The translations under genes were made by a program, and so were the position numbers. From Ornithinimicrobium pekingense DSM 21552 (GTDB taxonomy: Bacteria; Actinomycetota; Actinomycetes; Actinomycetales; Dermatophilaceae), in assembly GCF_000421185.1 (NCBI RefSeq), contig NZ_ATWJ01000011.1:186001-250000 (forward strand): a stretch of 64,000 nucleotides of DNA, written 5' to 3'. Below, one piece after another: positions 1 to 64,000 of the stretch (positions are counted from its first letter, which is position 1; every line of letters starts with the position of its first letter). Under the pieces are notes generated by a model. The model ran no database searches, was not told the origin of the DNA, and was given only the letters and a program-made list of their open reading frames with translations.

Positions 1-145
1 AGTGCGTCGTGCGCGCCTCCTCCACGACCGCCCGGGCGGCCGCCTCGTCGTCGGCGCGGCGCAGCCAGCACTCGAAGACCGACCGCTTCTCCTCGGTCCG
101 CGCCACGACGGGGGCGGCGACCGTGCGGTAGCTCGAGGGCTGCAT
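1..145 (-). CDS. YigZ/IMPACT-family protein, N-terminal part
   Basis: Only the first 48 codons are in the window; the gene runs off the left edge. The translation begins MQPSSYRTVAAPVV and continues with the KRSVFECWLRRA-DDEAAARAVVEEAR pattern, which resembles the start of the YigZ/IMPACT domain (normally K-S-R-F-I-A followed by an acidic helix with E-A-x-x-F). The family is a conserved translation-associated domain of poorly known biochemical role. A TACGCT box lies 6 nt before the ATG without a Shine-Dalgarno sequence, so the mRNA is probably leaderless, divergent from the CopC-like gene. The family call rests on a short segment and is moderate. Confidence 0.55.
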   Translation of the reverse strand, partial: MQPSSYRTVAAPVVARTEEKRSVFECWLRRADDEAAARAVVEEARTTH

Positions 146-151
146 CGCAGC

Positions 152-157
152 AGCGTA
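152..157 (-). promoter_or_regulatory. -10 box of leaderless YigZ-like gene
   Basis: On the minus strand this reads TACGCT, 6 nt before the ATG at 145, with no ribosome binding site between. Confidence 0.45.
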
Positions 158-168
158 GGCGCCGTTCG

Positions 169-174
169 TACAGT
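169..174 (+). promoter_or_regulatory. -10 box of leaderless CopC-like gene
   Basis: TACAGT lies 7 nt before the ATG at 182, which places the predicted transcript start at or next to the start codon. Confidence 0.5.
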
Positions 175-181
175 TGAGGGC

Positions 182-850
182 ATGACCCGTGCGCGTCGCT
201 CGTCCGTGGCCCTGCTCCTCGCCACCCTGCTGGTGGCCCCGGCCGGGACCGCGACCGCGCACGACCAGCTCGTCGGCAGCGACCCCGAGGACGGGTCCAC
301 CGTCGAGGCCCCCGACGAGATCGAGCTCACCTTCTCCGGGGCCATCGGTGACCTCGGGGCGCAGGTGGCGGTGACCGACGGCTCCGGGCGGTCGGTCGTC
401 GACGGCGACCCAGACGTCGACGGCACGGTGGTGGAGCAGGACCTGCTCGACGACCTCGCCGACGGTGACTACGCGGTGATCTGGCGGGTGACGAGCCAGG
501 ACGGGCACCCCATCTCCGGGGAGTTCAGCTTCACGGTCGAGGGCGAGGACGACCCCGACGACTCCCCCTCCGCCGGGAGCGCGGAGGACAGCGCGACGGC
601 GGACGACACGGGAACCGCGGACGACACCGCGACGGCCGACGACACTGCGGCGGCGGACGACACCGCCACCGCCGGGGACACCGCCCAGGCCGAGGAGACC
701 GGCGGGACCGACGACGCGGACGTCACCGCCGACCCCGCGGAGTCGCAGGGGATGGGCGGCCTGCCCGTCTGGGCGTGGGTGGTCGTCGCCCTCCTGGGTC
801 TGGGGGTCGCCGGGCTCCTCGCCCGCACCTGGAGCCGGGGACGGGAGTAG
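182..850 (+). CDS. CopC-domain surface protein with C-terminal anchor
   Basis: A 222-aa protein with an N-terminal signal peptide (residues ~1-30, Ala-rich, ending TATAH). The mature start at His fits CopC-type copper proteins, where this His is a metal ligand. A CopC-like beta-sandwich follows (SDPEDGSTVEAPDEIELTF through SGEFSFTV, ~31-120). Then comes a low-complexity Asp/Thr/Ala repeat of ADDTAT type (~138-190) and one membrane helix near the C-terminus (WAWVVVALLGLGVAGLL) followed by Arg residues. It is therefore an extracytoplasmic, membrane-tethered CopC domain without the CopD channel found in many actinobacterial YcnJ/CopCD proteins. No copper gene lies next to it, so the copper role is inferred from the family. 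Confidence 0.8.
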   Translation: MTRARRSSVALLLATLLVAPAGTATAHDQLVGSDPEDGSTVEAPDEIELTFSGAIGDLGAQVAVTDGSGRSVVDGDPDVDGTVVEQDLLDDLADGDYAVIWRVTSQDGHPISGEFSFTVEGEDDPDDSPSAGSAEDSATADDTGTADDTATADDTAAADDTATAGDTAQAEETGGTDDADVTADPAESQGMGGLPVWAWVVVALLGLGVAGLLARTWSRGRE

Positions 851-1055
851 CGGGGCGCCGCCCTCACGTCCGTGCACGTCATACCCGGTGCGGGTGCGCG
901 CCGGAGGTGTGGCGCGCGTGGACCGATGCGGGATGTGAGGGTCGCCTCATGTAGCCTTGGCACCACGAACGCTCACAATCCCCGGGCCGGCTCCGCGACC
1001 TGATCCGTCAGCAAGCGATGCCGCCCCGGCAGACTCGACACAAGGGGGTCACGCC

Positions 1056-1310
1056 ATGGGGCGCGGCCGGGCCAAGGCAAAGCAGATCAAGGTGGCCAGG
1101 AAGCTGAAGTACTCGGCTCCGTCCACCGACCTCACCGCTCTGGAGCGTGAGCTCCACAGCTCGCGCGGCGACTACAGCTACGACAGCTCGCCGGCGGACG
1201 ACGAGGGTGACGACCAGGACGACGAGGACCCCTACGCCGCGTATGCGGCGTACGCGGCCGAGGGCGGCGAGGACGACTACGAGTCGTGGGCCGCCGGCGG
1301 CCGAGGCTGA
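1056..1310 (+). CDS. DUF3073 family protein
   Basis: An 84-aa protein starting MGRGRAKAKQIKVARKLKYS, the hallmark N-terminus of DUF3073, an actinobacterial family of unknown function. The second half is acidic (DDEGDDQDDEDP) with Tyr/Ala repeats (PYAAYAAYAAEGG). The ATG at 1056 is chosen because family homology begins there; the frame is open further upstream. In many actinobacteria this gene sits directly beside purM. Here purM is almost 5 kb away, behind an ABC exporter, an unknown membrane protein and the HNH gene. The next gene starts 1 nt after the stop, so the two are probably co-translated. Confidence 0.85.
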   Translation: MGRGRAKAKQIKVARKLKYSAPSTDLTALERELHSSRGDYSYDSSPADDEGDDQDDEDPYAAYAAYAAEGGEDDYESWAAGGRG

Positions 1311-1311
1311 G

Positions 1312-3108
1312 GTGCCGCAGGCACCTCCTGCCAGCACCACCCCCACCAGCCACCCGCTGACCCAGCTCTGGGTCAGGTACCGGCAGTACCGCGCACGCGT
1401 GGTGCTGGCGTTCGTGCTGTCCACGGTCCGCAAGGTCATGGACGTCATGCCCGAGCTGCTCATCGGTGCCGCGATCGACGTGGTGGTGCGGGGGTCGGAC
1501 TCGTTCGTCGCCTCCCTCCTGGGCGTCGCCGACCGCCACGAGCAGATCCTGTGGCTGGCGGTCGTCAACGCCGTCGTCTGGGTGCTGGAGTCGACGTTCG
1601 ACTACCTCTCGGCGCTGACCTGGCGCAACCTGGCGCAGCAGGTCGAGCACGACCTGCGGCTGGAGACCTACGGGCACGTGCAGAGCCTCGACATGGCCTG
1701 GCACGAGTCGCGCTCGACGGGCTCGACGCTCGCGGTGGTCAACGACGACGTCAACCAGCTCGAGCGCTTCCTGGACACCGGCGTCGACCGGCTCTGGACG
1801 CTCGCGCTCAACGTCGTGCTGGTCGGCGCGGTCTTCGCGGCGAGCAGCTGGACGCTGACGCTGCTGGCGTTCCTGCCGATCCCGGTGATCATCGTGGGGT
1901 CGCTGTGGTTCCAGCGCCGCCTCGAGCCCAGGTATGCCGTGGTCCGCTCCGCGGTGGCGCGGATCAGCGGGCTCGTCTCCGGCAACCTCGGCGGGATGGC
2001 GACGATCAAGTCCTTCACCGCCGAGGACCGCGAGCTGGAGCGGGTCCGCGAGGCCTCCGACGCCTACCGGCTGGCCAACGCCGACGCGATCCGCGCCTCG
2101 GCAGCGTTCGTCCCGCTGATCCGGATGGCGATCCTGGTGGGCTTCACCATGACGCTGCTGCTCGGCGGCTGGATGGCGCTCGACGGCACCCTGGAGGTCG
2201 GGCTCTACTCCGTGCTCGTCTTCATGACGCAGCGCCTGCTGTGGCCGCTGACCTCGGTCGGCGAGGTCCTCGACCTCTACCAGCGGGCGATGGCCTCGGT
2301 GCGCCGCATCCTCGTGCTGCTCGACGAGCGCCCGCTGACGCTGCCGGGCGACCGCACGATGCCGGCCGTCACGGGGCAGCTGGAGCTTCATGACGTGCGC
2401 GCCGGGTATGCCGACGGGCCGGACGTCCTGCACGACGTCTCGATGGTGGTGCCCGCCGGTGAGGTCCACGCGGTCGTCGGTCCCACGGGGGCGGGCAAGT
2501 CCTCGCTGCTGCGCCTGCTCCTGCGCTTCACCGACCCGCGCGCCGGCCGCGTGCTGCTGGACGGCGTCGACCTGCGCGAGCTGACCTGGGAGGGGCTGCG
2601 CGGCCGGATCGGGTATGTGGCCCAGGACGTCTTCCTCTTCGAGGGCTCGATCGCCGACAACATCGCCTACGGGCGCCCCGGTGCGTCCCGGGAGGAGATC
2701 GTGCGGGCCGCCGAGCAGGCCGAGGCCGCGGAGTTCGTGGCCTCGATGCCGCACGGCTACGACACCCACGTCGGGGAGCGTGGCGTCACGCTCTCGGGAG
2801 GGCAGCGGCAGCGGCTGGCCCTGGCCCGGGCGATCCTGCGCGACCCGGCCGTGCTCATCCTCGACGAGGCGACCTCGGCGGTCGACAACGAGACCGAGGC
2901 CGCGATCCAGCGCTCCCTGACCGAGGTGAGCCAGGGGCGCACGACGGTCATGGTCGCGCACCGGCTCTCGACGGTCCGGCACGCCGACCGCATCTGGGTG
3001 CTCGCGGGCGGACGCGTCGTCGACGCGGGCACGCACGACGAGCTCGTCGGCCGCCCCGGCCCCTACGCCGACCTGTGGGCGGTCCAGACCGGGGTCCTGA
3101 CCGACTGA
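1312..3108 (+). CDS. ABC exporter, fused permease-ATPase
   Basis: A 598-aa half-transporter of the MsbA/LmrA type, probably acting as a homodimer or with an unlinked partner. The N-terminal half holds six membrane helices (first around VVLAFVLSTVRKVMDVMPELLIG) and the C-terminal half an ATPase: Walker A GPTGAGKS near residues 390-397, signature LSGGQRQR near 494, Walker B VLILDEATSAVD and H-loop AHRLS. All catalytic motifs are intact. The GTG at 1312 is selected because it directly follows the DUF3073 stop and family similarity starts soon after; more upstream in-frame sequence is the shadow of DUF3073. The substrate cannot be read from the sequence. Confidence 0.9.
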   Translation: MPQAPPASTTPTSHPLTQLWVRYRQYRARVVLAFVLSTVRKVMDVMPELLIGAAIDVVVRGSDSFVASLLGVADRHEQILWLAVVNAVVWVLESTFDYLSALTWRNLAQQVEHDLRLETYGHVQSLDMAWHESRSTGSTLAVVNDDVNQLERFLDTGVDRLWTLALNVVLVGAVFAASSWTLTLLAFLPIPVIIVGSLWFQRRLEPRYAVVRSAVARISGLVSGNLGGMATIKSFTAEDRELERVREASDAYRLANADAIRASAAFVPLIRMAILVGFTMTLLLGGWMALDGTLEVGLYSVLVFMTQRLLWPLTSVGEVLDLYQRAMASVRRILVLLDERPLTLPGDRTMPAVTGQLELHDVRAGYADGPDVLHDVSMVVPAGEVHAVVGPTGAGKSSLLRLLLRFTDPRAGRVLLDGVDLRELTWEGLRGRIGYVAQDVFLFEGSIADNIAYGRPGASREEIVRAAEQAEAAEFVASMPHGYDTHVGERGVTLSGGQRQRLALARAILRDPAVLILDEATSAVDNETEAAIQRSLTEVSQGRTTVMVAHRLSTVRHADRIWVLAGGRVVDAGTHDELVGRPGPYADLWAVQTGVLTD

Positions 3109-3186
3109 GCTCGAGGCCCCCACCCGGGTGCGCGTGCTCCATACACCTGGCGGCTAGCCTTGGAGGTCGACCAGGGGAAGGACGAC

Positions 3187-3720
3187 ATGGCTCAGCGTGC
3201 CCGCCACGAGGCGAAGTGGACCCACAGCGAGGCGATCGTCAGGGGACGGCCCGGGGGCAACCGGGGATGGTGGACGCTCGGCCTGCTCTTCGCGGTCGTC
3301 GCGGTCGTGGCCACGGTCGCCTACAACCGCTACTGGGACGTGCAGGACGTGACCTTCGAGCTGCGCCGCTGCGAGGCGCCCCTGACGGCGGACTCCACGT
3401 GGCAGGAGGTGCAGGCCGCGGCCTGCGACCCGGCGACCATCGAGGGGGACGAGGTGACGATGTGGCACGAGGGCACCCAGACGCAGGCGGACTCCACCAC
3501 CGGGTCGTCCTGGACCTTCGAGGACATCCGCATCAACACCGTGATCAACGCGATGGAGATGAGGACCGGCACCCCGGCCGAGAGCGTCGTCCTCGCCGAG
3601 CCGGAGAACGAGACGATCCGGCGTGCGCTCACCACGGACTCCGAGCGGGTCCGCTGGTCGGCCAACGTCGGCTCCCAGGGCCCGACGACCTACTGGGTGC
3701 TGGTGACGCCTCAGGACTGA
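3187..3720 (+). CDS. hypothetical single-helix membrane protein
   Basis: A 177-aa protein I do not recognise. A short basic cytoplasmic tail is followed by one membrane helix (WTLGLLFAVVAVVATVAY, ~23-42) and an exterior domain with three cysteines (RRCEAPL, AACDP). The ATG at 3187 is preferred over an upstream in-frame ATG because AGGGGAAGG lies about 6 nt before it. It lies 78 bp after the ABC exporter on the same strand and could belong to that unit, though TAGCCT at 3154 could be its own -10 box. Confidence 0.7.
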   Translation: MAQRARHEAKWTHSEAIVRGRPGGNRGWWTLGLLFAVVAVVATVAYNRYWDVQDVTFELRRCEAPLTADSTWQEVQAAACDPATIEGDEVTMWHEGTQTQADSTTGSSWTFEDIRINTVINAMEMRTGTPAESVVLAEPENETIRRALTTDSERVRWSANVGSQGPTTYWVLVTPQD

Positions 3721-3728
3721 GCACCGCA

Positions 3729-3740
3729 GGGGGCGCCCCC
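3729..3740. other. 12-bp perfect G/C palindrome
   Basis: GGGGGCGCCCCC lies 8 bp after the stop of the unknown membrane protein. It has no loop and no T tract, so its use as a terminator is doubtful. Confidence 0.3.
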
Positions 3741-3778
3741 GTCGGGCCACCGCCTGTCCCGCGACGCGCCTGTGGATA

Positions 3779-3794
3779 TCGAACCTTGGTTCGC
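3779..3794 (+). promoter_or_regulatory. LexA-type SOS box
   Basis: TCGAACCTTGGTTCGC matches the actinobacterial SOS box TCGAAC-N4-GTTCGA at all positions except the last. It lies 76 bp before the GTG of the DUF222/HNH gene, inside its promoter region. Several 13E12-repeat genes of Mycobacterium tuberculosis are known LexA targets, so the pairing is sensible. Confidence 0.8.
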
Positions 3795-3869
3795 ACAGAT
3801 GTACTCGCCTAGGTCTACGACATCGGCACCGGTTGAGGTGTCGGGGAGACAACCCTGGGGGGTGAGGAC

Positions 3870-6001
3870 GTGGCGGAGCAGTCGGCTGACGACGTGGCCC
3901 GGGCAGCGGTGCTCTCGGATGTCCTCGCACCGGACGGCATGCTGGACCTGCGTCGGCTGCGCTCCTTCGTCCCTCATGAGTGGGCATCGCGGGCCACGGT
4001 CGGGCTGGACGGGGTGCTGCGCCTGTCCCACCCGGACGCGGACCGGGGCGACCTGCCGCAGCCGGTGCGTGAGCAGCTGGTGGCGCTGGCACCGGCGCTG
4101 TCGGGTCAGCAGCTGGCAGGGCCGCAGGCCCTCGACGCGGTCGAGGCCGCGCACCGGCTGACGGCGCGCCTGGCCGCTGCCCGGGTGCACGCCACCCGGG
4201 AGCTGACCGCCCGCACCGGCGAGGAGACGCTCCGGCGCAAGGGCGTGACGACCCCTAAGGAGCTGTCCGCGACCGCGTTCACCCGCTGGCGGGCGCGGGC
4301 CAAGGCGCTGACCGCGGCCGAGGTCAGGACCGCGACCGGGTTGGGCGCCAGCACCGCCCGCGAGGTGGTCGCCGTCGCCAACGCGCCCCAGGCCTCCAGC
4401 GCCCCTGCCGAGCAGGGCCTGGCGGCGGGGATCGCCGGGTGGGACCTCGTGCTGGCGTGGTGGCGGCGGTGCACCCGTCTGCCGCACGAGTCCGCCGCCG
4501 CGATCGCGCGAGCCCTGTTCGCCACCGGCGTGTCCGCCGACCAGGTCGCCCACGAACGCCTCACCCCGGACGGGCAGGTCAGCGACGCCCCCTGGCCCAA
4601 GAAGGTGTTCTACACCGCCCTCGAGCGCCTCGCCAGCCAGCACGAGGACCCCGCCGCCCAGGAGAAGAAGCGGGCGGCCCAGCACGCCGCCCGTGACGCC
4701 TACGCCGTCCTCGACGACGACGGCACCGCCCAGCTGGTCATCACCGGTGACGCCGCCTCGGTCACCGCCTGCCTCGAGCGCCTGCAGACGATCGCGACCA
4801 GGGCCCGCCGCGCCGGCGACCCCCGCACGCTGAGCGCGCTGCGCTCCGACACGGCCCGGGCCCTGCTGCTGCACGGCACCCTGTTCCTGCCCGACCTCGG
4901 TGACGAGCCGAACCTCCTCACCCCCGAGGACATCACCGGCCTGGCCGACGTCATCTCCGGCACCCCCGCCCACGAGCTGCAGGTCATCGTCCCCTGGGAC
5001 GTCCTCACCGGCCAGGCGGTCACGACCAACCCCTTTCCGACGACGGCCCAGCCGACGCCACCGTCCGACGCCCCGCCCCCGGACGCCCAGCCAGCCACCG
5101 GGCTGACGTCCGAGGGCGCAGCCGACGCCGCCGTCCCGGCCGGGGTCGGGCGCACCCTGGGCCGCTTCTCCCGCTTCCTGTCCCGGGCCGAGATCGCCAG
5201 GATCGCCGGGCGCCCCGGCACCACCCTGTACCGGTTGCTCACCGATCCCGCCGACGGGCGATGTCTGGAACGCTCCGTGGCCCGCTACGCCCCAGACGCG
5301 GCGATGCGCGCCCAGCTGTACGCGGCCGACGTCACCTCGCGGGCGCCCGGTTCCACCGTCCCGGCCGAGCGCTGCGACCTCGACCACGTGCAGGAGTACC
5401 TCCTGGGCGGTCCCACCAGCGAGACCAACCTGCAGGCCGCCGACCGTCCCTGGCACGCCCTGAAGACCGAGAAGTTCTGGCACGCCGTCATGGACCGCTC
5501 CCGCAACGTCACCTGGACCTCTTTCTGGGGCCGCCTCTACCCGACACGCCCCCACGACTACCGCCAGTACCTCAGCCGCCTTGGCCCCCACCCCGCGCCG
5601 CCACCCTCAGGAGCAACCTCAGGCCCCGCTGAGAGGCCCGAGGCCGGGGCCGACCTCGCCCGCGAGGAGCAACGCCACCTCGCCTCCCTGCTCGTCTACG
5701 CCGCCCTCACCCACCGCGACCCCGCGCCCGGCTGGAGGCCAACGACGACGACCCCGACAGCGACGAGGCCCTCCTCGGTCTGCGGGACGCCATCTGGATC
5801 CGCCACACCGCCCCCGACGGACGACGGCGCACCGGCTCCGCGCCAGGCACCCCCACCCCCGAGCAGCTCATCGCCCACGACCCCGCTGAGGTGCTCGATC
5901 ACCCCGACTGGACCACCCTGGGCCAGGAGGACGGACCATCCCCGGACGGCGACGAGTCGGCGGGACCGAGCCCGGACGACACGCCCCCACCGCCGTTCTA
6001 G
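3870..6001 (+). pseudogene. DUF222/13E12 HNH endonuclease-like gene, frameshifted
   Basis: The first ~620 codons encode a DUF222 (13E12 repeat) protein with a C-terminal HNH region (ERCDLDHV, His near 506; NLQAADRPWHALKT). Past about 5729 the reading frame turns into Pro/Thr/Ser/Arg nonsense, while the -1 frame continues with sensible protein (LLGLRDAIWIRHTAPDG, PEQLIAHDPAEVLDHPDW) to a TAG at 5999-6001. One lost base near 5725-5731 explains this; the uncorrected frame runs on to 6236. The usual C-x-x-P-G-C zinc knuckle reads TSRAPGS, with Ser at ~490 and 495, and the usual C-x-x-H-H reads DRPWH, so nuclease activity is doubtful. The GTG start has GGGGGGTGAGG before it. An SOS box is upstream. 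Confidence 0.8.
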
Positions 6002-6108
6002 GCCCAAGGTCGGAGGCCGTGCGGCCCTCCCAGGTGAGCCTGCGCGGTCGACGCCGTCCAGCAGCACGTGCCCAGCGCACGAGTCGGTGAAGCTGCTCGC
6101 GACCGACC

Positions 6109-7224
6109 TCAGGCCGGGTAGGTCCCGACCATCTGCACCGCTCCCCCGTCGACGCCCTTGGCGCCCTGGACCACCGGCTCGGCGTGGCGCTCGGCGACGG
6201 AGGGGTCCCCGACCGCACCGACCACACGTGCCGTGATCCCGTGCTGGGCCAGGATGCCCGAGGCCCGCCCGACGTGCTCCGGCGCGAGGACCGCGACAAA
6301 GCCCACGCCCATGTTGAGCGTCTGCTCCAGGTCGGCGAGCGGCACCCGGCCCAGCTCCTGCACCAGGCGGAAGATGGGCGGGGGCGTCCACGACCGCTCC
6401 ACGGTCGCCAGCGAGCCGGCCGGCAGGACCCGCGCCAGGTTGGCCGCGAGCCCACCCCCGGTGACGTGGGACAGCGCGTGCAGTCCTACGCCTGCGCGCA
6501 CGAGCTCCAGCAGCGGGCGGGTGTAGATCCGCGTCGGCTCCAGGCACTCCTCCCCGATGGTGCGGCCCAGCTCGTCCACGTGCCGGTCCCACTCCCACCC
6601 CGCGGCGGCCAGCACCCGACGCACGAGCGAGTAGCCGTTGGAGTGCAGGCCCGACGACGGCAGCGCCAGGATCACGTCGCCCCGCTCGACCCGGTGGGGG
6701 CCGAGGATCTCGTCGTGCTCCACCACGCCCGTGGCGGCGCCGGCGACGTCATACTCCTCGGGCCCGAGCAGGCCCGGGTGCTCCGCGGTCTCGCCCCCGA
6801 CCAGGGCGACGCCGGCGAGCTCGCAGCCGCGGGCGATGCCGGACACGATCGCGGCGATGCGCTCCGGGACGACCCTGCCGCACGCGATGTAGTCGGTCAT
6901 GAACAACGGCTCGGCCCCGCTGACGACGATGTCGTCGACGACCATGCCCACCAGGTCCTGCCCGATCGTGTCGTGCACGTCCATGGCCTGCGCGATCGCC
7001 ACCTTGGTCCCGACACCGTCGGTGGAGGTCGCCAGCACCGGCCGGCGCATCCCCTTCAGCGCGCTCGCGTCGAACATGCCGGCAAAGCCTCCCAGCCCGC
7101 CCAGCACCTCGGGGCGGGTCGCCCGCCGCACCGACTCCTTCATCAGCTCCACCGCACGGTCGCCGGCATGGACGTCGACCCCTGCGGTGGCGTAGGTGAT
7201 CGGCTGGCTGTCAGACGAGCTCAT
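6109..7224 (-). CDS. purM: phosphoribosylformylglycinamidine cyclo-ligase
   Basis: AIR synthase, the fifth step of de novo purine synthesis: it closes the imidazole ring using ATP. The 371-aa protein has the usual length and landmarks: YATAGVDVHAGDRAVELMK, a glycine-rich GGFAGMFD segment, TDGVGTKVAIA, VGGETAEHPG and LPSSGLHSNGYSLVRR. The ATG at 7224 has GAGGGGAC upstream. It is read in the same direction as purF, but an opposite-strand lipoprotein gene lies between them, so purM must have its own promoter between 7224 and 7363. Confidence 0.97.
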   Translation of the reverse strand: MSSSDSQPITYATAGVDVHAGDRAVELMKESVRRATRPEVLGGLGGFAGMFDASALKGMRRPVLATSTDGVGTKVAIAQAMDVHDTIGQDLVGMVVDDIVVSGAEPLFMTDYIACGRVVPERIAAIVSGIARGCELAGVALVGGETAEHPGLLGPEEYDVAGAATGVVEHDEILGPHRVERGDVILALPSSGLHSNGYSLVRRVLAAAGWEWDRHVDELGRTIGEECLEPTRIYTRPLLELVRAGVGLHALSHVTGGGLAANLARVLPAGSLATVERSWTPPPIFRLVQELGRVPLADLEQTLNMGVGFVAVLAPEHVGRASGILAQHGITARVVGAVGDPSVAERHAEPVVQGAKGVDGGAVQMVGTYPA

Positions 7225-7350
7225 GGACGTCCCCTCGGTCAGGTGCGGGCGTGCCCGACAAGGGTATGCCGTGCCGGGCGCGGCCCTGAGGGTGACGCAG
7301 GGAACATCACCGCGCACCGCCACCCCTGGTGGGCCCATGCGCCCCAGGAG

Positions 7351-7356
7351 TACCGT
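7351..7356 (+). promoter_or_regulatory. -10 box of leaderless lipoprotein gene
   Basis: TACCGT, 6 nt before the ATG at 7363; no Shine-Dalgarno sequence. Confidence 0.5.
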
Positions 7357-7362
7357 CGAAGC

Positions 7363-8088
7363 ATGAGCAGGCGGGCAGGCTGGATGACAGGGGCGGTGGT
7401 CACGGCGCTGCTGCTGACCGGGTGCCAGGGCGAGGACGAGCCGGAGCCGGGCGGTTCCCCGACGCCCACCAGCACGACCACTCCCACGACGGACGAGCCG
7501 ACGACCGAGGCGCCGACGACCGACGAGCCCACCGAGAGCGAGACCGCGACCGGGACGGAGACCTCCACCGGTGGCGCGACGGAGACGGAGACCTCGGGGG
7601 AGCCTACCGGTGACGCCACGGAGACCGGGCTCCCGCCGTCGAGCCTGCCGCCGTGGACCAGCGAGATGTCGGAGCAGGCGCCCGGGCAGGCGGCCGAGCC
7701 GCAGGAGATCACCGGCGTCCGCACCGGCCTGCACGAGGGCTACGACCGCGTGGTGCTCGACCTCACCGGCGACGAGGTGGCCCTGGGCTGGTTCGCGCGT
7801 CTCGTCGACGAGACCTTCGAGGACGGCTCGGGCCGGCCCGTCGAGGTCGAGGGAGAGCGGTTCCTCGAGCTGGGGGTCAACGGCATCGACTGGACCACGG
7901 ACCGGCCGGAGCGCTACGACGGCGGGACCGTCCAGGGCCAGGGCACCGAGGTGGTCACCGAGGTCGTCTTCGGCGTGCTCTTCGAGGGGCAGCAGCAGAT
8001 CTTCGTGGGGCTGACGGAGGACACCGAGTACCGCATCTTCCCGCTCAGCGACCCCGCGCGGATCGTCATCGACGTCCGGCACCCCTGA
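7363..8088 (+). CDS. AMIN-like lipoprotein
   Basis: A 241-aa secreted lipoprotein: signal peptide ending in lipobox LLTGC (Cys ~21), a Thr/Glu/Pro-rich linker (~22-95), and a beta-rich C-terminal domain (EITGVRTGLHEGYDRVVLDLTGDE to DPARIVIDVRHP) typical of actinobacterial AMIN-like proteins, often associated with the cell envelope or peptidoglycan. It is convergent with purF (10 bp between stops) and divergent from purM, so it splits the usual purF-purM pair on the opposite strand. Function beyond envelope attachment is not evident. Confidence 0.85.
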   Translation: MSRRAGWMTGAVVTALLLTGCQGEDEPEPGGSPTPTSTTTPTTDEPTTEAPTTDEPTESETATGTETSTGGATETETSGEPTGDATETGLPPSSLPPWTSEMSEQAPGQAAEPQEITGVRTGLHEGYDRVVLDLTGDEVALGWFARLVDETFEDGSGRPVEVEGERFLELGVNGIDWTTDRPERYDGGTVQGQGTEVVTEVVFGVLFEGQQQIFVGLTEDTEYRIFPLSDPARIVIDVRHP

Positions 8089-8097
8089 GCCGGGCCG

Positions 8098-9684
<1,587 letters not shown>

Positions 9685-9776
9685 CCCTGGATCATCCCAC
9701 AGGGGCCGACCCCCGCCGCCGGTGCGCACCCTGGCCCCGGCGGAATGCTGACACGTCACGTAACGTTGCCGCCACT

Positions 9777-10508
9777 ATGCGTATCGACGTCTGGTCCGAC
9801 ATCGCCTGCCCGTGGTGCTACATCGGCAAGCGCCGCCTCGAGTCCGCCCTGGAGGGCTTCGAGCACGCCGACGAGGTCGAGGTGGTGTGGCGCTCCTTCG
9901 AGCTCGACCCCTCCGCCCCGGTCCCGCCGGTGGAGACCTCGACCGTCGCGCTGGCCAGGAAGTACGGCGGCGGCCCCGAGCAGATCGCCCAGATGCAGGA
10001 GCGCGTCAGCGAGCTCGCGGCGGCCGAGGGCCTGGACTACCGGCTGGACCGCACCCTGCACCTCAACACCCGGGACGCCCACCGGCTGCTGCACCTCGCG
10101 CTGCAGGTCGGCGGCCCGCAGCTGCAGGGCAGCCTCAAGGAGGCTCTGCTGGAGGCCTACTTCGTCCAGGCCAAGGACGTGACCGACCAGGTGCTGCTCG
10201 AGGAGATCGCCGTCTCCGCCGGTCTGGACACCGGAGCCGTGCGGCGGGTGCTGTCCGGGGACGACTTCGACGCCGAGGTCGGCGCCGACGTCGACCAGGC
10301 GCGGGCCTACGGAGCGTCCGGGGTGCCGTTCTTCGTCGTCGACGGTCGCTACGGCATCTCCGGGGCCCAGCCCACGGAGGTCTTCGCCGGCGCCGTCGAG
10401 CGGGCCTGGGCCGAGCGCCAGCCCGCCCTGCAGACGATCCCCGGCACGGTCAGCGGCGACGACGCGGGCGCCTGCGGACCGGACGGCTGCGAGGTGCCGC
10501 AGCGCTGA
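9777..10508 (+). CDS. DsbA-family oxidoreductase (FrnE-like)
   Basis: A 243-aa cytoplasmic protein of the DsbA/FrnE thioredoxin-fold group. It opens with MRIDVWSDIACPWCYIGK, giving an active-site C-P-W-C at residues 11-14, then the helical insertion and the closing GVPFFVVDGRYGISGAQ segment with the cis-Pro. There is no signal peptide, so it acts in the cytosol. A C-terminal tail adds two more cysteines (GACGPDGCEVPQR), a possible second redox or metal pair. TAACGT lies 10 nt upstream of the ATG. Confidence 0.9.
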   Translation: MRIDVWSDIACPWCYIGKRRLESALEGFEHADEVEVVWRSFELDPSAPVPPVETSTVALARKYGGGPEQIAQMQERVSELAAAEGLDYRLDRTLHLNTRDAHRLLHLALQVGGPQLQGSLKEALLEAYFVQAKDVTDQVLLEEIAVSAGLDTGAVRRVLSGDDFDAEVGADVDQARAYGASGVPFFVVDGRYGISGAQPTEVFAGAVERAWAERQPALQTIPGTVSGDDAGACGPDGCEVPQR

Positions 10509-10560
10509 CGGGCGCCGGGTTGGCCGCGGGGAGAGTCCGCTCGTGCCGACGGAGCGTGCT

Positions 10561-10586
10561 CGTGCGGGGGAAGCTTCCCCCGCACG
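10561..10586. terminator. bidirectional terminator hairpin
   Basis: A perfect 26-bp palindrome with CGTGCGGGGGAAG as left arm. It lies between the convergent DsbA-like gene and the small membrane protein gene, so it can serve both. No T tract follows, as is common in high-GC actinobacteria. Confidence 0.75.
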
Positions 10587-10646
10587 GGACGTCGTCGCCC
10601 GCACCGGACGGTTTCACCGGCGCGGGTGGCGATCACCGCCAGCCCG

Positions 10647-10913
10647 CTACCGGGAGGACCGCCGGTCCGCCACCAGGTAGACGACCGCCGCCAGCAGCAC
10701 CCCGAAGATCAGGCCCACAGATCCCAGGAGGATGATCTCCTGCAGCGTGCTGCTGCCCGGGGCGTCGGGCCCGAGCCAGCCCAGGAGGCTGCCGAGCGCG
10801 TAGCCGACCACCCCGCCGAGGACGAGGAAGCGCACCAGGTCCGGTCGCCGCCGCACCGGAACGTGCTCCGGGCCCGGCTCGCTGATGATCTCCATGTCGT
10901 CGTCTCGTGCCAC
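10647..10913 (-). CDS. small two-helix membrane protein
   Basis: About 88 aa: a short acidic N-terminus (DDDMEIISEPGPEHVPVRRRP), then two membrane helices (LVRFLVLGGVVGYALGSLLGWL and IILLGSVGLIFGVLLAAVVYLVA) ending in RRSSR. Similar small proteins are common in actinobacteria and have no known function. The GTG at 10913 has GGGGGAC upstream; an internal ATG at 10895 is the alternative. It is divergent from the PPOX gene. Confidence 0.75.
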   Translation of the reverse strand: MARDDDMEIISEPGPEHVPVRRRPDLVRFLVLGGVVGYALGSLLGWLGPDAPGSSTLQEIILLGSVGLIFGVLLAAVVYLVADRRSSR

Positions 10914-10997
10914 CGCCCCAGTGTCCCCCACGCCGCCCCTGGTTAGGGTCGGCAGGGCAAGCAGCATCCCTCCCGCACCCCCTCAGAGGAGTCCAGC

Positions 10998-11405
10998 GTG
11001 CCCAAGCCCCCGCTGCCCCACGCCGTCGCCGAGTTCCTCGCCCGGCCCAACCACGCCACGATCAGCACCGTGCGCTCCGACGGGCACCCGGTGTCGGTGC
11101 CGACCTGGTACGTCCTCGACGGCGACCGCGTCCTCGTCAACATGGACGAGGGCCGCAAGCGCCTGGACCACCTGCGCGCCGACCCCCGGGTCAGCCTCAG
11201 CGCGATGGACCCCCAGGACTGGATCACGCACGTGAGCCTCCTGGGCCGGGTCGTGCAGATCGCCGACGACACCGACCTGGCCGACATCGACCGCATCGCC
11301 CGCCACTACACCGGCCGGCCCTACGCGGTCCGCGACCGCAGCCGCGTCAGCGCCTGGGTGGAGATCGACCGCTGGCACGCCTGGGGGCGGCTCAAGGACG
11401 CCTGA
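10998..11405 (+). CDS. PPOX-class F420/flavin-dependent oxidoreductase
   Basis: A 135-aa split-barrel protein of the pyridoxamine-5-phosphate-oxidase-like family, group using F420 or FMN. The pattern FLARPNHATISTVRSDGHPVSVPTWYVLDGDRVLVN is characteristic, followed by KRLDHLRADPRVSLS. A GTG start follows AGAGGAG by 7 nt. The usual role is reduction of small-molecule substrates by F420H2; the substrate is not predictable. Convergent with the sterol-carrier-like gene. Confidence 0.9.
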   Translation: MPKPPLPHAVAEFLARPNHATISTVRSDGHPVSVPTWYVLDGDRVLVNMDEGRKRLDHLRADPRVSLSAMDPQDWITHVSLLGRVVQIADDTDLADIDRIARHYTGRPYAVRDRSRVSAWVEIDRWHAWGRLKDA

Positions 11406-11412
11406 GGCCTGC

Positions 11413-11781
11413 TCAGGCCAGGGGCAGGTATGCCGTGAGGTCGGCCCGCGTGCCCGAGGCCCGCACCGCGCCGCTCGCCACGGCCTCGGCCCAGCCGGTG
11501 CGCCCGGTCACCAGGCCCAGCCAGGTTTGCGGGTCGGTCTCGACCACGTTGGTCGGCGTGCCGCGGGTGTGCCGCGGTCCCTCGACGCACTGCACCGCCG
11601 CGAAGGGTGGCACCCGCACCTCCACCGACCGGCCCGGGGCGCGCGCCGCGAGCTCCTCGGTGGTGTAGCGCACGGCGGTGGCCAGCGTCGCCCGCGGGAC
11701 GCCGGAGGCCTCCGGCGCGGCACGCCATACCGCCAGGGCCTCCTCCCCCGCCGCGGGGTCGATCCGTCGACGCGGGGGCAC
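11413..11781 (-). CDS. sterol carrier (SCP2-like) family protein
   Basis: A 122-aa protein with the actinobacterial pattern RRRIDPAAGEEALAVWRAAP, ELAARAPGRSVEVRVPPFAAVQCVEGPRHTRGTPTNVVETD. This is a stand-alone SCP2-like fold, related to the C-terminal domain of mycothiol-dependent maleylpyruvate isomerase-like proteins. The GTG start lies 1 nt past the arcA stop, so the two genes are co-translated. A link between a lipid-binding fold and arginine catabolism is not obvious and may be only positional. Confidence 0.8.
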   Translation of the reverse strand: MPPRRRIDPAAGEEALAVWRAAPEASGVPRATLATAVRYTTEELAARAPGRSVEVRVPPFAAVQCVEGPRHTRGTPTNVVETDPQTWLGLVTGRTGWAEAVASGAVRASGTRADLTAYLPLA

Positions 11782-11782
11782 G

Positions 11783-13018
11783 TCAGCGCAGCGGGTCGCG
11801 CTCGACCGGGCAGGACATGCAGCGGGGCCCGCCGCGCCCGCGCCCGAGCTCGGAGCCGGAGATCTCCAGCACCTCGACGCCCTCGGAGCGCAGGTAGTCG
11901 TTGGTCACCGTGTTGCGCTCGTAGCCCACGACCACGCCCGGCTCGAGGGCGAGCACGTTGCAGCCGTCGTCCCACTGCTCCCGGGCGGCGGCGCGCGGGT
12001 CCTGGTCGGCCGCCAGGACGCGCAGCTTGGGCACCCCCAGCGCGTGCCCGATCACCTTCATCATGTCCTCGGGCGCGTGCCGCTCGACGACGACGTCGAG
12101 CTCGCCGCCGGCCTCGTCGCCGGCCGTCATGGACCAGGTCGGCAGGTCCGGCAGCCCGAGGTACCGGGTGAACGTCTCCTCGTCGATCATCGTCATCACG
12201 GTGTCGAGGTGCATGACCGCACGCGCCTTGGGCATGTCCAGCGCGATGACGGTCTGCACCTCGCCGCTGCTCAGCAGCGAGCGCGCCAGCCGCTCGACGC
12301 CCGAGGCGGTGGTGCGCTCGGAGAGGCCGACGAGGACCACGCCGCCGCCGAGCACGAGGATGTCGCCGCCCTCGGCCGTCGCCGGCCCGTCGTCGATGCC
12401 CTCGGTCCACCACTGCATCCCGGCGTCGGCGAAGAGCGGGTGGTAGCGGTAGATCGCCGCGTAGTGCACGGTCTCGCGCCGCCGCGCCTTCTTGTGCATC
12501 GCGTTGACGGCCACCCCGCCGTGCACCCAGGCGGAGGTGTCGCGGGTGAACAGGTGGTTGGGCAGCGGGGCGAGGATCGCGTCGTGGGCGTCGAGCTGCT
12601 CGATGGTCAGGGACTGCGGGTGCGGTATGCGGTCGAGCACCTCGGTCTTGGTGATGCCGCCGATGAGGTGCTGGGTGAGCTCGCCGTCGTCCATCCCCTC
12701 GAACATCACGCGCAGCTCCTCGGCGCCGAACGGGCCGACGTGCCGCTCGTCCAGGGAGTGGTCGAGGATGTGCTCCCGGGCCTGCGGGATCGCGAGCGTC
12801 TCGCGCAGGAGCCGGTCGAAGTGGTGCACGGTCACGCCCCGGTCGCGCATGACCTGCACGAAGTGGTCGTGCTCCTGCTGGGCCTTCTCGACCCAGAGAA
12901 TCTCGTCGAAGAGGTACTGCTCCTTGTTGTCCGGCGTCAGCCGGTGCATCTCCAGGCCCGGCCGGTGGACGATCACCTGACGCAGCCGGCCCACCTCGGA
13001 GCCCACGTGGAACGACAT
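11783..13018 (-). CDS. arcA: arginine deiminase
   Basis: Hydrolyses L-arginine to citrulline and ammonia, the entry to the ADI pathway and a source of ATP and acid resistance. The 411-aa protein has the family landmarks: [53 protein letters not shown], and the catalytic Cys in [13 protein letters not shown] near residue 400. The ATG at 13018 follows GGAGGAGTGAGGG. arcB, arcC and an arginine/ornithine antiporter are not in the window, so citrulline use must be encoded elsewhere. Confidence 0.96.
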
Positions 13019-13108
13019 ACCCTCACTCCTCCACCAGTGACCAGGACCGCGCGGCCGACCCGGACGCGGCAGCATCTCATGGTCGCACGTGCTGACAGGA
13101 TGGGTCGC

Positions 13109-14158
13109 ATGCGCGCCACCATCATCCACGCCACCCGCGACGTCCGCCTCGAGACCGTGCCCGACCCCACCATCCTGCGCCCGACCGACGCGGTCGTGCG
13201 CGTCACCGCCAGCTGCGTGTGCGGCTCCGACCTGTGGCCCTACCGGGGCGTCAACGAGGTCACCGAGGCGCGGCCGATCGGCCACGAGTTCGTCGGCATC
13301 GTCGAGGAGGTCGGCGCGGACGTGCGGACCGTGCGTCCCGGGCAGTTCGTCATCGCCCCCTTCCGCTACTCCTGCGGCGAGTGCGCCCACTGCCGGTATG
13401 GCGTGCACACCTCCTGCGTGCGCGGCGGCCAGGGCTGGGGCGGGCTGGACGGGGACGGGGAGCCGACCCCGGCCTGCCAGGGCGAGGTCGTGCGGGTGCC
13501 CTACGCCGACGGCACCCTCGTCGCGACCCCGGAGGTCCCGGACGTCGACCAGCTGCCCTCGATGCTGGCCCTGTCCGACGTCATGGGCACCGGCTGGCAC
13601 TGCGCCGTCTCGGCCGGGGTGCGGGAGGGCGAGACCGTGGTGGTCGTCGGTGACGGCGCCGTGGGCCTCTCCGCGGTGCTGGCCGCCTCCCGGCTCGGTG
13701 CGGGGCGGGTGGTCGCGATGTCGCGCCACGAGCCCCGGCAGGCGGTGGCCCGTGAGTTCGGCGCGACCGACGTCGTGGCCGAACGCGGTGACGAGGGCGC
13801 CGAGCGCATCCTGGAGCTGACCGACGGGGTCGGCGCCGACCGGGTGCTGGAGTGCGTCGGGACGGGCGACTCGATGTCGCAGGCGTTCGCGTCCGCGCGG
13901 CCGGGCGGCACCGTCGGCTTCGTCGGGGTGCCGCACGGCGTCGAGGTGCCGATCGGGACGATGTTCCGTCACAACGTGCGGCTGACCGGTGGCGTCGCGC
14001 CGGTGCGCGCCTACATCCCGCAGCTGCGCGACGAGGTGCTCGCCGGGACGATCGACCCCGGGAAGGTCTTCGACCTGACCCTGCCCCTGGACGAGGTGGC
14101 CGAGGCCTACGCCGCGATGGACGAGCGGCGCGCGATCAAGGTCATGCTGCGCCCCTGA
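13109..14158 (+). CDS. zinc-dependent alcohol dehydrogenase
   Basis: A 349-aa medium-chain dehydrogenase. Catalytic zinc ligands are suggested by [10 protein letters not shown] and GHEFVG, structural zinc cysteines by [15 protein letters not shown], and the NAD(P) fold by [17 protein letters not shown]. The closest description is the threonine-dehydrogenase/IMP-dehydrogenase-like group of unknown substrate. The ATG at 13109 is preferred to the one at 13100 because AGGA ends 8 nt before it. Followed by a strong terminator. Confidence 0.9.
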
Positions 14159-14177
14159 GGGGCCTCGCCCTGGGCAC

Positions 14178-14217
14178 GCCGACGCCGGCGACCGCTGCTG
14201 CGGTCGCCGGCGTCGGC
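14178..14217. terminator. bidirectional terminator, 18-bp perfect stem
   Basis: The arms 14178-14195 (GCCGACGCCGGCGACCGC) and 14200-14217 pair perfectly around a TGCT loop. It sits between the convergent alcohol dehydrogenase and FtsX-type permease genes. Confidence 0.85.
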
Positions 14218-14233
14218 GTCCTGGGAGGTACCG

Positions 14234-16789
14234 CTACGTGGCGCTGACGGCGTCGAGCACGTCGAGCCGCGCAGCGCGTCGGGCCGGGAGGGTGGCCGCG
14301 ACGACCGCGGCGACGACCGCCACCCCGACGTAGAGCGCGAGCCGGCCGGCCGGCACGGACACCGGCAGGTCGATGCCGTCCATCAGCACCGCCGAGACCG
14401 TGCGACCCAGCACCAGGCCGAGCGCGCCGCCCAGGAGGGCGCCGTAGGTCGCCATGAGCACGGCCTCGACCCGCACCATGGAGCGGACCTGCCGCCGGCT
14501 CATCCCGATCGAGCGCAGCATGCCGATCTCGCGGGTCCGCTCGATCACCGACAGGCCGAGGGTGTTGGCCACCCCGAGCAGCGCGACGAGCAGCGAGAGG
14601 CCGAGCAGCGCGCTGATCATCGTGACCGCCTGGTCGACGACGCTGCGGTTGGCCTCGACGAAGCCGTCCATCGTCATGGCCTGCAGCAGCGGGAAGGCGT
14701 CGACCAGGTAGGCGTCCAGCGTCGCCTGCAGCTCCTCGCCGGTGGTGCCCTCCTCGGCGGTCGCGAGCAGGTAGACGTCGGCCGCCTGCGGGGCGATGCC
14801 GGCCAGGTCGGCCGCGGTCACCAGGTAGGTGCCCAGGGCCGGGGTGCCCTCGTAGAGGCCGCTGACCGTCAGCTCCAGGGGCGCCGCACCGGGCACGGTC
14901 ACCGAGACGCTGTCACCGAGGCCGGCCTCGCCCTCGACGGCGAGCACGCGCCCGTCGGCGAGGTCGGCCGTCGAACCCTCCACCATCCGCAGGTGCAGCA
15001 TGTCGTGGGCGAGGGCGGGGTCCATCGCGCTGACCATCTCGGTGGCGGGGGCGGAGGCGCCCACCGCGACGTCGGCCTCGGCGATCTTGACCGCCCCGAC
15101 CTCCTCGACGCCGTCCTGCCCGGCCACGGCGCCGGCGGCCTCGCCGCCGAACGGCATACCGCCCATCGACCAGACCACGACGTCGGCGTCCAGGCTGCCC
15201 TTGATCTCGCTCTCGGCCATGCCGCTCATCGAGGAGCCGATGACCGCGGTCGCCGAGACGAGCGCCACCCCGACCACCAGCGCGGCCGACGTGGCGGCGG
15301 AGCGGTGGGGCGTGCGGATGACGTTGCCCTCGGCCAGGCGGGTGGGGCGGCCGGCCAGCCGGACGAACGGCCGGGCGAGCACGCGGGTGGCCGGTCCGAC
15401 CAGCAGCGGGCCCCAGACGACGGCCGCCAGGACCATGCTCACGGCACCGGCACCGACCAGCGGGGTGGAGACCTCGCGCACCCCGAGCACGGAGGCGGTG
15501 ACCGCGAGGAGCGTCAGGACGGTCGCGACCGTGGCCCTCACCCGGCGGCGGGTCCGCGGGACCGCGGCCTCGCGCATGGCCTGCACCGGCTGCACGGCCG
15601 AGGCTCTGCGTGCCGGCAGCAGCGAGGCGATGACCGTGACCACCGGGCCGAGCACGAGCGCGACGAGCACCGTGCGCAGCTCCAGCGAGACCGTCGTCTC
15701 GGGAAGGCCCAGGCCGAGCCGGCTCAGCAGGGCGACCAGGCCGGTGGCCACGCCCGTACCGGCGGCGAGGCCGACGAGCGAGCCGACCACGCCGATCGTC
15801 GCCGCCTCCGCCACCACACCGCGGACCAGCTGGCCGCGGGAGGCGCCGAGGGCGCGCAGGACGGCCAGCTCGCGGCTGCGCTGCGCGGTGAGCATCGAGA
15901 TGGTGTTGAGGATGAGGAAGCCGGCGACGAAGAGGGTGATGCCGGCGAAGACCAGCAGGAAGGTCGTGATCACCCCGGTCTGCTCCTCGAGCGCGGCCAC
16001 GTTGGCCTCGGTGACCTCCGTGCCGGTGTAGACGGAGGGGGTGACGGCCGCCGCAGCCGCAGCGTCGGTGGCTCCGTCGCCGGCACCGGTGGTGCCGGGG
16101 GCGGCAGCGAGCGCGGCCTCGACCGCGTCGGCGACCTGGGCCTCGGTCAGCCCCTCCTCGCCGCGCACGCGGATCTCGGAGAAGCCGTCGCCGTAGCCCC
16201 AGACCTCGCCCGCGGTGGCCGCCTCGATGCCCAGGACCGAGATGCCCCCGTCACCGAGCTCGGCGAGCCCGACGACGGTGACGTCACGCGCCGGGGCGTG
16301 GGTGATCAGGCGGGTGCTGTCCCCGATCTGCAGCCCGAGCGACTCGGCACTGGCCCGGTCGATCACGACCTCGTCGCGGTGCAGCGGCGCCGACCCCTCG
16401 ACGAGGGTCAGCGGGTTGAGGACGTCGTCCTCGATCCATCCGATGGCGGCGCCGCTGGCGTCGGCGGGGCTGGCGCCCGTGCCGGGGTCGCGCAGCTGGG
16501 CGAAGCCGGTGGTCGTCCCGGCGACGGCGGTGACCCCGTCGACCTCGGCGAGGGCCCCGACGAGGGACGGCGTGAGCGCCCCCGGTGAGGAGCCGTCGGC
16601 GGCCCCGGCCATGACGACCGCGTCGACACCGGCGTTGGCGTTGGCGATGTGGTCGTCGAAGGCGCCGCTGATGCTGTCGCCGAGGGAGAAGCTGGCGGTG
16701 ACGAAGGCGACGCCGAGGACCACCGAGACGGCGGACAGCAGCAGGCGCAGCTTGCGGGCGAGCATGCCCTTGAGGGTGACGGTCAGCAT
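14234..16789 (-). CDS. FtsX/MacB-type ABC transporter permease
   Basis: An 851-aa permease with two FtsX domains. The N-terminus (MLTVTLKGMLARKLRLLLSA, first helix) is followed by a large extracytoplasmic MacB-type domain, three helices around residues 270-400, a middle transmembrane region (~415-500), a second exterior domain and three C-terminal helices with VIERTREIGMLRSIGMSRRQV. Together with the upstream ATPase it forms a mechanotransmission-type ABC system. Such systems act in peptide resistance, lipoprotein handling or envelope stress. The start lies 1 nt past the ATPase stop. A TCS locus next door shares a palindrome with this operon. Confidence 0.92.
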   Translation of the reverse strand: MLTVTLKGMLARKLRLLLSAVSVVLGVAFVTASFSLGDSISGAFDDHIANANAGVDAVVMAGAADGSSPGALTPSLVGALAEVDGVTAVAGTTTGFAQLRDPGTGASPADASGAAIGWIEDDVLNPLTLVEGSAPLHRDEVVIDRASAESLGLQIGDSTRLITHAPARDVTVVGLAELGDGGISVLGIEAATAGEVWGYGDGFSEIRVRGEEGLTEAQVADAVEAALAAAPGTTGAGDGATDAAAAAAVTPSVYTGTEVTEANVAALEEQTGVITTFLLVFAGITLFVAGFLILNTISMLTAQRSRELAVLRALGASRGQLVRGVVAEAATIGVVGSLVGLAAGTGVATGLVALLSRLGLGLPETTVSLELRTVLVALVLGPVVTVIASLLPARRASAVQPVQAMREAAVPRTRRRVRATVATVLTLLAVTASVLGVREVSTPLVGAGAVSMVLAAVVWGPLLVGPATRVLARPFVRLAGRPTRLAEGNVIRTPHRSAATSAALVVGVALVSATAVIGSSMSGMAESEIKGSLDADVVVWSMGGMPFGGEAAGAVAGQDGVEEVGAVKIAEADVAVGASAPATEMVSAMDPALAHDMLHLRMVEGSTADLADGRVLAVEGEAGLGDSVSVTVPGAAPLELTVSGLYEGTPALGTYLVTAADLAGIAPQAADVYLLATAEEGTTGEELQATLDAYLVDAFPLLQAMTMDGFVEANRSVVDQAVTMISALLGLSLLVALLGVANTLGLSVIERTREIGMLRSIGMSRRQVRSMVRVEAVLMATYGALLGGALGLVLGRTVSAVLMDGIDLPVSVPAGRLALYVGVAVVAAVVAATLPARRAARLDVLDAVSAT

Positions 16790-16790
16790 G

Positions 16791-17621
16791 TCAGGCTCCG
16801 GCGGGAAGGTCGTGGGTGGTGGAGATCGAGCGCATGACGGCCAGGACGCCGTCGGCGGTGGGACGGGCCATGGTCGAGACGATCTGGCCGTCGTCGAGGA
16901 AGATGACGCTGTCGGCGTGGGCGGCGCTCATCGGGTCGTGGGTGACCATGACGATCGTCTGCCCGAAGTCGTCGACGCACGCGCGCAGCAGGCCGAGCAC
17001 CTCCGCGCCGGTGCGCGAGTCGAGGTTGCCGGTCGGCTCGTCGGCGAAGATCACCTGCGGCCGGGACACCAGCGCCCGGGCCACGGCGACGCGCTGCTGC
17101 TGGCCGCCGGAGAGCTCGCTGGGCCGGTGGCTCAGGCGGTGGCCCAGCCCGACCGCGTCGACGACCACGTCGAACCACGCGGGGTCGGCCTTGCGGCCGG
17201 CGAGCTGCAGCGGGAGCAGCAGGTTCTCGCGGGCCGTGAGGGTCGGGACGAGGTTGAACTGCTGGAAGATGAAGCCGACGTAGTCGCGGCGCAGCCGGGT
17301 CAGCTCCTTGTCCTTCATCCCGGTCAGCCGGGCCGGGCCGACCGTGACCTCGCCGGAGTCGGCGGTGTCGAGCCCGGCGAGGACGTGCATGAGGGTCGAC
17401 TTGCCCGAGCCCGACGGGCCCATCACGGCGGTGAACCGTGCCTCGGCGATGTCGACGCTCACGTCGCGCAGGGCGTGGACGGCGGCGTCCCCGCTGCCGT
17501 AGGTCTTGGTCAGGCCGCGGGCGACGACGGCCGCCCGCGCCGCCGGCGCGGACGCTGTCGTCAGGTCCGGCTCCGCGGAGGAGAGGGTGGTGGTGCCGGA
17601 GGCGGCGAGAGGTGCGTTCAT
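16791..17621 (-). CDS. LolD/MacB-type ABC transporter ATPase
   Basis: A 276-aa ATPase of the LolD/MacB/SalX group: Walker A GPSGSGKST, Q-loop FIFQQFNLVPTLTARENLLLP, signature LSGGQQQRVAVARAL, Walker B VIFADEPTGNLDSRTG, H-loop THDP. An N-terminal extension of about 33 residues (Ala/Thr/Ser rich) precedes the domain. AGGAG lies 7 nt upstream of the ATG at 17621. It energises the FtsX-type permease encoded next. Confidence 0.93.
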   Translation of the reverse strand: MNAPLAASGTTTLSSAEPDLTTASAPAARAAVVARGLTKTYGSGDAAVHALRDVSVDIAEARFTAVMGPSGSGKSTLMHVLAGLDTADSGEVTVGPARLTGMKDKELTRLRRDYVGFIFQQFNLVPTLTARENLLLPLQLAGRKADPAWFDVVVDAVGLGHRLSHRPSELSGGQQQRVAVARALVSRPQVIFADEPTGNLDSRTGAEVLGLLRACVDDFGQTIVMVTHDPMSAAHADSVIFLDDGQIVSTMARPTADGVLAVMRSISTTHDLPAGA

Positions 17622-17639
17622 GAGGAGTCTCCTGGTCGG

Positions 17640-17771
17640 TCAGCGGTGGATGGTGGTGACGGCGGAGCCGCCGACGTGCCAGACCGGCAGGAGCGCGGTC
17701 AGGCCGGCGGCGCTGGCGCGCTCGGCGCGGCTGCGGCGGAGGGCGGTCAGGAAGGCGGCGAGACGGTGCAT
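17640..17771 (-). CDS. 43-aa candidate small protein ahead of the ABC operon
   Basis: A short reading frame, MHRLAAFLTALRRSRAERAS and then AAGLTALLPVWHVGGSAVTTIHR. It has AGGA 9 nt upstream of an ATG and ends 18 nt before the ATPase start, as a first gene of the operon would. Composition is basic and amphipathic. I recognise no family. It may be a regulatory leader peptide or a small subunit; coding status is uncertain. Confidence 0.35.
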   Translation of the reverse strand: MHRLAAFLTALRRSRAERASAAGLTALLPVWHVGGSAVTTIHR

Positions 17772-17904
17772 GTCGGTCGGTCCTGTCGGAGGCGGGGCAC
17801 CGCGGTGAGCGGATGACAGGAACGCTAGGGACGCACACGGGTGCCCAGCCTCGGCCGACCGGGCGAAACTGCAGGTCAGCCGCACGGAGGGCGCTGGCGG
17901 CCTG

Positions 17905-17919
17905 CTCCTCCGGGAGGAG
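17905..17919. promoter_or_regulatory. CTCCTC/GAGGAG palindrome upstream of the ABC operon
   Basis: CTCCTCCGGGAGGAG, a near-palindrome about 134 bp upstream of the 43-aa frame that heads the ABC operon. It matches 13 of 15 positions of the perfect palindrome in the divergent kinase promoter at 19751-19768, so both may be operators of the NarL-type regulator at 21039. Confidence 0.5.
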
Positions 17920-18034
17920 GAGGCGGTGGCCCTCCGGGCGGCGGAGGTATGCGGTGCGCCACGGCGCGCGGCACCCACTCACGACGCCGAGGTGTCAGGA
18001 CCACACGATGTGTCATGGGATCCCTGCAGCTGGG

Positions 18035-18134
18035 CGTCGCGAGTCGGGGCAGGCGGGGGGGCCGGGGGACGTCGCGACTCGGGCGGGCGGGGGGCCGGGG
18101 GGACGTCGCGAGTCGGCAGGCGGGGCGGCCGGGC
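18035..18134. repeat. three imperfect ~34-bp GC-rich tandem repeats
   Basis: Three copies begin CGTCGCGAGTCGG or CGTCGCGACTCGG near 18035, 18070 and 18104, each continuing with GGCGGGGGGCCGGGG-like sequence. The last ends just before the stop of the sensor kinase gene. The stretch from 17772 to 18137 has no convincing gene and otherwise holds only the ABC-operon promoter region. Confidence 0.65.
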
Positions 18135-18137
18135 CGC

Positions 18138-19706
18138 TCAGGCTGGCAGCGGCACGCGGGCGACCACGGTGGTGCCCTCCCCGGGCCGGCTGACGACGCT
18201 GAGCGAACCGCCGACCAGCTCGGCCCGCTCGCGCATCGTGCGCTGCCCCTGCCCGACCGACCCGGTCAGGGCCGTGTCGAAGCCGCGGCCGTCGTCGGTG
18301 ACGGACACGACCAGGTCGGTCCCCTCGACCGTGACCGAGAGGGTGGCCGTGCGTGCCGCGGCGTGCTTGACGGTGTTGTGCAGCGCCTCCCCCGCGATGC
18401 GGACCACGTGCTCGACGGTCGCCGCCGGCAGCTCTGCCAGGTCAGCCTCGGGCAGCGCGAGGGCGATGAGCAGGCCGTCGCGGCGCGACACGGTGTCGGC
18501 CAGGTCGCGGACCGCCGCGTCGAGGCGGGTCACCCGGGCGCCGGCCCGCTGCCGCGCCTCGGTGAGCAGCTCGCGCATCTCCCGGGTGGCCTGGCGGGCC
18601 AGGTCGGCCAGGCCGGCGGCGGCGTCCCGGGCCACGTCCGGCTGGTCGCGCGAGAGCGCCAGCTCGACGGCCTGCGCGCGCAGCTGGACCGCGAAGAGCG
18701 CGTGGTTGACCGAGTCGTGCAGCTCGCGGGCGATCCGCTCCCGCTCGAGGGTGGCCGAGGCGTAGGAGACCTCGCTGCGCAGCTGGTCGGTGCTCAGCGC
18801 CAGCTCGCCCTGCTCGACGAGCGACTCCCACAGGGCCGTCTCGGACTCGCTCGGGGCGGTGATCCGGTCCGGCAGGACGACGACGAGCACACCGACGGCC
18901 CGGTCGCCGCGCCGCAGCGGGATCTTCGTGGCGCCCTGCCACGGCATACCGGCGGTGGCCTCGACCCAGGGGCGGGTGGCCTCGTTGGCAGACAGGCGCG
19001 AGCGGTCGTCGTGCAGGAAGCCCCCGCGCCCGTGCAGGAGCAGGGCGCCCGCGGGCAGCTGCTCCAGCCGCACGGCGGAGCGGCGGATGACCTCGGGCAG
19101 CTCGGGCGGGAAGCCGGTCGAGGCGCCGACGCGCAGGTGCCCGTCGGCGTCGGCCAGCAGGATCTGCGCCGCCAGGGCGCGCGTGGCGGCGACCGCCTCC
19201 TCGACGAGGGCCTGCAGGACGTCGTGCGTGCTGCCGCCGCGCGCGAGGCGGACCGCGGGGGCGCCGAGCTCGGCCACCTCCCGCTGCGCACGCCGCAGGT
19301 CGGTCACCTCGTGGAAGATCGCCGGGGCGAGCTCCTGCCCGTCGACCTCGACGACGGTCCCGGACCAGGTCATCAGGGCCTGCGTGCCGTCGTCGCGCAC
19401 GACGGTGTTGGTGTAGAAGCCGGTGTCGCCCTCGCGCTGCTTGTGCTCCAGGGCGAGCAGGGCGACACGCTCGTGCTCGGCGAAGGAGAGCAGGTAGTCG
19501 CGGCCCTCGAGCTCCTCGAGGGAGGCCCCGATGATCCGCTCGCCGGCGGGGTTGAGGTAGGTCCAGGTGTGCTCGTCGCCGGTGACGCAGACCCCGTAGC
19601 CGATCGTCTCGATGATCTCCACCAGCGCGTCCATGCCGAGGTCGCGCAGGACCCGGGCGCCGCGCGACCCGGGATCGTAGGGCTGCGGTGCCCGTTCGTC
19701 CGTCAC
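18138..19706 (-). CDS. sensor histidine kinase, PAS-GAF-HisKA_3 (intact)
   Basis: A 522-aa soluble kinase. A PAS domain (~20-135, GYGVCVTGDEHTWTYLNPAGERIIG) and a GAF-like domain (~145-310) precede the NarX/DesK-type dimerisation helix with phospho-acceptor His ~330 in RELHDSVNH. The ATPase retains the N box (RIAGEALHNTVKHA), DDGRGFD and the glycine-rich GQGQRTMRERAELVGG. No membrane helix is present, so the signal is probably cytosolic or a gas/redox ligand. Transcribed divergently from a second kinase and regulator with a perfect palindrome between. GTG start. Confidence 0.92.
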   Translation of the reverse strand: MTDERAPQPYDPGSRGARVLRDLGMDALVEIIETIGYGVCVTGDEHTWTYLNPAGERIIGASLEELEGRDYLLSFAEHERVALLALEHKQREGDTGFYTNTVVRDDGTQALMTWSGTVVEVDGQELAPAIFHEVTDLRRAQREVAELGAPAVRLARGGSTHDVLQALVEEAVAATRALAAQILLADADGHLRVGASTGFPPELPEVIRRSAVRLEQLPAGALLLHGRGGFLHDDRSRLSANEATRPWVEATAGMPWQGATKIPLRRGDRAVGVLVVVLPDRITAPSESETALWESLVEQGELALSTDQLRSEVSYASATLERERIARELHDSVNHALFAVQLRAQAVELALSRDQPDVARDAAAGLADLARQATREMRELLTEARQRAGARVTRLDAAVRDLADTVSRRDGLLIALALPEADLAELPAATVEHVVRIAGEALHNTVKHAAARTATLSVTVEGTDLVVSVTDDGRGFDTALTGSVGQGQRTMRERAELVGGSLSVVSRPGEGTTVVARVPLPA

Positions 19707-19750
19707 GGCGGCAGTGTTCCAGACCCGGCCGCGCCGGTGGAAGCCCTTTT

Positions 19751-19768
19751 CTCCTCCTCGAGGAGGAG
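19751..19768. promoter_or_regulatory. perfect 18-bp palindrome between divergent kinase genes
   Basis: CTCCTCCTCGAGGAGGAG lies 45 bp upstream of one kinase start and 65 bp upstream of the other. The position and symmetry fit a dimeric NarL-type regulator binding site controlling both directions. Confidence 0.6.
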
Positions 19769-19821
19769 ATCGTGGCCACGGTCGGCACCTGCGGAGGAGG
19801 GTGCGTCGGCCCGAGCCTGCC

Positions 19822-19827
19822 TACCGT
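19822..19827 (+). promoter_or_regulatory. -10 box of leaderless kinase-like gene
   Basis: TACCGT, 6 nt before the ATG at 19834. Confidence 0.5.
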
Positions 19828-19833
19828 CGAGGC

Positions 19834-21042
19834 ATGCTCCGCCGCCTCCTGCCCGCCGGTGCCCCGGGACGGCGGCGCGACGACGACGCCCTCGTGGACG
19901 TCCTGCTCGCCGCGCTGCTCGGTGCCCTGGGTCTCGTCTCGCTCCTGGGCGACGGACCCGGCGACCGTCCTCCGGACCTCCTGGGGGCGGCGCTGGTCGT
20001 CGCCGGGGCGGGCAGCCTGCTGCTGGCCCACCGCCGTCCGCTGCCCGTGCTCGGCGCCGCGCTGGGGACCAGCCTGGCGCTGGACCAGCTCGGCTACGCC
20101 CAGAGCGGGCTGGGGCTGACGGTGCTCTGGGCGCTGTATGTCGTGGCGCTGCGGCTGCCGCGTCGCACCAGCGTGCCGGCGACCCTGGTCACGCTGCTGC
20201 TGGTCAACGCCAGCCTGCTGACGGCCGGCGTCGGGCAGGGGGCGGAGGCTGGGGCTCGTGCCGTGACCACGCCGGCCGACCAGGTCACCACCACCGTCGT
20301 CCTGGGGGCGGGCTGGGTGCTGGGCCGGGCGGTCCACGCGCGCCGGTCCCGGCGCACCGCGGAGGAGCGTGCGGCGCTGGCCGAGGAACGGACCCTGGTC
20401 GCGCGGGAGATGCAGGACCTGGTCGCCCACGAGCTCGCCGGGCTGAGCGTGCAGGTGACGGCGGCGCGACGGATGGCCGGCCGGGACTGCGCAGCGACCG
20501 AGGAGCTGCTGGCCGGGGCCGAGGCGAGCGCCCGGGCCGCGGTCGCGGAGGCGCGGCGCATCCTGCTGCTGCTGACCCCGGACGACGCGGGGACGTGCGG
20601 CACGCCAGGGGCTCCCGGTGCACCCTGCACGGACCGGCGCCCGCTGCCCGGGATCGACGACCTGGCCGAGCTGGCCCAGGAGCACTGCACCCGCGGCCTG
20701 CCGGTGACGCTGCACGCCCAGCGCTCGGAGGCTGTCGCCCCCGGACCCGGACTGCTCGCCTACCGCGTCGCCGAGCTGGCGCTCGAGGACGCGTGGCGGT
20801 CGGGCGCCGGCCGGGCCGAGGTCGCGGTCCAGGCCGGTGCACAGGGCCTCCGTGTCGCCGTGCGGCACGAGCGGATGGCCGGCAGCACCCTCGGCACCGT
20901 CGCGCCCGACACCTCCTCGGGAGTGTCCGGCCTGGTGCGTCGCGCCCGGCTCTACGGTGGGACAGTGGACCGCACGGTCGACACGTCCGGAGGGTCGGTC
21001 GTGCTGGAGATCCCCGGGGCGGGGACGAGGAGGACGTCATGA
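19834..21042 (+). CDS. membrane histidine-kinase-like protein, probably a pseudokinase
   Basis: A 402-aa protein with four or five N-terminal membrane helices (~20-170) and a HisKA_3-like region. Where active relatives have H-D, this protein has REMQDLVAHELAG, so the phospho-acceptor His is Gln (~194). The N box reads ELALEDAWRSGAG, without Asn. The D-x-G motif is missing (VRHERMAGSTLG). Catalysis is therefore unlikely. The ATG at 19834 begins where the leaderless -10 spacing fits. It overlaps the regulator gene by 4 nt, so it is made in fixed ratio with it and may act as a sensor scaffold, phosphatase or inhibitor. Confidence 0.85.
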   Translation: MLRRLLPAGAPGRRRDDDALVDVLLAALLGALGLVSLLGDGPGDRPPDLLGAALVVAGAGSLLLAHRRPLPVLGAALGTSLALDQLGYAQSGLGLTVLWALYVVALRLPRRTSVPATLVTLLLVNASLLTAGVGQGAEAGARAVTTPADQVTTTVVLGAGWVLGRAVHARRSRRTAEERAALAEERTLVAREMQDLVAHELAGLSVQVTAARRMAGRDCAATEELLAGAEASARAAVAEARRILLLLTPDDAGTCGTPGAPGAPCTDRRPLPGIDDLAELAQEHCTRGLPVTLHAQRSEAVAPGPGLLAYRVAELALEDAWRSGAGRAEVAVQAGAQGLRVAVRHERMAGSTLGTVAPDTSSGVSGLVRRARLYGGTVDRTVDTSGGSVVLEIPGAGTRRTS

Positions 21043-21704
21043 GCATCCGCGTGCTGCTGGTCGACGACCAGCCGATGCTGCGCACCGGGTTCCGGTACAT
21101 CATCGACGCCGAGCCCGACCTCGAGGTGGTCGGCGAGGCCGCCGACGGCGAGGTCGCCCTGACGCAGGCCCGGGCCCTGTCCCCGGACGTCGTCCTCATG
21201 GACATCCGCATGCCCCGGCTCGACGGTGTGGCCGCCACGCGCGCGCTGACCGCGACGCCGGAGGCGCCCAGGGTCATCATCCTGACCACCTACGACACCG
21301 ACGAGTATGTCGTCGAGGCGCTCCGGGCCGGCGCCTCCGGCTTCCTGCTCAAGGACGCGCCGGCCGAGGAGCTGGTCTCGGCCGTGCGGGTCGTGCACCG
21401 GGGCGACGCCGTCGTCGCCCCCAACGTCACGCGACGGCTGCTCGGGCGCTTCGCCCGGCTGCCGGTCGACGACGGCCCGCGCCCGGCACAGGTCGACGTG
21501 CTCACCGACCGGGAGCACGAGGTCTTCCTGCTCATGGCGCGCGGCCTCTCCAACGCCGAGATCGCCGCCGACCTGGTGGTCAGCGAGACCACGGTCAAGA
21601 CCCACGTGAGCAACGTGCTCGCCAAGCTGCAGCTGCGCGACCGGGTCCAGGCCGTCGTCTTCGCCTACCAGTCCGGGCTGGTGTCCGGCGAGCCGACGGC
21701 CTGA
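21039..21704 (+). CDS. NarL/LuxR-family response regulator
   Basis: A 221-aa regulator with a complete receiver domain (VDDQPMLR, phospho-Asp in VVLMDIRMP near residue 54, Thr in ILTTYDTDE, Lys in LLKDAP) and a C-terminal LuxR HTH (LTDREHEVFLLMARGLSNAEIAADLVVSETTVKTHVSNVLAKL). Its ATG overlaps the pseudokinase stop (ATGA), with GAGGAGG upstream. The intact kinase at 18138-19706 is the likely phosphate donor. Likely targets are its own locus and the neighbouring ABC operon. Confidence 0.95.
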   Translation: MSIRVLLVDDQPMLRTGFRYIIDAEPDLEVVGEAADGEVALTQARALSPDVVLMDIRMPRLDGVAATRALTATPEAPRVIILTTYDTDEYVVEALRAGASGFLLKDAPAEELVSAVRVVHRGDAVVAPNVTRRLLGRFARLPVDDGPRPAQVDVLTDREHEVFLLMARGLSNAEIAADLVVSETTVKTHVSNVLAKLQLRDRVQAVVFAYQSGLVSGEPTA

Positions 21705-21711
21705 CCCGCCC

Positions 21712-22695
21712 TCAGCTCCCGTCCGCGACCGTGGCGCCGGTCTGCGTCGTGCGCAGCACCCACCCGGCCACCCGGTCGAGCACCTCGGGGTCGACGGGTC
21801 GGCGCACCAGCTTCTTGTAGCGGGCGAGCGAGGCCGGCTGCTCGTCCCGGCGCAGGATGTGCGTCAGGTCGGGCACCAGCACCGTCTCGACCTCGCCGGG
21901 CACCAGCTCGGCGATGCGCTGGAGGTCGGCCGGGTCGACCTGGAGGTCCTTGGCGCCGGTGATGGCCAGGACGGGGACGGTCGTCGCGCCGAGCTGCACC
22001 CGCGGGTCGGAGGCGAGCAGCTCGCGGTGCCAGCGGGCGTTGAGGCGCGCACCGTCCATCCGCAGCACGTCCGCGGTGCTGGCCTCGATCTTCTCGACGT
22101 TGCGGGCCTGCCGCTCGACCACGTCGATGCGCAGCAGCCGCAGCAGCGCCCGGACCGGCCGGGGTAGCGAGCCCGCGACCTGCCGGGTCTGCCAGGCCAG
22201 CATCTCCTTGCCGGGGGTCCCGGTGGCCGACAGCAGCACCAGCCCGGCCACACCGGGGTCGGCACCGAGGTGGCCGGCCAGGATCGCGCCCTCGCTGTGA
22301 CCCACCACCACGATCCGAGCGGGGTCGACGCCCGGTTGCCCGGCCAGGAACCGCAGGGCAGCCCTCGCGTCCTCGACGTTGTCCAGCAGGCCGGTCGGCA
22401 GCCACTCCCCCTCCGAGGAGCCGGTGCCGCGCTTGTCGTAGCGCAGCGAGGCGACGCCGTGGTCGGCCAACGACTCGGCCAGGGCACGGCTGATGCCCAG
22501 CGGCATCCTCCGGTGGTCCCCGTCGCGGTCGATCGGGCCCGACCCCGGCAGGATCAGCGCCGCGGGACCGGCACCCCCGGCGGCGTCAACGCTGTCGCCT
22601 GCGGTCGGGTCGGCGGGCCTCAGCACGGTGCCGGCGAGGGTGAGGCCGGCGGAGGGGAAGGTGACGTCGGCTGCGAGACGGCCAGCACCTGGCAT
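21712..22695 (-). CDS. alpha/beta hydrolase
   Basis: A 327-aa alpha/beta hydrolase of the BAAT/acyl-hydrolase or dienelactone-like type: oxyanion region LILPGSGPIDRDGDHR, nucleophile elbow GHSEGA, acid and His in VPVLAITGAKDLQVDP and VPDLTHILRR. The ATG at 22695 has GAGGAG 6 nt upstream; longer in-frame starts would overlap the operators. Divergent from the HTH regulator with two palindromes between, so the regulator probably controls it. Substrate unknown. Confidence 0.88.
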   Translation of the reverse strand: MPGAGRLAADVTFPSAGLTLAGTVLRPADPTAGDSVDAAGGAGPAALILPGSGPIDRDGDHRRMPLGISRALAESLADHGVASLRYDKRGTGSSEGEWLPTGLLDNVEDARAALRFLAGQPGVDPARIVVVGHSEGAILAGHLGADPGVAGLVLLSATGTPGKEMLAWQTRQVAGSLPRPVRALLRLLRIDVVERQARNVEKIEASTADVLRMDGARLNARWHRELLASDPRVQLGATTVPVLAITGAKDLQVDPADLQRIAELVPGEVETVLVPDLTHILRRDEQPASLARYKKLVRRPVDPEVLDRVAGWVLRTTQTGATVADGS

Positions 22696-22739
22696 GGGAG
22701 CTCCTCGTGGTCCAAAGACACCGGGCGGGCGCCCGATCG

Positions 22740-22755
22740 TTCTCATGTATGAGAA
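22740..22755. promoter_or_regulatory. operator 1 between hydrolase and HTH regulator
   Basis: TTCTCATGTATGAGAA, 7-bp perfect arms around GT. It is AT-rich against the background and lies in the divergent promoter. Confidence 0.7.
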
Positions 22756-22756
22756 T

Positions 22757-22774
22757 GTTATCAGCGATGATAAC
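22757..22774. promoter_or_regulatory. operator 2 between hydrolase and HTH regulator
   Basis: GTTATCAGCGATGATAAC, 7-bp perfect arms around GCGA, one base from operator 1 and 9 bp before the regulator start. Autoregulation is likely. Confidence 0.7.
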
Positions 22775-22783
22775 GTCCTGTCG

Positions 22784-23332
22784 ATGGCCAGGCCCACCTC
22801 TCCCGCCGACCTGCTGCTGCACCCCGTGCGGCTGCGGGTGCTGCACGCCCTGCTCGGCGGCGAGGAGCTGACGACCGCCGACCTCGCCACCCGGCTGCCT
22901 GACGTGCCAACCGCCTCGCTCTACCGCCACGTCGCCCGGCTCGTCGACGCCGGGGTGCTGACGGTCGTGAGCGAGCGAGCCGTGCGCGGGACCACGGAGC
23001 GCACCTATGCCGTGGACCTCGCCGCCACCCACCTCGGCCCGGACGCCCTGGCCACCATGTCGCGCGAGGACCACCGGCGCGCGTTCACGGCCTTCACGGC
23101 CGGGCTGCTGGGGCAGTTCGAGCGCTACCTGGAGCGCGAGGAGGTCGACCTGGCACGGGACCGGGTGGGCTACCGGGAGGCCGCGCTCTGGCTCACCGAC
23201 GAGGAGCTCGACGAGCTGCTCGGCGAGCTGCGCGACACCGTGGCCGAGCGCACCGCGCACCGGCCCGGCCCCGGCCGCGTCCGCCGCACCCTCGCCACGG
23301 TCGTGCTCCCCGACGACGTCCCGGGGACGTGA
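22784..23332 (+). CDS. ArsR-like winged-helix transcriptional regulator
   Basis: A 182-aa regulator with an N-terminal winged helix (LLLHPVRLRVLHALLGGEELTTADLATRLPDVPTASLYRHVARLVDAGVLTVVSE) of the ArsR/HTH_20 group, followed by a helical domain (~90-160) that may bind a ligand or dimerise. The ATG at 22784 is chosen because an in-frame upstream ATG lies inside the operators. It probably represses itself and the divergent hydrolase. Confidence 0.85.
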   Translation: MARPTSPADLLLHPVRLRVLHALLGGEELTTADLATRLPDVPTASLYRHVARLVDAGVLTVVSERAVRGTTERTYAVDLAATHLGPDALATMSREDHRRAFTAFTAGLLGQFERYLEREEVDLARDRVGYREAALWLTDEELDELLGELRDTVAERTAHRPGPGRVRRTLATVVLPDDVPGT

Positions 23333-23335
23333 AGA

Positions 23336-23421
23336 ACCCCTCGCGCACCTGGAAGAGCTCACCTGCCCTTGCTGCATTCCTGCCCTGGGGGAGTTCAGTG
23401 AGGTACCACCGCACGAGGGGT
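23336..23421 (-). ncRNA. ffs: bacterial signal recognition particle RNA (4.5S)
   Basis: The minus strand contains the SRP core with AGGGCAGGAATGCAGCAAGG (GGAA tetraloop flanked by the asymmetric loop) and the returning strand GGGCAGGTGAGCTC. Terminal arms ACCCCTCG...GCG and CGCGAGGGGT close the hairpin. Ends are approximate by about 10 nt. It forms the SRP with Ffh. Confidence 0.88.
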
Positions 23422-23480
23422 CCGCTGACAGTGTAGGTGGTCCTCCTGGCGGCGCCAAAGCCGCCGTCCACCCCGGCACG

Positions 23481-23515
23481 ACGAAGGCCCCCGCTGCAGC
23501 AGCGGGGGCCTTCGT
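23481..23515. terminator. 17-bp hairpin after tRNA-Ser(GGA)
   Basis: Arms 23481-23497 (ACGAAGGCCCCCGCTGC) and 23499-23515 pair perfectly. It starts 3 nt past the tRNA CCA on the minus strand and separates the tRNA from the SRP RNA gene. Confidence 0.8.
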
Positions 23516-23520
23516 GGTGG

Positions 23521-23605
23521 CGGAGGATGGGGGATTTGAACCCCCGAGGGTTTTATCCCAACACGATTTCCAATCGTGCGCACTAGGCCACTATGCGAAT
23601 CCTCC
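23521..23605 (-). tRNA. tRNA-Ser(GGA)
   Basis: An 85-nt class II tRNA: acceptor GGAGGAT/ATCCTCC, anticodon loop TTGGAAA with anticodon GGA, long variable arm, T arm GGGGGTTCAAATCCCCC. The 3' CCA is encoded at 23518-23520. Reads UCC/UCU. Confidence 0.97.
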
Positions 23606-23665
23606 GCCGGGAAGGATACCCGAGGGCGGCACCGGAGCCGAAATCCGCGGCCGCCGCGACCGTGC

Positions 23666-25273
23666 TCAGCGACGGCGCCGGCGTCCGGTGCCGAACAGGG
23701 ACCGGGTGATCTCACGGCCGATGACGGTGCCGGCCGAGCGCAGCATCGACCGGAACGCCGTCGAGCCCACGACCCGCTCGACCAGGCTGTCGTCCTCGCG
23801 GGAGGAGCGCGACGAGCGGGAGGAACGCGAGGAGCCCGACGACCGACCCCTGTCGTCGTCCGTCGTCGCGGTCTCCTCGGCCGCACGATCCTCCTCGACC
23901 GCCTGCAGCCGGGCCGCGAGCAGCTCGTAGGCGGACTCGCGGTCCACGGCGGCGGAGTACTTCCCGGCCAGCGACGAGCCGGCCTGCAGCTCCTCGAGGA
24001 CCGCCTGCTCGGACGGGCCGATCTGCCCCTGCGGCGCGCGCAGCATCGTGCGGGCCACCGGCGTCGGCGCACCCTTCTCCGAGAGCACGGTCACGATCGC
24101 CTCGCCGGTGCGCAGCGAGGTCAGCACCTCGGCCAGGTCGTAGCCGCTCGTCGGGTAGGTCGACACCGTGGCCCGCAGCGCCTTGGCGTCGTTGGGCGTG
24201 TGGGCGCGCAGCGCGTGCTGCACCCGGTTGCCCAGCTGGGCCAGCACGCTGTCGGGCACGTCCGTCGGGGTCTGCGTCACGAAGAAGACGCCGACGCCCT
24301 TGGAGCGGATCAGCCGGACCGCCTGCTCGACGGAGTCGAGGAAGGCCTCGGAGGCGTCGTCGAAGAGCAGGTGCGCCTCGTCGAAGAAGAAGACGAGCCC
24401 GGGCTTGTCCGGGTTGCCGACCTCGGGCAGGTCCTGGAAGAGGTCGGCCAGCAGCCACATGAGGAAGGTCGAGAACAGCACGGGCTTGTCCTGCACGCCC
24501 GGCAGCTCCAGGCAGGAGATGACGCCCTTGCCCTCGGGGGTGGTCCGCATCAGGTCGGCGGTGTCGAACTCCGGCTCGCCGAAGAAGTCGTCCCCGCCCG
24601 CCGCCGACAGCGCCACGAGCTCGCGCAGGATGACGCCGGCGGTGGACTTCGCCAGCCCGCCGAGGTTCTTCAGGTCGCCCCTGCCCTCGTCGGAGACGAG
24701 GTGCTGGATGACCGCCTGCAGGTCCTTGAGGTCCAGCAGCGCCAGGCCCTGCTGGTCGGCCCAGTGGAAGACCAGACCCAGGCTGGACTCCTGCGTCTTG
24801 TTCAGGCGCAGCACCTTGGACAGCAGCGTCGGCCCGAAGTCGGTGACGGTGGCCCGCACCGGCGCGCCCACGCCGTGCCCGCCGAGGTTGAGCAGCTCGA
24901 CGGGGTATGCGGTGCCGGTCCACTCCTGGGCGAGCGACCCCATACGCTCCTCGATCCGGCCGCCCCCGGCGGCGGGCGTGGCCAGACCGGTCAGGTCGCC
25001 CTTGACGTCGGCGAGGAAGACGGGCACGCCGGCGTCGGAGAGCTGCTCGGCGAGCACCTGCAGGGTGACGGTCTTGCCGGTGCCGGTCGCGCCGGCGACG
25101 AGACCGTGGCGGTTCATCGAGCCCAGCGGCAGCCGGACGACCGCGTCGGGCACGACCGCCTCGCCGTCCTCCCCCACGGCGGCGCCCAGCACGATGCTGG
25201 GCTCGGTGAAGGCGTAGCCCTCACGGATCGACGCGACCATGTCACCGGTGCTGCTGCTCTCCACGCTGCTCAC
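23666..25273 (-). CDS. HerA-like (DUF853) ATPase/helicase
   Basis: A 535-aa ATPase of the HerA/DUF853 group: Walker A GATGTGKT (~residue 60), VFLADVKGDLTGLA, Walker B LVFFFDEAHLLFDD, arginine-finger region FFVTQTPTDVPDSVLAQLGNRVQHALRA. The C-terminus has an Arg/Ser repeat (SSGSSRSSRSSRSS) and ends GRRRRR, possibly for nucleic acid binding. The GTG at 25273 is preferred: TAGAGT sits 8 nt before it on the minus strand and longer frames would overlap the divergent gene. DNA or protein translocation is inferred from the family. Confidence 0.88.
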   Translation of the reverse strand: MSSVESSSTGDMVASIREGYAFTEPSIVLGAAVGEDGEAVVPDAVVRLPLGSMNRHGLVAGATGTGKTVTLQVLAEQLSDAGVPVFLADVKGDLTGLATPAAGGGRIEERMGSLAQEWTGTAYPVELLNLGGHGVGAPVRATVTDFGPTLLSKVLRLNKTQESSLGLVFHWADQQGLALLDLKDLQAVIQHLVSDEGRGDLKNLGGLAKSTAGVILRELVALSAAGGDDFFGEPEFDTADLMRTTPEGKGVISCLELPGVQDKPVLFSTFLMWLLADLFQDLPEVGNPDKPGLVFFFDEAHLLFDDASEAFLDSVEQAVRLIRSKGVGVFFVTQTPTDVPDSVLAQLGNRVQHALRAHTPNDAKALRATVSTYPTSGYDLAEVLTSLRTGEAIVTVLSEKGAPTPVARTMLRAPQGQIGPSEQAVLEELQAGSSLAGKYSAAVDRESAYELLAARLQAVEEDRAAEETATTDDDRGRSSGSSRSSRSSRSSREDDSLVERVVGSTAFRSMLRSAGTVIGREITRSLFGTGRRRRR

Positions 25274-25281
25274 ACCCGCAG

Positions 25282-25291
25282 ACTCTAGACT
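25282..25291. promoter_or_regulatory. overlapping divergent -10 boxes
   Basis: TAGACT (plus, 25286-25291) is 7 nt before the ATG at 25299 and TAGAGT (minus, 25282-25287) is 8 nt before the GTG at 25273. The two promoters share two base pairs and should compete. Confidence 0.5.
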
Positions 25292-25298
25292 GCGCCGC

Positions 25299-25610
25299 AT
25301 GATCTTCAAGGGTGTCGAGGACGCGCGCCCCTACCCTCCGCACGGCCTGGACGAGGCGCGCGACTGGGCGCACCTGCCGCCGCGCATGCTCCGGCTCGAC
25401 GAGCTGGTGACCACCCGCGCCGAGCTGGACCTGCGGGTGCTGCTCTCCCCCGACTCCACCTTCTACGGCGACATCTTCTGCCACGTCGTGAAGTGGCAGG
25501 ACACCCTCTACCTCGAGGACGGCCTGCACCGGGCCCTGCGCGCGGCGCTGCAGGGCCGGCCCGTCGTCCACGGGCGTGTCCTCGACCTCGACGCCCCCGG
25601 CGCTCGTTAG
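25299..25610 (+). CDS. small protein often named VapB-family antitoxin
   Basis: A 103-aa protein, MIFKGVEDARPYPPHG through DSTFYGDIFCHVVKWQDTLYLEDGLHRALRAAL. It belongs to a widespread actinobacterial family that databases often label VapB-like antitoxin. No PIN-domain toxin or other toxin is next to it, and the next gene encodes a LytR_C protein, a pairing I have seen repeatedly in actinobacteria. The antitoxin label should be treated as nominal. Leaderless start. Confidence 0.8.
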   Translation: MIFKGVEDARPYPPHGLDEARDWAHLPPRMLRLDELVTTRAELDLRVLLSPDSTFYGDIFCHVVKWQDTLYLEDGLHRALRAALQGRPVVHGRVLDLDAPGAR

Positions 25611-25636
25611 CCTCGGACGCCGGAGAGGAGCTGCTC

Positions 25637-26170
25637 GTGGGATATGTGCGCACGGCCGGGATGTCGACGGCCGCCCGTCGGGCGCGCCGGCGTGCCGCGA
25701 TGGTCATCGTCGCGGTGCTGCTGGGCCTGCTCCTCGTCTTCGGCGTCGCCCTGGCCTACATGCAGGGGTGGGTCACGCTTCCCGGGGGCGGGGGCACCTC
25801 CGACGAGGCGTCCGTGACGTCCTCGGCCCCGGTGGCGAGCGTCACCCCCAGCGAGGTCAGCGTCAACGTCTACAACGCCGGCGGGATCGCGGGGGCGGCG
25901 GGCCGGGCCGGGGAGGCGCTGCGCGAGCGCGGTTTCGCCGTCGCGACCGTGGCCAACGACCCCGAGGGCGCCGACGTCCCGGGCGTCGCCGTGGTGCGCC
26001 ACGGCGCCACGGGCATCGAGGAGGCCACGCTCCTGCGCGACTCCCTGCCCGACGGGGTGGAGCTGCTGGAGGACGCACGCTCCTCCTCCAGCGTCGACCT
26101 CGTCCTGGGCGAGCAGTGGCAGGACCTGCCCGCCGCCGGCGACGCCGCCGCCACCACCGAGGAGAGCTGA
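25637..26170 (+). CDS. LytR_C-domain membrane protein
   Basis: A 177-aa protein with a short basic cytoplasmic N-terminus (MSTAARRARRRA), a membrane helix (VIVAVLLGLLLVFGVALAYM, ~30-50), a Ser/Thr/Val linker and a LytR_C domain (VSVNVYNAGGIAGAAGRAGEALRERGFAVATVAND...VAVVRHG). The domain occurs at the C-terminus of cell-wall ligases of the LCP family but here stands alone. GTG start with GGAGAGGAG 7 nt upstream. Confidence 0.88.
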   Translation: MGYVRTAGMSTAARRARRRAAMVIVAVLLGLLLVFGVALAYMQGWVTLPGGGGTSDEASVTSSAPVASVTPSEVSVNVYNAGGIAGAAGRAGEALRERGFAVATVANDPEGADVPGVAVVRHGATGIEEATLLRDSLPDGVELLEDARSSSSVDLVLGEQWQDLPAAGDAAATTEES

Positions 26171-26175
26171 CAGCC

Positions 26176-26649
26176 ATGTCGCACGAGGTCACGCTGAGCC
26201 GTCGCGTCGCCGCCCCGCCGGAGGCCGTGTGGGAGGTCCTGACCGACCTCGGCCAGGCCGCGCGCCGGCTCTCGCAGGTCACCGACCTGCACGTGATGAC
26301 CGACGGGCCGTACGCCGTCGGCACCCGGTGGCGCGAGACGCGGCGGATGATGGGCTCCTCGGACACCCAGGAGATGGTGGTCGTCGAGAACGACCCGCTG
26401 CGCCGCACGGTGCTCGAGGCCGTCGACGCCAGCACGACCTACCGGACGGTCTTCCTGCTGGAGTCCCTCGACGCGTCGGCCGCCACGCTGGTCACCGTGA
26501 CCTTCGGCGCCGAGGTCACCGACCCCAGCCGCCTGCAGCGGCTCGCGCTGAAGGTGATGGGCCCGCTGGGGCTCAAGCTCACCGAGAAGTCGCTGCGCAC
26601 CGAGCTGGACGACATCGCCACCGCCGCGGAGCAGCTGCACCGCGGCTGA
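26176..26649 (+). CDS. SRPBCC-family protein
   Basis: A 157-aa START-like protein: SRRVAAPPEAVWEVLTDLGQAARRLSQVTDLHVMTDGPYAVGTRWRET at the N-terminus and a long C-terminal helix (LGLKLTEKSLRTELDDIATAAEQL). These proteins bind hydrophobic ligands in a deep pocket; the ligand is unknown. It starts 5 nt after the LytR_C gene, so the two share an operon. Confidence 0.88.
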   Translation: MSHEVTLSRRVAAPPEAVWEVLTDLGQAARRLSQVTDLHVMTDGPYAVGTRWRETRRMMGSSDTQEMVVVENDPLRRTVLEAVDASTTYRTVFLLESLDASAATLVTVTFGAEVTDPSRLQRLALKVMGPLGLKLTEKSLRTELDDIATAAEQLHRG

Positions 26650-26657
26650 CCGGGGCC

Positions 26658-26948
26658 CTACCCCTTCGCCCCGCCGCGCAGCCGGCGGACCTCCTCCCCC
26701 AGGCGCAGGTTGTCCTCCTGCAGCTGCAGGATCATCGCGATCCCGGTCAGGTTGACGCCCGCCTCGAGCAGCTCGGCGATCGTGCGCAGACGCTCGAGGT
26801 CGTTGACGCTGTAGCGGCGGGTCCCGCCCGGTGTGCGGTCCGGCTCGAGCAGGCCGTGCGACTCGTAGAGGCGCAGCGACGGCACCGCCATCCCGACCAG
26901 CTCGGCGGCCACGGAGATCCCGTAGACCCCCCGGTCGTCGTCGTGCAC
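26658..26948 (-). CDS. MerR-family regulator (HspR-like)
   Basis: A 96-aa MerR regulator: [52 protein letters not shown] followed by the dimerisation helix [20 protein letters not shown]. It has no C-terminal effector domain, as in HspR. GTG start with AGGAGG 5 nt upstream. Divergent from the Hsp20 gene, whose promoter has a palindrome, so it probably represses Hsp20 and itself. The classical HAIR box (CTTGAGT-N7-ACTCAAG) is absent. Confidence 0.88.
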
Positions 26949-27012
26949 GGCCACCTCCTGCGTCGCTGCCCGCGCACCGCTCCTCCGGGTCGCGCGGGTC
27001 CTCCTCGAGGGG

Positions 27013-27041
27013 TTGCATCCTACCCGAGGCCGTGCTATGAA
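27013..27041 (+). promoter_or_regulatory. Hsp20 promoter
   Basis: TTGCAT (27013-27018), 17-bp spacer, TATGAA (27036-27041): a sigma-70-type promoter whose -10 box abuts the operator at 27041. Confidence 0.6.
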
Positions 27042-27064
27042 ATCTGTAGCGGCTGCTACAGATT
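27041..27064. promoter_or_regulatory. 24-bp operator in the Hsp20 promoter
   Basis: AATCTGTAGC (27041-27050), GGCT loop, GCTACAGATT (27055-27064): 10-bp perfect arms starting at the last base of the -10 box, a classic repressor position. Probably bound by the divergent MerR protein. Confidence 0.75.
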
Positions 27065-27114
27065 GTGGCAGTGAGACGACACAGTTCACCGACGAGATGT
27101 GGAAGGAGATCGTC

Positions 27115-27588
27115 ATGGTCTCGATGCTCATGCGCAGCGACCCGTTCCGTGAGCTCGACCGGCTGTCCCAGCAGATGTTCGGTGCCGCCAACGGCACGCC
27201 GGCGCGCCCCACGGTCATGCCGATGGACGCCTGGCGCGAGGGCGACACGTTCGTGATCGAGTTCGACCTGCCGGGGGTGCACCCGGAGTCGATCGACCTG
27301 GACGTGGAGCGCAACGTGGTCACGGTCAGGGCCGAGCGGCCCGTGCAGGACGACCGCGAGATGCTGGCCTCCGAGCGCACCCGCGGCGTCTTCAGCCGGC
27401 AGCTGGTGCTGGGTGACAACCTCGACACCGAGCGGATCCAGGCCGCCTACGACTCGGGTGTGCTCACCCTGCGCATCCCGGTCGCCGAGCAGGCCAAGCC
27501 GCGCAAGATCACCGTCTCGCACGGCGGGTCCTCGGGCCGGCAGGAGATCTCCGGCGGCTCGGCCGAGCGGCAGGCGATCAACGCCTGA
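27115..27588 (+). CDS. Hsp20/alpha-crystallin small heat shock protein
   Basis: A 157-aa ATP-independent chaperone that holds unfolding proteins. N-terminal [20 protein letters not shown], alpha-crystallin domain ([40 protein letters not shown] to [23 protein letters not shown]) and a short tail. The ATG at 27115 has AAGGAGAT 5 nt upstream. Transcript leader from 27048 or so is about 67 nt and begins inside the operator. Confidence 0.95.
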
Positions 27589-27611
27589 GGCGCGGGAGCA
27601 GGTGGTCCGAC

Positions 27612-28601
27612 GTGTCGCAGATCCGCGCAGCAACCTCCGACCAGGTCACGGTCCGGCCGGACGAGCAGCTCGCCTTCGCCGAGCTCGTCTGCGCCGACGA
27701 CGACTGGCTGCGTGCGGAGTTCGACGCGATCGTCGCCGCCGAGTTCCCCGACCGCGACGACGAGGGCCGGGTCGACCGGCCGGCGCCGGGGCGGCCAGGG
27801 CCCCCGCCTCAGGGGCCGGGGGCCGCCGCCACCTCCGCTCCCCCGCGGGAGCTGGACGTCCCGGCCCGGCCCCCGGCCCGGCAGCGCTCTCCCCCGCTGC
27901 CGGACGTCCGGCCGGCACGACCTGGCCGCCGTCGGCCCCGCGCGCGTCCTTTCCTACGCTGCGTGCCGGAGCGGGTCCGCGACAGGCTCACTCGCCGGAC
28001 CGCGGCGCGCGTCCACCTTCCGTGCGCGCCGGGCCGACGGCCCGCCAGGCATCCCTCGCACGAGCAGCATCACACCGCAGGCCCGCACCCGCCCCGTCGC
28101 GTGCTGCGGCAGCGCCGGTCGCCCGAGCCGACCGACGTGAGCCCGACCGGACGCCGCGAGCACCGACCTGGTGGCGCACGCGGGAGCAGGAGGACCGCCC
28201 GTGCGCGAGGGAGACGACGACCCCGGCCGCCCCGGAGCGGCCGGGGTCGCTCGCGTCATACCCTGCTGGCATGCACCGCTTCGAGCCGCCGCCGCTGCCG
28301 GGCAGCGACCGCCCGGCGCCCGAGCCCACCGACCCGTGGGCCAGGCCGCCGCAGGGGTATGCCGTGGCGCCGCGGGCCCCGTGGGGCGCCCCGGCCAGCC
28401 CGGTCCACCCCCGCGGGACGACCGTGCTCGTCCTGGGCATCCTCAGCGTCGTGGTGGCCCCTGTCCTCGGGCCCTTCGCGTGGGCCATGGGCCGGACCGC
28501 GCTCCGCGAGGCCGACGCCGCGCCCGCCCCTGTCAGCAACCGCTCCTCGCTGCAGGCCGGCATGGCCCTGGGAGTCATCGGCACCGCCCTGCTGGTCATG
28601 A
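27612..28601 (+). CDS. small hypothetical protein, 3' end uncertain
   Basis: The first ~56 codons (MSQIRAATSDQVTVRPDEQL, FAELVCADDDWLRAEFDAIVAAEFPD) look like a family of small actinobacterial proteins. After this the frame is Pro/Arg-rich with an RQRSPP motif near residue 92 and stays open to 28601, overlapping the next gene in another frame, so the true end is likely well before 28260. The stretch 27950-28260 shows no convincing protein in any frame and may be decayed sequence. Start GTG with GGAGCAGG upstream. Confidence 0.4.
   Translation: MSQIRAATSDQVTVRPDEQLAFAELVCADDDWLRAEFDAIVAAEFPDRDDEGRVDRPAPGRPGPPPQGPGAAATSAPPRELDVPARPPARQRSPPLPDVRPARPGRRRPRARPFLRCVPERVRDRLTRRTAARVHLPCAPGRRPARHPSHEQHHTAGPHPPRRVLRQRRSPEPTDVSPTGRREHRPGGARGSRRTARARGRRRPRPPRSGRGRSRHTLLACTASSRRRCRAATARRPSPPTRGPGRRRGMPWRRGPRGAPRPARSTPAGRPCSSWASSASWWPLSSGPSRGPWAGPRSARPTPRPPLSATAPRCRPAWPWESSAPPCWS
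28259..28264 (+). promoter_or_regulatory. -10 box of leaderless DUF4190 gene
   Basis: TACCCT, 6 nt before the ATG at 28271. Confidence 0.5.
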
Positions 28602-28660
28602 CCGTCCTGGCGGTGGTGCTCGTCGTCCTGGTGGGGATCGCCGGCGTGGCGGCGGCCTGA
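28271..28660 (+). CDS. DUF4190-type membrane protein
   Basis: A 129-aa protein with a Pro-rich cytoplasmic N-terminus (~1-46) and two helices (TTVLVLGILSVVVAPVLGPFAWAMG and GMALGVIGTALLVMTVLAVVLVVLVGIAG) flanking a small loop with READ, the DUF4190 pattern. Function unknown. Confidence 0.85.
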   Translation: MHRFEPPPLPGSDRPAPEPTDPWARPPQGYAVAPRAPWGAPASPVHPRGTTVLVLGILSVVVAPVLGPFAWAMGRTALREADAAPAPVSNRSSLQAGMALGVIGTALLVMTVLAVVLVVLVGIAGVAAA

Positions 28661-28706
28661 CCTGACGCGTCCGACGCCGGACCGCCCGCGGCAGCACAAT
28701 GGGGTC

Positions 28707-30161
28707 ATGTCAGCACTGCCGGTCCCGGCCGGCGCCCCCGAGCACCTGACGCTGGGCAGCGCCCGCGGCCGCGTCACGTTGACCGCGGTCACCCTCGGCT
28801 CCGGCATCGCGATCCTGGACGGGTCCATCGTCAACGTCGCGCTGAAGACGATCGGCGCCGACCTGGACGCCTCGCTGGCCCAGCTGCAGTGGGTCGTCAA
28901 CGGCTACCTGCTCGCGCTCGCCTCCCTCGTGCTCGTCGGCGGCGCGCTGGGTGACCGCTGGGGGCGTCGCCGCGTCTACCTGGTCGGGATGGGCTGGTTC
29001 CTGGTCGGCTCGGTCGCCTGCGCCCTGGCGCAGTCCCCCGAGCAGCTGGTCACCATGCGCTTCGTGCAGGGCGTCGGGGCCGCCCTGCTGACCCCGGGCG
29101 CGCTGGCGATCATCCAGTCCTCCTTCCGGGCGCAGGACCGGGGTGCGGCGATCGGCACCTGGGCCGGGCTCTCCGGCATCGCCACCGCCGTCGGCCCGTT
29201 CGTCGGGGGGTGGATCGTCGACTACGCCAGCTGGCGGTGGATCTTCGCCATCAACGTCCCGCTGTGCCTCGTGGTGATCGCCCTGGCGTGGTGGGCCGCG
29301 CCGGAGTCGCGCACGCCCAGCCCCGGGCGCTTCGACGGGGCGGGGGCGGTGCTCGCCGTCGTCGGTCTGGGCACCCTCACCTTCGCCCTGACCGACGCGT
29401 CCACGGGCCGCCCCGCGGTCGTCGCCGGCACCGCGGCCCTCGCCGTCGCCGCGCTGACCGCCTTCCTCCTCGTCGAGCACCGCCGTCGGTCCCCGCTGCT
29501 GCCCCTCGGCCTGTTCCGTTCCCGCGTCTTCTCCGCCGCCAACGCCATGACCTTCCTCGTCTACGGCGCCCTGGCCGTGCAGTCCCTCGTGCTCGTGCTG
29601 CAGCTGCAGGTCTCGGCCGGCTGGTCCGCGCTCGCCGCGGGGCTCACCGCCTTGCCGGTGACGGCGGCGCTCATGCTGCTGTCCACCTGGGCGGGCGCCC
29701 TCTCCAGCCGCATCGGCCCCCGCCTGCCGATGACCGTCGGACCGCTCGTCTGCGCGGCGGGGCTCCTGCTGCTCCTCGGCGCCGGCCAGGGCACCCGCTG
29801 GTATGACGTGCTGCCCGGCCTGGTCGTCTTCGCCCTCGGCCTGGCCCTGCTCGTCTCCCCGCTGACCACCGCGGTCCTGGCCGCGGCGCCGGAGGAGAAC
29901 GCCGGGGTGGCCAGCGGCATCAACAACGCGGTCGCGCGCGCCGGGTCCCTGCTCGCGGTCGCCGCCCTGCCCGTCCTCGCCGGGCTGTCCGGCGACTCCT
30001 ACCTCGACCCGGCCGCCATGACCTCCGGCTACCGGGTCGCGATCGCCGCCTGCGCCGCGCTCATGGCCGCCGGCGGGGTGATCAGCTGGTTCGGCCTGGG
30101 CCCGCGGGTCGCACCGGTCACGAACGAAGAAGCCGGCGCGCCCTCGCCACCGCTAGCGTGA
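28707..30161 (+). CDS. MFS exporter, DHA2/EmrB-QacA type
   Basis: A 484-aa, 14-helix drug:proton antiporter. Key motifs: GSGIAILDGSIVNVALKTIG, LQWVVNGYLLALASL, motif A GALGDRWGRRRVYLVG, motif C GPFVGGWIVDYASWRWIFAINVP. Exports drugs or metabolites. CACAAT lies 6 nt before the ATG, a weak match to the leaderless pattern. The stop is 5 nt before the DUF1905 gene. Confidence 0.93.
   Translation: MSALPVPAGAPEHLTLGSARGRVTLTAVTLGSGIAILDGSIVNVALKTIGADLDASLAQLQWVVNGYLLALASLVLVGGALGDRWGRRRVYLVGMGWFLVGSVACALAQSPEQLVTMRFVQGVGAALLTPGALAIIQSSFRAQDRGAAIGTWAGLSGIATAVGPFVGGWIVDYASWRWIFAINVPLCLVVIALAWWAAPESRTPSPGRFDGAGAVLAVVGLGTLTFALTDASTGRPAVVAGTAALAVAALTAFLLVEHRRRSPLLPLGLFRSRVFSAANAMTFLVYGALAVQSLVLVLQLQVSAGWSALAAGLTALPVTAALMLLSTWAGALSSRIGPRLPMTVGPLVCAAGLLLLLGAGQGTRWYDVLPGLVVFALGLALLVSPLTTAVLAAAPEENAGVASGINNAVARAGSLLAVAALPVLAGLSGDSYLDPAAMTSGYRVAIAACAALMAAGGVISWFGLGPRVAPVTNEEAGAPSPPLA
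30154..30159 (+). promoter_or_regulatory. -10 box of leaderless DUF1905/YdeI gene
   Basis: TAGCGT, 7 nt before the ATG at 30167, lying within the last codons of the MFS gene. Confidence 0.45.
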
Positions 30162-30166
30162 ACGGC

Positions 30167-30700
30167 ATGCACACGACGTTCGCCGGACAGGTGGAGCAGA
30201 TCTTCGGACGGTTCCTCGTGCGGCTCCCGGAGGAGGCGAGCCGGTCGCTGCCCTCCCGTGGACAGGTGGCCGTCGAGGCGCGGGTGGACGGCCATCCCTG
30301 GACCACCGTCGTCGAGCCGGACGGCCGACGGGGACACTGGCTGGCTGTCGACGCGTCGCTGCAGCAGGCGCTGCGGCTGGAGGGCGGCGAGACGGTCGAC
30401 GTCGAGCTGACACCGACGAAGGCGTGGCCCGAGCCGCAGCTGCCCGACGACCTCGACGCGGCGCTCGCCGACGCCCCCGACCTCGAGGAGCACTGGGCGG
30501 GCCTCACGCCGATGGCCCGGTGGGAGTGGGTGCGCTGGGTCGGCGCGACGAAGAGCCCGCAGACCCGTTCCAAGCGGGTCGGGGTGAGCATCGACAAGCT
30601 GCGCAGCGGCAGCCGCCGCCCGTGCTGCTTCGACCTCTCCTCCTGCACCGACCCCGAGCTGGCCCGGAGCGGCAGGCTGGTCGAGCCGGACCCCGCCTGA
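30167..30700 (+). CDS. DUF1905/YdeI (OmpD-associated) family protein
   Basis: A 177-aa protein. The N-terminal DUF1905 beta-barrel (FLVRLPEEASRSLPSRGQVAVEARVDGHPWTTVVEPDGRRGHWLAVD, GETVDVELTPTKAWPEPQLP) is followed by a YdeI-like helical domain (LTPMARWEWVRWVGATKSPQTRSKRVGVSIDKLRSGSRRPCCFD). Members are sometimes called bacteriocin-protection proteins, but function is unproven. Convergent with the next gene. Confidence 0.85.
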   Translation: MHTTFAGQVEQIFGRFLVRLPEEASRSLPSRGQVAVEARVDGHPWTTVVEPDGRRGHWLAVDASLQQALRLEGGETVDVELTPTKAWPEPQLPDDLDAALADAPDLEEHWAGLTPMARWEWVRWVGATKSPQTRSKRVGVSIDKLRSGSRRPCCFDLSSCTDPELARSGRLVEPDPA

Positions 30701-30716
30701 GGCGGTGGCGGAGGCC

Positions 30717-31634
30717 TCAGTCGACGTCGCCGTCCCGCAGTTCCTCCAGCGTCGTGGCCACCCGCCGGTCCACGGCGCGACGCAGCGACTCCATCGTCCA
30801 CTCCTCCGGCTCGTCGCGGGTCGGGGAGACACGGGCGGTGACCAGCAGCAGGGTTCCGCCGTCGCGGGCCCCGGCACCCAGGAGATAGTCGTCGATGACC
30901 TCGACACCCCCGTCCGTCTCGACGCAGCCCGCGGTCCCCCGGGCCACCACCTGGAGCGCCAGCTCGCACAGGTCGCGGCCGCGCACCGGGACCAGGTAGG
31001 CCTCCGGCCAGGCAGCAGAGGAGCCTGCGTGCGGCGACAGGTTGACCCGCACGACCCCACCGACCCCCTCGCGCACCCCGCCGCGGGCGTAGGACACGGA
31101 GAAGTCGGCGAACGTCGGTGCCGTCACCGTGTCCACCCCGACCGCCTCGAGCTCGACGAGCTGGCGGTGGTCCCGCTCCACGGAGATCCAGGTCACCCCG
31201 GCGGTCACCAGTCCCAGCACCACGACGACGGGCACGACACGCCCGACCCGGCTCCGCCCCGGTTGGTGCGCCCAGTGGGCCAGGGCGCCGAACATCCCGC
31301 CGACGACCACCCAGCTCCACCACGGCGTCAGGGGCGGGTGCGGCTGACGTGGCCAGATGTCACCCAGGCCCTGGATCAGGACCACGACCGCGGACCCGCC
31401 GAGGAACGCCGAGAGCGTCGGCCCGAGGACGGGACGCAGCTGCAGCACCCGGCGGGCCACGAGCGCGACGACCAGGATGCCGAGGGTCCACATCGCGGCC
31501 GAGACCGGAGCGCCGAAGCACTCGCTGATCGTGCCGCACTCGCGGGTCGTCGGCTCCCACGCCAGCCACAGCAGGCCACCGACGACCACGCCCACGACCG
31601 CGCTGGCAGCCGCAGCCGCTCCTGCTGACGTCAC
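30717..31634 (-). CDS. hypothetical four-helix membrane protein
   Basis: A 305-aa protein I do not recognise. Four membrane helices (~8-28, 42-58, 66-88, 96-160 region) precede an exterior C-terminal domain (~165-305) with Cys in RDLCELALQ and AGCVETDGG. The GTG at 31634 is preferred because GGGAGGGGCGAC lies 7 nt before; an ATG at 31676 is the alternative. Confidence 0.75.
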   Translation of the reverse strand: MTSAGAAAAASAVVGVVVGGLLWLAWEPTTRECGTISECFGAPVSAAMWTLGILVVALVARRVLQLRPVLGPTLSAFLGGSAVVVLIQGLGDIWPRQPHPPLTPWWSWVVVGGMFGALAHWAHQPGRSRVGRVVPVVVVLGLVTAGVTWISVERDHRQLVELEAVGVDTVTAPTFADFSVSYARGGVREGVGGVVRVNLSPHAGSSAAWPEAYLVPVRGRDLCELALQVVARGTAGCVETDGGVEVIDDYLLGAGARDGGTLLLVTARVSPTRDEPEEWTMESLRRAVDRRVATTLEELRDGDVD

Positions 31635-31743
31635 GTCGTCGCCCCTCCCCCGGTCGTCCGGCCGGACCGGTCGCATGGGTGCCGGTCCGGCCGATCGTAG
31701 ACCGGCTGTCCGATCGTGGACGAGGCAGACACCCCGGAGACGA

Positions 31744-31779
31744 CCTCACCCCCGCCCAGCGGTCCGGACGGGGGTGAGG
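31744..31779. terminator. hairpin after tRNA-Ser(CGA)
   Basis: CCTCACCCCCG (31744-31754) pairs with CGGGGGTGAGG (31769-31779) around a 14-nt loop, about 30 nt past the tRNA on the minus strand. Confidence 0.7.
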
Positions 31780-31810
31780 GACGAGCCTCCGGTGAGGGAG
31801 GGTCACCTGG

Positions 31811-31897
31811 CGGTGGCGGTGGGATTTGAACCCACGGAGGACTTGCGCCCTCACACGCTTTCGAGGCGTGCTCCTTAGGCCGCTCGGACACGCCACC
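31811..31897 (-). tRNA. tRNA-Ser(CGA)
   Basis: An 87-nt class II tRNA: acceptor GGTGGCG/CGCCACC, anticodon loop CTCGAAA (anticodon CGA), long variable arm, T arm GTGGGTTCAAATCCCAC. CCA is encoded at 31808-31810. Reads UCG. Confidence 0.97.
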
Positions 31898-31946
31898 GCC
31901 GGACAGGTTACCCGAGGGGGCGGGATGCCCCGAAATCCGGTCGGCC

Positions 31947-32102
31947 GTGCGCGGGCCACCCGGGTGAGTGGCTCCCGCACGCCTGAGCCCGCTTCCGCGT
32001 GCACCGGACACTCACGTGAGTGGCTCGTGCACGCGGACGTCGGGATCGCCGTGCACGAGGCACCCGGGTGAGTGGCTTGTGCACGCTCGCGGCCGCCGGT
32101 CA
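31947..32102. repeat. three 52-bp tandem repeats, each with a 34-bp palindrome
   Basis: Units start at 31947, 31999 and 32051, exactly 52 bp apart. The first 34-36 bp of each are conserved and palindromic (GTGCAC flanks at both ends in units 2 and 3; core CACCCGGGTGAGTG or CACTCACGTGAGTG); the last 16-18 bp differ. The array lies between tRNA-Ser(CGA) and the stop of tadA; the third unit runs into that stop. Confidence 0.85.
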
Positions 32103-32654
32103 GCCGCGCCGCTCGCCGAAGAAGTCCACCAGCAACCGGCCGCACTCCTCCTCGAGGATCCCGCCGACCACCTCCGGCCGGTGCAGGGCGCGGCGGTCAC
32201 GGGGCAGGTCCCACACCGACCCGCAGGCCCCGGCCTTGGGGTCCCAGGCGCCGAGCACGATCCGGTCCACGCGCGCCAGCACCGCCGCGCCCGCGCACAT
32301 GGCGCACGGCTCCAGCGTCACCACCAGCGTGCAGCCGTCCAGGCGCCAGGAGCCGAGCGCCGAGCCGGCCTCGCGCAGGGCCACCACCTCGGCGTGCCCG
32401 GTGGGGTCGTGCTCCAGCTCGCGCCGGTTGCGCCCCCGGCCGAGCACCGACCCGTCCGGGCCGACGACGACGGCACCGATCGGGACGTCGCCCGAGCCGG
32501 CCACCGCCCGCGCCTGGTCCAGCGCCAGCCGCATCCACGCCGCATACCCCTCCTGCCCCCACGCCGGGGACGGCGTCCGCGCGGGCGCCGACGGGCCACC
32601 CGGGGGGTGTTCCGCGGCACCGCCCTCGGGCGGGGTGTGCTGGCCTGCTGTCAC
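32100..32654 (-). CDS. tadA: tRNA adenosine(34) deaminase
   Basis: Deaminates A34 of tRNA-Arg(ACG) to inosine, allowing CGN reading. The substrate tRNA lies in this window at 49784. The zinc site is clear: GHAEVVALREAG and PCAMCAGAAVLARV; DPKAGACGS follows. The GTG at 32654 gives 184 aa with a Pro-rich N-terminal extension of ~38 residues; the ATG at 32534 (MRLALDQARA) would give a standard-length enzyme, so the start is open. Divergent from upp. Confidence 0.92.
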   Translation of the reverse strand: MTAGQHTPPEGGAAEHPPGGPSAPARTPSPAWGQEGYAAWMRLALDQARAVAGSGDVPIGAVVVGPDGSVLGRGRNRRELEHDPTGHAEVVALREAGSALGSWRLDGCTLVVTLEPCAMCAGAAVLARVDRIVLGAWDPKAGACGSVWDLPRDRRALHRPEVVGGILEEECGRLLVDFFGERRG

Positions 32655-32658
32655 GACC

Positions 32659-32664
32659 TAGAGT
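32659..32664 (+). promoter_or_regulatory. -10 box of leaderless upp
   Basis: TAGAGT, 7 nt before the ATG at 32672. Confidence 0.5.
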
Positions 32665-32671
32665 CTGACCC

Positions 32672-33310
32672 ATGCGCGTCCACGTTGCCGACCACCCGCT
32701 CATCGCCCACAAGCTGACCTACCTGCGGGACAGGCGGACCGACACCCCGACCTTCCGCCGGCTCACCGACGAGCTGGTGACGCTGCTGGCCTACGAGGCG
32801 ACGCGTGACGTGCGCGTCACCCCCTTCGACATCGTCACCCCGGTCGCCCCGACGACCGGCATCCACCTGTCCTCCCCCAAGCCGCTGGTCGTGCCGATCC
32901 TGCGTGCGGGCCTGGGGATGCTCGACGGCATGATGCGCATGGTCCCCACCGCCGAGGTCGGCTTCCTGGGCATGGTGCGCAACGAGGAGACGCTCGAGGC
33001 GCACACCTACGCCAACCGGCTGCCCGACGACCTGGACCGGCGCCAGTGCTACGTCCTCGACCCGATGCTGGCCACCGGCGGCACGCTCGCCGCGGCGATC
33101 CGCTTCCTGGTCGAGCGCGGCGCCGACGACATCACGGCCATCACGCTGCTGTCGGCGCCGGAGGGCATCGAGCGGCTGCAGGCCGACCTGACCGACGTGG
33201 GCGCGCCCGTCACGGTCGTCACCGGCGCGATCGACGAGCGCCTCAACGAGCAGGGCTACATCGTCCCGGGCCTCGGCGACGCGGGCGACCGGCTCTACGG
33301 CATCGTCTGA
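32672..33310 (+). CDS. upp: uracil phosphoribosyltransferase
   Basis: Salvages uracil with PRPP to UMP. 212 aa, standard length. Landmarks: [41 protein letters not shown] loop [12 protein letters not shown], and C-terminal [16 protein letters not shown]. The aminotransferase gene starts 14 nt after the stop. Confidence 0.97.
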
Positions 33311-33324
33311 GGAAGGAGCTGCCC

Positions 33325-34482
33325 GTGCGGGTCTCGAGGCGCTCGGCGGTCGAGCCGTTCCACGTCATGGAGGTGCTCAAGGCCGCGGCCGAGCGCCAGC
33401 GCACCCACGGTGACGTGATCATGCTGTGCGCGGGCCAGCCGTCGACCCCGGCGCCGGCGCCCGCGCTCGAGGCGGCCGTCGCCGCGACGACGACCCAGGT
33501 GCTCGGCTACACCGAGTCCAACGGGATCCTGCCGCTGCGGCACGCCATCGCCGACCACCACCGCGAGACCGCCGGCGTCGAGGTCGCCCCCGAGGACGTC
33601 GTCGTCTTCCCCGGCTCCTCGGGCGCGTTCACCGCGCTCTTCCTGGCCGCCCTCGACGCCGGTGACACGGTCGCGATGACCCGCCCCGGCTACCCGGCCT
33701 ACCGCAACACCCTCCAGGCGCTGGGCTGCGAGGTGCTCGAGCTCGACTGCGGCGCGGACACCCGCTACCAGCCGACGGTCGCGATGCTCGAGGCGCTCGA
33801 CGAGCCGCCGGCCGGCCTCATCGTGGCCTCCCCCGCCAACCCGACCGGCACCATCATCGACAGCGACGTGCTCGCCGACCTCGCCCGGTGGTGCGAGGAG
33901 CACGGCACCCTGCTCGTCAGCGACGAGATCTACCACGGCCTGTCCTACGGCCGCCCGACCGCCAGCGCCTGGCAGACTTCCCGCGAGGCCGTCGTGGTCG
34001 GCTCGGTCAGCAAGTACTTCTCGATGACCGGCTGGCGCATCGGCTGGCTCCTGGCCCCCGCCGACCTGCGCCGCCCGCTCGAGGTGCTCACCGGCAACCT
34101 CAACATCTGCCCGCCCACCGTCGCGCAGTACGCCGCGCTCGGGGCGCTCTCCCCGCAGGCGCGGGCCGAGCTCGAGGGGCACCGCGCGAGGTATGCCGCC
34201 ACGCGCGAGCTGCTCATCCGGCGCCTTCCCGAGGTCGGGCTGCGCGACTACGCACCGCCGGACGGCGCGTTCTACGCCTGGTGCGACGTGGGCCACCTCA
34301 CCGACGACTCGGTGGCCTGGTGCCGCGACCTGCTGGCCGACTGCGGGGTGGCGATCACCCCCGGCGTCGACTTCGACACCCTCGAGGGCCACCGGATGGT
34401 CCGGCTCAGCTTCGCCGGGTCGACGGCCGAGGTCGACGAGGCGCTGGACCGGATGGCGGCCAGCCCGCTGCTGCGCCGCTGA
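33325..34482 (+). CDS. class I/II PLP-dependent aminotransferase
   Basis: A 385-aa fold-type I aminotransferase: ESNGILPLRHAIADHH, FPGSSGAFTALFLAALDAGDTV, SPANPTGTI, DEIYHGLSY, and the PLP Lys in SVSKYFSMTGWRIGW. Closest general type is aspartate/aromatic aminotransferase; the amino acid is unspecified. GTG start with AGGAAGGA 7 nt upstream. Follows upp closely, probably one transcript. Confidence 0.9.
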   Translation: MRVSRRSAVEPFHVMEVLKAAAERQRTHGDVIMLCAGQPSTPAPAPALEAAVAATTTQVLGYTESNGILPLRHAIADHHRETAGVEVAPEDVVVFPGSSGAFTALFLAALDAGDTVAMTRPGYPAYRNTLQALGCEVLELDCGADTRYQPTVAMLEALDEPPAGLIVASPANPTGTIIDSDVLADLARWCEEHGTLLVSDEIYHGLSYGRPTASAWQTSREAVVVGSVSKYFSMTGWRIGWLLAPADLRRPLEVLTGNLNICPPTVAQYAALGALSPQARAELEGHRARYAATRELLIRRLPEVGLRDYAPPDGAFYAWCDVGHLTDDSVAWCRDLLADCGVAITPGVDFDTLEGHRMVRLSFAGSTAEVDEALDRMAASPLLRR

Positions 34483-34576
34483 GCCGACACGCCTGCGGGG
34501 GCGACGGCATACCCCGTCCCCTCTGTCACACTGGCACCAGATCCATGACCTCGACCCACCCCGACTGGAGGACTCG

Positions 34577-34747
34577 ATGCCGCCCACGGTCAAGAAGGTC
34601 CTGCACTGGCTCGTGTGGGGATTCGTCATCTACGCGATCATCACCAACCCCGACCGCGCCGCCGACATCGTCGGCGCCGTGTGGGACATCATCAGCCAGG
34701 GCTTCCTCAACATCGGCCGCTTCTTCAACAACCTCATGGGCGGCTGA
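34577..34747 (+). CDS. 56-aa single-helix membrane protein, paralogue A
   Basis: MPPTVKKVLHWLVWGFVIYA and IITNPDRAADIVGAVWDIIS, then QGFLNIGRFFNNLMGG. One membrane helix followed by an amphipathic segment. It shares 27 of 55 aligned positions with the 55-aa protein at 35739-35906, on the other side of the PH-domain gene. ATG with GGAGGAC upstream. No function is known to me. Confidence 0.85.
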   Translation: MPPTVKKVLHWLVWGFVIYAIITNPDRAADIVGAVWDIISQGFLNIGRFFNNLMGG

Positions 34748-34759
34748 CGCAGGAGCGCC

Positions 34760-35596
34760 ATGGCAGCCGCCCCACCGGTGGTCCGCATCAGCCGACGGAT
34801 CCTCGACCGCTACCTGCTGGACGACGAGACCCCGGTCGTCGCCACGCGCCAGCACTGGGCGCGGCTGGCCGAGCCGTTCGCGACCACCCTGGTGGCGCTG
34901 CTGGCGGTCGGCGCGCTGACCGCCTCGCTCGACGCCCGCACCGAGCCGCTCGGCACGGTGCTGTGGGTGCTGTGGTTCGTCGTCGCGGCGCGGGCCGTCT
35001 GGCGCCTGCTGGAGTGGCACAACGAGTGGTTCGTGGCCACCGACCGGCGCATCCTGCTCGTCTACGGCCTGCTCACGCAGAAGGTGGCGATGATGCCGCT
35101 GCGCAAGGTCACGGACATGAACTACGGCCGCTCGGTCCTGGGCCGTCTGCTCGGCTACGGCCAGTTCGTGCTGGAGTCGGCCGGCCAGGACCAGGCGATG
35201 CGCACGATCAGCTGGGTGCCCGAGCCCGACGAGAAGTACCGCCGCATCTGCGCCACGATCTTCGGCCCCGACGGCGACGACGAGGACGACAACGCCTGGC
35301 ACCGGGTCGAGGACGCCTTCGACCAGCACGTCGACCCCGACCCCTGGGACACCACCTTCGACGACGAGTCGCCCCACCCCACCGACCGTTTCGACCCCGA
35401 CATCGTCCAGGTCCCGGTCGGGCAGCGGCCCGGGCCCGTCCGCCGCGAGCCGCGGCGGGAGCGCTGGGAGCAGGTGCGCCGCGAGGAGCTGCCGCGCGAC
35501 TGGGAGTGGGTCGAGGACGAGGCCCGCCGGGCGCGCTCGGCGACCCGCCGCCGCGGGGTCGCCGTCGACCCCGACCCCACCCCACCCTGGGCCTGA
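34760..35596 (+). CDS. bacterial PH-domain (bPH2/YdbT-like) membrane protein
   Basis: A 278-aa protein. Two membrane helices (TTLVALLAVGALTASL and VLWVLWFVVAARAVW) are followed by a bPH2 domain (NEWFVATDRRILLVYGLLTQKVAMMPLRKVTDMNYGRSVLGRLLGYGQFVLESAGQDQAMRTISWVP). A charged, disordered C-terminus of about 100 residues follows. It starts 12 nt after paralogue A. Role not known; the family sits at the membrane. Confidence 0.9.
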   Translation: MAAAPPVVRISRRILDRYLLDDETPVVATRQHWARLAEPFATTLVALLAVGALTASLDARTEPLGTVLWVLWFVVAARAVWRLLEWHNEWFVATDRRILLVYGLLTQKVAMMPLRKVTDMNYGRSVLGRLLGYGQFVLESAGQDQAMRTISWVPEPDEKYRRICATIFGPDGDDEDDNAWHRVEDAFDQHVDPDPWDTTFDDESPHPTDRFDPDIVQVPVGQRPGPVRREPRRERWEQVRREELPRDWEWVEDEARRARSATRRRGVAVDPDPTPPWA

Positions 35597-35738
35597 GCCC
35601 CTCCTGTGGACCGCACGTAGCAGAACTGTGGGGAAACCGTGGACCGTCGGTGGACGTTTCCCCCGCCCGCAGCTTCTCGGCTCTGCCACACTGGCGAGAT
35701 AGGCACCGTGACGTCTATCACAACCCGTGGGAGGGGAC

Positions 35739-35906
35739 ATGTCGCTGTCGGTCAAGGGGACCCTGCAGCTCCTGGTATGGGGTTTCGTCGTCTTCGTCAT
35801 CATCACCGCGCCCGACCGGGCCTCGGCGTTCCTGCAGGACGCGTGGGACCTCGTCGCGCCGGCCTTCCTCAACCTGGGCCGGTTCCTGGGCAACCTGATC
35901 GCCTGA
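35739..35906 (+). CDS. 55-aa single-helix membrane protein, paralogue B
   Basis: MSLSVKGTLQLLVWGFVVFV and IITAPDRASAFLQDAWDLVA, then PAFLNLGRFLGNLIA. The shared core is V-K-x2-L-x2-LVWGFV-x3-IIT-x-PDRA, then W-D and FLN-x-GRF. GAGGGGAC lies just before the ATG. The frame is shorter than 60 codons, easily missed. The upstream sequences of the two paralogues also resemble each other (CACACTGGC near 34528 and 35688), so promoter and gene seem duplicated together. Confidence 0.85.
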   Translation: MSLSVKGTLQLLVWGFVVFVIITAPDRASAFLQDAWDLVAPAFLNLGRFLGNLIA

Positions 35907-35934
35907 GCCGGCGCCGGTCAGTCGTTCCGACGGG

Positions 35935-36561
35935 TCAGTCCCGGGCGGGCTCGACGTCGAGCACCCAGCGGTCGCCCTCCGGTCGGAAGCCGATCCGGCC
36001 GTAGTAGGGGTTCTGCATGCCCGCGGGCGTGAGCACCCGCCGCACCCCGCGCCCGCTGAACAGGCCCGAGTCGCGGAAGACGAACTCGCCCGGGGAGAAG
36101 TCGCGGTAGGCCGGCGTCACCCAGTCGAGCAGCACCTCGGCGGTGCTCCCGCCTGCGTCACGGGCCAGCACCACCCCGACGGTGGCGTCCCCGTGCAGCA
36201 CGAGGTATGCCGCGTCCACGTCGGCAGGCGCGAAGGTGAAGCCGGGGTTGATGCGCGCGATGTCCTCGCGGTGGCGGTCCAGGACGTAGGCCAGGTAGGC
36301 GTCGTCGGCGGGCACCTCCAGCACGGTGTAGCTGCGCTCGTCGTGCCGGGTCCGCAGCATCCGCCACAGGTAGACGACGTTGATCAGCGCGAGCACGACG
36401 TTGAGGCCGACCATCGGCCAGACCTCGACGATCGTGTTGTAGACCAGCAGCACGAGGCAGCCGACCAGGTTGATCACGCGCAGCCGCAGCAGCCGCGTCT
36501 GCAGCAGGGACAGCACGAGGACGGCCGACCCGGTCCAGCCCAGGACCTCGATCCAGTTCAC
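35935..36561 (-). CDS. YgjV-type membrane protein with C-terminal GNAT-like domain
   Basis: A 208-aa protein. Three N-terminal helices (WTGSAVLVLSLLQTRLLRLRVINLVGCLVLLVYNTIVEVWPMVGLNVVLALINVVYLW) are of the YgjV (imp-YgjV) type. The soluble half (~80-208) resembles an acyltransferase fold: PADDAYLAYVLDRHREDIARINPGF, DATVGVVLARDAGG, VLTPAGMQNPYYGRIGFRP. GTG start with TAACCT 6 nt upstream. Divergent from def. Confidence 0.8.
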   Translation of the reverse strand: MNWIEVLGWTGSAVLVLSLLQTRLLRLRVINLVGCLVLLVYNTIVEVWPMVGLNVVLALINVVYLWRMLRTRHDERSYTVLEVPADDAYLAYVLDRHREDIARINPGFTFAPADVDAAYLVLHGDATVGVVLARDAGGSTAEVLLDWVTPAYRDFSPGEFVFRDSGLFSGRGVRRVLTPAGMQNPYYGRIGFRPEGDRWVLDVEPARD

Positions 36562-36567
36562 CCGAGC

Positions 36568-36573
36568 AGGTTA
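36568..36573 (-). promoter_or_regulatory. -10 box of leaderless YgjV-type gene
   Basis: Reads TAACCT on the minus strand, 6 nt before the GTG at 36561. Confidence 0.45.
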
Positions 36574-36595
36574 GGGCCTGGGTGCACGGCATACC

Positions 36596-36601
36596 TAGAA
36601 T
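36596..36601 (+). promoter_or_regulatory. -10 box of leaderless def
   Basis: TAGAAT, 6 nt (all C) before the ATG at 36608. It overlaps the last base of a CGGCATACC copy at 36587-36595 by none but directly follows it. Confidence 0.55.
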
Positions 36602-36607
36602 CCCCCC

Positions 36608-37177
36608 ATGGCAGTCCGTCCCATCACCGTCATCGGCCACAAGGCCCTCCACTCCCCGACCAAGAAGGTCAAGGAGGTCACCGAGGAGATCCGCACCCTC
36701 GTCGAGGACATGTTCGAGACGATGGAGGCGGCCGAGGGTGTCGGGCTGGCCGCCAACCAGGTGGGCTCGCGGGTGCGGATCTTCGTCTACGACTGTCCCG
36801 TGCCGGACGGGCCCAACGCCCGCGGCGTGGTCGTCAACCCCGTGCTGGAGCGGCTCGGCACCCCGCCGCCGCTGGAGGAGGAGGAGCACGGCGAGGGCTG
36901 CCTGTCCGTGCCGGGCGAGTGGTTCCCGCTGGCCCGCCACCCCCGCGCGCGGGTGACCGGCACCGACCTCGACGGCAACGAGGTCGTCGTCGAGGGCGAG
37001 GGCCTGCTGGCCCGGTGCCTGCAGCACGAGACCGACCACCTCGACGGCTACCTCTACATCGACCGGCTGACCGGCCCGGTCAAGGCCGAGGCCCGCGAGG
37101 CCGTCAAGGACCGCGGGTGGGCCGCCGACGGCGTCCTGCGCTGGGACCCCTCGGAGACCACCGCGGACAAGGTCTGA
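36608..37177 (+). CDS. def: peptide deformylase
   Basis: Removes the N-formyl group from nascent proteins. 189 aa with all three motifs: GVGLAANQVG, EGCLSVP and QHETDHLDG (metal ligands Cys, His, His). A ferredoxin-like gene follows after 1 nt. Confidence 0.97.
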   Translation: MAVRPITVIGHKALHSPTKKVKEVTEEIRTLVEDMFETMEAAEGVGLAANQVGSRVRIFVYDCPVPDGPNARGVVVNPVLERLGTPPPLEEEEHGEGCLSVPGEWFPLARHPRARVTGTDLDGNEVVVEGEGLLARCLQHETDHLDGYLYIDRLTGPVKAEAREAVKDRGWAADGVLRWDPSETTADKV

Positions 37178-37178
37178 G

Positions 37179-37520
37179 GTGACCGTCGGCGTCACCGTCT
37201 GCACCGGCTGCGTGGGCAGCACCCTCGGCAGCGCCGACCCTCTGCGGGGTGGCCAGCACACCCGCTGGGAGGAGCTGGCCGAGCGCGGCGACGTGCGCGT
37301 CACCGAGGTGGACTGCCTCGACGTGTGCACCACCGACGTCGCGGTGGTCCGCCCCACCGCGCAGGGGCGCCGCCGCGGCGGGCGGGCCTTCTGGATGCAG
37401 GGCGTGGCCGGCGACCCGGTCACCGACGCGGTCGAGGAGTGGTGCCGCCTCGGCGGCCCCGGCCTGTCCCCCACGCCGCCGGTGCTGCTCGCCCACCACG
37501 CGACACCGCCGGAGGACTGA
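37179..37520 (+). CDS. (2Fe-2S) ferredoxin-like protein
   Basis: A 113-aa thioredoxin-like ferredoxin: CTGC (8, 11) and CLDVC (46, 50) form the likely four-Cys cluster site, then VAVVRPTAQGRRRGGRAFWMQGVAGD. The GTG start follows the def stop by 1 nt, so it is co-translated with def. A direct link between a redox protein and deformylase (an iron enzyme) is an inference. Convergent with the sugar porter gene. Confidence 0.85.
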   Translation: MTVGVTVCTGCVGSTLGSADPLRGGQHTRWEELAERGDVRVTEVDCLDVCTTDVAVVRPTAQGRRRGGRAFWMQGVAGDPVTDAVEEWCRLGGPGLSPTPPVLLAHHATPPED

Positions 37521-37521
37521 G

Positions 37522-38955
37522 CTACTCCATGTCCTCCAGCTCGCGGCCCTTGGTCTCCGGGACCCACCTGAGCACGAAGAAGAAGGACAGCAGCGCGCAC
37601 AGGGTGTAGAAGCCGTAGGCCACGCCCAGGCCCAGGTCGGCCATGACCGGGAAGGTCGTGGAGATGGCGAAGTTGGCCAGCCACTGCGCCGCGGCGGCGA
37701 TGCCCAGGGCGGTGGCGCGGATGCGGTTGTTGAACATCTCCCCGAGCAGCACCCACACGCCCGGGCCCCACGACATACCGAAGAAGACGACGAAGGCGTT
37801 GGCGGCCACGAGCGCGACGACGCCCTGGGAGTCGGAGAGCACCGGCACCATCTGCTCGCCCTGCTGGACCCGGTCGGCGGTCGCGAAGACCCACGCCATC
37901 GTGCCGAGCGAGGCGAACATGCCCGCGGAGCCGATGAGCAGGAGCACGCGGCGCCCGATCTTGTCGATGAGCGCGATGGCCACCACCGTCACCGCGATGT
38001 TGGTGACCGAGGTGATGACCGTCTGGGTGAGCGCGTCGTCCTCGGTGAACCCGACGGCCTGCCACAGGGTCGAGGAGTAGTAGAAGATGACGTTGATCCC
38101 GACGAACTGCTGGAAGACCGACAGACCGATGCCGATCCACACGATCGGCAGCACCTTGCCGGCCGACCCGCGCAGGTCCGACAGCGAGGCGCGGGCCTCC
38201 TGGCGGACGGTCCGGCGGATCTCCTTGATGCGCTCGGGGATGCCCCTGAGCATCACCCGTCCGAGCACCTCGCGGGCCTCGTCGACCCGGCCGAGGGAGA
38301 CCAGGTAGCGCGGCGACTCGGGGATGGTCAGCGCCAGGACGCCGTAGGCGACCGCCGGCACGACCTCGGCCCAGAACATCCACCGCCAGGCGACGCTGCC
38401 CCACAGCGCCTCACCGGAGCCGCCGGCCACGCTGGCCAGGAAGTAGTCGGAGAGCAGCGCGACGAAGATGCCCACCACGATGGCCATCTGCTGCAGCGAG
38501 CCGAGGCGCCCGCGGATGGAGGCCGGGGAGATCTCGGCGATGTAGGCGGGGGCGATGACCGAGGCCGCCCCGACGCCCATGCCGCCGACGACCCGCCAGA
38601 AGATCATGTCCCAGGGACCGAACGCCAGGCCCGAGCCGATCGCCGAGACGGTGAAGAGGGCAGAGGCCAGGACCATCACGCGGATGCGCCCGACGCGCTC
38701 GGCGAGCCGGCCGGCCAGGTAGGCACCGACCATGCAGCCCAGCAGCGCCGAGCTCACGACGAAGCCGGTCAGGACCGACCCCATCTCGAACTCCTCGCGC
38801 ATGGCGCCGACCGCGCCGTTGATCACGGCCGTGTCGAAGCCGAAGAGGAAGCCGCCCAGGGCGGCGACCGAGGCGAGCTGGACCGCCTTGCCGAGCAGGT
38901 AGTCGCGCCCGCCGTCGCCTCCGCGGGCGGTGGTGCTCGTCTCGCTCGTCGACAT
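37522..38955 (-). CDS. MFS sugar porter
   Basis: A 477-aa, 12-helix sugar:proton symporter: GGFLFGFDTAVINGAVG, RLAERVGRIRVM, PAYIAEISPASIRGRLGSLQQ, PESPRYLVSLGR, FQQFVGINVIFYYS, ending RWVPETKGRELEDME. The pattern matches xylose/galactose/inositol transporters; sugar not specified. GAGGGGGAC lies before the ATG. A 20-bp palindrome lies 25 bp upstream. Confidence 0.93.
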   Translation of the reverse strand: MSTSETSTTARGGDGGRDYLLGKAVQLASVAALGGFLFGFDTAVINGAVGAMREEFEMGSVLTGFVVSSALLGCMVGAYLAGRLAERVGRIRVMVLASALFTVSAIGSGLAFGPWDMIFWRVVGGMGVGAASVIAPAYIAEISPASIRGRLGSLQQMAIVVGIFVALLSDYFLASVAGGSGEALWGSVAWRWMFWAEVVPAVAYGVLALTIPESPRYLVSLGRVDEAREVLGRVMLRGIPERIKEIRRTVRQEARASLSDLRGSAGKVLPIVWIGIGLSVFQQFVGINVIFYYSSTLWQAVGFTEDDALTQTVITSVTNIAVTVVAIALIDKIGRRVLLLIGSAGMFASLGTMAWVFATADRVQQGEQMVPVLSDSQGVVALVAANAFVVFFGMSWGPGVWVLLGEMFNNRIRATALGIAAAAQWLANFAISTTFPVMADLGLGVAYGFYTLCALLSFFFVLRWVPETKGRELEDME

Positions 38956-38979
38956 CGTCGTCCCCCTCGCGGAGCGGTT

Positions 38980-38999
38980 GCCGCACCGGCCGGTGCGGC
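38980..38999. promoter_or_regulatory. perfect 20-bp palindrome ahead of sugar porter
   Basis: GCCGCACCGGCCGGTGCGGC, located 24 bp upstream of the sugar porter ATG, in its leader or promoter. A likely operator; a LacI/GntR-type regulator is not encoded nearby. Confidence 0.6.
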
Positions 39000-39057
39000 A
39001 GTGACACACAGTGTGCGCCCGATCGCCCGAGCCCGCCAGGTGTGGCCGACCCTGGAC

Positions 39058-39063
39058 TAACCT
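39058..39063 (+). promoter_or_regulatory. -10 box of leaderless dehydrogenase gene
   Basis: TAACCT, 7 nt before the ATG at 39071. Confidence 0.5.
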
Positions 39064-39070
39064 GCTGGTC

Positions 39071-40033
39071 ATGGGCAGAGTCGTCGTGACGGGACAGGTG
39101 CCGCCGCAGGCCGTCGAGGCGCTCGCCGCGGCCGGGCACGAGGTCGACACCTGGGAGGACGAGGACCAGATCCCCCGCGGGACGCTGCTGGAGCGGGTGC
39201 GCGGGGCCGACGGCCTGCTCACCCTCGTCACCGAGCGTGTCGACGCCGAGCTGCTCGACGCCGCCGGCGGGCAGCTCGCGGTGGTGGCCAACGTGGCGGT
39301 GGGCTACGACAACATCGACCTCGAGGCCTGCCGCGAGCGCGGGGTCGTGGTCACCAACACCCCCGGCGTGCTCACCGACGCCACCGCCGACCTCGCGATG
39401 GCGCTCGTCCTCATGGTCACGCGCCGGCTCGGCGAGGCCGAACGGCTCGTCCGCTCGGGCCAGGACTGGCAGTGGGGTATGGGGTTTCTGCTCGGCCGGG
39501 GCCTGCAGGGACGCACGCTGGGCGTCGTCGGCCTGGGCGAGATCGGGCGTGCGACCGCCCGGCGGGCCCGGGCGTTCGGGATGGAGATCGCCTACAGCGG
39601 CCGGCGCGACGCCCCGGCCGAGGTCGTGCACGAGCTGGACGCCCGGCGGCTGCCCCTGGAGGAGCTGCTCGAGGCCAGCGACGTCCTCTCCCTGCACGTG
39701 CCGCACACGCCCGGGACCCACCACCTCCTCGGCGCCGAGCAGCTGCGCCTGCTCGGCCCCACGGCATACCTGGTGAACACCGCGCGCGGACCGGTCGTCG
39801 ACGAGGACGCGCTGGTCCGGGCGCTGGAGGCGGGCGAGATCGCCGGGGCGGGCCTGGACGTCTACGAGGACGAGCCCACCGTGCACCCCGGGCTGCTCGG
39901 CCGCGACGACGTGGTGCTGCTGCCGCACGTCGGCTCGGCCACGGTCGAGACGCGCACCGCGATGGCCACCCTCGCCGCGGACAACGTCGTCGCCGTGCTC
40001 GGCGGACGGGAGGCGCCCACGCCGGTGAGGTGA
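39071..40033 (+). CDS. D-2-hydroxyacid dehydrogenase (glyoxylate reductase-like)
   Basis: A 320-aa NAD(P)-dependent dehydrogenase: substrate loop VANVAVGYDNIDLEAC, Rossmann motif TLGVVGLGEIGRATARRARAFGMEI, catalytic Arg in VNTARGPVVDEDAL, Glu in DVYEDEPTVHPGLL and His in LLPHVGSATVETR. Best described as glyoxylate/hydroxypyruvate reductase-like. Confidence 0.93.
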   Translation: MGRVVVTGQVPPQAVEALAAAGHEVDTWEDEDQIPRGTLLERVRGADGLLTLVTERVDAELLDAAGGQLAVVANVAVGYDNIDLEACRERGVVVTNTPGVLTDATADLAMALVLMVTRRLGEAERLVRSGQDWQWGMGFLLGRGLQGRTLGVVGLGEIGRATARRARAFGMEIAYSGRRDAPAEVVHELDARRLPLEELLEASDVLSLHVPHTPGTHHLLGAEQLRLLGPTAYLVNTARGPVVDEDALVRALEAGEIAGAGLDVYEDEPTVHPGLLGRDDVVLLPHVGSATVETRTAMATLAADNVVAVLGGREAPTPVR

Positions 40034-40070
40034 CGCTGACCAGCGGAAAGTGTGACGCATCCGTCTCTGG

Positions 40071-40095
40071 AGGGGCCTGCCGGAACAGGCACCCC
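40071..40095. terminator. hairpin after the dehydrogenase gene
   Basis: AGGGGCCTG pairs with CAGGCACCCCT around CCGGAA, with a small bulge, followed by TTCTGTC. Confidence 0.5.
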
Positions 40096-40133
40096 TTCTG
40101 TCACTATGTCCCTGTCGGACGAGGAGGTATGAC

Positions 40134-41399
40134 GTGAGGGTGGGGGGCTCCACGTTCGATGCCGCGACGGCCGAGGCCGACCGCGCCATCGAGCGCTACG
40201 GCCTGCTCACGGGGCCGGTGGACCAGGAGCTGCAGGCGCTGTCCGACCTGGCCGCGCGCGTCTTCAGCACCCCCCACGCCGCGATCAACATCCTGACCAC
40301 CACCCAGCAGCACCAGGTCGCCACCACCGGCTTCGAGCCGGCGGTGTGCGCCCGCGACGACTCGATGTGCGCCGTCGTGGCCGCGGTGCCGGAGGCGGTC
40401 GTGGTCCCCGACGCCCGCCTCGACGACCGGTTCGCGGGCAACCCGTTCGTCACCGGCGAGCTCGGCGTCCGGTTCTACGCCTCGGCCCCGCTGGTCACCC
40501 CCGACGGCGTCGCGCTGGGGCGGTTGTGCGTCTTCGACGTCGAGCCGCGGAAGTCCACCGACGAGCAGCGCGACGCCCTCACCTTCCTGGCCGCCCGCGT
40601 CACCGACGTGCTCGAGCTGCGGCTGCGCGGCCAGCAGCTGGAGGAGTCGCTGCTGGAGCTGACCTACGCGCGCGACGAGCTGGCCCGGTCCAACGAGGCG
40701 CTGTGGCACTTCGCCACGCAGGTGAGCCACGACCTGCGCAACCCGCTCATGGCGGTGCGCGCCAACGCCGAGATGCTCGCGCAGGAGCCCGCGGTCGCGC
40801 AGGACCCTGACCTGGTCGCCGTGGTGGACCGCATCACCGAGGCGGCGCGCGGCATGGGGCGGATGATCCAGGACGTGCTCGCCCACGCCAAGGAGGGCGG
40901 CGGGCGGCCCGGCCGGGGCTGGGTGGACCTGGAGGAGGTCGTCGACCGCGCCCTGCTCGACCTCAGCCCGCTCATCAAGGACACGCGCGCCACCATCGAG
41001 GTCGCCGACCTGCCCACCGTCCCCGGCGACGCCGAGCTGCTCTACTCGGTGGTGCTCAACATCCTGGGCAACGCCCTGAAGTACACCTCCCCCGGCGTCG
41101 CCCCCGCGGTGACCATGACGGCCCGGCGGGAGGGCCGCTGCTGGCGGGTGACCGTCTCCGACAACGGCATCGGCGTGCCGCCGGGGCAGGAGCACTCGGT
41201 CTTCCTGCCCTACGTGCGGGCGCACGAGGGTCAGGGGCAGCCGCCGCGGGAGGGCTACGGCATCGGGCTGGCCACCGTGCACCGCGTCGTGACCGCGCAC
41301 GCGGGACGGGTGGGTATGCAGCGCCGCCCGGGCGGGGGCAGCGACGTCTGGTTCGAGCTGCCGGCCGAGCCGTCCTACGTCGCGGAGGGCTGCGACTGA
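40134..41399 (+). CDS. GAF-domain sensor histidine kinase, intact
   Basis: A 421-aa soluble kinase. GAF domain (~25-165: FSTPHAAINILTTTQQHQVATTGFEP, FYASAPLVTPDGVALGRLCVFD), HisKA with acceptor His in QVSHDLRNPLMAVRANAEML, N box NILGNALKYTSPG, DNGIGVPPG and YGIGLATVHRVV. No regulator is next to it. GTG start with GAGGAGG 6 nt upstream. It lies just upstream of the TasA/SipW-like genes but a GTTACC palindrome separates them. Confidence 0.92.
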   Translation: MRVGGSTFDAATAEADRAIERYGLLTGPVDQELQALSDLAARVFSTPHAAINILTTTQQHQVATTGFEPAVCARDDSMCAVVAAVPEAVVVPDARLDDRFAGNPFVTGELGVRFYASAPLVTPDGVALGRLCVFDVEPRKSTDEQRDALTFLAARVTDVLELRLRGQQLEESLLELTYARDELARSNEALWHFATQVSHDLRNPLMAVRANAEMLAQEPAVAQDPDLVAVVDRITEAARGMGRMIQDVLAHAKEGGGRPGRGWVDLEEVVDRALLDLSPLIKDTRATIEVADLPTVPGDAELLYSVVLNILGNALKYTSPGVAPAVTMTARREGRCWRVTVSDNGIGVPPGQEHSVFLPYVRAHEGQGQPPREGYGIGLATVHRVVTAHAGRVGMQRRPGGGSDVWFELPAEPSYVAEGCD

Positions 41400-41404
41400 C
41401 GTCT

Positions 41405-41420
41405 GTTACCTGCCGGTAAC
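41405..41420. promoter_or_regulatory. GTTACC-N4-GGTAAC palindrome
   Basis: GTTACCTGCCGGTAAC, 6-bp arms, 5 bp after the kinase stop and 117 bp before the TasA-like gene. Either an operator or a short terminator. Confidence 0.45.
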
Positions 41421-41536
41421 GATCTGTGGCGAAAGCGTGCAGAACGGCGGGGGATCGTGTGGACAAACCGTGGAACGACGCTCCGTAGTGTTTGAGACAT
41501 CAACAAGGTCTCGACCACAAGCCCCAGGAGTTCCGC

Positions 41537-42061
41537 ATGAACAGCTCGTCCCGCCGCTCCACCAAGGTCCTCGCCCCCCTCGCCGTGCTGCTCGCCGCCG
41601 GCGCGCTGGCCGTGGGCTCGGGTGCGACCTTCACCTCCGCCTCGAGCAACAGCATCAGCTCGGTGACCGCGGGCTCGCTGTCGCACATGAACGACAAGGA
41701 CGAGCAGGCGATCTTCACCGCCGGCAACATCAAGCCGGGTGACACGGTCACCGGCAGCCTGACGCTGGAGAACACCGGCACCCTGGCCGGCACGCTGAGC
41801 CTGACCGAGACCGAGTCCACCAACAGCTTCGTCCCGGGTGATCTGCGGATGAAGATCGTGGACGACAAGGGCACCGTGGTCCTCGACGGTGAGTTCGGTG
41901 AGCTCGTGGACGGCACCAAGAACGGGCTGGGTACCTTCTCTCCCGGCGACGTCCGCGAGTACACCTTCACCGTGCACCTTCCTATGGGTGCCGGCAACGA
42001 CAACCAGGGCATGACGGCCTCTGCCTCCTACTCCTGGGACCTGGTTCAGCTCGGCGGCTGA
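41537..42061 (+). CDS. TasA/camelysin-like secreted protein
   Basis: A 174-aa protein with a SipW-type signal segment (RSTKVLAPLAVLLAAGALAVGSGATFTSASSN) and a beta-sandwich resembling TasA/CalY (GSLTLENTGTLAGTLSLTETES, FSPGDVREYTFTVHLPMGAGNDNQGMTASASYSWDLVQL). In Bacillus such proteins form matrix fibres after processing by SipW, which here is the next gene. CAGGAG lies 7 nt before the ATG. Fibre formation is inferred. Confidence 0.88.
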   Translation: MNSSSRRSTKVLAPLAVLLAAGALAVGSGATFTSASSNSISSVTAGSLSHMNDKDEQAIFTAGNIKPGDTVTGSLTLENTGTLAGTLSLTETESTNSFVPGDLRMKIVDDKGTVVLDGEFGELVDGTKNGLGTFSPGDVREYTFTVHLPMGAGNDNQGMTASASYSWDLVQLGG

Positions 42062-42212
42062 ACCCCTCGACGTGGGGCGCCCGTGAACGCCCCATGACCC
42101 CGGCCCGGCGGTGGTAGGGACCCACCGCCGGGCCACCGGGCTTCTCCGCCCGGCCGCACGCGCACCCGGCACCACCGCACCACTGCTCACCACCTCGCGA
42201 AGGGCTGACGAC

Positions 42213-42824
42213 ATGCAGCGCATCAAGCACCAGGCCGCCCGCCTGCTGGGCCTGACCGGCAACCTGGCCCTCGTCGTGGTGGCCCTGGCGTGCGCGGCAT
42301 ACCTGCTCCCCCACCTGCTGGGGTACGAGCGCTACGTCATCACCGGCGGCTCGATGTCCGGCTCGATCGAGAAGGGCTCGATCGTCTTCGAGAGGCCGCG
42401 CCCCGTCGAGGAGCTGGCCGTCGGTGACGTCATCACCTACCTGCCGCCCGCCGACAGCGGCGTCGCCAACCTCGTGACCCACCGCATCGTCGAGATCGAG
42501 ACCGACGAGCGCGGCGAGCTGGTGATGCGCACCAAGGGCGACGCCAACGCCGACGTCGACCCGTGGACCTTCAGCCTGGTCGACGACGTGCAGCCGGTCG
42601 TCGAGCACACCGTGCCGAAAGTCGGCTACCTGCTCATCGCGCTGGCCGACCGCGAGGTCCGCATGCTCGTCATCGGCGTCCCGGCTGCGATCATCGCCCT
42701 GCTCGCCCTGGTCGAGCTGACGCGCAACCTCGCCGGCATGTGGGTCGAGCGCGGCACGGGCCGCACCACTCCCCCTGGCCGTCCGGCGCACGCCGGCCGC
42801 ACCCGCGAGCTCACCGCCCCGTAG
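42213..42824 (+). CDS. SipW/ER-type signal peptidase I
   Basis: A 203-aa membrane peptidase. An N-terminal helix (LALVVVALACAAYLLPHLL) is followed by the catalytic Ser in GGSMSGSI and, instead of the bacterial Lys, a His in LVTHRIVEIE with the later Asp in KGDANADVDPW, i.e. the Ser-His-Asp set of SipW and eukaryotic/archaeal enzymes. A second helix (LVIGVPAAIIALLALVEL) precedes a charged tail. It should cleave the signal peptides of the genes on either side. Confidence 0.92.
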   Translation: MQRIKHQAARLLGLTGNLALVVVALACAAYLLPHLLGYERYVITGGSMSGSIEKGSIVFERPRPVEELAVGDVITYLPPADSGVANLVTHRIVEIETDERGELVMRTKGDANADVDPWTFSLVDDVQPVVEHTVPKVGYLLIALADREVRMLVIGVPAAIIALLALVELTRNLAGMWVERGTGRTTPPGRPAHAGRTRELTAP

Positions 42825-42840
42825 CGTTCCACCTCGGCCC

Positions 42841-42868
42841 ACCAGCACCAGCACCAGCACCAGCACCA
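42841..42868 (+). repeat. ACCAGC hexamer repeat ahead of the Ig-like gene
   Basis: About four copies of ACCAGC, 20 bp upstream of the ribosome binding site (GCAGGAGG) of the Ig-like protein gene. The length is unlikely to be random in intergenic sequence and could vary by slippage. Confidence 0.6.
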
Positions 42869-42888
42869 CGACCCGAGCAGGAGGACCC

Positions 42889-43824
42889 GTGCGCGACCTG
42901 CGCTCCACCAAGGTCCTCGTCCTCGGCGCCCTGGCGATGATGCTGCTGCTCACCACCAACTTCTCGACCGCTGCCTTCACCAGCAGCAGCACCGGCACGG
43001 GCACCGTCCGCGCCGCGGCCGACTGGACGCCGCCGACCGTGCGACTCCTCGACCCGGGCAGCCCGTTGAGCGGGACGCGCACGTTCGCCGCGAGCGACGT
43101 CACCGACGCCATCTCAGGCGTGGTCCGCGTGGAGATCCAGCGAGCGCCCAGGGGGGCGGACACCTGGAGCGCGGTGTGCACCGCGTCGGCACCCCCCTGG
43201 TCCTGCTCGGCCGACACGACCGTGATCGCCGACGGCAGCTACGACTTCCGGGCGGTCGCCACCGACGCGGCCGGCAACCCTGGCACCTCCGCCGTCATCG
43301 CCGACCGGGTGATCGCCAACGGCGCACCGGTGACCCCCGTGCCGCTGAACGGGGCGGACGTCCAGGCCACCAACGGAGGCACCCGCCCCGGGTGGCTGGA
43401 GACCGGCGACTCGATCACCTTCACCTTCGCCAGGTCGGTGCGTGCCACGGACGTGCTGCCCGGCTGGTCCGGCGAGCAGACCGAGGTCACGCTGCGGGTC
43501 CGCGACGGCAAGCACGTCGGACGCGGCGACGCGGAGGACGCGCTGGACGTCCTCTCGGGCGGTGCCGTCGTCAGCGGCCTGGGTTCGGTCAACCTGCGCA
43601 CGGACCTCTACCAGACCAACCAGACGGCCACCTTCAACGCCATGATGCGGATGGGGACCGTGACGGTCGCCGGGGTCGCCCGGACCACCGTGACGGTGAC
43701 GCTGGGCGGCGCACAGTCGGTGAACCCGAGCCACCTCTACGAGGGAGCGCCTGCGCACATGGTCTGGACGGACCCCACCGGAGGAACGGTGACCGAGTCC
43801 GGCGTCCTGGACCGGGACTTCTGA
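42889..43824 (+). CDS. secreted Ig-like protein with SipW-type signal segment
   Basis: A 311-aa protein. Its signal segment shares RSTKVL and A-x-F-T-S-x-S with the TasA-like protein (RSTKVLVLGALAMMLLLTTNFSTAAFTSSST). A bacterial Ig-like domain follows (PPTVRLLDPGSPLSGTRTFAASDVTDAISGVVRVEIQR to ATDAAGNPGTSAVIADRV, ~48-140), then a second beta-rich domain (~145-311). Two Cys (VCTASAPPWSC) may form a disulfide. GTG start with GGAGG upstream. Probably exported through the linked SipW-type peptidase. Confidence 0.8.
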   Translation: MRDLRSTKVLVLGALAMMLLLTTNFSTAAFTSSSTGTGTVRAAADWTPPTVRLLDPGSPLSGTRTFAASDVTDAISGVVRVEIQRAPRGADTWSAVCTASAPPWSCSADTTVIADGSYDFRAVATDAAGNPGTSAVIADRVIANGAPVTPVPLNGADVQATNGGTRPGWLETGDSITFTFARSVRATDVLPGWSGEQTEVTLRVRDGKHVGRGDAEDALDVLSGGAVVSGLGSVNLRTDLYQTNQTATFNAMMRMGTVTVAGVARTTVTVTLGGAQSVNPSHLYEGAPAHMVWTDPTGGTVTESGVLDRDF

Positions 43825-44213
43825 TGGCCCTCCTGCGCACTTCCTCCTGCCCGGGCGCCACCCTCGTCACCGCGGTCCTGGGCGGCGTGCTGCTCGGCCA
43901 GGCCCTCGACGCCGACGTCACCGCCCACGCGGTGGCCACCGGGGCTGCGGGAGCCCTGGCGGCGCTGTCGGCCGCCCGCATGGCGACGACCGACTCCTTC
44001 GACGCGCGGCTGACGGCCGCCCTCGTCTGCGCCGTGAGCGGCGTGCTGGCGCTGCTGGCCATGGCCGTCGGCGTCCCCGGGAGCCCGGCCACGGACCTCA
44101 CCGTGCCCGGGGCGACCCTGGTCGCCTGCGGCGTCCTGGTGCCTCTCCTGCTGGCCCGGCGCCACCGCCCGGTCCTCCCCAGGGACCGCGTGACCCGCCC
44201 GTATGCTCCCTGA
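43824..44213 (+). CDS. four-helix membrane protein
   Basis: A 129-aa protein with four predicted helices (ATLVTAVLGGVLLGQAL; HAVATGAAGALAALSAARM; LTAALVCAVSGVLALLAMAVG; GATLVACGVLVPLLLARR). No recognised family. Its ATG overlaps the stop of the Ig-like gene (TGATG), so it is translationally coupled and presumably works with it. Confidence 0.75.
   Translation: MALLRTSSCPGATLVTAVLGGVLLGQALDADVTAHAVATGAAGALAALSAARMATTDSFDARLTAALVCAVSGVLALLAMAVGVPGSPATDLTVPGATLVACGVLVPLLLARRHRPVLPRDRVTRPYAP
44202..44207 (+). promoter_or_regulatory. -10 box of leaderless OmpR-type regulator
   Basis: TATGCT, 7 nt before the ATG at 44215, inside the last codons of the previous gene. The regulator may therefore be transcribed on its own as well. 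Confidence 0.45.
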
Positions 44214-44214
44214 C

Positions 44215-44955
44215 ATGACCACCGTCGTGGTCGTCGAGGACGACGACAAGATCGCAGCCCCGCTGGTCCGCACGCTGGAGCGGGACGGCTACTCCGTCGA
44301 GCGGTTCGCCGAGGGGTTGCCGGCCGTCGAGCGGGTCACCGCCGGCGACGGCACCGTCGACCTCCTCCTGCTCGACCTGGGCCTGCCGGACATCGACGGC
44401 ATCGAGGTGTGCCGTGCCGTCCGCGACGGCGGCTACGCCGGCGGCATCATCATCCTCACCGCGCGTGACGGCGAGCTCGACCGGGTGGTGGGGCTGGACC
44501 AGGGCGCCGACGACTACCTGGCCAAGCCGTTCGGGCTGGCCGAGCTGCAGGCCCGCACCCGCGCCCTGCTGCGGCGCAGCTCCTACAACGTCACGCACGT
44601 GCCGGCCCCCGCAGCGGGGACGGCTTCGGCGGGCCACCCCGTCGTCCACGAGCCGGACGGCCGCTCGTTCGCCGTCGACGTGGTGGCCCGCAGGATCTGG
44701 GTCGGGGACACCGAGCTGCCCGCGACCACCAAGGAGTTCGACGTGCTCGCCCTCCTCGACTCGCGGCGGGGAGCCGTGGTCGCCCGCGACACGCTGATCA
44801 ACCAGGTGTGGGACGAGAACTGGTTCGGCTCCACCAAGACCCTGGACACGACGGTGGGCCGCCTGCGCCAGAAGCTCGAGGACGTCGGCGCCCCGGTGCG
44901 CATCACGACCGTGCGGGGGGTGGGCTTCCGCCTCGAGGACGTCCGGGATGCGTAA
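44215..44955 (+). CDS. OmpR-family response regulator
   Basis: A 246-aa regulator: receiver VVVEDDDKIAAPL, phospho-Asp in LLLDLGLPDIDG, ILTARD and AKPFGLAELQARTRALLRR; C-terminal winged helix (FAVDVVARRIWVGDTELPATTKEFDVLALLDSRRG to TLDTTVGRLRQKLEDVGAPVRITTVRGVGFRLE). The two are joined by a ~25-residue linker. It overlaps the kinase gene by 8 nt. Confidence 0.95.
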   Translation: MTTVVVVEDDDKIAAPLVRTLERDGYSVERFAEGLPAVERVTAGDGTVDLLLLDLGLPDIDGIEVCRAVRDGGYAGGIIILTARDGELDRVVGLDQGADDYLAKPFGLAELQARTRALLRRSSYNVTHVPAPAAGTASAGHPVVHEPDGRSFAVDVVARRIWVGDTELPATTKEFDVLALLDSRRGAVVARDTLINQVWDENWFGSTKTLDTTVGRLRQKLEDVGAPVRITTVRGVGFRLEDVRDA

Positions 44956-46171
44956 CCGCATCGTCGCCGTCCTGGTGGCGATGGTCGTCGGGGTCGTCCT
45001 GCTCTACGGCATCCCCCGGGCCTACCTGCTCGCCGACCTCGTGCAGGACACCGAGCGCCGGGAGACCCAGCGCTCCGCCGACCTGGTCGCCGTCGCGGTG
45101 GAGGAGCGCCGGTCGGGCGGCGGCGAGGTCGACGAGGACTTCCTCGGCAGCCTGCTGCACGGCGGGGAGTCCATCACCCTGGGGCAGGCGGACGGGCCCG
45201 AGGTGCGGGTGGGCCTGCCGCCGACCGGCGACTCCGCCGGCGACATCGTCGCCGTGCGCGCCCTCGCCGACGGGAGCGAGCTGACCCTCCGGCGCTCCGA
45301 GGACCTCGTCGGTCAGCGGGTGAGCGACGCGCTCCTGCCGCTCATCCTCATCGGCCTGGCCCTGGCGGTCGGGGCGGCCCTGGTCGTGCGGGTGCTGGCC
45401 GAGCGGCTCTCGCGGCCCTTCCGCGAGCTGGCCGGCGTCGCCGAGGCCATCGGGCAGGGCCGCTTCGACCAGACCATCCCGCACTACCGGGTGGCGGAGG
45501 CCGAGGCCATCGGCGACGCCATGCGGCGCGGCATCTCGCGCCTGGGCGAGCTGCGCCGCCGCGAGCGCGACATCGCCACCAACGCCTCGCACGAGCTGCG
45601 CAGCCCGATCAGCGCGCTGCGCATGGAGATCGAGGACCTGGCCTCCTGGCCGCAGACCCCGCCGGAGGTCGCCGCCGAGCTGACCAGCTACCTGCCCCAG
45701 CTCGACCGGCTCAGCACAGCGGTGCGCACCTACCTCGACACCGCCCAGCAGCAGCGCCTCACCGACGTCGACGTCGTCGACCTGCCCGCCCTGGTCCGCG
45801 ACGCGCTCACCCGGTGGCGGCCCCGCGTGCGCGCCGCCTCCGGACCTGCCCTCGTCCTCGTCGACGAGCCGGCACGCCCGCTGCACGTGTGCGCCTCCGG
45901 GTCCGCCGTGGCGGAGATCCTCGACCGCCTGCTCCAGGACGCCGTCGACCGCCGGCCCACGCACGTGCTCGTCGAGGTCGACTCCCAGGACGGCTTCGGC
46001 CGGGTCCGCCTCGAGCTCGAGGGCGAGCAGGCCCCGGCCGGGTCGGAGGCGAGGGCGGCGGCCACCCTGACCGCGGTGGGGATGGGGGGCCGCGTGTCGG
46101 TCGTCGACGGGCACACCGTCGTCATGCTGCGGCGTGCCGGCGAGGACGTGCAGGGCGAGAACGACTCCTGA
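44948..46171 (+). CDS. HAMP sensor histidine kinase with degraded ATPase domain
   Basis: A 407-aa membrane kinase: helix 1 (VAVLVAMVVGVVLLYGIP), exterior sensor (~30-130), helix 2 (LPLILIGLALAVGAALVV), HAMP, and an intact HisKA box with acceptor His ~215 in NASHELRSPISALRME. The catalytic half lacks the N box (ILDRLLQDAVDRRPT in place of N-L-L-x-N-A), DxGxG and GxGL. It is ~100 residues shorter in content than an active ATPase domain. It may accept phosphate from another kinase, or act as a phosphatase on the adjacent regulator. Start ATG, with overlap. Confidence 0.85.
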   Translation: MRNRIVAVLVAMVVGVVLLYGIPRAYLLADLVQDTERRETQRSADLVAVAVEERRSGGGEVDEDFLGSLLHGGESITLGQADGPEVRVGLPPTGDSAGDIVAVRALADGSELTLRRSEDLVGQRVSDALLPLILIGLALAVGAALVVRVLAERLSRPFRELAGVAEAIGQGRFDQTIPHYRVAEAEAIGDAMRRGISRLGELRRRERDIATNASHELRSPISALRMEIEDLASWPQTPPEVAAELTSYLPQLDRLSTAVRTYLDTAQQQRLTDVDVVDLPALVRDALTRWRPRVRAASGPALVLVDEPARPLHVCASGSAVAEILDRLLQDAVDRRPTHVLVEVDSQDGFGRVRLELEGEQAPAGSEARAAATLTAVGMGGRVSVVDGHTVVMLRRAGEDVQGENDS

Positions 46172-46257
46172 CCGCCGGCCGGGCATGACACCTGTCACCG
46201 GCAGGTCGTGACGTCCGGGGATCGCCGGGCCCGCCCCGCCGGACCGACGCTGGGGAC

Positions 46258-47229
46258 ATGTTGACGAACACCCAGCCAGCGGTCGAGGTCCGCGACCTCA
46301 CCAAGACCTTCCGGACCCCCGGCGGCGGCACCGTGCGCGCCGTCGACGGCATCGACCTGACGATCCGCACCGGCGAGGTCGTCGCCTTCCTCGGCCCCAA
46401 CGGCGCCGGGAAGACCACGACCCTCGACATGGTGCTCGGCCTCACCGAGCCCACGGCCGGCATCGTCAGCGTCTTCGGGGCACCCCCGCGCCGCGCGGTC
46501 ACCTCGGGCCGCGTCTCCGCCGTGCTGCAGACCGGCGGTCTGCTGCGCGACCTGTCCGTGCGCGAGACCGTGCAGCTGATCGCCTCGACCCACCGACACC
46601 CCGCCGGCGTCGAGGAGGTCATCGAGCGCGCCGGCCTGACGGCGATCGCCGGCCGCAGGGTGGCCAAGACCTCCGGCGGGGAGCAGCAGCGGCTGCGCTT
46701 CGCCCTGGCCCTGCTGCCCGACCCCGACCTGATCGTGCTCGACGAGCCGACGGCCGGCATGGACGTCTCCTCCCGCCGCGCGTTCTGGGAGAGCATGCAC
46801 GCCGAGGCCGACGCGGGGCGCACCGTCGTCTTCGCCACGCACTACCTGGAGGAGGCCGACGCCTTCGCCCAGCGGATCGTCATGGTCGCCCAGGGGCGTG
46901 TCGTGGCCGACGGGGCGACCGCCCAGGTCCGGGCCCGCGCCAGCGGCCGCTCGGTCAGCGCCGACCTGCCGGCCGACCCGGCCCGCGCCACGCGCGCGCT
47001 GCAGGTGCTGCACCGCATACCCGGGGTGCTCGAGGTGAGGACGGAGGGCCGGCGCGTGCACGTGCACGCCGGCGACTCCGACGCCGTCGCCCGCGCCCTC
47101 CTCACCCAGCTCGACGCGACCGCTCTGGAGGTCACGAGCGGCTCGCTCGAGGCCGCCTTCCTCGCCATCACCGGCGACTCCCCCACATCCCTCGTCCCCA
47201 CCCACGCCGACCTGGAGGTCCTCGGATGA
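46258..47229 (+). CDS. ABC transporter ATPase (Drr/Nat type)
   Basis: A 323-aa ATPase: Walker A FLGPNGAGKTT, Q-loop VLQTGGLLRDLSV, signature SGGEQQRLRFALALL, Walker B LIVLDEPTAGMD, H-loop FATHYLEEAD. The C-terminal ~100 residues are the usual DrrA-like domain. Substrate may be a drug, lipid or peptide. The ATG overlaps nothing upstream; the permease follows with a 4-nt ATGA overlap. Confidence 0.93.
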   Translation: MLTNTQPAVEVRDLTKTFRTPGGGTVRAVDGIDLTIRTGEVVAFLGPNGAGKTTTLDMVLGLTEPTAGIVSVFGAPPRRAVTSGRVSAVLQTGGLLRDLSVRETVQLIASTHRHPAGVEEVIERAGLTAIAGRRVAKTSGGEQQRLRFALALLPDPDLIVLDEPTAGMDVSSRRAFWESMHAEADAGRTVVFATHYLEEADAFAQRIVMVAQGRVVADGATAQVRARASGRSVSADLPADPARATRALQVLHRIPGVLEVRTEGRRVHVHAGDSDAVARALLTQLDATALEVTSGSLEAAFLAITGDSPTSLVPTHADLEVLG

Positions 47230-47984
47230 ACGTCACCTACGCGGGCATCGAGCTGCGCCGCGTCCTGCGCGACTACGTCAGCATGTTCTTCATCGCCCTG
47301 CTCCCCGCCTTCTTCTACGTCGTCTTCGGCGCCGCGCAGGACTTCTCGGCCCAGCGCGCCGGCAACGGCAACGTGGCGATGTACATCATGATCTCCATGG
47401 CTGCCTACGGCGCGGTCACCGCGACCACCGGCGTCGGCGGCATGGCCGCGGTCGAGCGGGCCCAGGGCTGGGGCCGCCAGCTGGGCCTCACCCCGCTGGC
47501 CGACCACGCCTACGTCGCGGTCAAGGCGTTCGTCGCCGTCGTCGTCGCGGCGGTCCCGATCGCGCTCATCTACCTCGTCGGCGTCCTCACCGGCGCCGAG
47601 GGCGAGGTCCTCGCCTGGGTGCTCAGCGCCCTGGTCGTGCTCCTCGGCGCCAGCGTGTTCGCGCTCTACGGCCTGGTCATGGGGCTGGCCTTCCGCACCG
47701 AGGCCGCGGTCAGCGCGGCCAGCGGGGTCCTGGTCATCATGGGCTTCCTGGGCAACATCTTCGTCCCGTTGTCGGGGACCATGCTGGCCATCGCCCGGTT
47801 CACGCCGCTGTACGGCTACGCCGCGCTGGCACGCTACCCGGTCACCGAGGGGACGGTCCCGACCACCGACGGCACCCTGCTGCAGGAGCCGCTGTGGTAC
47901 GCCTTGGCTAACGTGGGCGTATGGCTGACCGTGCTGGCGCTGCTGGCGACCTGGCTGGTCCGCCGCGGACGGGACCGGCAGTGA
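47226..47984 (+). CDS. ABC-2 type transporter permease
   Basis: A 252-aa permease with six helices (MFFIALLPAFFYVVFG, MYIMISMAAYGAVTATTGVGG, AFVAVVVAAVPIALIYLVGVL, LSALVVLLGASVFALYGLVMG, SGVLVIMGFLGNIFVPLSGT, LANVGVWLTVLALLATWLV). It partners the ATPase encoded just upstream, and its TGA overlaps the kinase GTG. Confidence 0.92.
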   Translation: MNVTYAGIELRRVLRDYVSMFFIALLPAFFYVVFGAAQDFSAQRAGNGNVAMYIMISMAAYGAVTATTGVGGMAAVERAQGWGRQLGLTPLADHAYVAVKAFVAVVVAAVPIALIYLVGVLTGAEGEVLAWVLSALVVLLGASVFALYGLVMGLAFRTEAAVSAASGVLVIMGFLGNIFVPLSGTMLAIARFTPLYGYAALARYPVTEGTVPTTDGTLLQEPLWYALANVGVWLTVLALLATWLVRRGRDRQ

Positions 47985-49075
47985 GCGAGCCCTCGACGCC
48001 GGCGGCGCGCGACCCGTGGGAGCGGCTCGGCTGGCTGATGGGGGCGGTGTGGGTCGTGTTCCTCTACTTCCCCGTCGCCTCCGCGGCCACGGCCGACACC
48101 GCCCCGGTATGGCGTGCCGCCGGCGTCGCACTCATCCTCGCCTTCGGCGTGGTCTACCTCGCGGGCCTGGTGCGGACCTCCGGGATGGACGGGTGGGAGG
48201 AGGTGGCGCGCGCCGGCGGGACGCACCTGGTCGTCATGGTCGGCCTGCAGCTCGCCTCGGCCGCCGTCCTGGGGGTCCGTGCGGTCTACCTGCTGCCGTT
48301 CGTCATCTCGCTGGCGACGTTCACCCTGCCGCTGCGCGCCGCGGCCGCGGTCAGCGTCACCGGGGTCGCGGTCTCGGCCCTCGTGCCGCTGGCCTCCGGC
48401 GACCTGGCCGAGATGGGCTTCTTCGTCGGGATCGTGGCCATGGTCGCGGTCTTCACGATGGTGATCCGGGTGGTCAACCAGCGCCAGCTGGAGCACAACG
48501 CGATGGCCGAGGAGCTGGCCATGGTCGCCGAGCGGGAGCGGGTGGCCCGTGACGTGCACGACGTGCTGGGGCACAACCTCACCGTGGTCACGGTCAAGGC
48601 CGAGCTGGCCGAACGGCTGCTCGACGTCGACCCCGAACGGGCCCGCGCAGAGCTGGCGGAGATCCGGTCGATGACCCGTGAGGCGCTCGCCGAGATCCGC
48701 GCCACCGTCTCCGGGCTGCGCGTGGCCCGTCTCTCCGACGAGCTGGCGGCCGCCCGGACCGCGCTCACCGGCGCCGGGATCGCCGCGGACGTGCCCGACG
48801 ACGCCGACGTGGTCGACCCCCGGCACCGGATCGTCCTGGCCTGGGTGCTGCGCGAGGCGGTGACCAACGTCGTGCGGCACAGCGGCGCCTCCCGGTGCAC
48901 CGTCGAGCTGGGCCCGGCGCTGCTGCGCGTGACCGACGACGGCACCGGCCTGGAGGGGCTGCGCGAGGGCAACGGCCTGCGCGGAGCGCGCGAGCGCGTC
49001 GCCGGCGCGGGCGGCACGCTGACCGTCGGGCCCGGGACGGACGGGGCCGGCACCACGGTGGAGGTGCGGCTGTGA
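47981..49075 (+). CDS. DesK/NarL-type sensor histidine kinase
   Basis: A 364-aa kinase with five or six membrane helices (~15-155), the acceptor His in RERVARDVHDVLGHNLTVVTVKAELAE, N box REAVTNVVRHSGA, TDDGTGL and GNGLRGARERVAGAGG. All catalytic motifs are present. It resembles DesK, which senses membrane thickness. The GTG overlaps the permease stop, so sensor and transporter are made together and the kinase may sense the transporter or its substrate. Confidence 0.93.
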   Translation: MSEPSTPAARDPWERLGWLMGAVWVVFLYFPVASAATADTAPVWRAAGVALILAFGVVYLAGLVRTSGMDGWEEVARAGGTHLVVMVGLQLASAAVLGVRAVYLLPFVISLATFTLPLRAAAAVSVTGVAVSALVPLASGDLAEMGFFVGIVAMVAVFTMVIRVVNQRQLEHNAMAEELAMVAERERVARDVHDVLGHNLTVVTVKAELAERLLDVDPERARAELAEIRSMTREALAEIRATVSGLRVARLSDELAAARTALTGAGIAADVPDDADVVDPRHRIVLAWVLREAVTNVVRHSGASRCTVELGPALLRVTDDGTGLEGLREGNGLRGARERVAGAGGTLTVGPGTDGAGTTVEVRL

Positions 49076-49680
49076 CCATCAGGCTCCTCCTCGCCGACGA
49101 CCAGGCCCTGGTCCGGGGCGCCCTGGCCGCCCTGCTGTCCCTCGAGGACGACCTGGAGGTGGTGGCCGAGGTCGGCCGCGGCGACGAGGTCGTCGCACGG
49201 GCGCTGGCCACGGGCGCCGAGGTCTGCCTGCTCGACATCGAGATGCCCGGCGCCGACGGCATCGAGGTCGCGGGGCGGCTGGCGCGGGAGGTGCCCGGGT
49301 GCCGCTCGCTGATCGTCACCACCTTCGGTCGGCCGGGTTACCTGCGGCGGGCGCTCGAGGCCGGCGCCGGTGGCTTCGTCGTCAAGGACACCCCGGCCGG
49401 CGAGCTCGCCGAGGCGGTCCGCCGGGTGCATGCCGGGCTGCGCGTGGTCGACCCCGCCCTGGCCGCGGAGTCCCTCGTCGGCGGGCCCAGCCCCCTCACC
49501 GACGGCGAGCGCTCCGTGCTGCGCGAGGCCCTCGAGGGCGCCACCGTGGCCACCATCTCCGCACGCGTCCACCTCTCGCCGGGCACGGTGCGCAACTACC
49601 TGTCCTCGGCGATCCACAAGACCGGGACCTCCACGCGGGTCGAGGCCGCACGAGCGGCCCAGCGGCGCGGCTGGCTCTAG
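49072..49680 (+). CDS. DesR/NarL-type response regulator
   Basis: A 202-aa regulator: ADDQALVRGA, phospho-Asp in VCLLDIEMPGADG, Lys in FVVKDTPAGELAEAV, HTH LTDGERSVLREALEGATVATISARVHLSPGTVRNYLSSAIHKTG. GTG start overlapping the kinase stop by 4 nt. It ends the four-gene operon 46258-49680, followed by a terminator. Confidence 0.95.
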   Translation: MTIRLLLADDQALVRGALAALLSLEDDLEVVAEVGRGDEVVARALATGAEVCLLDIEMPGADGIEVAGRLAREVPGCRSLIVTTFGRPGYLRRALEAGAGGFVVKDTPAGELAEAVRRVHAGLRVVDPALAAESLVGGPSPLTDGERSVLREALEGATVATISARVHLSPGTVRNYLSSAIHKTGTSTRVEAARAAQRRGWL

Positions 49681-49734
49681 GACGGGACGCGGCGACCCTG
49701 GTCCGGGCGTGCACCGCATACCCCCGAGGACGAC

Positions 49735-49765
49735 AGAAGGCCCCCTCCACCGGAGGGGGCCTTCT
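49735..49765. terminator. terminator between ABC-DesKR operon and tRNA-Arg
   Basis: AGAAGGCCCCCT (49735-49746) pairs with AGGGGGCCTTCT (49754-49765) and two further C-G pairs can form. It serves both the operon (plus) and tRNA-Arg (minus). Confidence 0.85.
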
Positions 49766-49783
49766 CACTGTCTCAACACAGCG

Positions 49784-49856
49784 CGCGCCCGAAGGGATTC
49801 GAACCCCTAACCTTCTGATCCGTAGTCAGATGCTCTATCCGTTGAGCTACGGGCGC
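49784..49856 (-). tRNA. tRNA-Arg(ACG)
   Basis: 73 nt, acceptor GCGCCCG/CGGGCGC, anticodon loop CTACGGA (anticodon ACG, the substrate of TadA), T arm AGGGGTTCGAATCCCTT. No CCA is encoded. Reads CGU/CGC/CGA after deamination. Confidence 0.97.
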
Positions 49857-49871
49857 TGGCGAAGAGCAACC

Positions 49872-51181
49872 TTAGCCCACCCGTGGGGCTGCGGAGAAAT
49901 CGGACCCGCCCTGCGGACGGCGGCGTGCGTCGAGCCGTCGCATGACGGGCGTGGCCAGCAACCCGTGCACCACCACCGACGCGGCGATGGTGAAGGCGAC
50001 CACGGACCACAGCTCCAGCCCCTCGGCGACGTACTCGGTCGACAGCGCGTAGGCGAGGTAGTAGACCGAGCCGATGCCGCGCACGCCGAACCAGGCGATG
50101 GCATGCCGCTCCGGACGGTCGACCCGCGCGCACCCCAGCAGCGAGGCCCAGCCCACCAGCGGCCGGACCACGAAGACGAGCAGCAGGCCGACCGCCGCGC
50201 CACCCCGGCTGAGCCCGGCGAGCAGGCCCGCGGACATGGCGGCCCCGACCAGCAGGAGCAGGACCAGCGTCAGGATCGTCTCGACGCGCTCGATCAGGGA
50301 GTGCAGCTCACGGTGCACCCCGTGGTGACGCTCTGCGCTGCGCAACGCCACGGCGGAGGCGAAGACCGCGAGGAAGCCGTAGCCGTGGAGCAGCTCGGTG
50401 AGCCCGTAGACCGCGAAGGTCGCGGCCAGGGCCACCAGCGGCGTCCCGATCTCCGCCACCCGCTGACCCCGTAGCCGCCCCCGGAACAACAAGCGCCCCA
50501 GCAGGGCCCCGGCGGCCCAGCCGACGAGGAAGCCCACGACGATCTTGCCGACCAGCGTCCACAGCACCCACTCCAGGCCCCACTCCTGCCAGGCGCCCCG
50601 GCCCATGAGGAACAGGCCGAGGTAGACGAAGGGGAAGGCGAAGGCGTCGTTGAGCCCCGCCTCGCTGGTCAGGGTGAAGCGGACCTCGTCCTCCTCGGTC
50701 CGCACGTCGTCGTCGAAGGCTCCGTCATCGCCCTGCACCTGGGTGACCGGGCCCTCGACCGCACCTCGTCGGCCAGGACCGGGTCGGTGGGCGCCAGGAC
50801 GGCACCGAGCAGGATGGCGGCGGGCACCGTCAGCCCCATCGCCCACCAGCCGAGCAGGGCGATGGCGCCGATGGTCAACGGCATCGCCAGGGCGATCATG
50901 CGCCAGGTCGGCGACCACGTCCGCCAGTGCAGGGGTCGCTCCAGCGCCAGCCCCACCCCCATCAGCGAGATGATCACCGTCACCTCGGCCATGTGGGCCG
51001 TGGCCGTCGCGTCCAGCACCGGGCTGACCGGGTCCTCGCCCGGCACCACCAGCCCGACCACCACGCCGAAGGCCAGCACGACCATCGGCACGGACAGGGC
51101 CCGTCCCTCGACGACCCACGGGAGCAGGCTGGCCAGCAGGAGGCCCAGGCCGAGGACCAGGTAGATCACCTCGGGGGTCAT
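49872..51181 (-). pseudogene. NhaP/CPA1-type cation:proton antiporter, frameshifted
   Basis: The N-terminal part starts at 51181 (MTPEVIYLVLGLGLLLASLL) and reads properly to LAPTDPVLADEV near 50762. From there its frame becomes nonsense, but the neighbouring frame continues VEGPVTQVQGDDGAF, EDEVRFTLTSEAGLNDAFAFPFVYLG to the stop at 49872, with the remaining helices (WFGVRGIGSVYYLAYAL). The junction GTG-CG-GTC lacks one base compared with GTG-CAG-GTC, giving the family's usual DVQVEGP. The intact product would be about 435 aa with 12-13 helices exchanging Na+/K+ for H+. Either a pseudogene or a sequencing error. Confidence 0.88.
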
Positions 51182-51351
51182 CGGCCAAGCGTCGGGCGCG
51201 GACGGGTTCCTGCGGGTCGCACCGGCAGTGTGACCAACGCCGCAGCCCGGGGCCGTGAACCGGTGCGAAGCACCCAGCGGCGGGCGCTACGGTGGTCTCA
51301 GAGGCACACCTTGCGACCGTCTGGCACCGCCGCCAGGAAAGGGATCCGTAC

Positions 51352-53184
51352 ATGCACCAGCAGCTGCAGACCACCGGTGGGACCACCCACGCCGAGCTCG
51401 ACGCCTGGGTGAAGGAGGTGGCCGCGCACACGCAGCCCGACGACGTCGTGTGGGTCGACGGGTCCGACGAGCAGATCGCGCAGATCAACGCCCTGCTCGT
51501 CGAGGCGGGCACCTTCACGCCGCTGGCCGACGACAAGAAGCCGGGCAGCTTCCACGCGCTGTCCGACCCCCAGGACGTCGCACGCGTCGAGGACCGCACC
51601 TACATCTGCTCCGCGCAGGAGAAGGACGCCGGTCCGACCAACAACTGGATGGACCCCCAGGAGATGAAGGACCTCCTCCGGCCGCTCTTCGAGGGCTCGA
51701 TGCGCGGCCGCACGATGTACGTCATCCCCTTCGTCATGGGCCACCTGGAGGCCGACGCGCCGAAGTACGGCGTCGAGCTCACCGACTCCGCCTACGTCGT
51801 CGCCTCGATGCGGATCATGGCCCGCATCGGCAGCGACATCCTGGCCAAGATGGAGGACACCCAGGCGCCCTTCGTCAAGGGCCTGCACTCCGTCGGTGCG
51901 CCGCTGGAGCCGGGGCAGGAGGATGTGGCCTGGCCGTGCAACGAGACCAAGTACATCGTGCACTTCCCCGAGGAGCTGGCGATCTGGTCCTACGGCTCCG
52001 GCTACGGCGGCAACGCGCTGCTGGGCAAGAAGTGCTACGCCCTGCGCATCGCCTCGGTCATGGCGCGCGACGAGGGCTGGCTGGCCGAGCACATGCTCAT
52101 CCTCAAGCTCACCAACCCCGAGGGTGAGGTCCACTACGTCGCCGGCGCCTTCCCGTCGGCCTGCGGCAAGACCAACCTGGCGATGATCCAGCCCACGATG
52201 CCCGGCTGGAAGGCCGAGCTCGTCGGCGACGACATCTCCTGGATGCGCTTCGGCGAGGACGGACGCCTGTATGCCGTGAACCCCGAGTTCGGGCTCTTCG
52301 GCGTCGCCCCCGGCACCAGCCGCTCGACCAACCCGGTGGCGATGGAGACCGTCGAGCGCGGCAACTCGATCTTCACCAACGTCGCCCGCACCCCCGACGG
52401 CGACATCTGGTGGGAGGGCATGACCGAGGAGAAGCCGGCCGAGCTGATCGACTGGCACGGCAACCCCTGGACCCCCGACTCCGAGGAGCTCGCGGCCCAC
52501 CCCAACAGCCGCTTCTGCACCCCGATCCGTCAGGTGCCCAACATCGCGCCGGAGTACGACGACCCGCGCGGCGTGCCGATCTCGGCCATCATGTTCGGCG
52601 GCCGGCGCAAGACCACGGTGCCGCTGGTGACCGAGTCGCGCGACTGGCAGCACGGCACCTTCATCGCCTCCACGCTGTCGTCCGAGACGACGGCCGCCGC
52701 CACCGGCGCCGTCGGCGTCGTGCGCCGCGACCCGATGGCGATGCTGCCCTTCATGGGCTACAACGCCAGCCACTACTTCGACCACTGGCTGGAGATCGGC
52801 AAGCAGGCCGACGCCGACAAGCTGCCCAAGGTCTTCCTGGTCAACTGGTTCCGCAAGGGCGATGGGGGCGAGGGCGGCTTCCTGTGGCCGGGCTTCGGCG
52901 AGAACGCCCGCGTGCTCAAGTGGATGGTCGACCGCATCGAGGGTCGTGTCGACGCCCAGGACAGCCCCATCGGCTACCTGCCCCGGCCCGAGGACCTCGA
53001 CGTCGACGGCCTGGACCTGTCCACCGAGGAGGTCGCGGCCGCGCTCGCGTTCGACCGCGCCGAGTGGGAGGCTGAGATCCCGCTCATCAAGGAGTGGTTC
53101 GACACATTTGGCGAGGAGCTGCCCGCGGCGCTGCAGGACGAGCTGGCCACGCTCGAGCAGCGTCTCGCCGGTCAGGAGGTCTAG
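51352..53184 (+). CDS. pckG: phosphoenolpyruvate carboxykinase (GTP)
   Basis: Interconverts oxaloacetate and PEP with GTP, key to gluconeogenesis. 610 aa, standard size. Motifs: [22 protein letters not shown], kinase-1a [12 protein letters not shown], kinase-2 [32 protein letters not shown] and [19 protein letters not shown]. The ATG at 51352 has AAAGGGA upstream; TACGGT near 51288 may be its -10 box. Followed without gap by a small acidic protein gene. Confidence 0.97.
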
Positions 53185-53472
53185 ATGGGCATCGTCCCTG
53201 GGCAGGACCCGGGATACACCGACGAGCCGCTGCTGGCGGACGAGCCGCTGCCGCCGGGCGTGGAGGACATCTCCGGCGACGTCGACGCGCTCGAGAAGCG
53301 CATCCGCGAGCGCGGGCCCGAGGAGGTCGAGCAGGCCGACGAGAGGGCCGACGCCGTCGAGGGTGGTAGCTCGGGCGGCGCCGGCGGCGCCGACGCCGCG
53401 CAGGACCCGACCTCGGACGAGGGCGCGGACGCCGAGGACCCGCAGGCCCAGCACGGCGACGGGCCCGGCTGA
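53185..53472 (+). CDS. 95-aa acidic hypothetical protein coupled to pckG
   Basis: The ATG directly follows the pckG TAG (no intervening base), so translation is probably coupled. The sequence is acidic and mostly disordered (PGYTDEPLLADEPLPPGVEDISGDVDALEKRIRERGPEEVEQADERADAVEGG). A short helix around 30-55 is likely. I recognise no family; a PEPCK modulator is one speculative role. Confidence 0.6.
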   Translation: MGIVPGQDPGYTDEPLLADEPLPPGVEDISGDVDALEKRIRERGPEEVEQADERADAVEGGSSGGAGGADAAQDPTSDEGADAEDPQAQHGDGPG

Positions 53473-53504
53473 GCAGGCCCACCGCATACCCGCCGCAGAC
53501 ACGC

Positions 53505-53538
53505 ACAGAACCCCCGGCCGCAGGGCCGGGGGTTCTGT
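53505..53538. terminator. bidirectional terminator after pckG unit
   Basis: ACAGAACCCCCGGCC (53505-53519) pairs with 53524-53538 around GCAG: a 15-bp perfect stem between the pckG unit and tRNA-Ser(GCU). Confidence 0.88.
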
Positions 53539-53547
53539 CATGATCGG

Positions 53548-53639
53548 CGGAGGCGGAGGGATTTGAACCCTCGATGGGGCTCTAAACCCCAAACCCGCTT
53601 AGCAGGCGGGCGCCATAGACCAGACTAGGCGACGCCTCC
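53548..53639 (-). tRNA. tRNA-Ser(GCU)
   Basis: 92 nt, acceptor GGAGGCG/CGCCTCC, anticodon loop CTGCTAA (anticodon GCT), long variable arm, T arm GAGGGTTCAAATCCCTC. No CCA encoded. Reads AGC/AGU. Confidence 0.97.
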
Positions 53640-53762
53640 AGATCGCTGATCAATGTACCTGCCACCCGTGGCCGTGCCCAAACCGGGCTCCCAGCCCTCC
53701 ACCAGCGAAGGTTGGTAAGACATGATGGTGCTCTCCTGCCCGCGAAAGGTGCCTCCCGCCGC

Positions 53763-55391
53763 ATGAACGACCGCGACCGCGCCGACGGTGGTGCGCACCC
53801 TCCGTACCGCTCCCGCTCGGAGTGGGTGGGGCAGCAGGACGGACGTCGTCGCGAGACGCTCGGGCGGGCGTTCGGGCTGACCGCCCTCAGCGCCCTGCTG
53901 CCGGGCTCGGGCCTGCTGGCGACCCCCCGGCGCTGGCTGGGCGCCGTCGTCGTGGTCCTGGCGCTCGCGGCCGGCGTCTTCGTCGGGCTCACGGTATGGC
54001 GTGAGGGCCTCGTCGGGACCGCCCTGGCCACCGCCGCCGACGCGGATCTGCTGCGCACCCTGATGTGGGTCCTGGTCGCCGGCACCGTCGTCTGGGTCGG
54101 GGCCGTCGCGCTCACCGCGCTGATGACCCAGCCGAGCCGGGCCGACGGCCGTCAGCGCGGCGCCCTGGCGGCCTTCACCGCGCTGCTGTGCCTGGCCGTC
54201 TCGGCGCCGGCTGCCCTGGGCGTGCGCTACATCGACAGCCACCTCGACGCGATGGACAAGGTCTTCACCTCCTCCGGCGACCGGCCCGCGAGCCCCGGCG
54301 GGGTGGAGCCGACCTCCACCCTCGGCCCGCCCGAGGACCCGTGGGCCAACCTGCCGCGCGTCAACATGCTGCTGCTCGGCTCCGACGCCGCGGAGGCGCG
54401 CGAGGGCACCCGCACCGACACGATGATCGTGGCCAGCATCGACACGCACACCGGCGAGGCCGTGCTCTTCTCGGTCCCGCGCAACCTGCAGGACGTGCCG
54501 ATCCCCCGCGACAACCCGCTCTACAACCTCTACCCCGAGGGCTACGACTGCGGCGACCAGTGCCTGATGAACGCGATCTGGACCGAGGCGGAGAAGACGG
54601 CCGAGGAGCACCCGGGCTGGTACTCCGACGACCCCACCCCCGGCCTGACCGCCACGCGCGAGGTGCTGCAGGCCGTGCTGGGCCTGGAGATCCACCACAC
54701 CGTCATCGTCAACCTGCAGGGTTTTGAGCAGCTCATCGACGCGATGGGCGGGGTGACCGTGACGGTCAAGGAGCGCATCCCGATCAACGGGCGCACCTTC
54801 ACCGGTGCCGACGGCAAGCTCTACCTCGACCCCGACTCCCCCAACCTGGAGTGGCTGGACCCCGGGACGCACACCCTCGACGGGTTCCAGGCGCTGGGCT
54901 ACTCCCGCTCCCGCGTGCTCTCCGACGACTACGACCGCATGCGCCGGCAGCGCTGCATGGTCGCCGCCGTCATCGACCAGGCGCGGCCGATGACGCTGCT
55001 GCAGCGCTACCCGCAGATCATCACCGCCGTCGGTGACAACGTCGTCACCGACATCCCCCAGGAGGACCTGGGCGCGTGGGCCGAGCTCGTCCTGCTGGTG
55101 CAGGAGGGGTCGATCAAGAGCCTGCCCTTCACCGCCTCCAACACCGACACGGCCGACCCCGACTTCTCCGACATCCGCGCCCGGGTGTGGGAGGCCCTCA
55201 ACCCGCCCGAGGACGTGCCGGCCCCTGCTCCCGCCCCGGCCGACGACACCGTCACGGCCACGCCCGGACCGACGGAGGCGCCGCAGGACCCCGCCACCAC
55301 CGAGCCCGCCGACGAGCCCGGGGAGGAGCCGGCGGAGGAGACCGAGGCGCCGGACGACGAGCTCGAGGAGATCGGCGCGGTCTGCGGCTGA
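53763..55391 (+). CDS. LCP-family (LytR-CpsA-Psr) cell-wall glycopolymer ligase
   Basis: A 542-aa protein. Three or four N-terminal helices (~40-160: GLTALSALLPGSGLL, WLGAVVVVLALAAGVFVGL, TLMWVLVAGTVVWVGAVAL, ALLCLAVSAPAALGV) precede the LCP domain (VNMLLLGSDAAEAREGTRTDTMIVASIDTHTGEAVLFSVPRNLQDV, DGFQALGYSRSRVLSDDYDRMRRQRCM) with the usual Arg/Asp residues. The C-terminal tail is Pro/Asp/Glu/Thr-rich. It attaches teichoic acid or similar polymers to peptidoglycan. The ATG at 53763 is in a weak context and the start is tentative. Confidence 0.9.
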   Translation: MNDRDRADGGAHPPYRSRSEWVGQQDGRRRETLGRAFGLTALSALLPGSGLLATPRRWLGAVVVVLALAAGVFVGLTVWREGLVGTALATAADADLLRTLMWVLVAGTVVWVGAVALTALMTQPSRADGRQRGALAAFTALLCLAVSAPAALGVRYIDSHLDAMDKVFTSSGDRPASPGGVEPTSTLGPPEDPWANLPRVNMLLLGSDAAEAREGTRTDTMIVASIDTHTGEAVLFSVPRNLQDVPIPRDNPLYNLYPEGYDCGDQCLMNAIWTEAEKTAEEHPGWYSDDPTPGLTATREVLQAVLGLEIHHTVIVNLQGFEQLIDAMGGVTVTVKERIPINGRTFTGADGKLYLDPDSPNLEWLDPGTHTLDGFQALGYSRSRVLSDDYDRMRRQRCMVAAVIDQARPMTLLQRYPQIITAVGDNVVTDIPQEDLGAWAELVLLVQEGSIKSLPFTASNTDTADPDFSDIRARVWEALNPPEDVPAPAPAPADDTVTATPGPTEAPQDPATTEPADEPGEEPAEETEAPDDELEEIGAVCG

Positions 55392-55503
55392 CCGCGCGGT
55401 CCGCGGCTGACGGTCTGGTCACCCTCGGCCGGGGGGTTCGCGGCGCTCCGTCCCACGTGGCATCATCGTGCGGACGCCGGGGCGATGCCTCGCCCCGGGG
55501 CCA

Positions 55504-55588
55504 GGAGGGTTCGCATAGCGGCCGAGTGCAGGCGCCTTGAAAGCGCCCGAGGTTGACGCCTCCGTGGGTTCAAATCCCACACCCTCCG
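55504..55588 (+). tRNA. tRNA-Ser(UGA)
   Basis: 85 nt, acceptor GGAGGGT/ACCCTCC, anticodon loop CTTGAAA (anticodon TGA), long variable arm, T arm GTGGGTTCAAATCCCAC. No CCA encoded. Reads UCA. Confidence 0.97.
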
Positions 55589-55702
55589 CCTGTTGACCTG
55601 CAGTTGCACCCGTCGCGGACGCACGGTGCCGCTCGGCGTGCCATGTCCGTCCGCCGCTTGTAGTGTCGAGGGCGAACTCGTTGACCCACGAAAGGAGTCA
55701 TC

Positions 55703-56077
55703 ATGAACAAGATGTTGCTGCTCGTCGGTGCCGGGATCGGTTATGTGCTGGGGGCCCGCGCCGGACGCGAGCGTTACGACCAGATCGCCGACCAGGCCAA
55801 CAAGCTGTGGACCGACCCCCGCGTCCAGACCAAGGTCGAGGAGGTCAAGGCCAAGGCGCCGGAGATGGCGCACCAGGTCGGGGAGCAGGCCAAGTCCAAG
55901 GTCGACGAGGCCAAGCACCGGGTCTCGGGCGGTTCCTCGGGCTCGGGCATGGGCTCCGACTCGGGCTCGGGCTCCGGCGACACCTTCCAGAACGCGACCG
56001 GGTCCTACGACCCCGAGACCGGTACCACGACCGTGGACACCACCGGCTTCGGCCCGGGCGGGGAGAAGCTGCCCTGA
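55703..56077 (+). CDS. YtxH-like protein
   Basis: A 124-aa protein: one short N-terminal hydrophobic segment (LLLVGAGIGYVLGARAGRERYDQIADQANKLW), a charged helix (VQTKVEEVKAKAPEMAHQVGEQAKSKVDEAKHRVSG, coiled-coil or LEA-like), then a Ser/Gly-rich tail (SGSGMGSDSGSGSG). Resembles YtxH, a general-stress membrane protein. GAAAGGAG lies upstream of the ATG. Confidence 0.85.
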   Translation: MNKMLLLVGAGIGYVLGARAGRERYDQIADQANKLWTDPRVQTKVEEVKAKAPEMAHQVGEQAKSKVDEAKHRVSGGSSGSGMGSDSGSGSGDTFQNATGSYDPETGTTTVDTTGFGPGGEKLP

Positions 56078-56115
56078 CCCGACCGGTGCCGGCCCTGCGG
56101 GGCTGACCGGACATG

Positions 56116-56149
56116 ACGAAGGCCCACCCCGTCCGGGGTGGGCCTTCGT
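56116..56149. terminator. bidirectional terminator
   Basis: ACGAAGGCCCACCCC (56116-56130) pairs with 56135-56149 around GTCC. A 15-bp perfect stem between the convergent YtxH-like and cysE genes. Confidence 0.88.
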
Positions 56150-56189
56150 CGTGCGTGGGGTAGGCCCTCGTCGTGGGTGGCAGCCCGAC

Positions 56190-56804
56190 CTAGATCCAGA
56201 GCGCCGGCTCGTCGTAGAGGGCGTGCTGGGGGTCGACCCCGGAGTCGGGGTGGCGGATCTTGGCCGGGATGCCGGTGGCCACCGACATCGAGGGCACGTC
56301 CTTGGTCACCACCGCGTTGGCGCCGACCTGGACCCCGTGGCCCAGCACGATGTTGCCGAGCACCTTGGCACCGGCCCCGATCGTCACCCCGTCACCGAGG
56401 GTGGGGTGACGCTTGACGGCCTCCATCGAGCGGCCACCCAGGGTGACGCCGTGGTAGAGCATCACGTCGTCGCCGACCTCGGCGGTCTCGCCGATGACGA
56501 CCCCCATACCGTGGTCGATGAAGAAGCGCCGGCCGATGGTCGCACCGGGGTGGATCTCCACCCCGGTGACCGCCCGGGCCGCCTGCGAGAGCAGGCGGGC
56601 GGGCAGCCGTGCCCCGGAGGTCCACATGCGGTGGGAGACCCGGTGCGTCCAGATCGCGTGCAGCCCCGGGGAGGCCAGGGCCATCTCCAGCCGGCTGTCC
56701 GTGGCGGGGTCGCGGGCGACGGCGGCGTCCAGGTCCTCCCGGATGCCCCCGGCGAGACGGCCGAGGGCTCCGGCGGCCTTCCGTGGTGAGCGCAGGAGGA
56801 ACAT
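56190..56804 (-). CDS. cysE: serine O-acetyltransferase
   Basis: Makes O-acetylserine for cysteine synthesis from serine and acetyl-CoA. 204 aa, the short SAT form, with the left-handed beta-helix pattern [44 protein letters not shown]. It ends PALWI; a C-terminal Ile is what allows SAT to dock into cysteine synthase. It follows cysK by 6 nt. Confidence 0.96.
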
Positions 56805-56810
56805 CGGCGG

Positions 56811-57746
56811 TCAGTCCCTCAGGTCCTCGAAGAGCACCGTGGACAGGTAGCGCTCACCGAAGGAGGGGATGACCACGACGATGGTCCGGCCCGCCATCTC
56901 GGGGCGCCTGGCGATCTCCAGCGCCGCCCACACGTTGGCGCCGGAGGAGATCCCGGCGAGGATGCCCTCCTCGGTGGCCAGGGCGCGCGAGACGCGGATG
57001 GAGTCCTCCAGGGTCGCGTCGAGGACCTCGTCGTAGAGCTCGGTGTCGAGGATCTCGGGCACGAAGTTGGCGCCCAGGCCCTGGATCTTGTGCGGCCCCG
57101 GCTGGCCGCCGTTGAGGATCGGGCTGTCCTTGGGCTCGACGACGACGAGGCGCACGTCCGGCTTCTGCTCGCGCAGGTAGCGGCCGGCGCCGGTGATGGT
57201 GCCGCCGGTGCCGACGCCGGCGACGAAGACGTCGACCTGGCCGTCGGTGTCGGACCAGACCTCAGGACCGGTCGTCTCGTAGTGCACCTTGACGTTGGCC
57301 GGGTTGGCGAACTGGCGGGCGCGCACGGCGCCCCGCTCGGCGGCGATCTCCTCGGCCTTGGCGACGGCACCCTTCATCCCCTCGGCGCCGGGGGTCAGGA
57401 CCAGCTCGGCGCCGTAGGCGCGCAGCAGCGCACGGCGCTCCAGGCTCATCGTCTCCGGCATGGCCAGGATGACCTTGTAGCCGCGGGCAGCCCCGACCAT
57501 CGCCAGCGCGATGCCGGTGTTGCCCGAGGTCCCCTCCACGATGGTGCCGCCGGGCTGCAGCTCGCCGGCCTCGACCGCGGCGTCGATGATGGAGGCGCCG
57601 ATGCGGTCCTTGACGGAGGCCGCAGGGTTCTGCGACTCGAGCTTGACCAGCACCCGGGTCCCCTCCTGGATGCCGTCGGTCAGGCGGTTGAGGCGGACGA
57701 GCGGGGTACGGCCGATGACCTGGGTGATGTCGTCGTAGACGGGCAC
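56811..57746 (-). CDS. cysK: cysteine synthase A
   Basis: O-acetylserine plus sulfide to cysteine. 311 aa; PLP Lys in [65 protein letters not shown] start with GGAAAGG upstream; TATAAC near 57783 (minus) may be its -10 box. Co-transcribed with cysE. Confidence 0.97.
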
Positions 57747-57886
57747 AGGGGAACCTTTCCTCGGGGGGCAGCTGCTTCAAGGTTATACAACTGGCAACGG
57801 GGCGTTATTCCATACCCGTCGGTCGCCTGGCGCAGCCGTTCCGTACCCGCCGGTCACCTGTTGCGGCCGGTGCCCGGTGCGGGCAC

Positions 57887-57892
57887 TACCCT
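57887..57892 (+). promoter_or_regulatory. -10 box of leaderless IspQ-like gene
   Basis: TACCCT, 6 nt before the ATG at 57899. Confidence 0.5.
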
Positions 57893-57898
57893 GCCCCT

Positions 57899-60244
57899 AT
57901 GGACGTGGGAGCACTGCAGGTCGTCGCCATCGTCGTCGCGGCACTCGTCACCCTGGCCGCGGTCGCGCTGTTCGTGCGCACGGTCGCGGGCTTCGTGGCC
58001 AGGTTCCGGCTCGGGCAGCCCGAGGCCGGGCGCACCGACGAGCCCGGCACACGGGCGGTGACCCTGCTGCGGGAGTTCCTCGGGCACACCCGGATGGCGC
58101 GCAAACCGGTGGTCGCCGTGGCGCACTGGTTCGTCATGGTCAGCTTCGGCCTGCTCGTCCTGACCCTGGTCACCGCCTACGGCCAGCTCTTCGCGCCCAC
58201 CTTCGCCCTGCCGCTCATCGGCCACTTCGCGCCCTACGAGTGGCTCACCGAGCTGTTCGGCTGGGCCGCGGTCCTGGGCATCCTCGTGCTCATCGTCGTC
58301 CGCCAGGTGCGCCACCCCCGCGGGGAGGGCCGCCGCTCGCGCTTCTGGGGCTCCAGCTTCTGGCAGGCCTACTTCGTCGAGGCGGTCATCCTCGGCGTGG
58401 GCGTCTGCATCGTGCTCCTGCGGGGTATGGAGTACGCGCTCGGCCGGCAGACCGGCGAGAGCTGGGCGACGCTGACGCACTTCCCGCTCACCGCCTGGGT
58501 CGGCGGCCTCTTCTCCGGGATGTCCGTCGGGGCGCTGGAGACCGCGATCGTGCTCGTCGCCCTGCTCAAGATCCTCATCTCGATGGCCTGGATGATCACG
58601 ATCGCCCTGGTGCCGACGATGGGCGTGGCCTGGCACCGCTTCCTGGCCTTCTTCAACATCTACCTCAAGCGCCACCCCGAGGGTCGCACCAGCCTGGGTG
58701 AGCTGCAGCCGATCGCCGTGGACGGCACGCCGGTCGACTTCGAGGACATCGAGGAGCTCGACGAGGACGCCGCCCTGGGCGCCGGCAAGGTCGAGGACTT
58801 CACCTGGAAGGGCCTGCTCGACTTCTCCACCTGCACCGAGTGCGGCCGCTGCCAGGAGCAGTGCCCCGCGTGGAACACCGACAAGCCCCTCTCGCCCAAG
58901 ATGGTCGTGCTCAACCTGCGCAACCACCACCACGCGAAGGCACCGTGGCTGCTGGCCGACAGCGAGCACCGCCAGGCCGCTGCCGAGGCGTTCGCCGCGC
59001 TCGGCGACGGGCCCCGCCCCGACCAGCTGCACGGCATACCCACCTCTGCGGTGGCCGAGGCCCAGCGCGAGCTGGTCGGCGCCACCGAGGGTGACCCGAC
59101 GGTCCCCAGCGGCGGCGCGGTCATCGACCCCGACGTCATCTGGTCGTGCACGACCTGCGGCGCCTGCGTGGAGCAGTGCCCGGTCGACATCGAGCACGTC
59201 GACGAGATCGTCGACATGCGCCGCTACCAGACGCTCATCGAGTCGGCCTTCCCCACCGAGCTGGGCGGGCTGTTCAAGAACCTCGAGAACAAGGGCAACC
59301 CCTGGGGGATGAACGCCCGGCTGCGGATGGACTGGGCCAAGGACCTGCCGTTCGAGATCCCGATGGCCGGTGCCGACGTCGAGGACCTGGGCGAGGTCGA
59401 CTACCTGTTCTGGGTCGGGTGCGCGGGCGCCTTCGAGGACCGCGCCAAGAAGACCACGCGCGCGGTGGCCGAGCTGCTGCACACCGCGGGGGTCTCCTTC
59501 GCGGTGCTCGGCGACGGCGAGACGTGCACCGGCGACCCCGCCCGGCGCGCCGGCAACGAGTTCCTCTTCCAGATGCTGGCGATGCAGAACGTCGAGGTCC
59601 TCAAGGAGGTCAACGCGACCAAGATCGTCGTGACCTGCGCCCACTGCTTCAACACGATCAAGAACGAGTACCCGCAGGTCGGTGGCCAGTTCGAGGTCGT
59701 GCACCACACCCAGCTGCTCAACCGGCTGGTGCGCGAGAAGCGGCTCACCCCGGTGCACCGTCCCGCCGACGCCGACACCACCGGTGTGGCCTCCACCGCC
59801 GAGAGCGTGACCTACCACGACCCGTGCTACCTGGGCCGGCACAACCAGGTCTACGCCCCGCCGCGCGAGCTGCTCGGCGCCCTGCCCGGGGTGGAGATGA
59901 AGGAGATGCCGCGCCACGGCGAGAAGTCCTTCTGCTGCGGCGCCGGCGGCGCGCGCATGTGGATGGAGGAGAAGCTCGGCACCCGCATCAACCTCAACCG
60001 CACCGAGGAGGCGATCGCCACCGGCGCCGACCGGATCGCGATCGGCTGCCCGTTCTGCCGCGTCATGCTCTCCGACGGCCTGACCCAGAAGCAGTCCGAG
60101 GGCGCGCGCGAGGAGATCGAGGTCGTCGACGTCGCGCAGATGCTGCTGGCCGCGGTGCGTCGCGGCCAGGAGGGCGAGGAGGCGCAGGCCACCGAGCCGG
60201 CCCCCGACCCGCAGCCCGAGCCCGACCCGCAGCCCGCCGGCTGA
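57899..60244 (+). CDS. heterodisulfide-reductase-like iron-sulfur membrane protein (IspQ-like)
   Basis: A 781-aa membrane iron-sulfur reductase. N-terminal region with about six helices (~5-265, with His pairs typical of heme b in VAHWFVMVSFG and WHRFLAFF), two 4Fe-4S motifs (CTECGRCQEQCPAW and CTTCGACVEQCPVD), and two CCG domains (WVGCAGAFEDRAKK, HDPCYLGRHN and EKSFCCGAGGARMWMEEKLG). Matches the family of M. tuberculosis Rv0338c, reported to supply electrons to the isoprenoid enzymes. A Pro/Asp/Glu-rich tail closes it. Followed by a long palindrome. Confidence 0.92.
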   Translation: MDVGALQVVAIVVAALVTLAAVALFVRTVAGFVARFRLGQPEAGRTDEPGTRAVTLLREFLGHTRMARKPVVAVAHWFVMVSFGLLVLTLVTAYGQLFAPTFALPLIGHFAPYEWLTELFGWAAVLGILVLIVVRQVRHPRGEGRRSRFWGSSFWQAYFVEAVILGVGVCIVLLRGMEYALGRQTGESWATLTHFPLTAWVGGLFSGMSVGALETAIVLVALLKILISMAWMITIALVPTMGVAWHRFLAFFNIYLKRHPEGRTSLGELQPIAVDGTPVDFEDIEELDEDAALGAGKVEDFTWKGLLDFSTCTECGRCQEQCPAWNTDKPLSPKMVVLNLRNHHHAKAPWLLADSEHRQAAAEAFAALGDGPRPDQLHGIPTSAVAEAQRELVGATEGDPTVPSGGAVIDPDVIWSCTTCGACVEQCPVDIEHVDEIVDMRRYQTLIESAFPTELGGLFKNLENKGNPWGMNARLRMDWAKDLPFEIPMAGADVEDLGEVDYLFWVGCAGAFEDRAKKTTRAVAELLHTAGVSFAVLGDGETCTGDPARRAGNEFLFQMLAMQNVEVLKEVNATKIVVTCAHCFNTIKNEYPQVGGQFEVVHHTQLLNRLVREKRLTPVHRPADADTTGVASTAESVTYHDPCYLGRHNQVYAPPRELLGALPGVEMKEMPRHGEKSFCCGAGGARMWMEEKLGTRINLNRTEEAIATGADRIAIGCPFCRVMLSDGLTQKQSEGAREEIEVVDVAQMLLAAVRRGQEGEEAQATEPAPDPQPEPDPQPAG

Positions 60245-60288
60245 GACGCGGCGGCGCGGCCGGGGACGGTCGCGGCCGTCTCCGCCCC

Positions 60289-60356
60289 ACTCACGTACTC
60301 ATCCTGCAGAGATCACATGATGCATCATGCGTTCTCTGCAGGATGAGTACGTGAGT
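60289..60356. repeat. 68-bp near-perfect palindrome
   Basis: 24-bp perfect arms (60289-60312 and 60333-60356) plus an inner 14-bp palindrome CATGATGCATCATG (60316-60329), all on the same centre (60322.5). Only three base pairs are unmatched (60313-60315 with 60330-60332). Lies between the convergent IspQ-like and VanY-like genes. May be a terminator but is far longer than others here and has no run of T. Confidence 0.9.
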
Positions 60357-60367
60357 CGGCTGCCGGG

Positions 60368-61366
60368 TCAGGGCTCGGCGGTCGCGGCCTCGAGCGCGAC
60401 CGGGGCGAAGTCCTCCCAGTAGGCCTCGCCGCGCAGGTGCATCGCCCACGCGGCGCGCGGGCCGACGTAGCGCAGGTGCCACGGCTCGTAGGCGTAGCCG
60501 GTGACCTCCTCGCCGTCCTCGGGGTAGCGCACGATGAACCCGAAGCGGTGGGCGTGGGCGGCGACCCACCGACCGTCGTCGCTGTCGCCGAAGCAGTCGA
60601 AGCCGCCGCACTCCCCCGTGACGTCGACGGCGAGGCCGAGCTGGTGCTCGCTGTGCCCGGGCTGCGCCGAGACCTGGTCGGCCCGCTCGGCCCCCAGGCG
60701 ACGGACCCAGTCCTCGTGCGTGCCCGCCTGCGTGTCGTGGTCGCGGAAGCCGGAGGTCACGGCCAGGTAGTCGTGGCCCGCGTCACGGGCCTCGTCCAGG
60801 AGCGCGGCGACCTGGGCGACGACCTCCTCGCGCGCCTCGTAGAGGCCGCCGGGCAGGGGTGCGAGGTCGTCCGGGGCGTAGCGCAGCGGACGGACCGCCT
60901 GCTCGCGGGTGACGAGCGCGTAGAGCCGCTCCGGCTCCTGCGCCTCCAGCGTGGTCGGCGGCAGCCCGCCGGCCGGGCCGAGCGGGCCGCACAGCAGACC
61001 GGCGACGGACAGGACCAGACCGCCGAGGGAGCCGTCGGAGACAGGGGACGAGGCGGCCGCGCCGCAGTCGACGGGCCTCGACGGCCCCGACGGGCCGGGG
61101 GTCTCGCTCGCCTCGGTCGCCTCACGGTTGCGCCGGTCGTCCTCCTCGGAGGGGGTGACTGCCACCGGGTCCTCCCCCGCCACCAGACCGGCACCCGCCG
61201 CGACCAACCCGCCGCCCGACGCCACTGGCGCGGGCACGGCATACCCCTGGGGCGTGCCGGAGGCGACGCCGAGGGCGAGCAGGAGCGCGGTGCCCGCCCC
61301 GGCCGCGACCGCCCCGGCCGCGCCGCGGGGGACGCGCTGCTCGGGCGGGGCGGGACCGGGGCGCAT
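60368..61366 (-). CDS. VanY-family D-Ala-D-Ala carboxypeptidase
   Basis: A 332-aa secreted peptidase. The N-terminus has a signal/anchor helix (GAAGAVAAGAGTALLLALGVASG), then a long disordered linker and a hydrophobic patch, then the VanY domain: VTSGFRDHDTQAGTHEDWV, SEHQLGLAVDVTGE (zinc His and Asp), and EPWHLRYVG. It trims the terminal D-Ala of peptidoglycan. The start at 61366 lies 3 nt past the dcd stop, so the two are co-transcribed. Confidence 0.9.
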   Translation of the reverse strand: MRPGPAPPEQRVPRGAAGAVAAGAGTALLLALGVASGTPQGYAVPAPVASGGGLVAAGAGLVAGEDPVAVTPSEEDDRRNREATEASETPGPSGPSRPVDCGAAASSPVSDGSLGGLVLSVAGLLCGPLGPAGGLPPTTLEAQEPERLYALVTREQAVRPLRYAPDDLAPLPGGLYEAREEVVAQVAALLDEARDAGHDYLAVTSGFRDHDTQAGTHEDWVRRLGAERADQVSAQPGHSEHQLGLAVDVTGECGGFDCFGDSDDGRWVAAHAHRFGFIVRYPEDGEEVTGYAYEPWHLRYVGPRAAWAMHLRGEAYWEDFAPVALEAATAEP

Positions 61367-61368
61367 CG

Positions 61369-61950
61369 TCAGCCCGAGACCGGGGCGCGGTAGAAGTTCT
61401 GGAAGGAGCGGCTCGCGGTCGGCCCACGCTGGCCCTGGTAGTGGCTGCCCTTGTCGGAGGAGCCGTAGGGGTGCTCGGCGGGCGAGCTGAGCTGGAAGAA
61501 GCACAGCTGGCCGATCTTCATGCCGGGATGCAGCACGATCGGCAGCGTCGCGACGTTGGACAGCTCGAGGGTCACGTGCCCGGTGAAGCCGGGGTCGACG
61601 AAGCCGGCCGTCGCGTGGGTGAGCAGCCCCAGGCGGCCCAGCGAGCTCTTGCCCTCGACCCGCGCGGCGACGTCGTCGGGCAGCGTCACCTGCTCGTAGG
61701 TGGACCCCAGGACGAACTCCCCCGGGTGCAGCACGAACGACTCGTCCTTCTCCACCTCGACGAGCCGCGTCAGGTCGGGCTGGTCCTGCGCGGGGTCGAT
61801 CACGGGGTACTTGTGGTTGTCGAAGAGCCGGAAGTAGCGGTCGAGGCGCACGTCGACGCTGGACGGCTGGACCATCGCCGGCTCCCACGGGTCGAGCACG
61901 ACCCTGCCGGCGTCGATCTGAGCACGGATATCGCGGTCGGAGAGGAGCAC
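61369..61950 (-). CDS. dcd: dCTP deaminase (likely dUMP-forming)
   Basis: 193 aa, trimeric dUTPase fold: [99 protein letters not shown]. Actinobacterial enzymes of this type convert dCTP directly to dUMP. GTG start with TAGGGT 6 nt upstream (leaderless). Confidence 0.96.
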
Positions 61951-61956
61951 GCAGAC

Positions 61957-61962
61957 ACCCTA
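61957..61962 (-). promoter_or_regulatory. -10 box of leaderless dcd
   Basis: Reads TAGGGT on the minus strand, 6 nt before the GTG at 61950. Confidence 0.5.
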
Positions 61963-61975
61963 ACGGTGGGGCGGC

Positions 61976-62005
61976 TTGGAGGCGGTCGACAGGCCGCGTT
62001 AGTAT
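61976..62005 (+). promoter_or_regulatory. tRNA-Gly promoter
   Basis: TTGGAG (61976-61981), 18-bp spacer, TAGTAT (62000-62005); the tRNA begins about 20 nt past the predicted transcript start. Confidence 0.65.
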
Positions 62006-62031
62006 GGCGCTTCGGCCCCGCCGCGGGCCTC

Positions 62032-62102
62032 GCGGGCGTAGTTCAATGGTAGAACATCAGCTTCCCAAGCTGAATACGCGAGTTCGATTCTCGTCGCCCG
62101 CT
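62032..62102 (+). tRNA. tRNA-Gly(CCC)
   Basis: 71 nt, acceptor GCGGGCG/CGCCCGC, anticodon stem TCAGC/GCTGA, loop TTCCCAA giving anticodon CCC. No CCA encoded. Reads GGG. Confidence 0.96.
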
Positions 62103-62112
62103 CGCAGACGAC

Positions 62113-62146
62113 GAAGCCCCCGCCGGGTCCGCCCGGCGGGGGCTTC
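62113..62146. terminator. terminator after tRNA-Gly
   Basis: GAAGCCCCCGCCGGG (62113-62127) pairs with 62132-62146 around TCCG, a 15-bp perfect stem between tRNA-Gly and the convergent cutA. Confidence 0.88.
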
Positions 62147-62170
62147 TCGCGTCCGGTCCCGGCGCGCGGC

Positions 62171-62560
62171 TCAGGCGCCGGCGCGCGGCTCGTCGGGTAT
62201 GCCGTCCGATCCCCTGCGCACCCACGAGGCGTAGGAGGACAGCGCCTGGGTGACCGGCACCGCGATGACCTCGGGCACGTCGTAGCGGTGCTGCGAGACG
62301 ACCGCCTCGGCCAGCTCGGGGAAGGACTGCGCGGTGGTCTTGGCCAGCAGCAGCCACTCCTCGTGGTGCTGCACCTCGTCCTCCCAGGTGTAGAACGACA
62401 TCATCGGCCCGAGGACCTGCACGCAGGCGGCCAGCTGGCGCCCGACGAGGTCGTCGGCGAGCCGGCGGGCCGACTCGGCGTCGGGCACGGCGACGCGGGC
62501 CTCGACCAGCGGCGGCTCGCTCGGTGGCAGGGGCGCGGGCGTGACGGGCAGGGCGGTCAC
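62171..62560 (-). CDS. cutA: CutA-like divalent-cation tolerance protein
   Basis: 129 aa, trimeric PII-like fold: VPDAESARRLADDLVGRQLAACVQVLGPMMSFYTWEDEVQHHEEWLLLAKTT and HRYDVPEVIAVPV. A 20-residue Pro-rich N-terminus is unusual; the GTG at 62560 overlaps the aminotransferase stop by 4 nt. Role in copper tolerance is from E. coli only and not secure. Confidence 0.9.
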   Translation of the reverse strand: MTALPVTPAPLPPSEPPLVEARVAVPDAESARRLADDLVGRQLAACVQVLGPMMSFYTWEDEVQHHEEWLLLAKTTAQSFPELAEAVVSQHRYDVPEVIAVPVTQALSSYASWVRRGSDGIPDEPRAGA

Positions 62561-63885
62561 CGCCCGGCCTCGGCGAGGGCTTCGTCGAGCAGCGCGACGG
62601 CCTGCGCGGCCTCCTCGTGGGTGATGACGCACGGCGGGACGACGTGGACCCGGTTGCCCATGACCAGCGGCCAGACCCCGCGGGCCACGCACGCCTGCTG
62701 CACCGCCTTCATGCGGTCGGCCGGCAGCGGCTCGCGGGTGGTGCGGTCGGCCACGAGCTCGAGCGCCCAGAAGACGCCGAGGCCGCGGACGTCCCCGACG
62801 ACCTCGTGCCGCTCGGCCAGGGCCCGCAGCTGCGGCCCGAGCGTCTGCTCGCCGAGGGCGGCGGCGTGCTCGATCGTGCCCTCGTCCTGCATGATCCCGA
62901 TGGCGGCGACGGCCGAGGCCGTGGCGAGCGCGTGGCCGGAGTAGGTCAGTCCGCCGGGGTAGGGCGTGTGGTCGAAGGTCGCGGCGACCTCCGCGGAGAT
63001 GACCACCCCGCCCAGCGGCACGTAGCCGGAGTTGACGCCCTTGGCGAAGCTGATGAGGTCGGGCCGCACGCCCCAGTGCTCGGCGGCGAACCACGCGCCG
63101 GTGCGGCCGAAGCCCGACATGACCTCGTCGAGGATGAGCAGGATGCCGTGCTCGTCGCACAGGGCGCGCACGCCCTCCAGGTAGCCGGGCGGTGGCACGA
63201 GGATGCCGTTGCTGCCGACCACCGGCTCGAGGATGATCGCGGCGACGTGCTGCGGGCCCTCGGCGGCCAGGGTGTGGCGCAGGTGGGTCAGCGCGCGCTC
63301 GGACTCCTCCTCGGGGGTGGTCGCCCAGAACTCGCTGCGGTAGAGGTAGGGGCCCCAGAAGTGGACGACACCGGGGACCGAGGGCTCCGAGCCCCACCGG
63401 CGCGGCTCCCCCGTCAGCGCGATCGCGCCGGCGGTGGCGCCGTGGTAGCTGCGGTAGGAGGCGAGCACCTTGGAGCGGCCGGTGTGCAGGCGCGCCATGC
63501 GCACGGCGTTCTCGTTGGCCTCGGCGCCGCCGTTGGTGAAGAAGACCTTGTCCAGGCCCTCGGGCGCCAGCCCGGCGACCGCGGCCGCGGCCTCGGCGCG
63601 CGACTGCTCCGCGAAGCTCGGCGCGACGGTGGTGATGCGCCCGGCGGCCTCCTGGACGGCCGCGGTCAGGCGGGGGTGCTGGTAGCCGAGGTTGACGTTG
63701 ACCAGCTGGCTGGTGAGGTCGAGGAAGCGGCGCCCGTCGTGGTCCCAGAACCACGCGCCCTTCCCCCCGGCGATCGGCACCGGGTCGATCTCCTGCTGGG
63801 CGGACCAGGAGGTGAAGACGTGTGCCCTGGACAGCTCGCGGATCCGCGTGCCCAGGGCGCTGTCGGCCGAGGCAGGTGCAACCAT
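62557..63885 (-). CDS. class III PLP-dependent aminotransferase
   Basis: A 442-aa fold-type I class III transaminase: FFTNGGAEANENAVRMARLHTGRSKVLASYRSYHGATAGAIALTGEPRRW, LILDEVMSGFGRTG, and the PLP Lys in SFAKGVNSGYVPLGGV. Resembles omega-amino acid or beta-alanine:pyruvate aminotransferases. Substrate is not specified. The ATG at 63885 is the first in-frame start near the domain. Confidence 0.92.
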   Translation of the reverse strand: MVAPASADSALGTRIRELSRAHVFTSWSAQQEIDPVPIAGGKGAWFWDHDGRRFLDLTSQLVNVNLGYQHPRLTAAVQEAAGRITTVAPSFAEQSRAEAAAAVAGLAPEGLDKVFFTNGGAEANENAVRMARLHTGRSKVLASYRSYHGATAGAIALTGEPRRWGSEPSVPGVVHFWGPYLYRSEFWATTPEEESERALTHLRHTLAAEGPQHVAAIILEPVVGSNGILVPPPGYLEGVRALCDEHGILLILDEVMSGFGRTGAWFAAEHWGVRPDLISFAKGVNSGYVPLGGVVISAEVAATFDHTPYPGGLTYSGHALATASAVAAIGIMQDEGTIEHAAALGEQTLGPQLRALAERHEVVGDVRGLGVFWALELVADRTTREPLPADRMKAVQQACVARGVWPLVMGNRVHVVPPCVITHEEAAQAVALLDEALAEAGR

Positions 63886-63950
63886 GATGCCCCAGTATGC
63901 CCTCCGCGCCGGGCGGTCCGGCCCCGGGGCCGGTGCGGCGCGCCGGGGAC

Positions 63951-64000
63951 TCAGCCGGTCGGCGGGGTGAAGCGCCCGTCGATCGCGGTCCACCCGCCGT
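63951..64000 (-). CDS. C-terminal end of an unidentified gene
   Basis: Only about 15 codons remain (ending GGWTAIDGRFTPPTG) before a TGA at 63951. It is the best of the three frames and in the same direction as the aminotransferase, so the two may form an operon. The protein cannot be identified from this fragment. Confidence 0.4.
   Translation of the reverse strand, partial: GGWTAIDGRFTPPTG

Follow-up and report, generated by a model that had tools for sequence, protein, structure and literature searches.

Sequence-specific uptake of DNA guided by genomic tags has been described for Neisseria and the Neisseriaceae and for the Pasteurellaceae (PMC2734928, PMC10526031). As set out in PMC3630211, neisserial DNA uptake sequences (DUS) form family-wide dialects that differ by a few bases, are lacking from some relatives, can be present as two dialects in a single genome and reach thousands of copies; the dialect named AT-DUS has the sequence AT-GCCGTCTGAA. 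Uptake sequences are further described in PMC2346458 as showing no general strand bias, with one orientation favoured in reading frames. For Actinobacteria, PMC4322843 reports that transformation of Micrococcus luteus requires the tad genes (Flp/Tad pilus) and that tad and comEA/comEC often co-occur in the actinobacterial lineage; the term 'uptake sequence' is absent from the main text of that paper and, according to PMC10526031, no uptake sequence has been reported for mycobacterial species. Among the titles and abstract openings listed for the open-access literature, none described an uptake sequence for Actinobacteria. That literature yielded no report of transformation for Ornithinimicrobium either, and among the listed open-access papers that contain the literal word, none had, by its title, an over-represented genome word as its topic.

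The word described here consists of an 8-bp core with genus-specific flanks; many genomes of a single family contain hundreds to thousands of copies of it, evenly divided between the strands. Such a pattern is the hallmark that DNA uptake sequences (DUS/USS) leave in genomes, suggesting a role in uptake, and the word is probably a DNA-uptake-sequence-like self-tag. As far as the neisserial case is described, the two are alike in being short, non-palindromic, family-wide words with dialects, in their copy numbers, and in the existence of word-free relatives and of two-dialect genomes. AT-DUS shares ATGCCGT with the Ornithinimicrobium word and ATGCCGTC with the Terrabacter word; these 7-8 common letters may be due to chance, for which our rough estimate is below 1%. 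Unlike in Neisseria, the hosts are Gram-positive and of high GC. The CTG core that the neisserial dialects (GCCGTCTGAA-type) have in common is missing from the Ornithinimicrobium consensus GGTATGCCGTG; CTG is contained in GTATGCCGCTG, the extension found in Intrasporangium and in genome G015. The USS of the Pasteurellaceae has the core AAGTGCGGT and an extended consensus beyond it, as some genera have here, whereas its word is unrelated and its phylum and envelope are different. HIP1 of cyanobacteria is likewise a clade-wide, very abundant short word, yet it is a palindrome, whereas the present word is non-palindromic and has dialects. With M. luteus the likeness lies in actinobacterial competence; its family is presumably among the 19 other families surveyed, in none of which the word is enriched.

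Copies in the window and along the chromosome

The window is the whole 64-kb stretch of Ornithinimicrobium DNA that was analysed. An earlier note on this DNA had counted 16 copies of the 9-mer GGTATGCCG, eight on each strand, where fewer than one was predicted. Our exact count on both strands returned the same 16 copies at the same places, while dinucleotide-shuffled versions of the window held 0.26 ± 0.52 copies (maximum 2 in 100 shuffles) and a second-order Markov model gave 0.42. By our own gene calls, seven copies are sense, six antisense and three intergenic, those in genes together occupying all three frames, consistent with the description in that note of copies in genes of both orientations, in several frames and between genes. 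The sense copies lie at 1931..1939 and 2405..2413 (both +, in predicted gene 1312-3108, +), 15152..15160 (-, in gene 14234-16789, -, permease-like with family matches below curated cut-offs), 18942..18950 (-, predicted gene 18138-19706, -), 28356..28364 (+, predicted gene 28271-28660, +), 34190..34198 (+, predicted gene 33325-34482, +) and 61237..61245 (-, predicted gene 60368-61366, -). Antisense copies are found at 11427..11435 (+, low-scoring predicted gene 11413-11781, -), 36204..36212 (+, predicted gene 35935-36561, -), 39762..39770 (-, predicted gene 39071-40033, +), 42295..42303 (-, predicted gene 42213-42824, +), 59032..59040 (-, gene 57899-60244, +, Fe-S oxidoreductase-like with family matches below curated cut-offs) and 62196..62204 (+, predicted gene 62171-62560, -). 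The intergenic copies are at 7263..7271 (+), 34505..34513 (-) and 36587..36595 (-), the last flanked by divergent predicted genes.

Twelve of the 16 copies extend to GGTATGCCGT, the same number as reported before, and nine to GGTATGCCGTG. The conserved core is the 8-mer GTATGCCG, with 18 occurrences in the window; those at 9078..9085 (-) and 52269..52276 (+) lack the leading G. A minor form, GGTATGCGG, has seven copies (12624..12632 on the plus strand, and 17946+, 24904+, 32540-, 47013-, 49714- and 53482-), and GGTATGCGGTG occurs five times against 0.03 expected.

The enrichment is not confined to the window, since the genome to which it belongs holds 793 copies of GGTATGCCG (386:407 by strand) compared with 5 of the reversed word. 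We ranked 9-mers in a 520-kb sample of the complete genome of a congener (G119), where GGTATGCCG is the most over-represented, with 203 copies against 7.7 under a third-order Markov model; every one of the top 14 over-represented 9-mers listed overlaps the word. The outcomes that the earlier note had named as speaking against its claim were not those observed: the enrichment is genome-wide and not limited to the window, and the count is far from the Markov expectation, which was calculated for the 520-kb sample of the congener.

The strand balance bears on the polar elements with which such a word could be confused. Strand totals over the 84 word-rich genomes defined below are 83,343:83,505, and the orientation of core sites relative to the replichores of the congener is 157:134 (p = 0.2), showing no bias. 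KOPS, the FtsK/SpoIIIE translocation polarity elements, are strongly skewed by replichore. A KOPS-like role would agree with an 8-mer over-represented chromosome-wide, yet these strand counts refute it in practice. Chi sites, usually polar as well, resemble the word in being short, non-palindromic and highly over-represented, and the genome of the window does have RecC, one component that a Chi-like recombination hotspot acting with RecBCD, AddAB or AdnAB could involve. The equal strands and the absence of replichore bias speak against this reading; for RecBCD, so does the distribution of RecC matches, which do not follow the word (26 of 84 rich against 35 of 65 poor genomes). Altogether, we consider a Chi-like role improbable. 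Among the functions that the earlier note had put forward, the uptake sequence is favoured, while the polar segregation element and Chi are disfavoured by the lack of strand and replichore bias.

Its proposal that the word acts at the level of DNA and not of peptides was borne out by synonymous-codon shuffling. In 475 predicted genes of the congener we found 153 sense sites against 10.1, and 83 antisense sites against 2.8, under 60 shuffles. This in-gene preference for one orientation, together with the overall strand balance, is a likeness to the Pasteurellaceae USS as it is described. A by-product of codon usage or of a common peptide would find some support in the commonest frame, xxG-TAT-GCC-Gxx (Tyr-Ala), which accounts for 133 of the 241 genic core sites, and in the Tyr-Ala dipeptide itself (446 against 357 expected). 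However, the word employs rare codons, 133 of 365 TAT and 22 of 45 ATA codons in these genes falling in the core, and shuffling leaves only about 10 sense and 3 antisense sites, so that this explanation is already refuted.

The strongest of the rival explanations is that the word is the binding site of a non-polar nucleoid-associated or chromosome-organising protein, spread along the chromosome. Such a site would be consistent with the dispersal, the strand balance, the roughly random spacing of sites in the congener (CV 1.07) and the presence of the word both within and between genes. Against it, enrichment between genes is slight, 50 of 291 core sites of the congener being intergenic where about 13% of the DNA is non-coding. 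Further evidence on this reading comes from the comparison of genomes described below, and overall we regard it as unlikely. The 20 segments of the congener with a GC content below 69% contained 9 sites against about 28 expected from the mean, in agreement with a word that is rare in recently acquired DNA as far as GC serves as a proxy for foreign origin; phage portal genes, found in 7 of 149 family genomes, were too rare for a test of prophage depletion.

Dialects and conservation across the family

The comparison with relatives extended the enrichment to 84 of 149 family genomes and 30 of 53 genera, a genome being called rich when it has at least 340 copies of GTATGCCG, a threshold of our choosing. 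None of the 229 genomes of the 19 other families exceeded 177 copies. The flanks of the core differ by genus, and some genera in which GTATGCCG is not enriched carry a related word instead, GGATGCCG or CGATGCGG. Tentatively, GTACGCCG is a further alternative in some GTATGCCG-poor genera. The GTACGCCG/GTACGGCG words exceed synonymous shuffling by no more than about 4-5 fold, and G069 has unrelated words, CGAGCAGC among them, that outrank GTACGGCG; we call them tentative because codon-context effects could explain them.

The word GGATGCCG reaches 3,619-4,480 copies in genera g17 and g27 and in two genomes of g45, where GTATGCCG has 40-361. Two other g45 genomes combine about 1,200 copies of GTATGCCG with 2,100-2,200 of GGATGCCG. 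Given these reciprocal counts, g45 looks as if it were caught midway in a switch between dialects. Under the nucleoid-protein reading, thousands of places would have to change together at each such switch (g17, g27, g45), which argues against it, as do seven word-poor family genomes in which no comparable alternative word was found in 80-kb samples, a result that counts against the self-tag too. The 80-kb samples came from 18 family genomes with low counts of the 9-mer, including G015, which is rich in the 8-mer, and were drawn from outside g7, g17, g21, g29, g37, g45, g46, g48 and G125 of g36. In G014, no strong word was found against the Markov model. On a ComEC tree, four of the five deep branches include GTATGCCG, with the other words sitting among GTATGCCG lineages; g17 is the sister of g27, and g38 of g39. 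Clear clustering of the GTATGCCG label was not seen on this tree (11 changes, with 49 of 500 shuffles as low).

We also followed individual sites between genomes. The core survives better than comparable words do in most diverged pairs: taken together, eight pairs below 85% identity retained it at 34 of the 66 positions aligned, compared with 40 of 234 for control words. Four diverged pairs had at least ten sites, and two of these were not clearly above control, namely the window and L002 (4 of 11 against 18 of 43) and L006 and L009 (2 of 10 against 6 of 35), and three close Terrabacter pairs were hardly above it (42 of 63 against 148 of 252). These alignments bear on the possibility that a small mobile repeat (MITE/REP-like) left the word behind, as its remnant or as its end. 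In favour of a repeat, the conserved stretch in Intrasporangium and G015 extends over about 25 bp, in part as inverted pairs. In the congener, however, the conserved stretch around sites is merely about 10 bp, most sites lie within genes and in all frames, and in nine of eleven locus pairs 74 positions were conserved and 26 differed by substitution only, against 18 with a gap nearby; we consider this origin highly improbable.

One-mismatch neighbours of the core are 1.9-fold enriched overall, which speaks for the self-tag, although degenerate recognition would give this pattern as well: the excess falls mainly at the last three core positions, while at positions 2-3 three neighbours do not exceed expectation. 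One neighbour, GTATGCTG, is depleted (1 against 7.8 expected). This last observation would suit a word targeted by a DNA methyltransferase or restriction system and over-represented epigenetically or by mismatch-repair bias, and a non-palindromic 8-mer has a size that some modification systems use. Modification systems usually vary between strains, whereas the core is common to 30 genera, and a repair bias would deplete precursor words, opposite to the enrichment of neighbours seen here. A methylation target has little probability, about that of a Chi-like element.

Putative uptake machinery and the proposed self-tag

Genes for a putative uptake machine are present in nearly all the family genomes, with matches to ComEC in 145 of 149, to ComEA in 144 (75 of them over the curated cut-off) and to T2SSF in 146. 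All three are also found in word-poor genera; being nearly universal, they do not tell rich genomes from poor ones. The four genomes without ComEC are all word-rich and are fragmented assemblies (330-760 contigs). Seventeen genomes have at most two T2SSF matches; 13 of them are word-poor, and the four rich ones are incomplete assemblies (73-84%); we set aside a low T2SSF count as a correlate of word-poverty, as it is phylogenetically confounded. PilM (PilM_2), used as the marker of neisserial-type T4aP, was detected in 5 of the 149 genomes and is absent from that of the window; its lack in the other 144 is a further difference from the neisserial systems.

Based on these genomic patterns, we propose that competent members of the family would take up free DNA via Tad-type pili and ComEA/ComEC, and that a DNA-binding part of this machine, perhaps a Tad minor pilin or ComEA itself, would prefer DNA bearing the word. 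DNA of relatives would then be preferentially taken up and repeatedly recombined, which would drive the word up chromosome-wide and hold it there. If the preference of the receptor shifted, the words of a genome would turn over to a new dialect.

In its full form, which we favour by a narrower measure than the self-tag as such, the proposal is that the Dermatophilaceae/Intrasporangiaceae, Gram-positive and mostly without neisserial-type T4aP genes, would have an ancient, independently evolved sequence-specific uptake, probably through Tad pili and ComEA, with dialect barriers between genera; its word would have converged on 7-8 letters of the neisserial DUS, and g45 would be switching dialect. 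The family includes phosphorus accumulators of wastewater, as described in PMC9123174. If true, this would be a third, Gram-positive case of tagged uptake, meaning that the trait has evolved repeatedly and does not depend on T4aP and ComP. The family would then offer a natural experiment on the gain, switch and loss of a genome-wide word, and on whether uptake bias alone drives it. The word would also predict which environmental Actinobacteria are naturally transformable, and by what DNA.

Abundance and DNA-level nature of the word

A recount of the 9-mer GGTATGCCG found 16 copies in the window, eight on each strand, against a mean of 0.26 in 100 dinucleotide shuffles and 0.42 under a second-order Markov model. 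The number, positions and strand balance recorded in an earlier note thus stand, as do its estimate of less than one expected copy and the extension of 12 of the 16 copies to GGTATGCCGT. Without its first G the core occurs 18 times, and a minor form, GGTATGCGGTG, is present five times (0.03 expected). The predicted genes of the window carry 9 sense and 6 antisense sites, compared with 0.38 and 0.13 in synonymous shuffles. Enrichment extends beyond the window, since the whole genome (3.85 Mb) contains 793 copies (386:407 by strand) and only 5 of the reversed word.

The complete genome of a congener, G119 (3,475,711 bp, 1,323 copies), was sampled as 26 stretches of 20 kb. The k-mer count proposed earlier ranked the 9-mer first in this sample, with 203 copies where a third-order Markov model predicts 7.7, and each of the 14 top-listed 9-mers overlaps GGTATGCCG. 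Around TATGC, the preceding base is G in 91%, the next C in 78% and the following one G in 67% of cases, and conservation drops off within a few bases on both sides of the word. One-mismatch neighbours of the core, GTATGCCG, are jointly enriched (518 versus 267 expected), mainly at its last three positions; one neighbour, GTATGCTG, is depleted (1 versus 7.8).

With genes called by our own self-trained caller, which assigned 87% of the DNA to coding sequence, 50 of 291 core sites in the sample were intergenic. The 475 predicted genes contain the core 153 times in sense and 83 times in antisense, while 60 synonymous shuffles averaged 10.1 and 2.8 (at most 19 and 9), which rules out a peptide or codon effect as the cause. 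The core accommodates 133 of the 365 TAT and 22 of the 45 ATA codons of these genes, and its sense surplus is an effect of the tolerated frame xxG-TAT-GCC-Gxx. As the observed counts far exceed both Markov and synonymous-shuffle expectations, it is a DNA-level word, as the earlier note had proposed.

Restriction to the family and strand balance

The protein encoded at 57899-60244 has its nearest named relatives in Ornithinimicrobium (O. cerasi, 86% identity; another species, 80%), and further named relative loci include Terrabacter, Phycicoccus, Pedococcus, Knoellia, Intrasporangium and Janibacter; from these names we took the family to be Dermatophilaceae/Intrasporangiaceae, and the window to come from Ornithinimicrobium or a close neighbour of that genus. 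One relative locus, L001, comes from an Acidobacteria MAG according to its label; its protein is 92% identical to that of the window, the word occurs there twice, and the scaffold was probably misbinned and belongs to Ornithinimicrobium.

Core counts were made in 149 genomes of the family, including the window's own, evenly drawn from a larger group. Genomes with at least 340 copies and at least 2.5 times the reversed-word control were called rich, a threshold of our choice that falls in the low tail (288-404 copies) below a bulk of at least 625. By this measure, 84 genomes qualify, spread over 30 of 53 genera, and their median ratio to the control is 10. In an order-level sample of 248 genomes, 11 of the 19 family members were rich, and none of the 229 genomes from 19 other families exceeded 177 copies (the 177-copy genome has a control of 135); a few of these had low counts reaching about 3.6 times the control, such as 36 versus 10.

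Over the 84 rich genomes, strand totals are 83,343 forward and 83,505 reverse, in agreement with the lack of strand bias noted before. Orientation relative to the replichores of G119 was likewise unbiased (157 versus 134, p = 0.2) when the chromosome was split in the middle, assuming position 1 near the origin, with a similar outcome for alternative splits, and site spacing is nearly random (CV 1.07).

Dialects and conservation of sites

The flanks are genus-specific: GGTATGCCGTG in Ornithinimicrobium, CGTATGCCGTC in Terrabacter, GTATGCCGT in Knoellia and CGTATGCCGCT in three of four Intrasporangium loci; the remaining one, L012 (I. flavum, 19 kb), has no GTATGCCG. Intrasporangium and the genome G015 share a longer consensus, approximately CGTATGCCGCTGgGCTcG, with some sites as inverted pairs. 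In loci L151-L154 (G015), L008, L013 and L020, this extended consensus covers some 25 bp on the downstream side of the core, some inverted pairs are closely spaced, and a GC pair sits roughly one helical turn away from the centre of the core.

A de novo search of 80-kb samples from 9-mer-poor genomes, against Markov models and synonymous shuffles, yielded alternative words, with both strands mixed in those examined: GGATGCCG in G026 (61 versus 12.4, coding DNA), CGATGCGG in G057 (82 versus 16.9) and CGAAGGGG in G037 (46 versus 8.8) and G126 (26 versus 4.9). Weaker words were GTACGCCG (G040, 43 versus 9.2; G023, 57 versus 13.4) and GTACGGCG in G069 (36 versus 9.6), where unrelated words rank higher; the top words of G024, CGTACGCC and CGTACGTC, were weaker still. 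The same search found no comparable word in G058, G090, G049, G084, G083, G088 and G041, nor in two other-family genomes, G197 (80 kb) and G155 (40 kb). The form CGAAGGGG(G), found in genera g38 and g39 (G037, L187-L190; G126, L127-L130) and in named Janibacter loci, is strand-mixed and intergenic in 23 of 69 (G037) and 11 of 32 (G126) copies; another dialect, unrelated to the rest, and a repeat of terminator type are both candidate readings of it.

A count of GGATGCCG across all 149 family genomes revealed reciprocal abundances. Genus g27 has 3,949 copies of GGATGCCG and 40 of GTATGCCG, and g17 has 3,816 and 3,838 against 235 and 272. Within g45, G103 and G118 carry 4,480 and 3,619 copies of GGATGCCG with 361 and 288 of GTATGCCG, and G044 and G079 carry 2,195 and 2,099 with 1,217 and 1,189. 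In all other genomes the counts of this word, which is richer in GC, lie at 241-1,336, in many of them at 2-3 times the reversed control (highest G001, 1,336; G136, 1,239; G134, 1,210). The g45 counts are what a change of dialect still in progress would leave; S. muelleri, of the neisserial family, is described as carrying two dialects together (PMC3630211). The best rival explanation, a polarity-free architectural site for a nucleoid protein, accounts for the dispersion of the word but does not easily explain its wholesale replacement within one genus.

A tree built from the single gene ComEC in 40 genomes (rooted at its midpoint, with a short search; support of 95 is reached on only 13 of 37 inner branches) has GTATGCCG on four of its five deep branches, the fifth being the word-poor pair g10 and g15 at the midpoint root; a four-genome subclade (g3, g7, g14, g42) is without it. 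Alternative words are nested within GTATGCCG lineages, and the genera sharing GGATGCCG (g17, labelled poor in this tree despite that word, and g27) or CGAAGGGG (g38 and g39) are sisters, each with SH-aLRT 99. Against this picture, 11 changes are required to place GTATGCCG on the tree, a number no higher in 49 of 500 shuffles, so its carriers are not clearly clustered. This one-gene tree is suggestive, no more, of an ancestral word later changed and lost.

Conservation of sites was assessed in 11 locus pairs, all around one gene and non-independent, with shared sites counted from both sides and control words matched in A+T pattern. In the eight pairs below 85% identity, 34 of 66 aligned positions retained the core unchanged, compared with 40 of 234 for control words. 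No clear excess was seen between the window and locus L002 (4/11 versus 18/43) or between L006 and L009 (2/10 versus 6/35), the single site compared between the window and L003 was not conserved, and three close Terrabacter pairs showed little excess (42/63 versus 148/252). Leaving aside window-L003 and L006-L009, nine pairs have 74 positions conserved, 26 with substitution only and 18 with a gap nearby. Windows of G119 below 69% GC are poorer in sites (9 in 20 windows; overall mean 1.40 over 208 windows), although the word is more A+T-rich than the genome.

Uptake machinery and a possible origin of the pattern

ComEC matches are present in 145 and ComEA matches in 144 (75 above the curated cut-off) of the 149 family genomes, and in the window's genome the two lie less than 1 kb apart on contig 15. 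T2SSF matches, a family covering Tad assembly proteins and others, occur in 146, and we infer that they are Tad genes; transformation of Micrococcus luteus is described as Tad-dependent (PMC4322843). Among 17 genomes with at most two T2SSF matches, 13 are word-poor and the other four are rich but incomplete assemblies; a second Tad locus is possibly relevant to the word. RecC matches were found in 61 genomes (58 above cut-off), 26 of the 84 rich and 35 of the 65 poor.

The word, with its abundance, family restriction, strand balance, dialects and partial conservation, forms a pattern that would work, by analogy, like the uptake sequences of Neisseriaceae (DUS) and Pasteurellaceae (USS). Membership in the latter was rejected, as was membership in the neisserial DUS: the Ornithinimicrobium word lacks the CTG core, and the pilus marker PilM is found in 5 of the 149 genomes, with no match in the window's own. 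ATGCCGT/ATGCCGTC of the AT-DUS overlaps with family words, with no homology claimed; the Terrabacter consensus (L005, L007, L010) contains ATGCCGTC, the same 8 bases with which the neisserial AT-DUS begins. In the open-access literature, surveyed mostly at the level of titles and abstracts, we found no uptake sequence reported for Actinobacteria, and according to PMC10526031 mycobacterial species have no reported one.

We propose that word-bearing DNA may be preferentially taken up through Tad, ComEA and ComEC, and that recombination of this preferred incoming DNA would let the word accumulate in the genome. Such preferential uptake with recombination would be a single cause for the lack of polarity, the confinement to one family, the reciprocal counts of the dialects and the sparser sites in atypical DNA. 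Within genus g26, G069 has 19 core copies against 1,062 in G025 and 3,681 in G096, and within g36, G125 has 37 against 1,251-1,660 in G035, G073, G099 and G116; these internal contrasts are suited to tracing what co-varies with the word.
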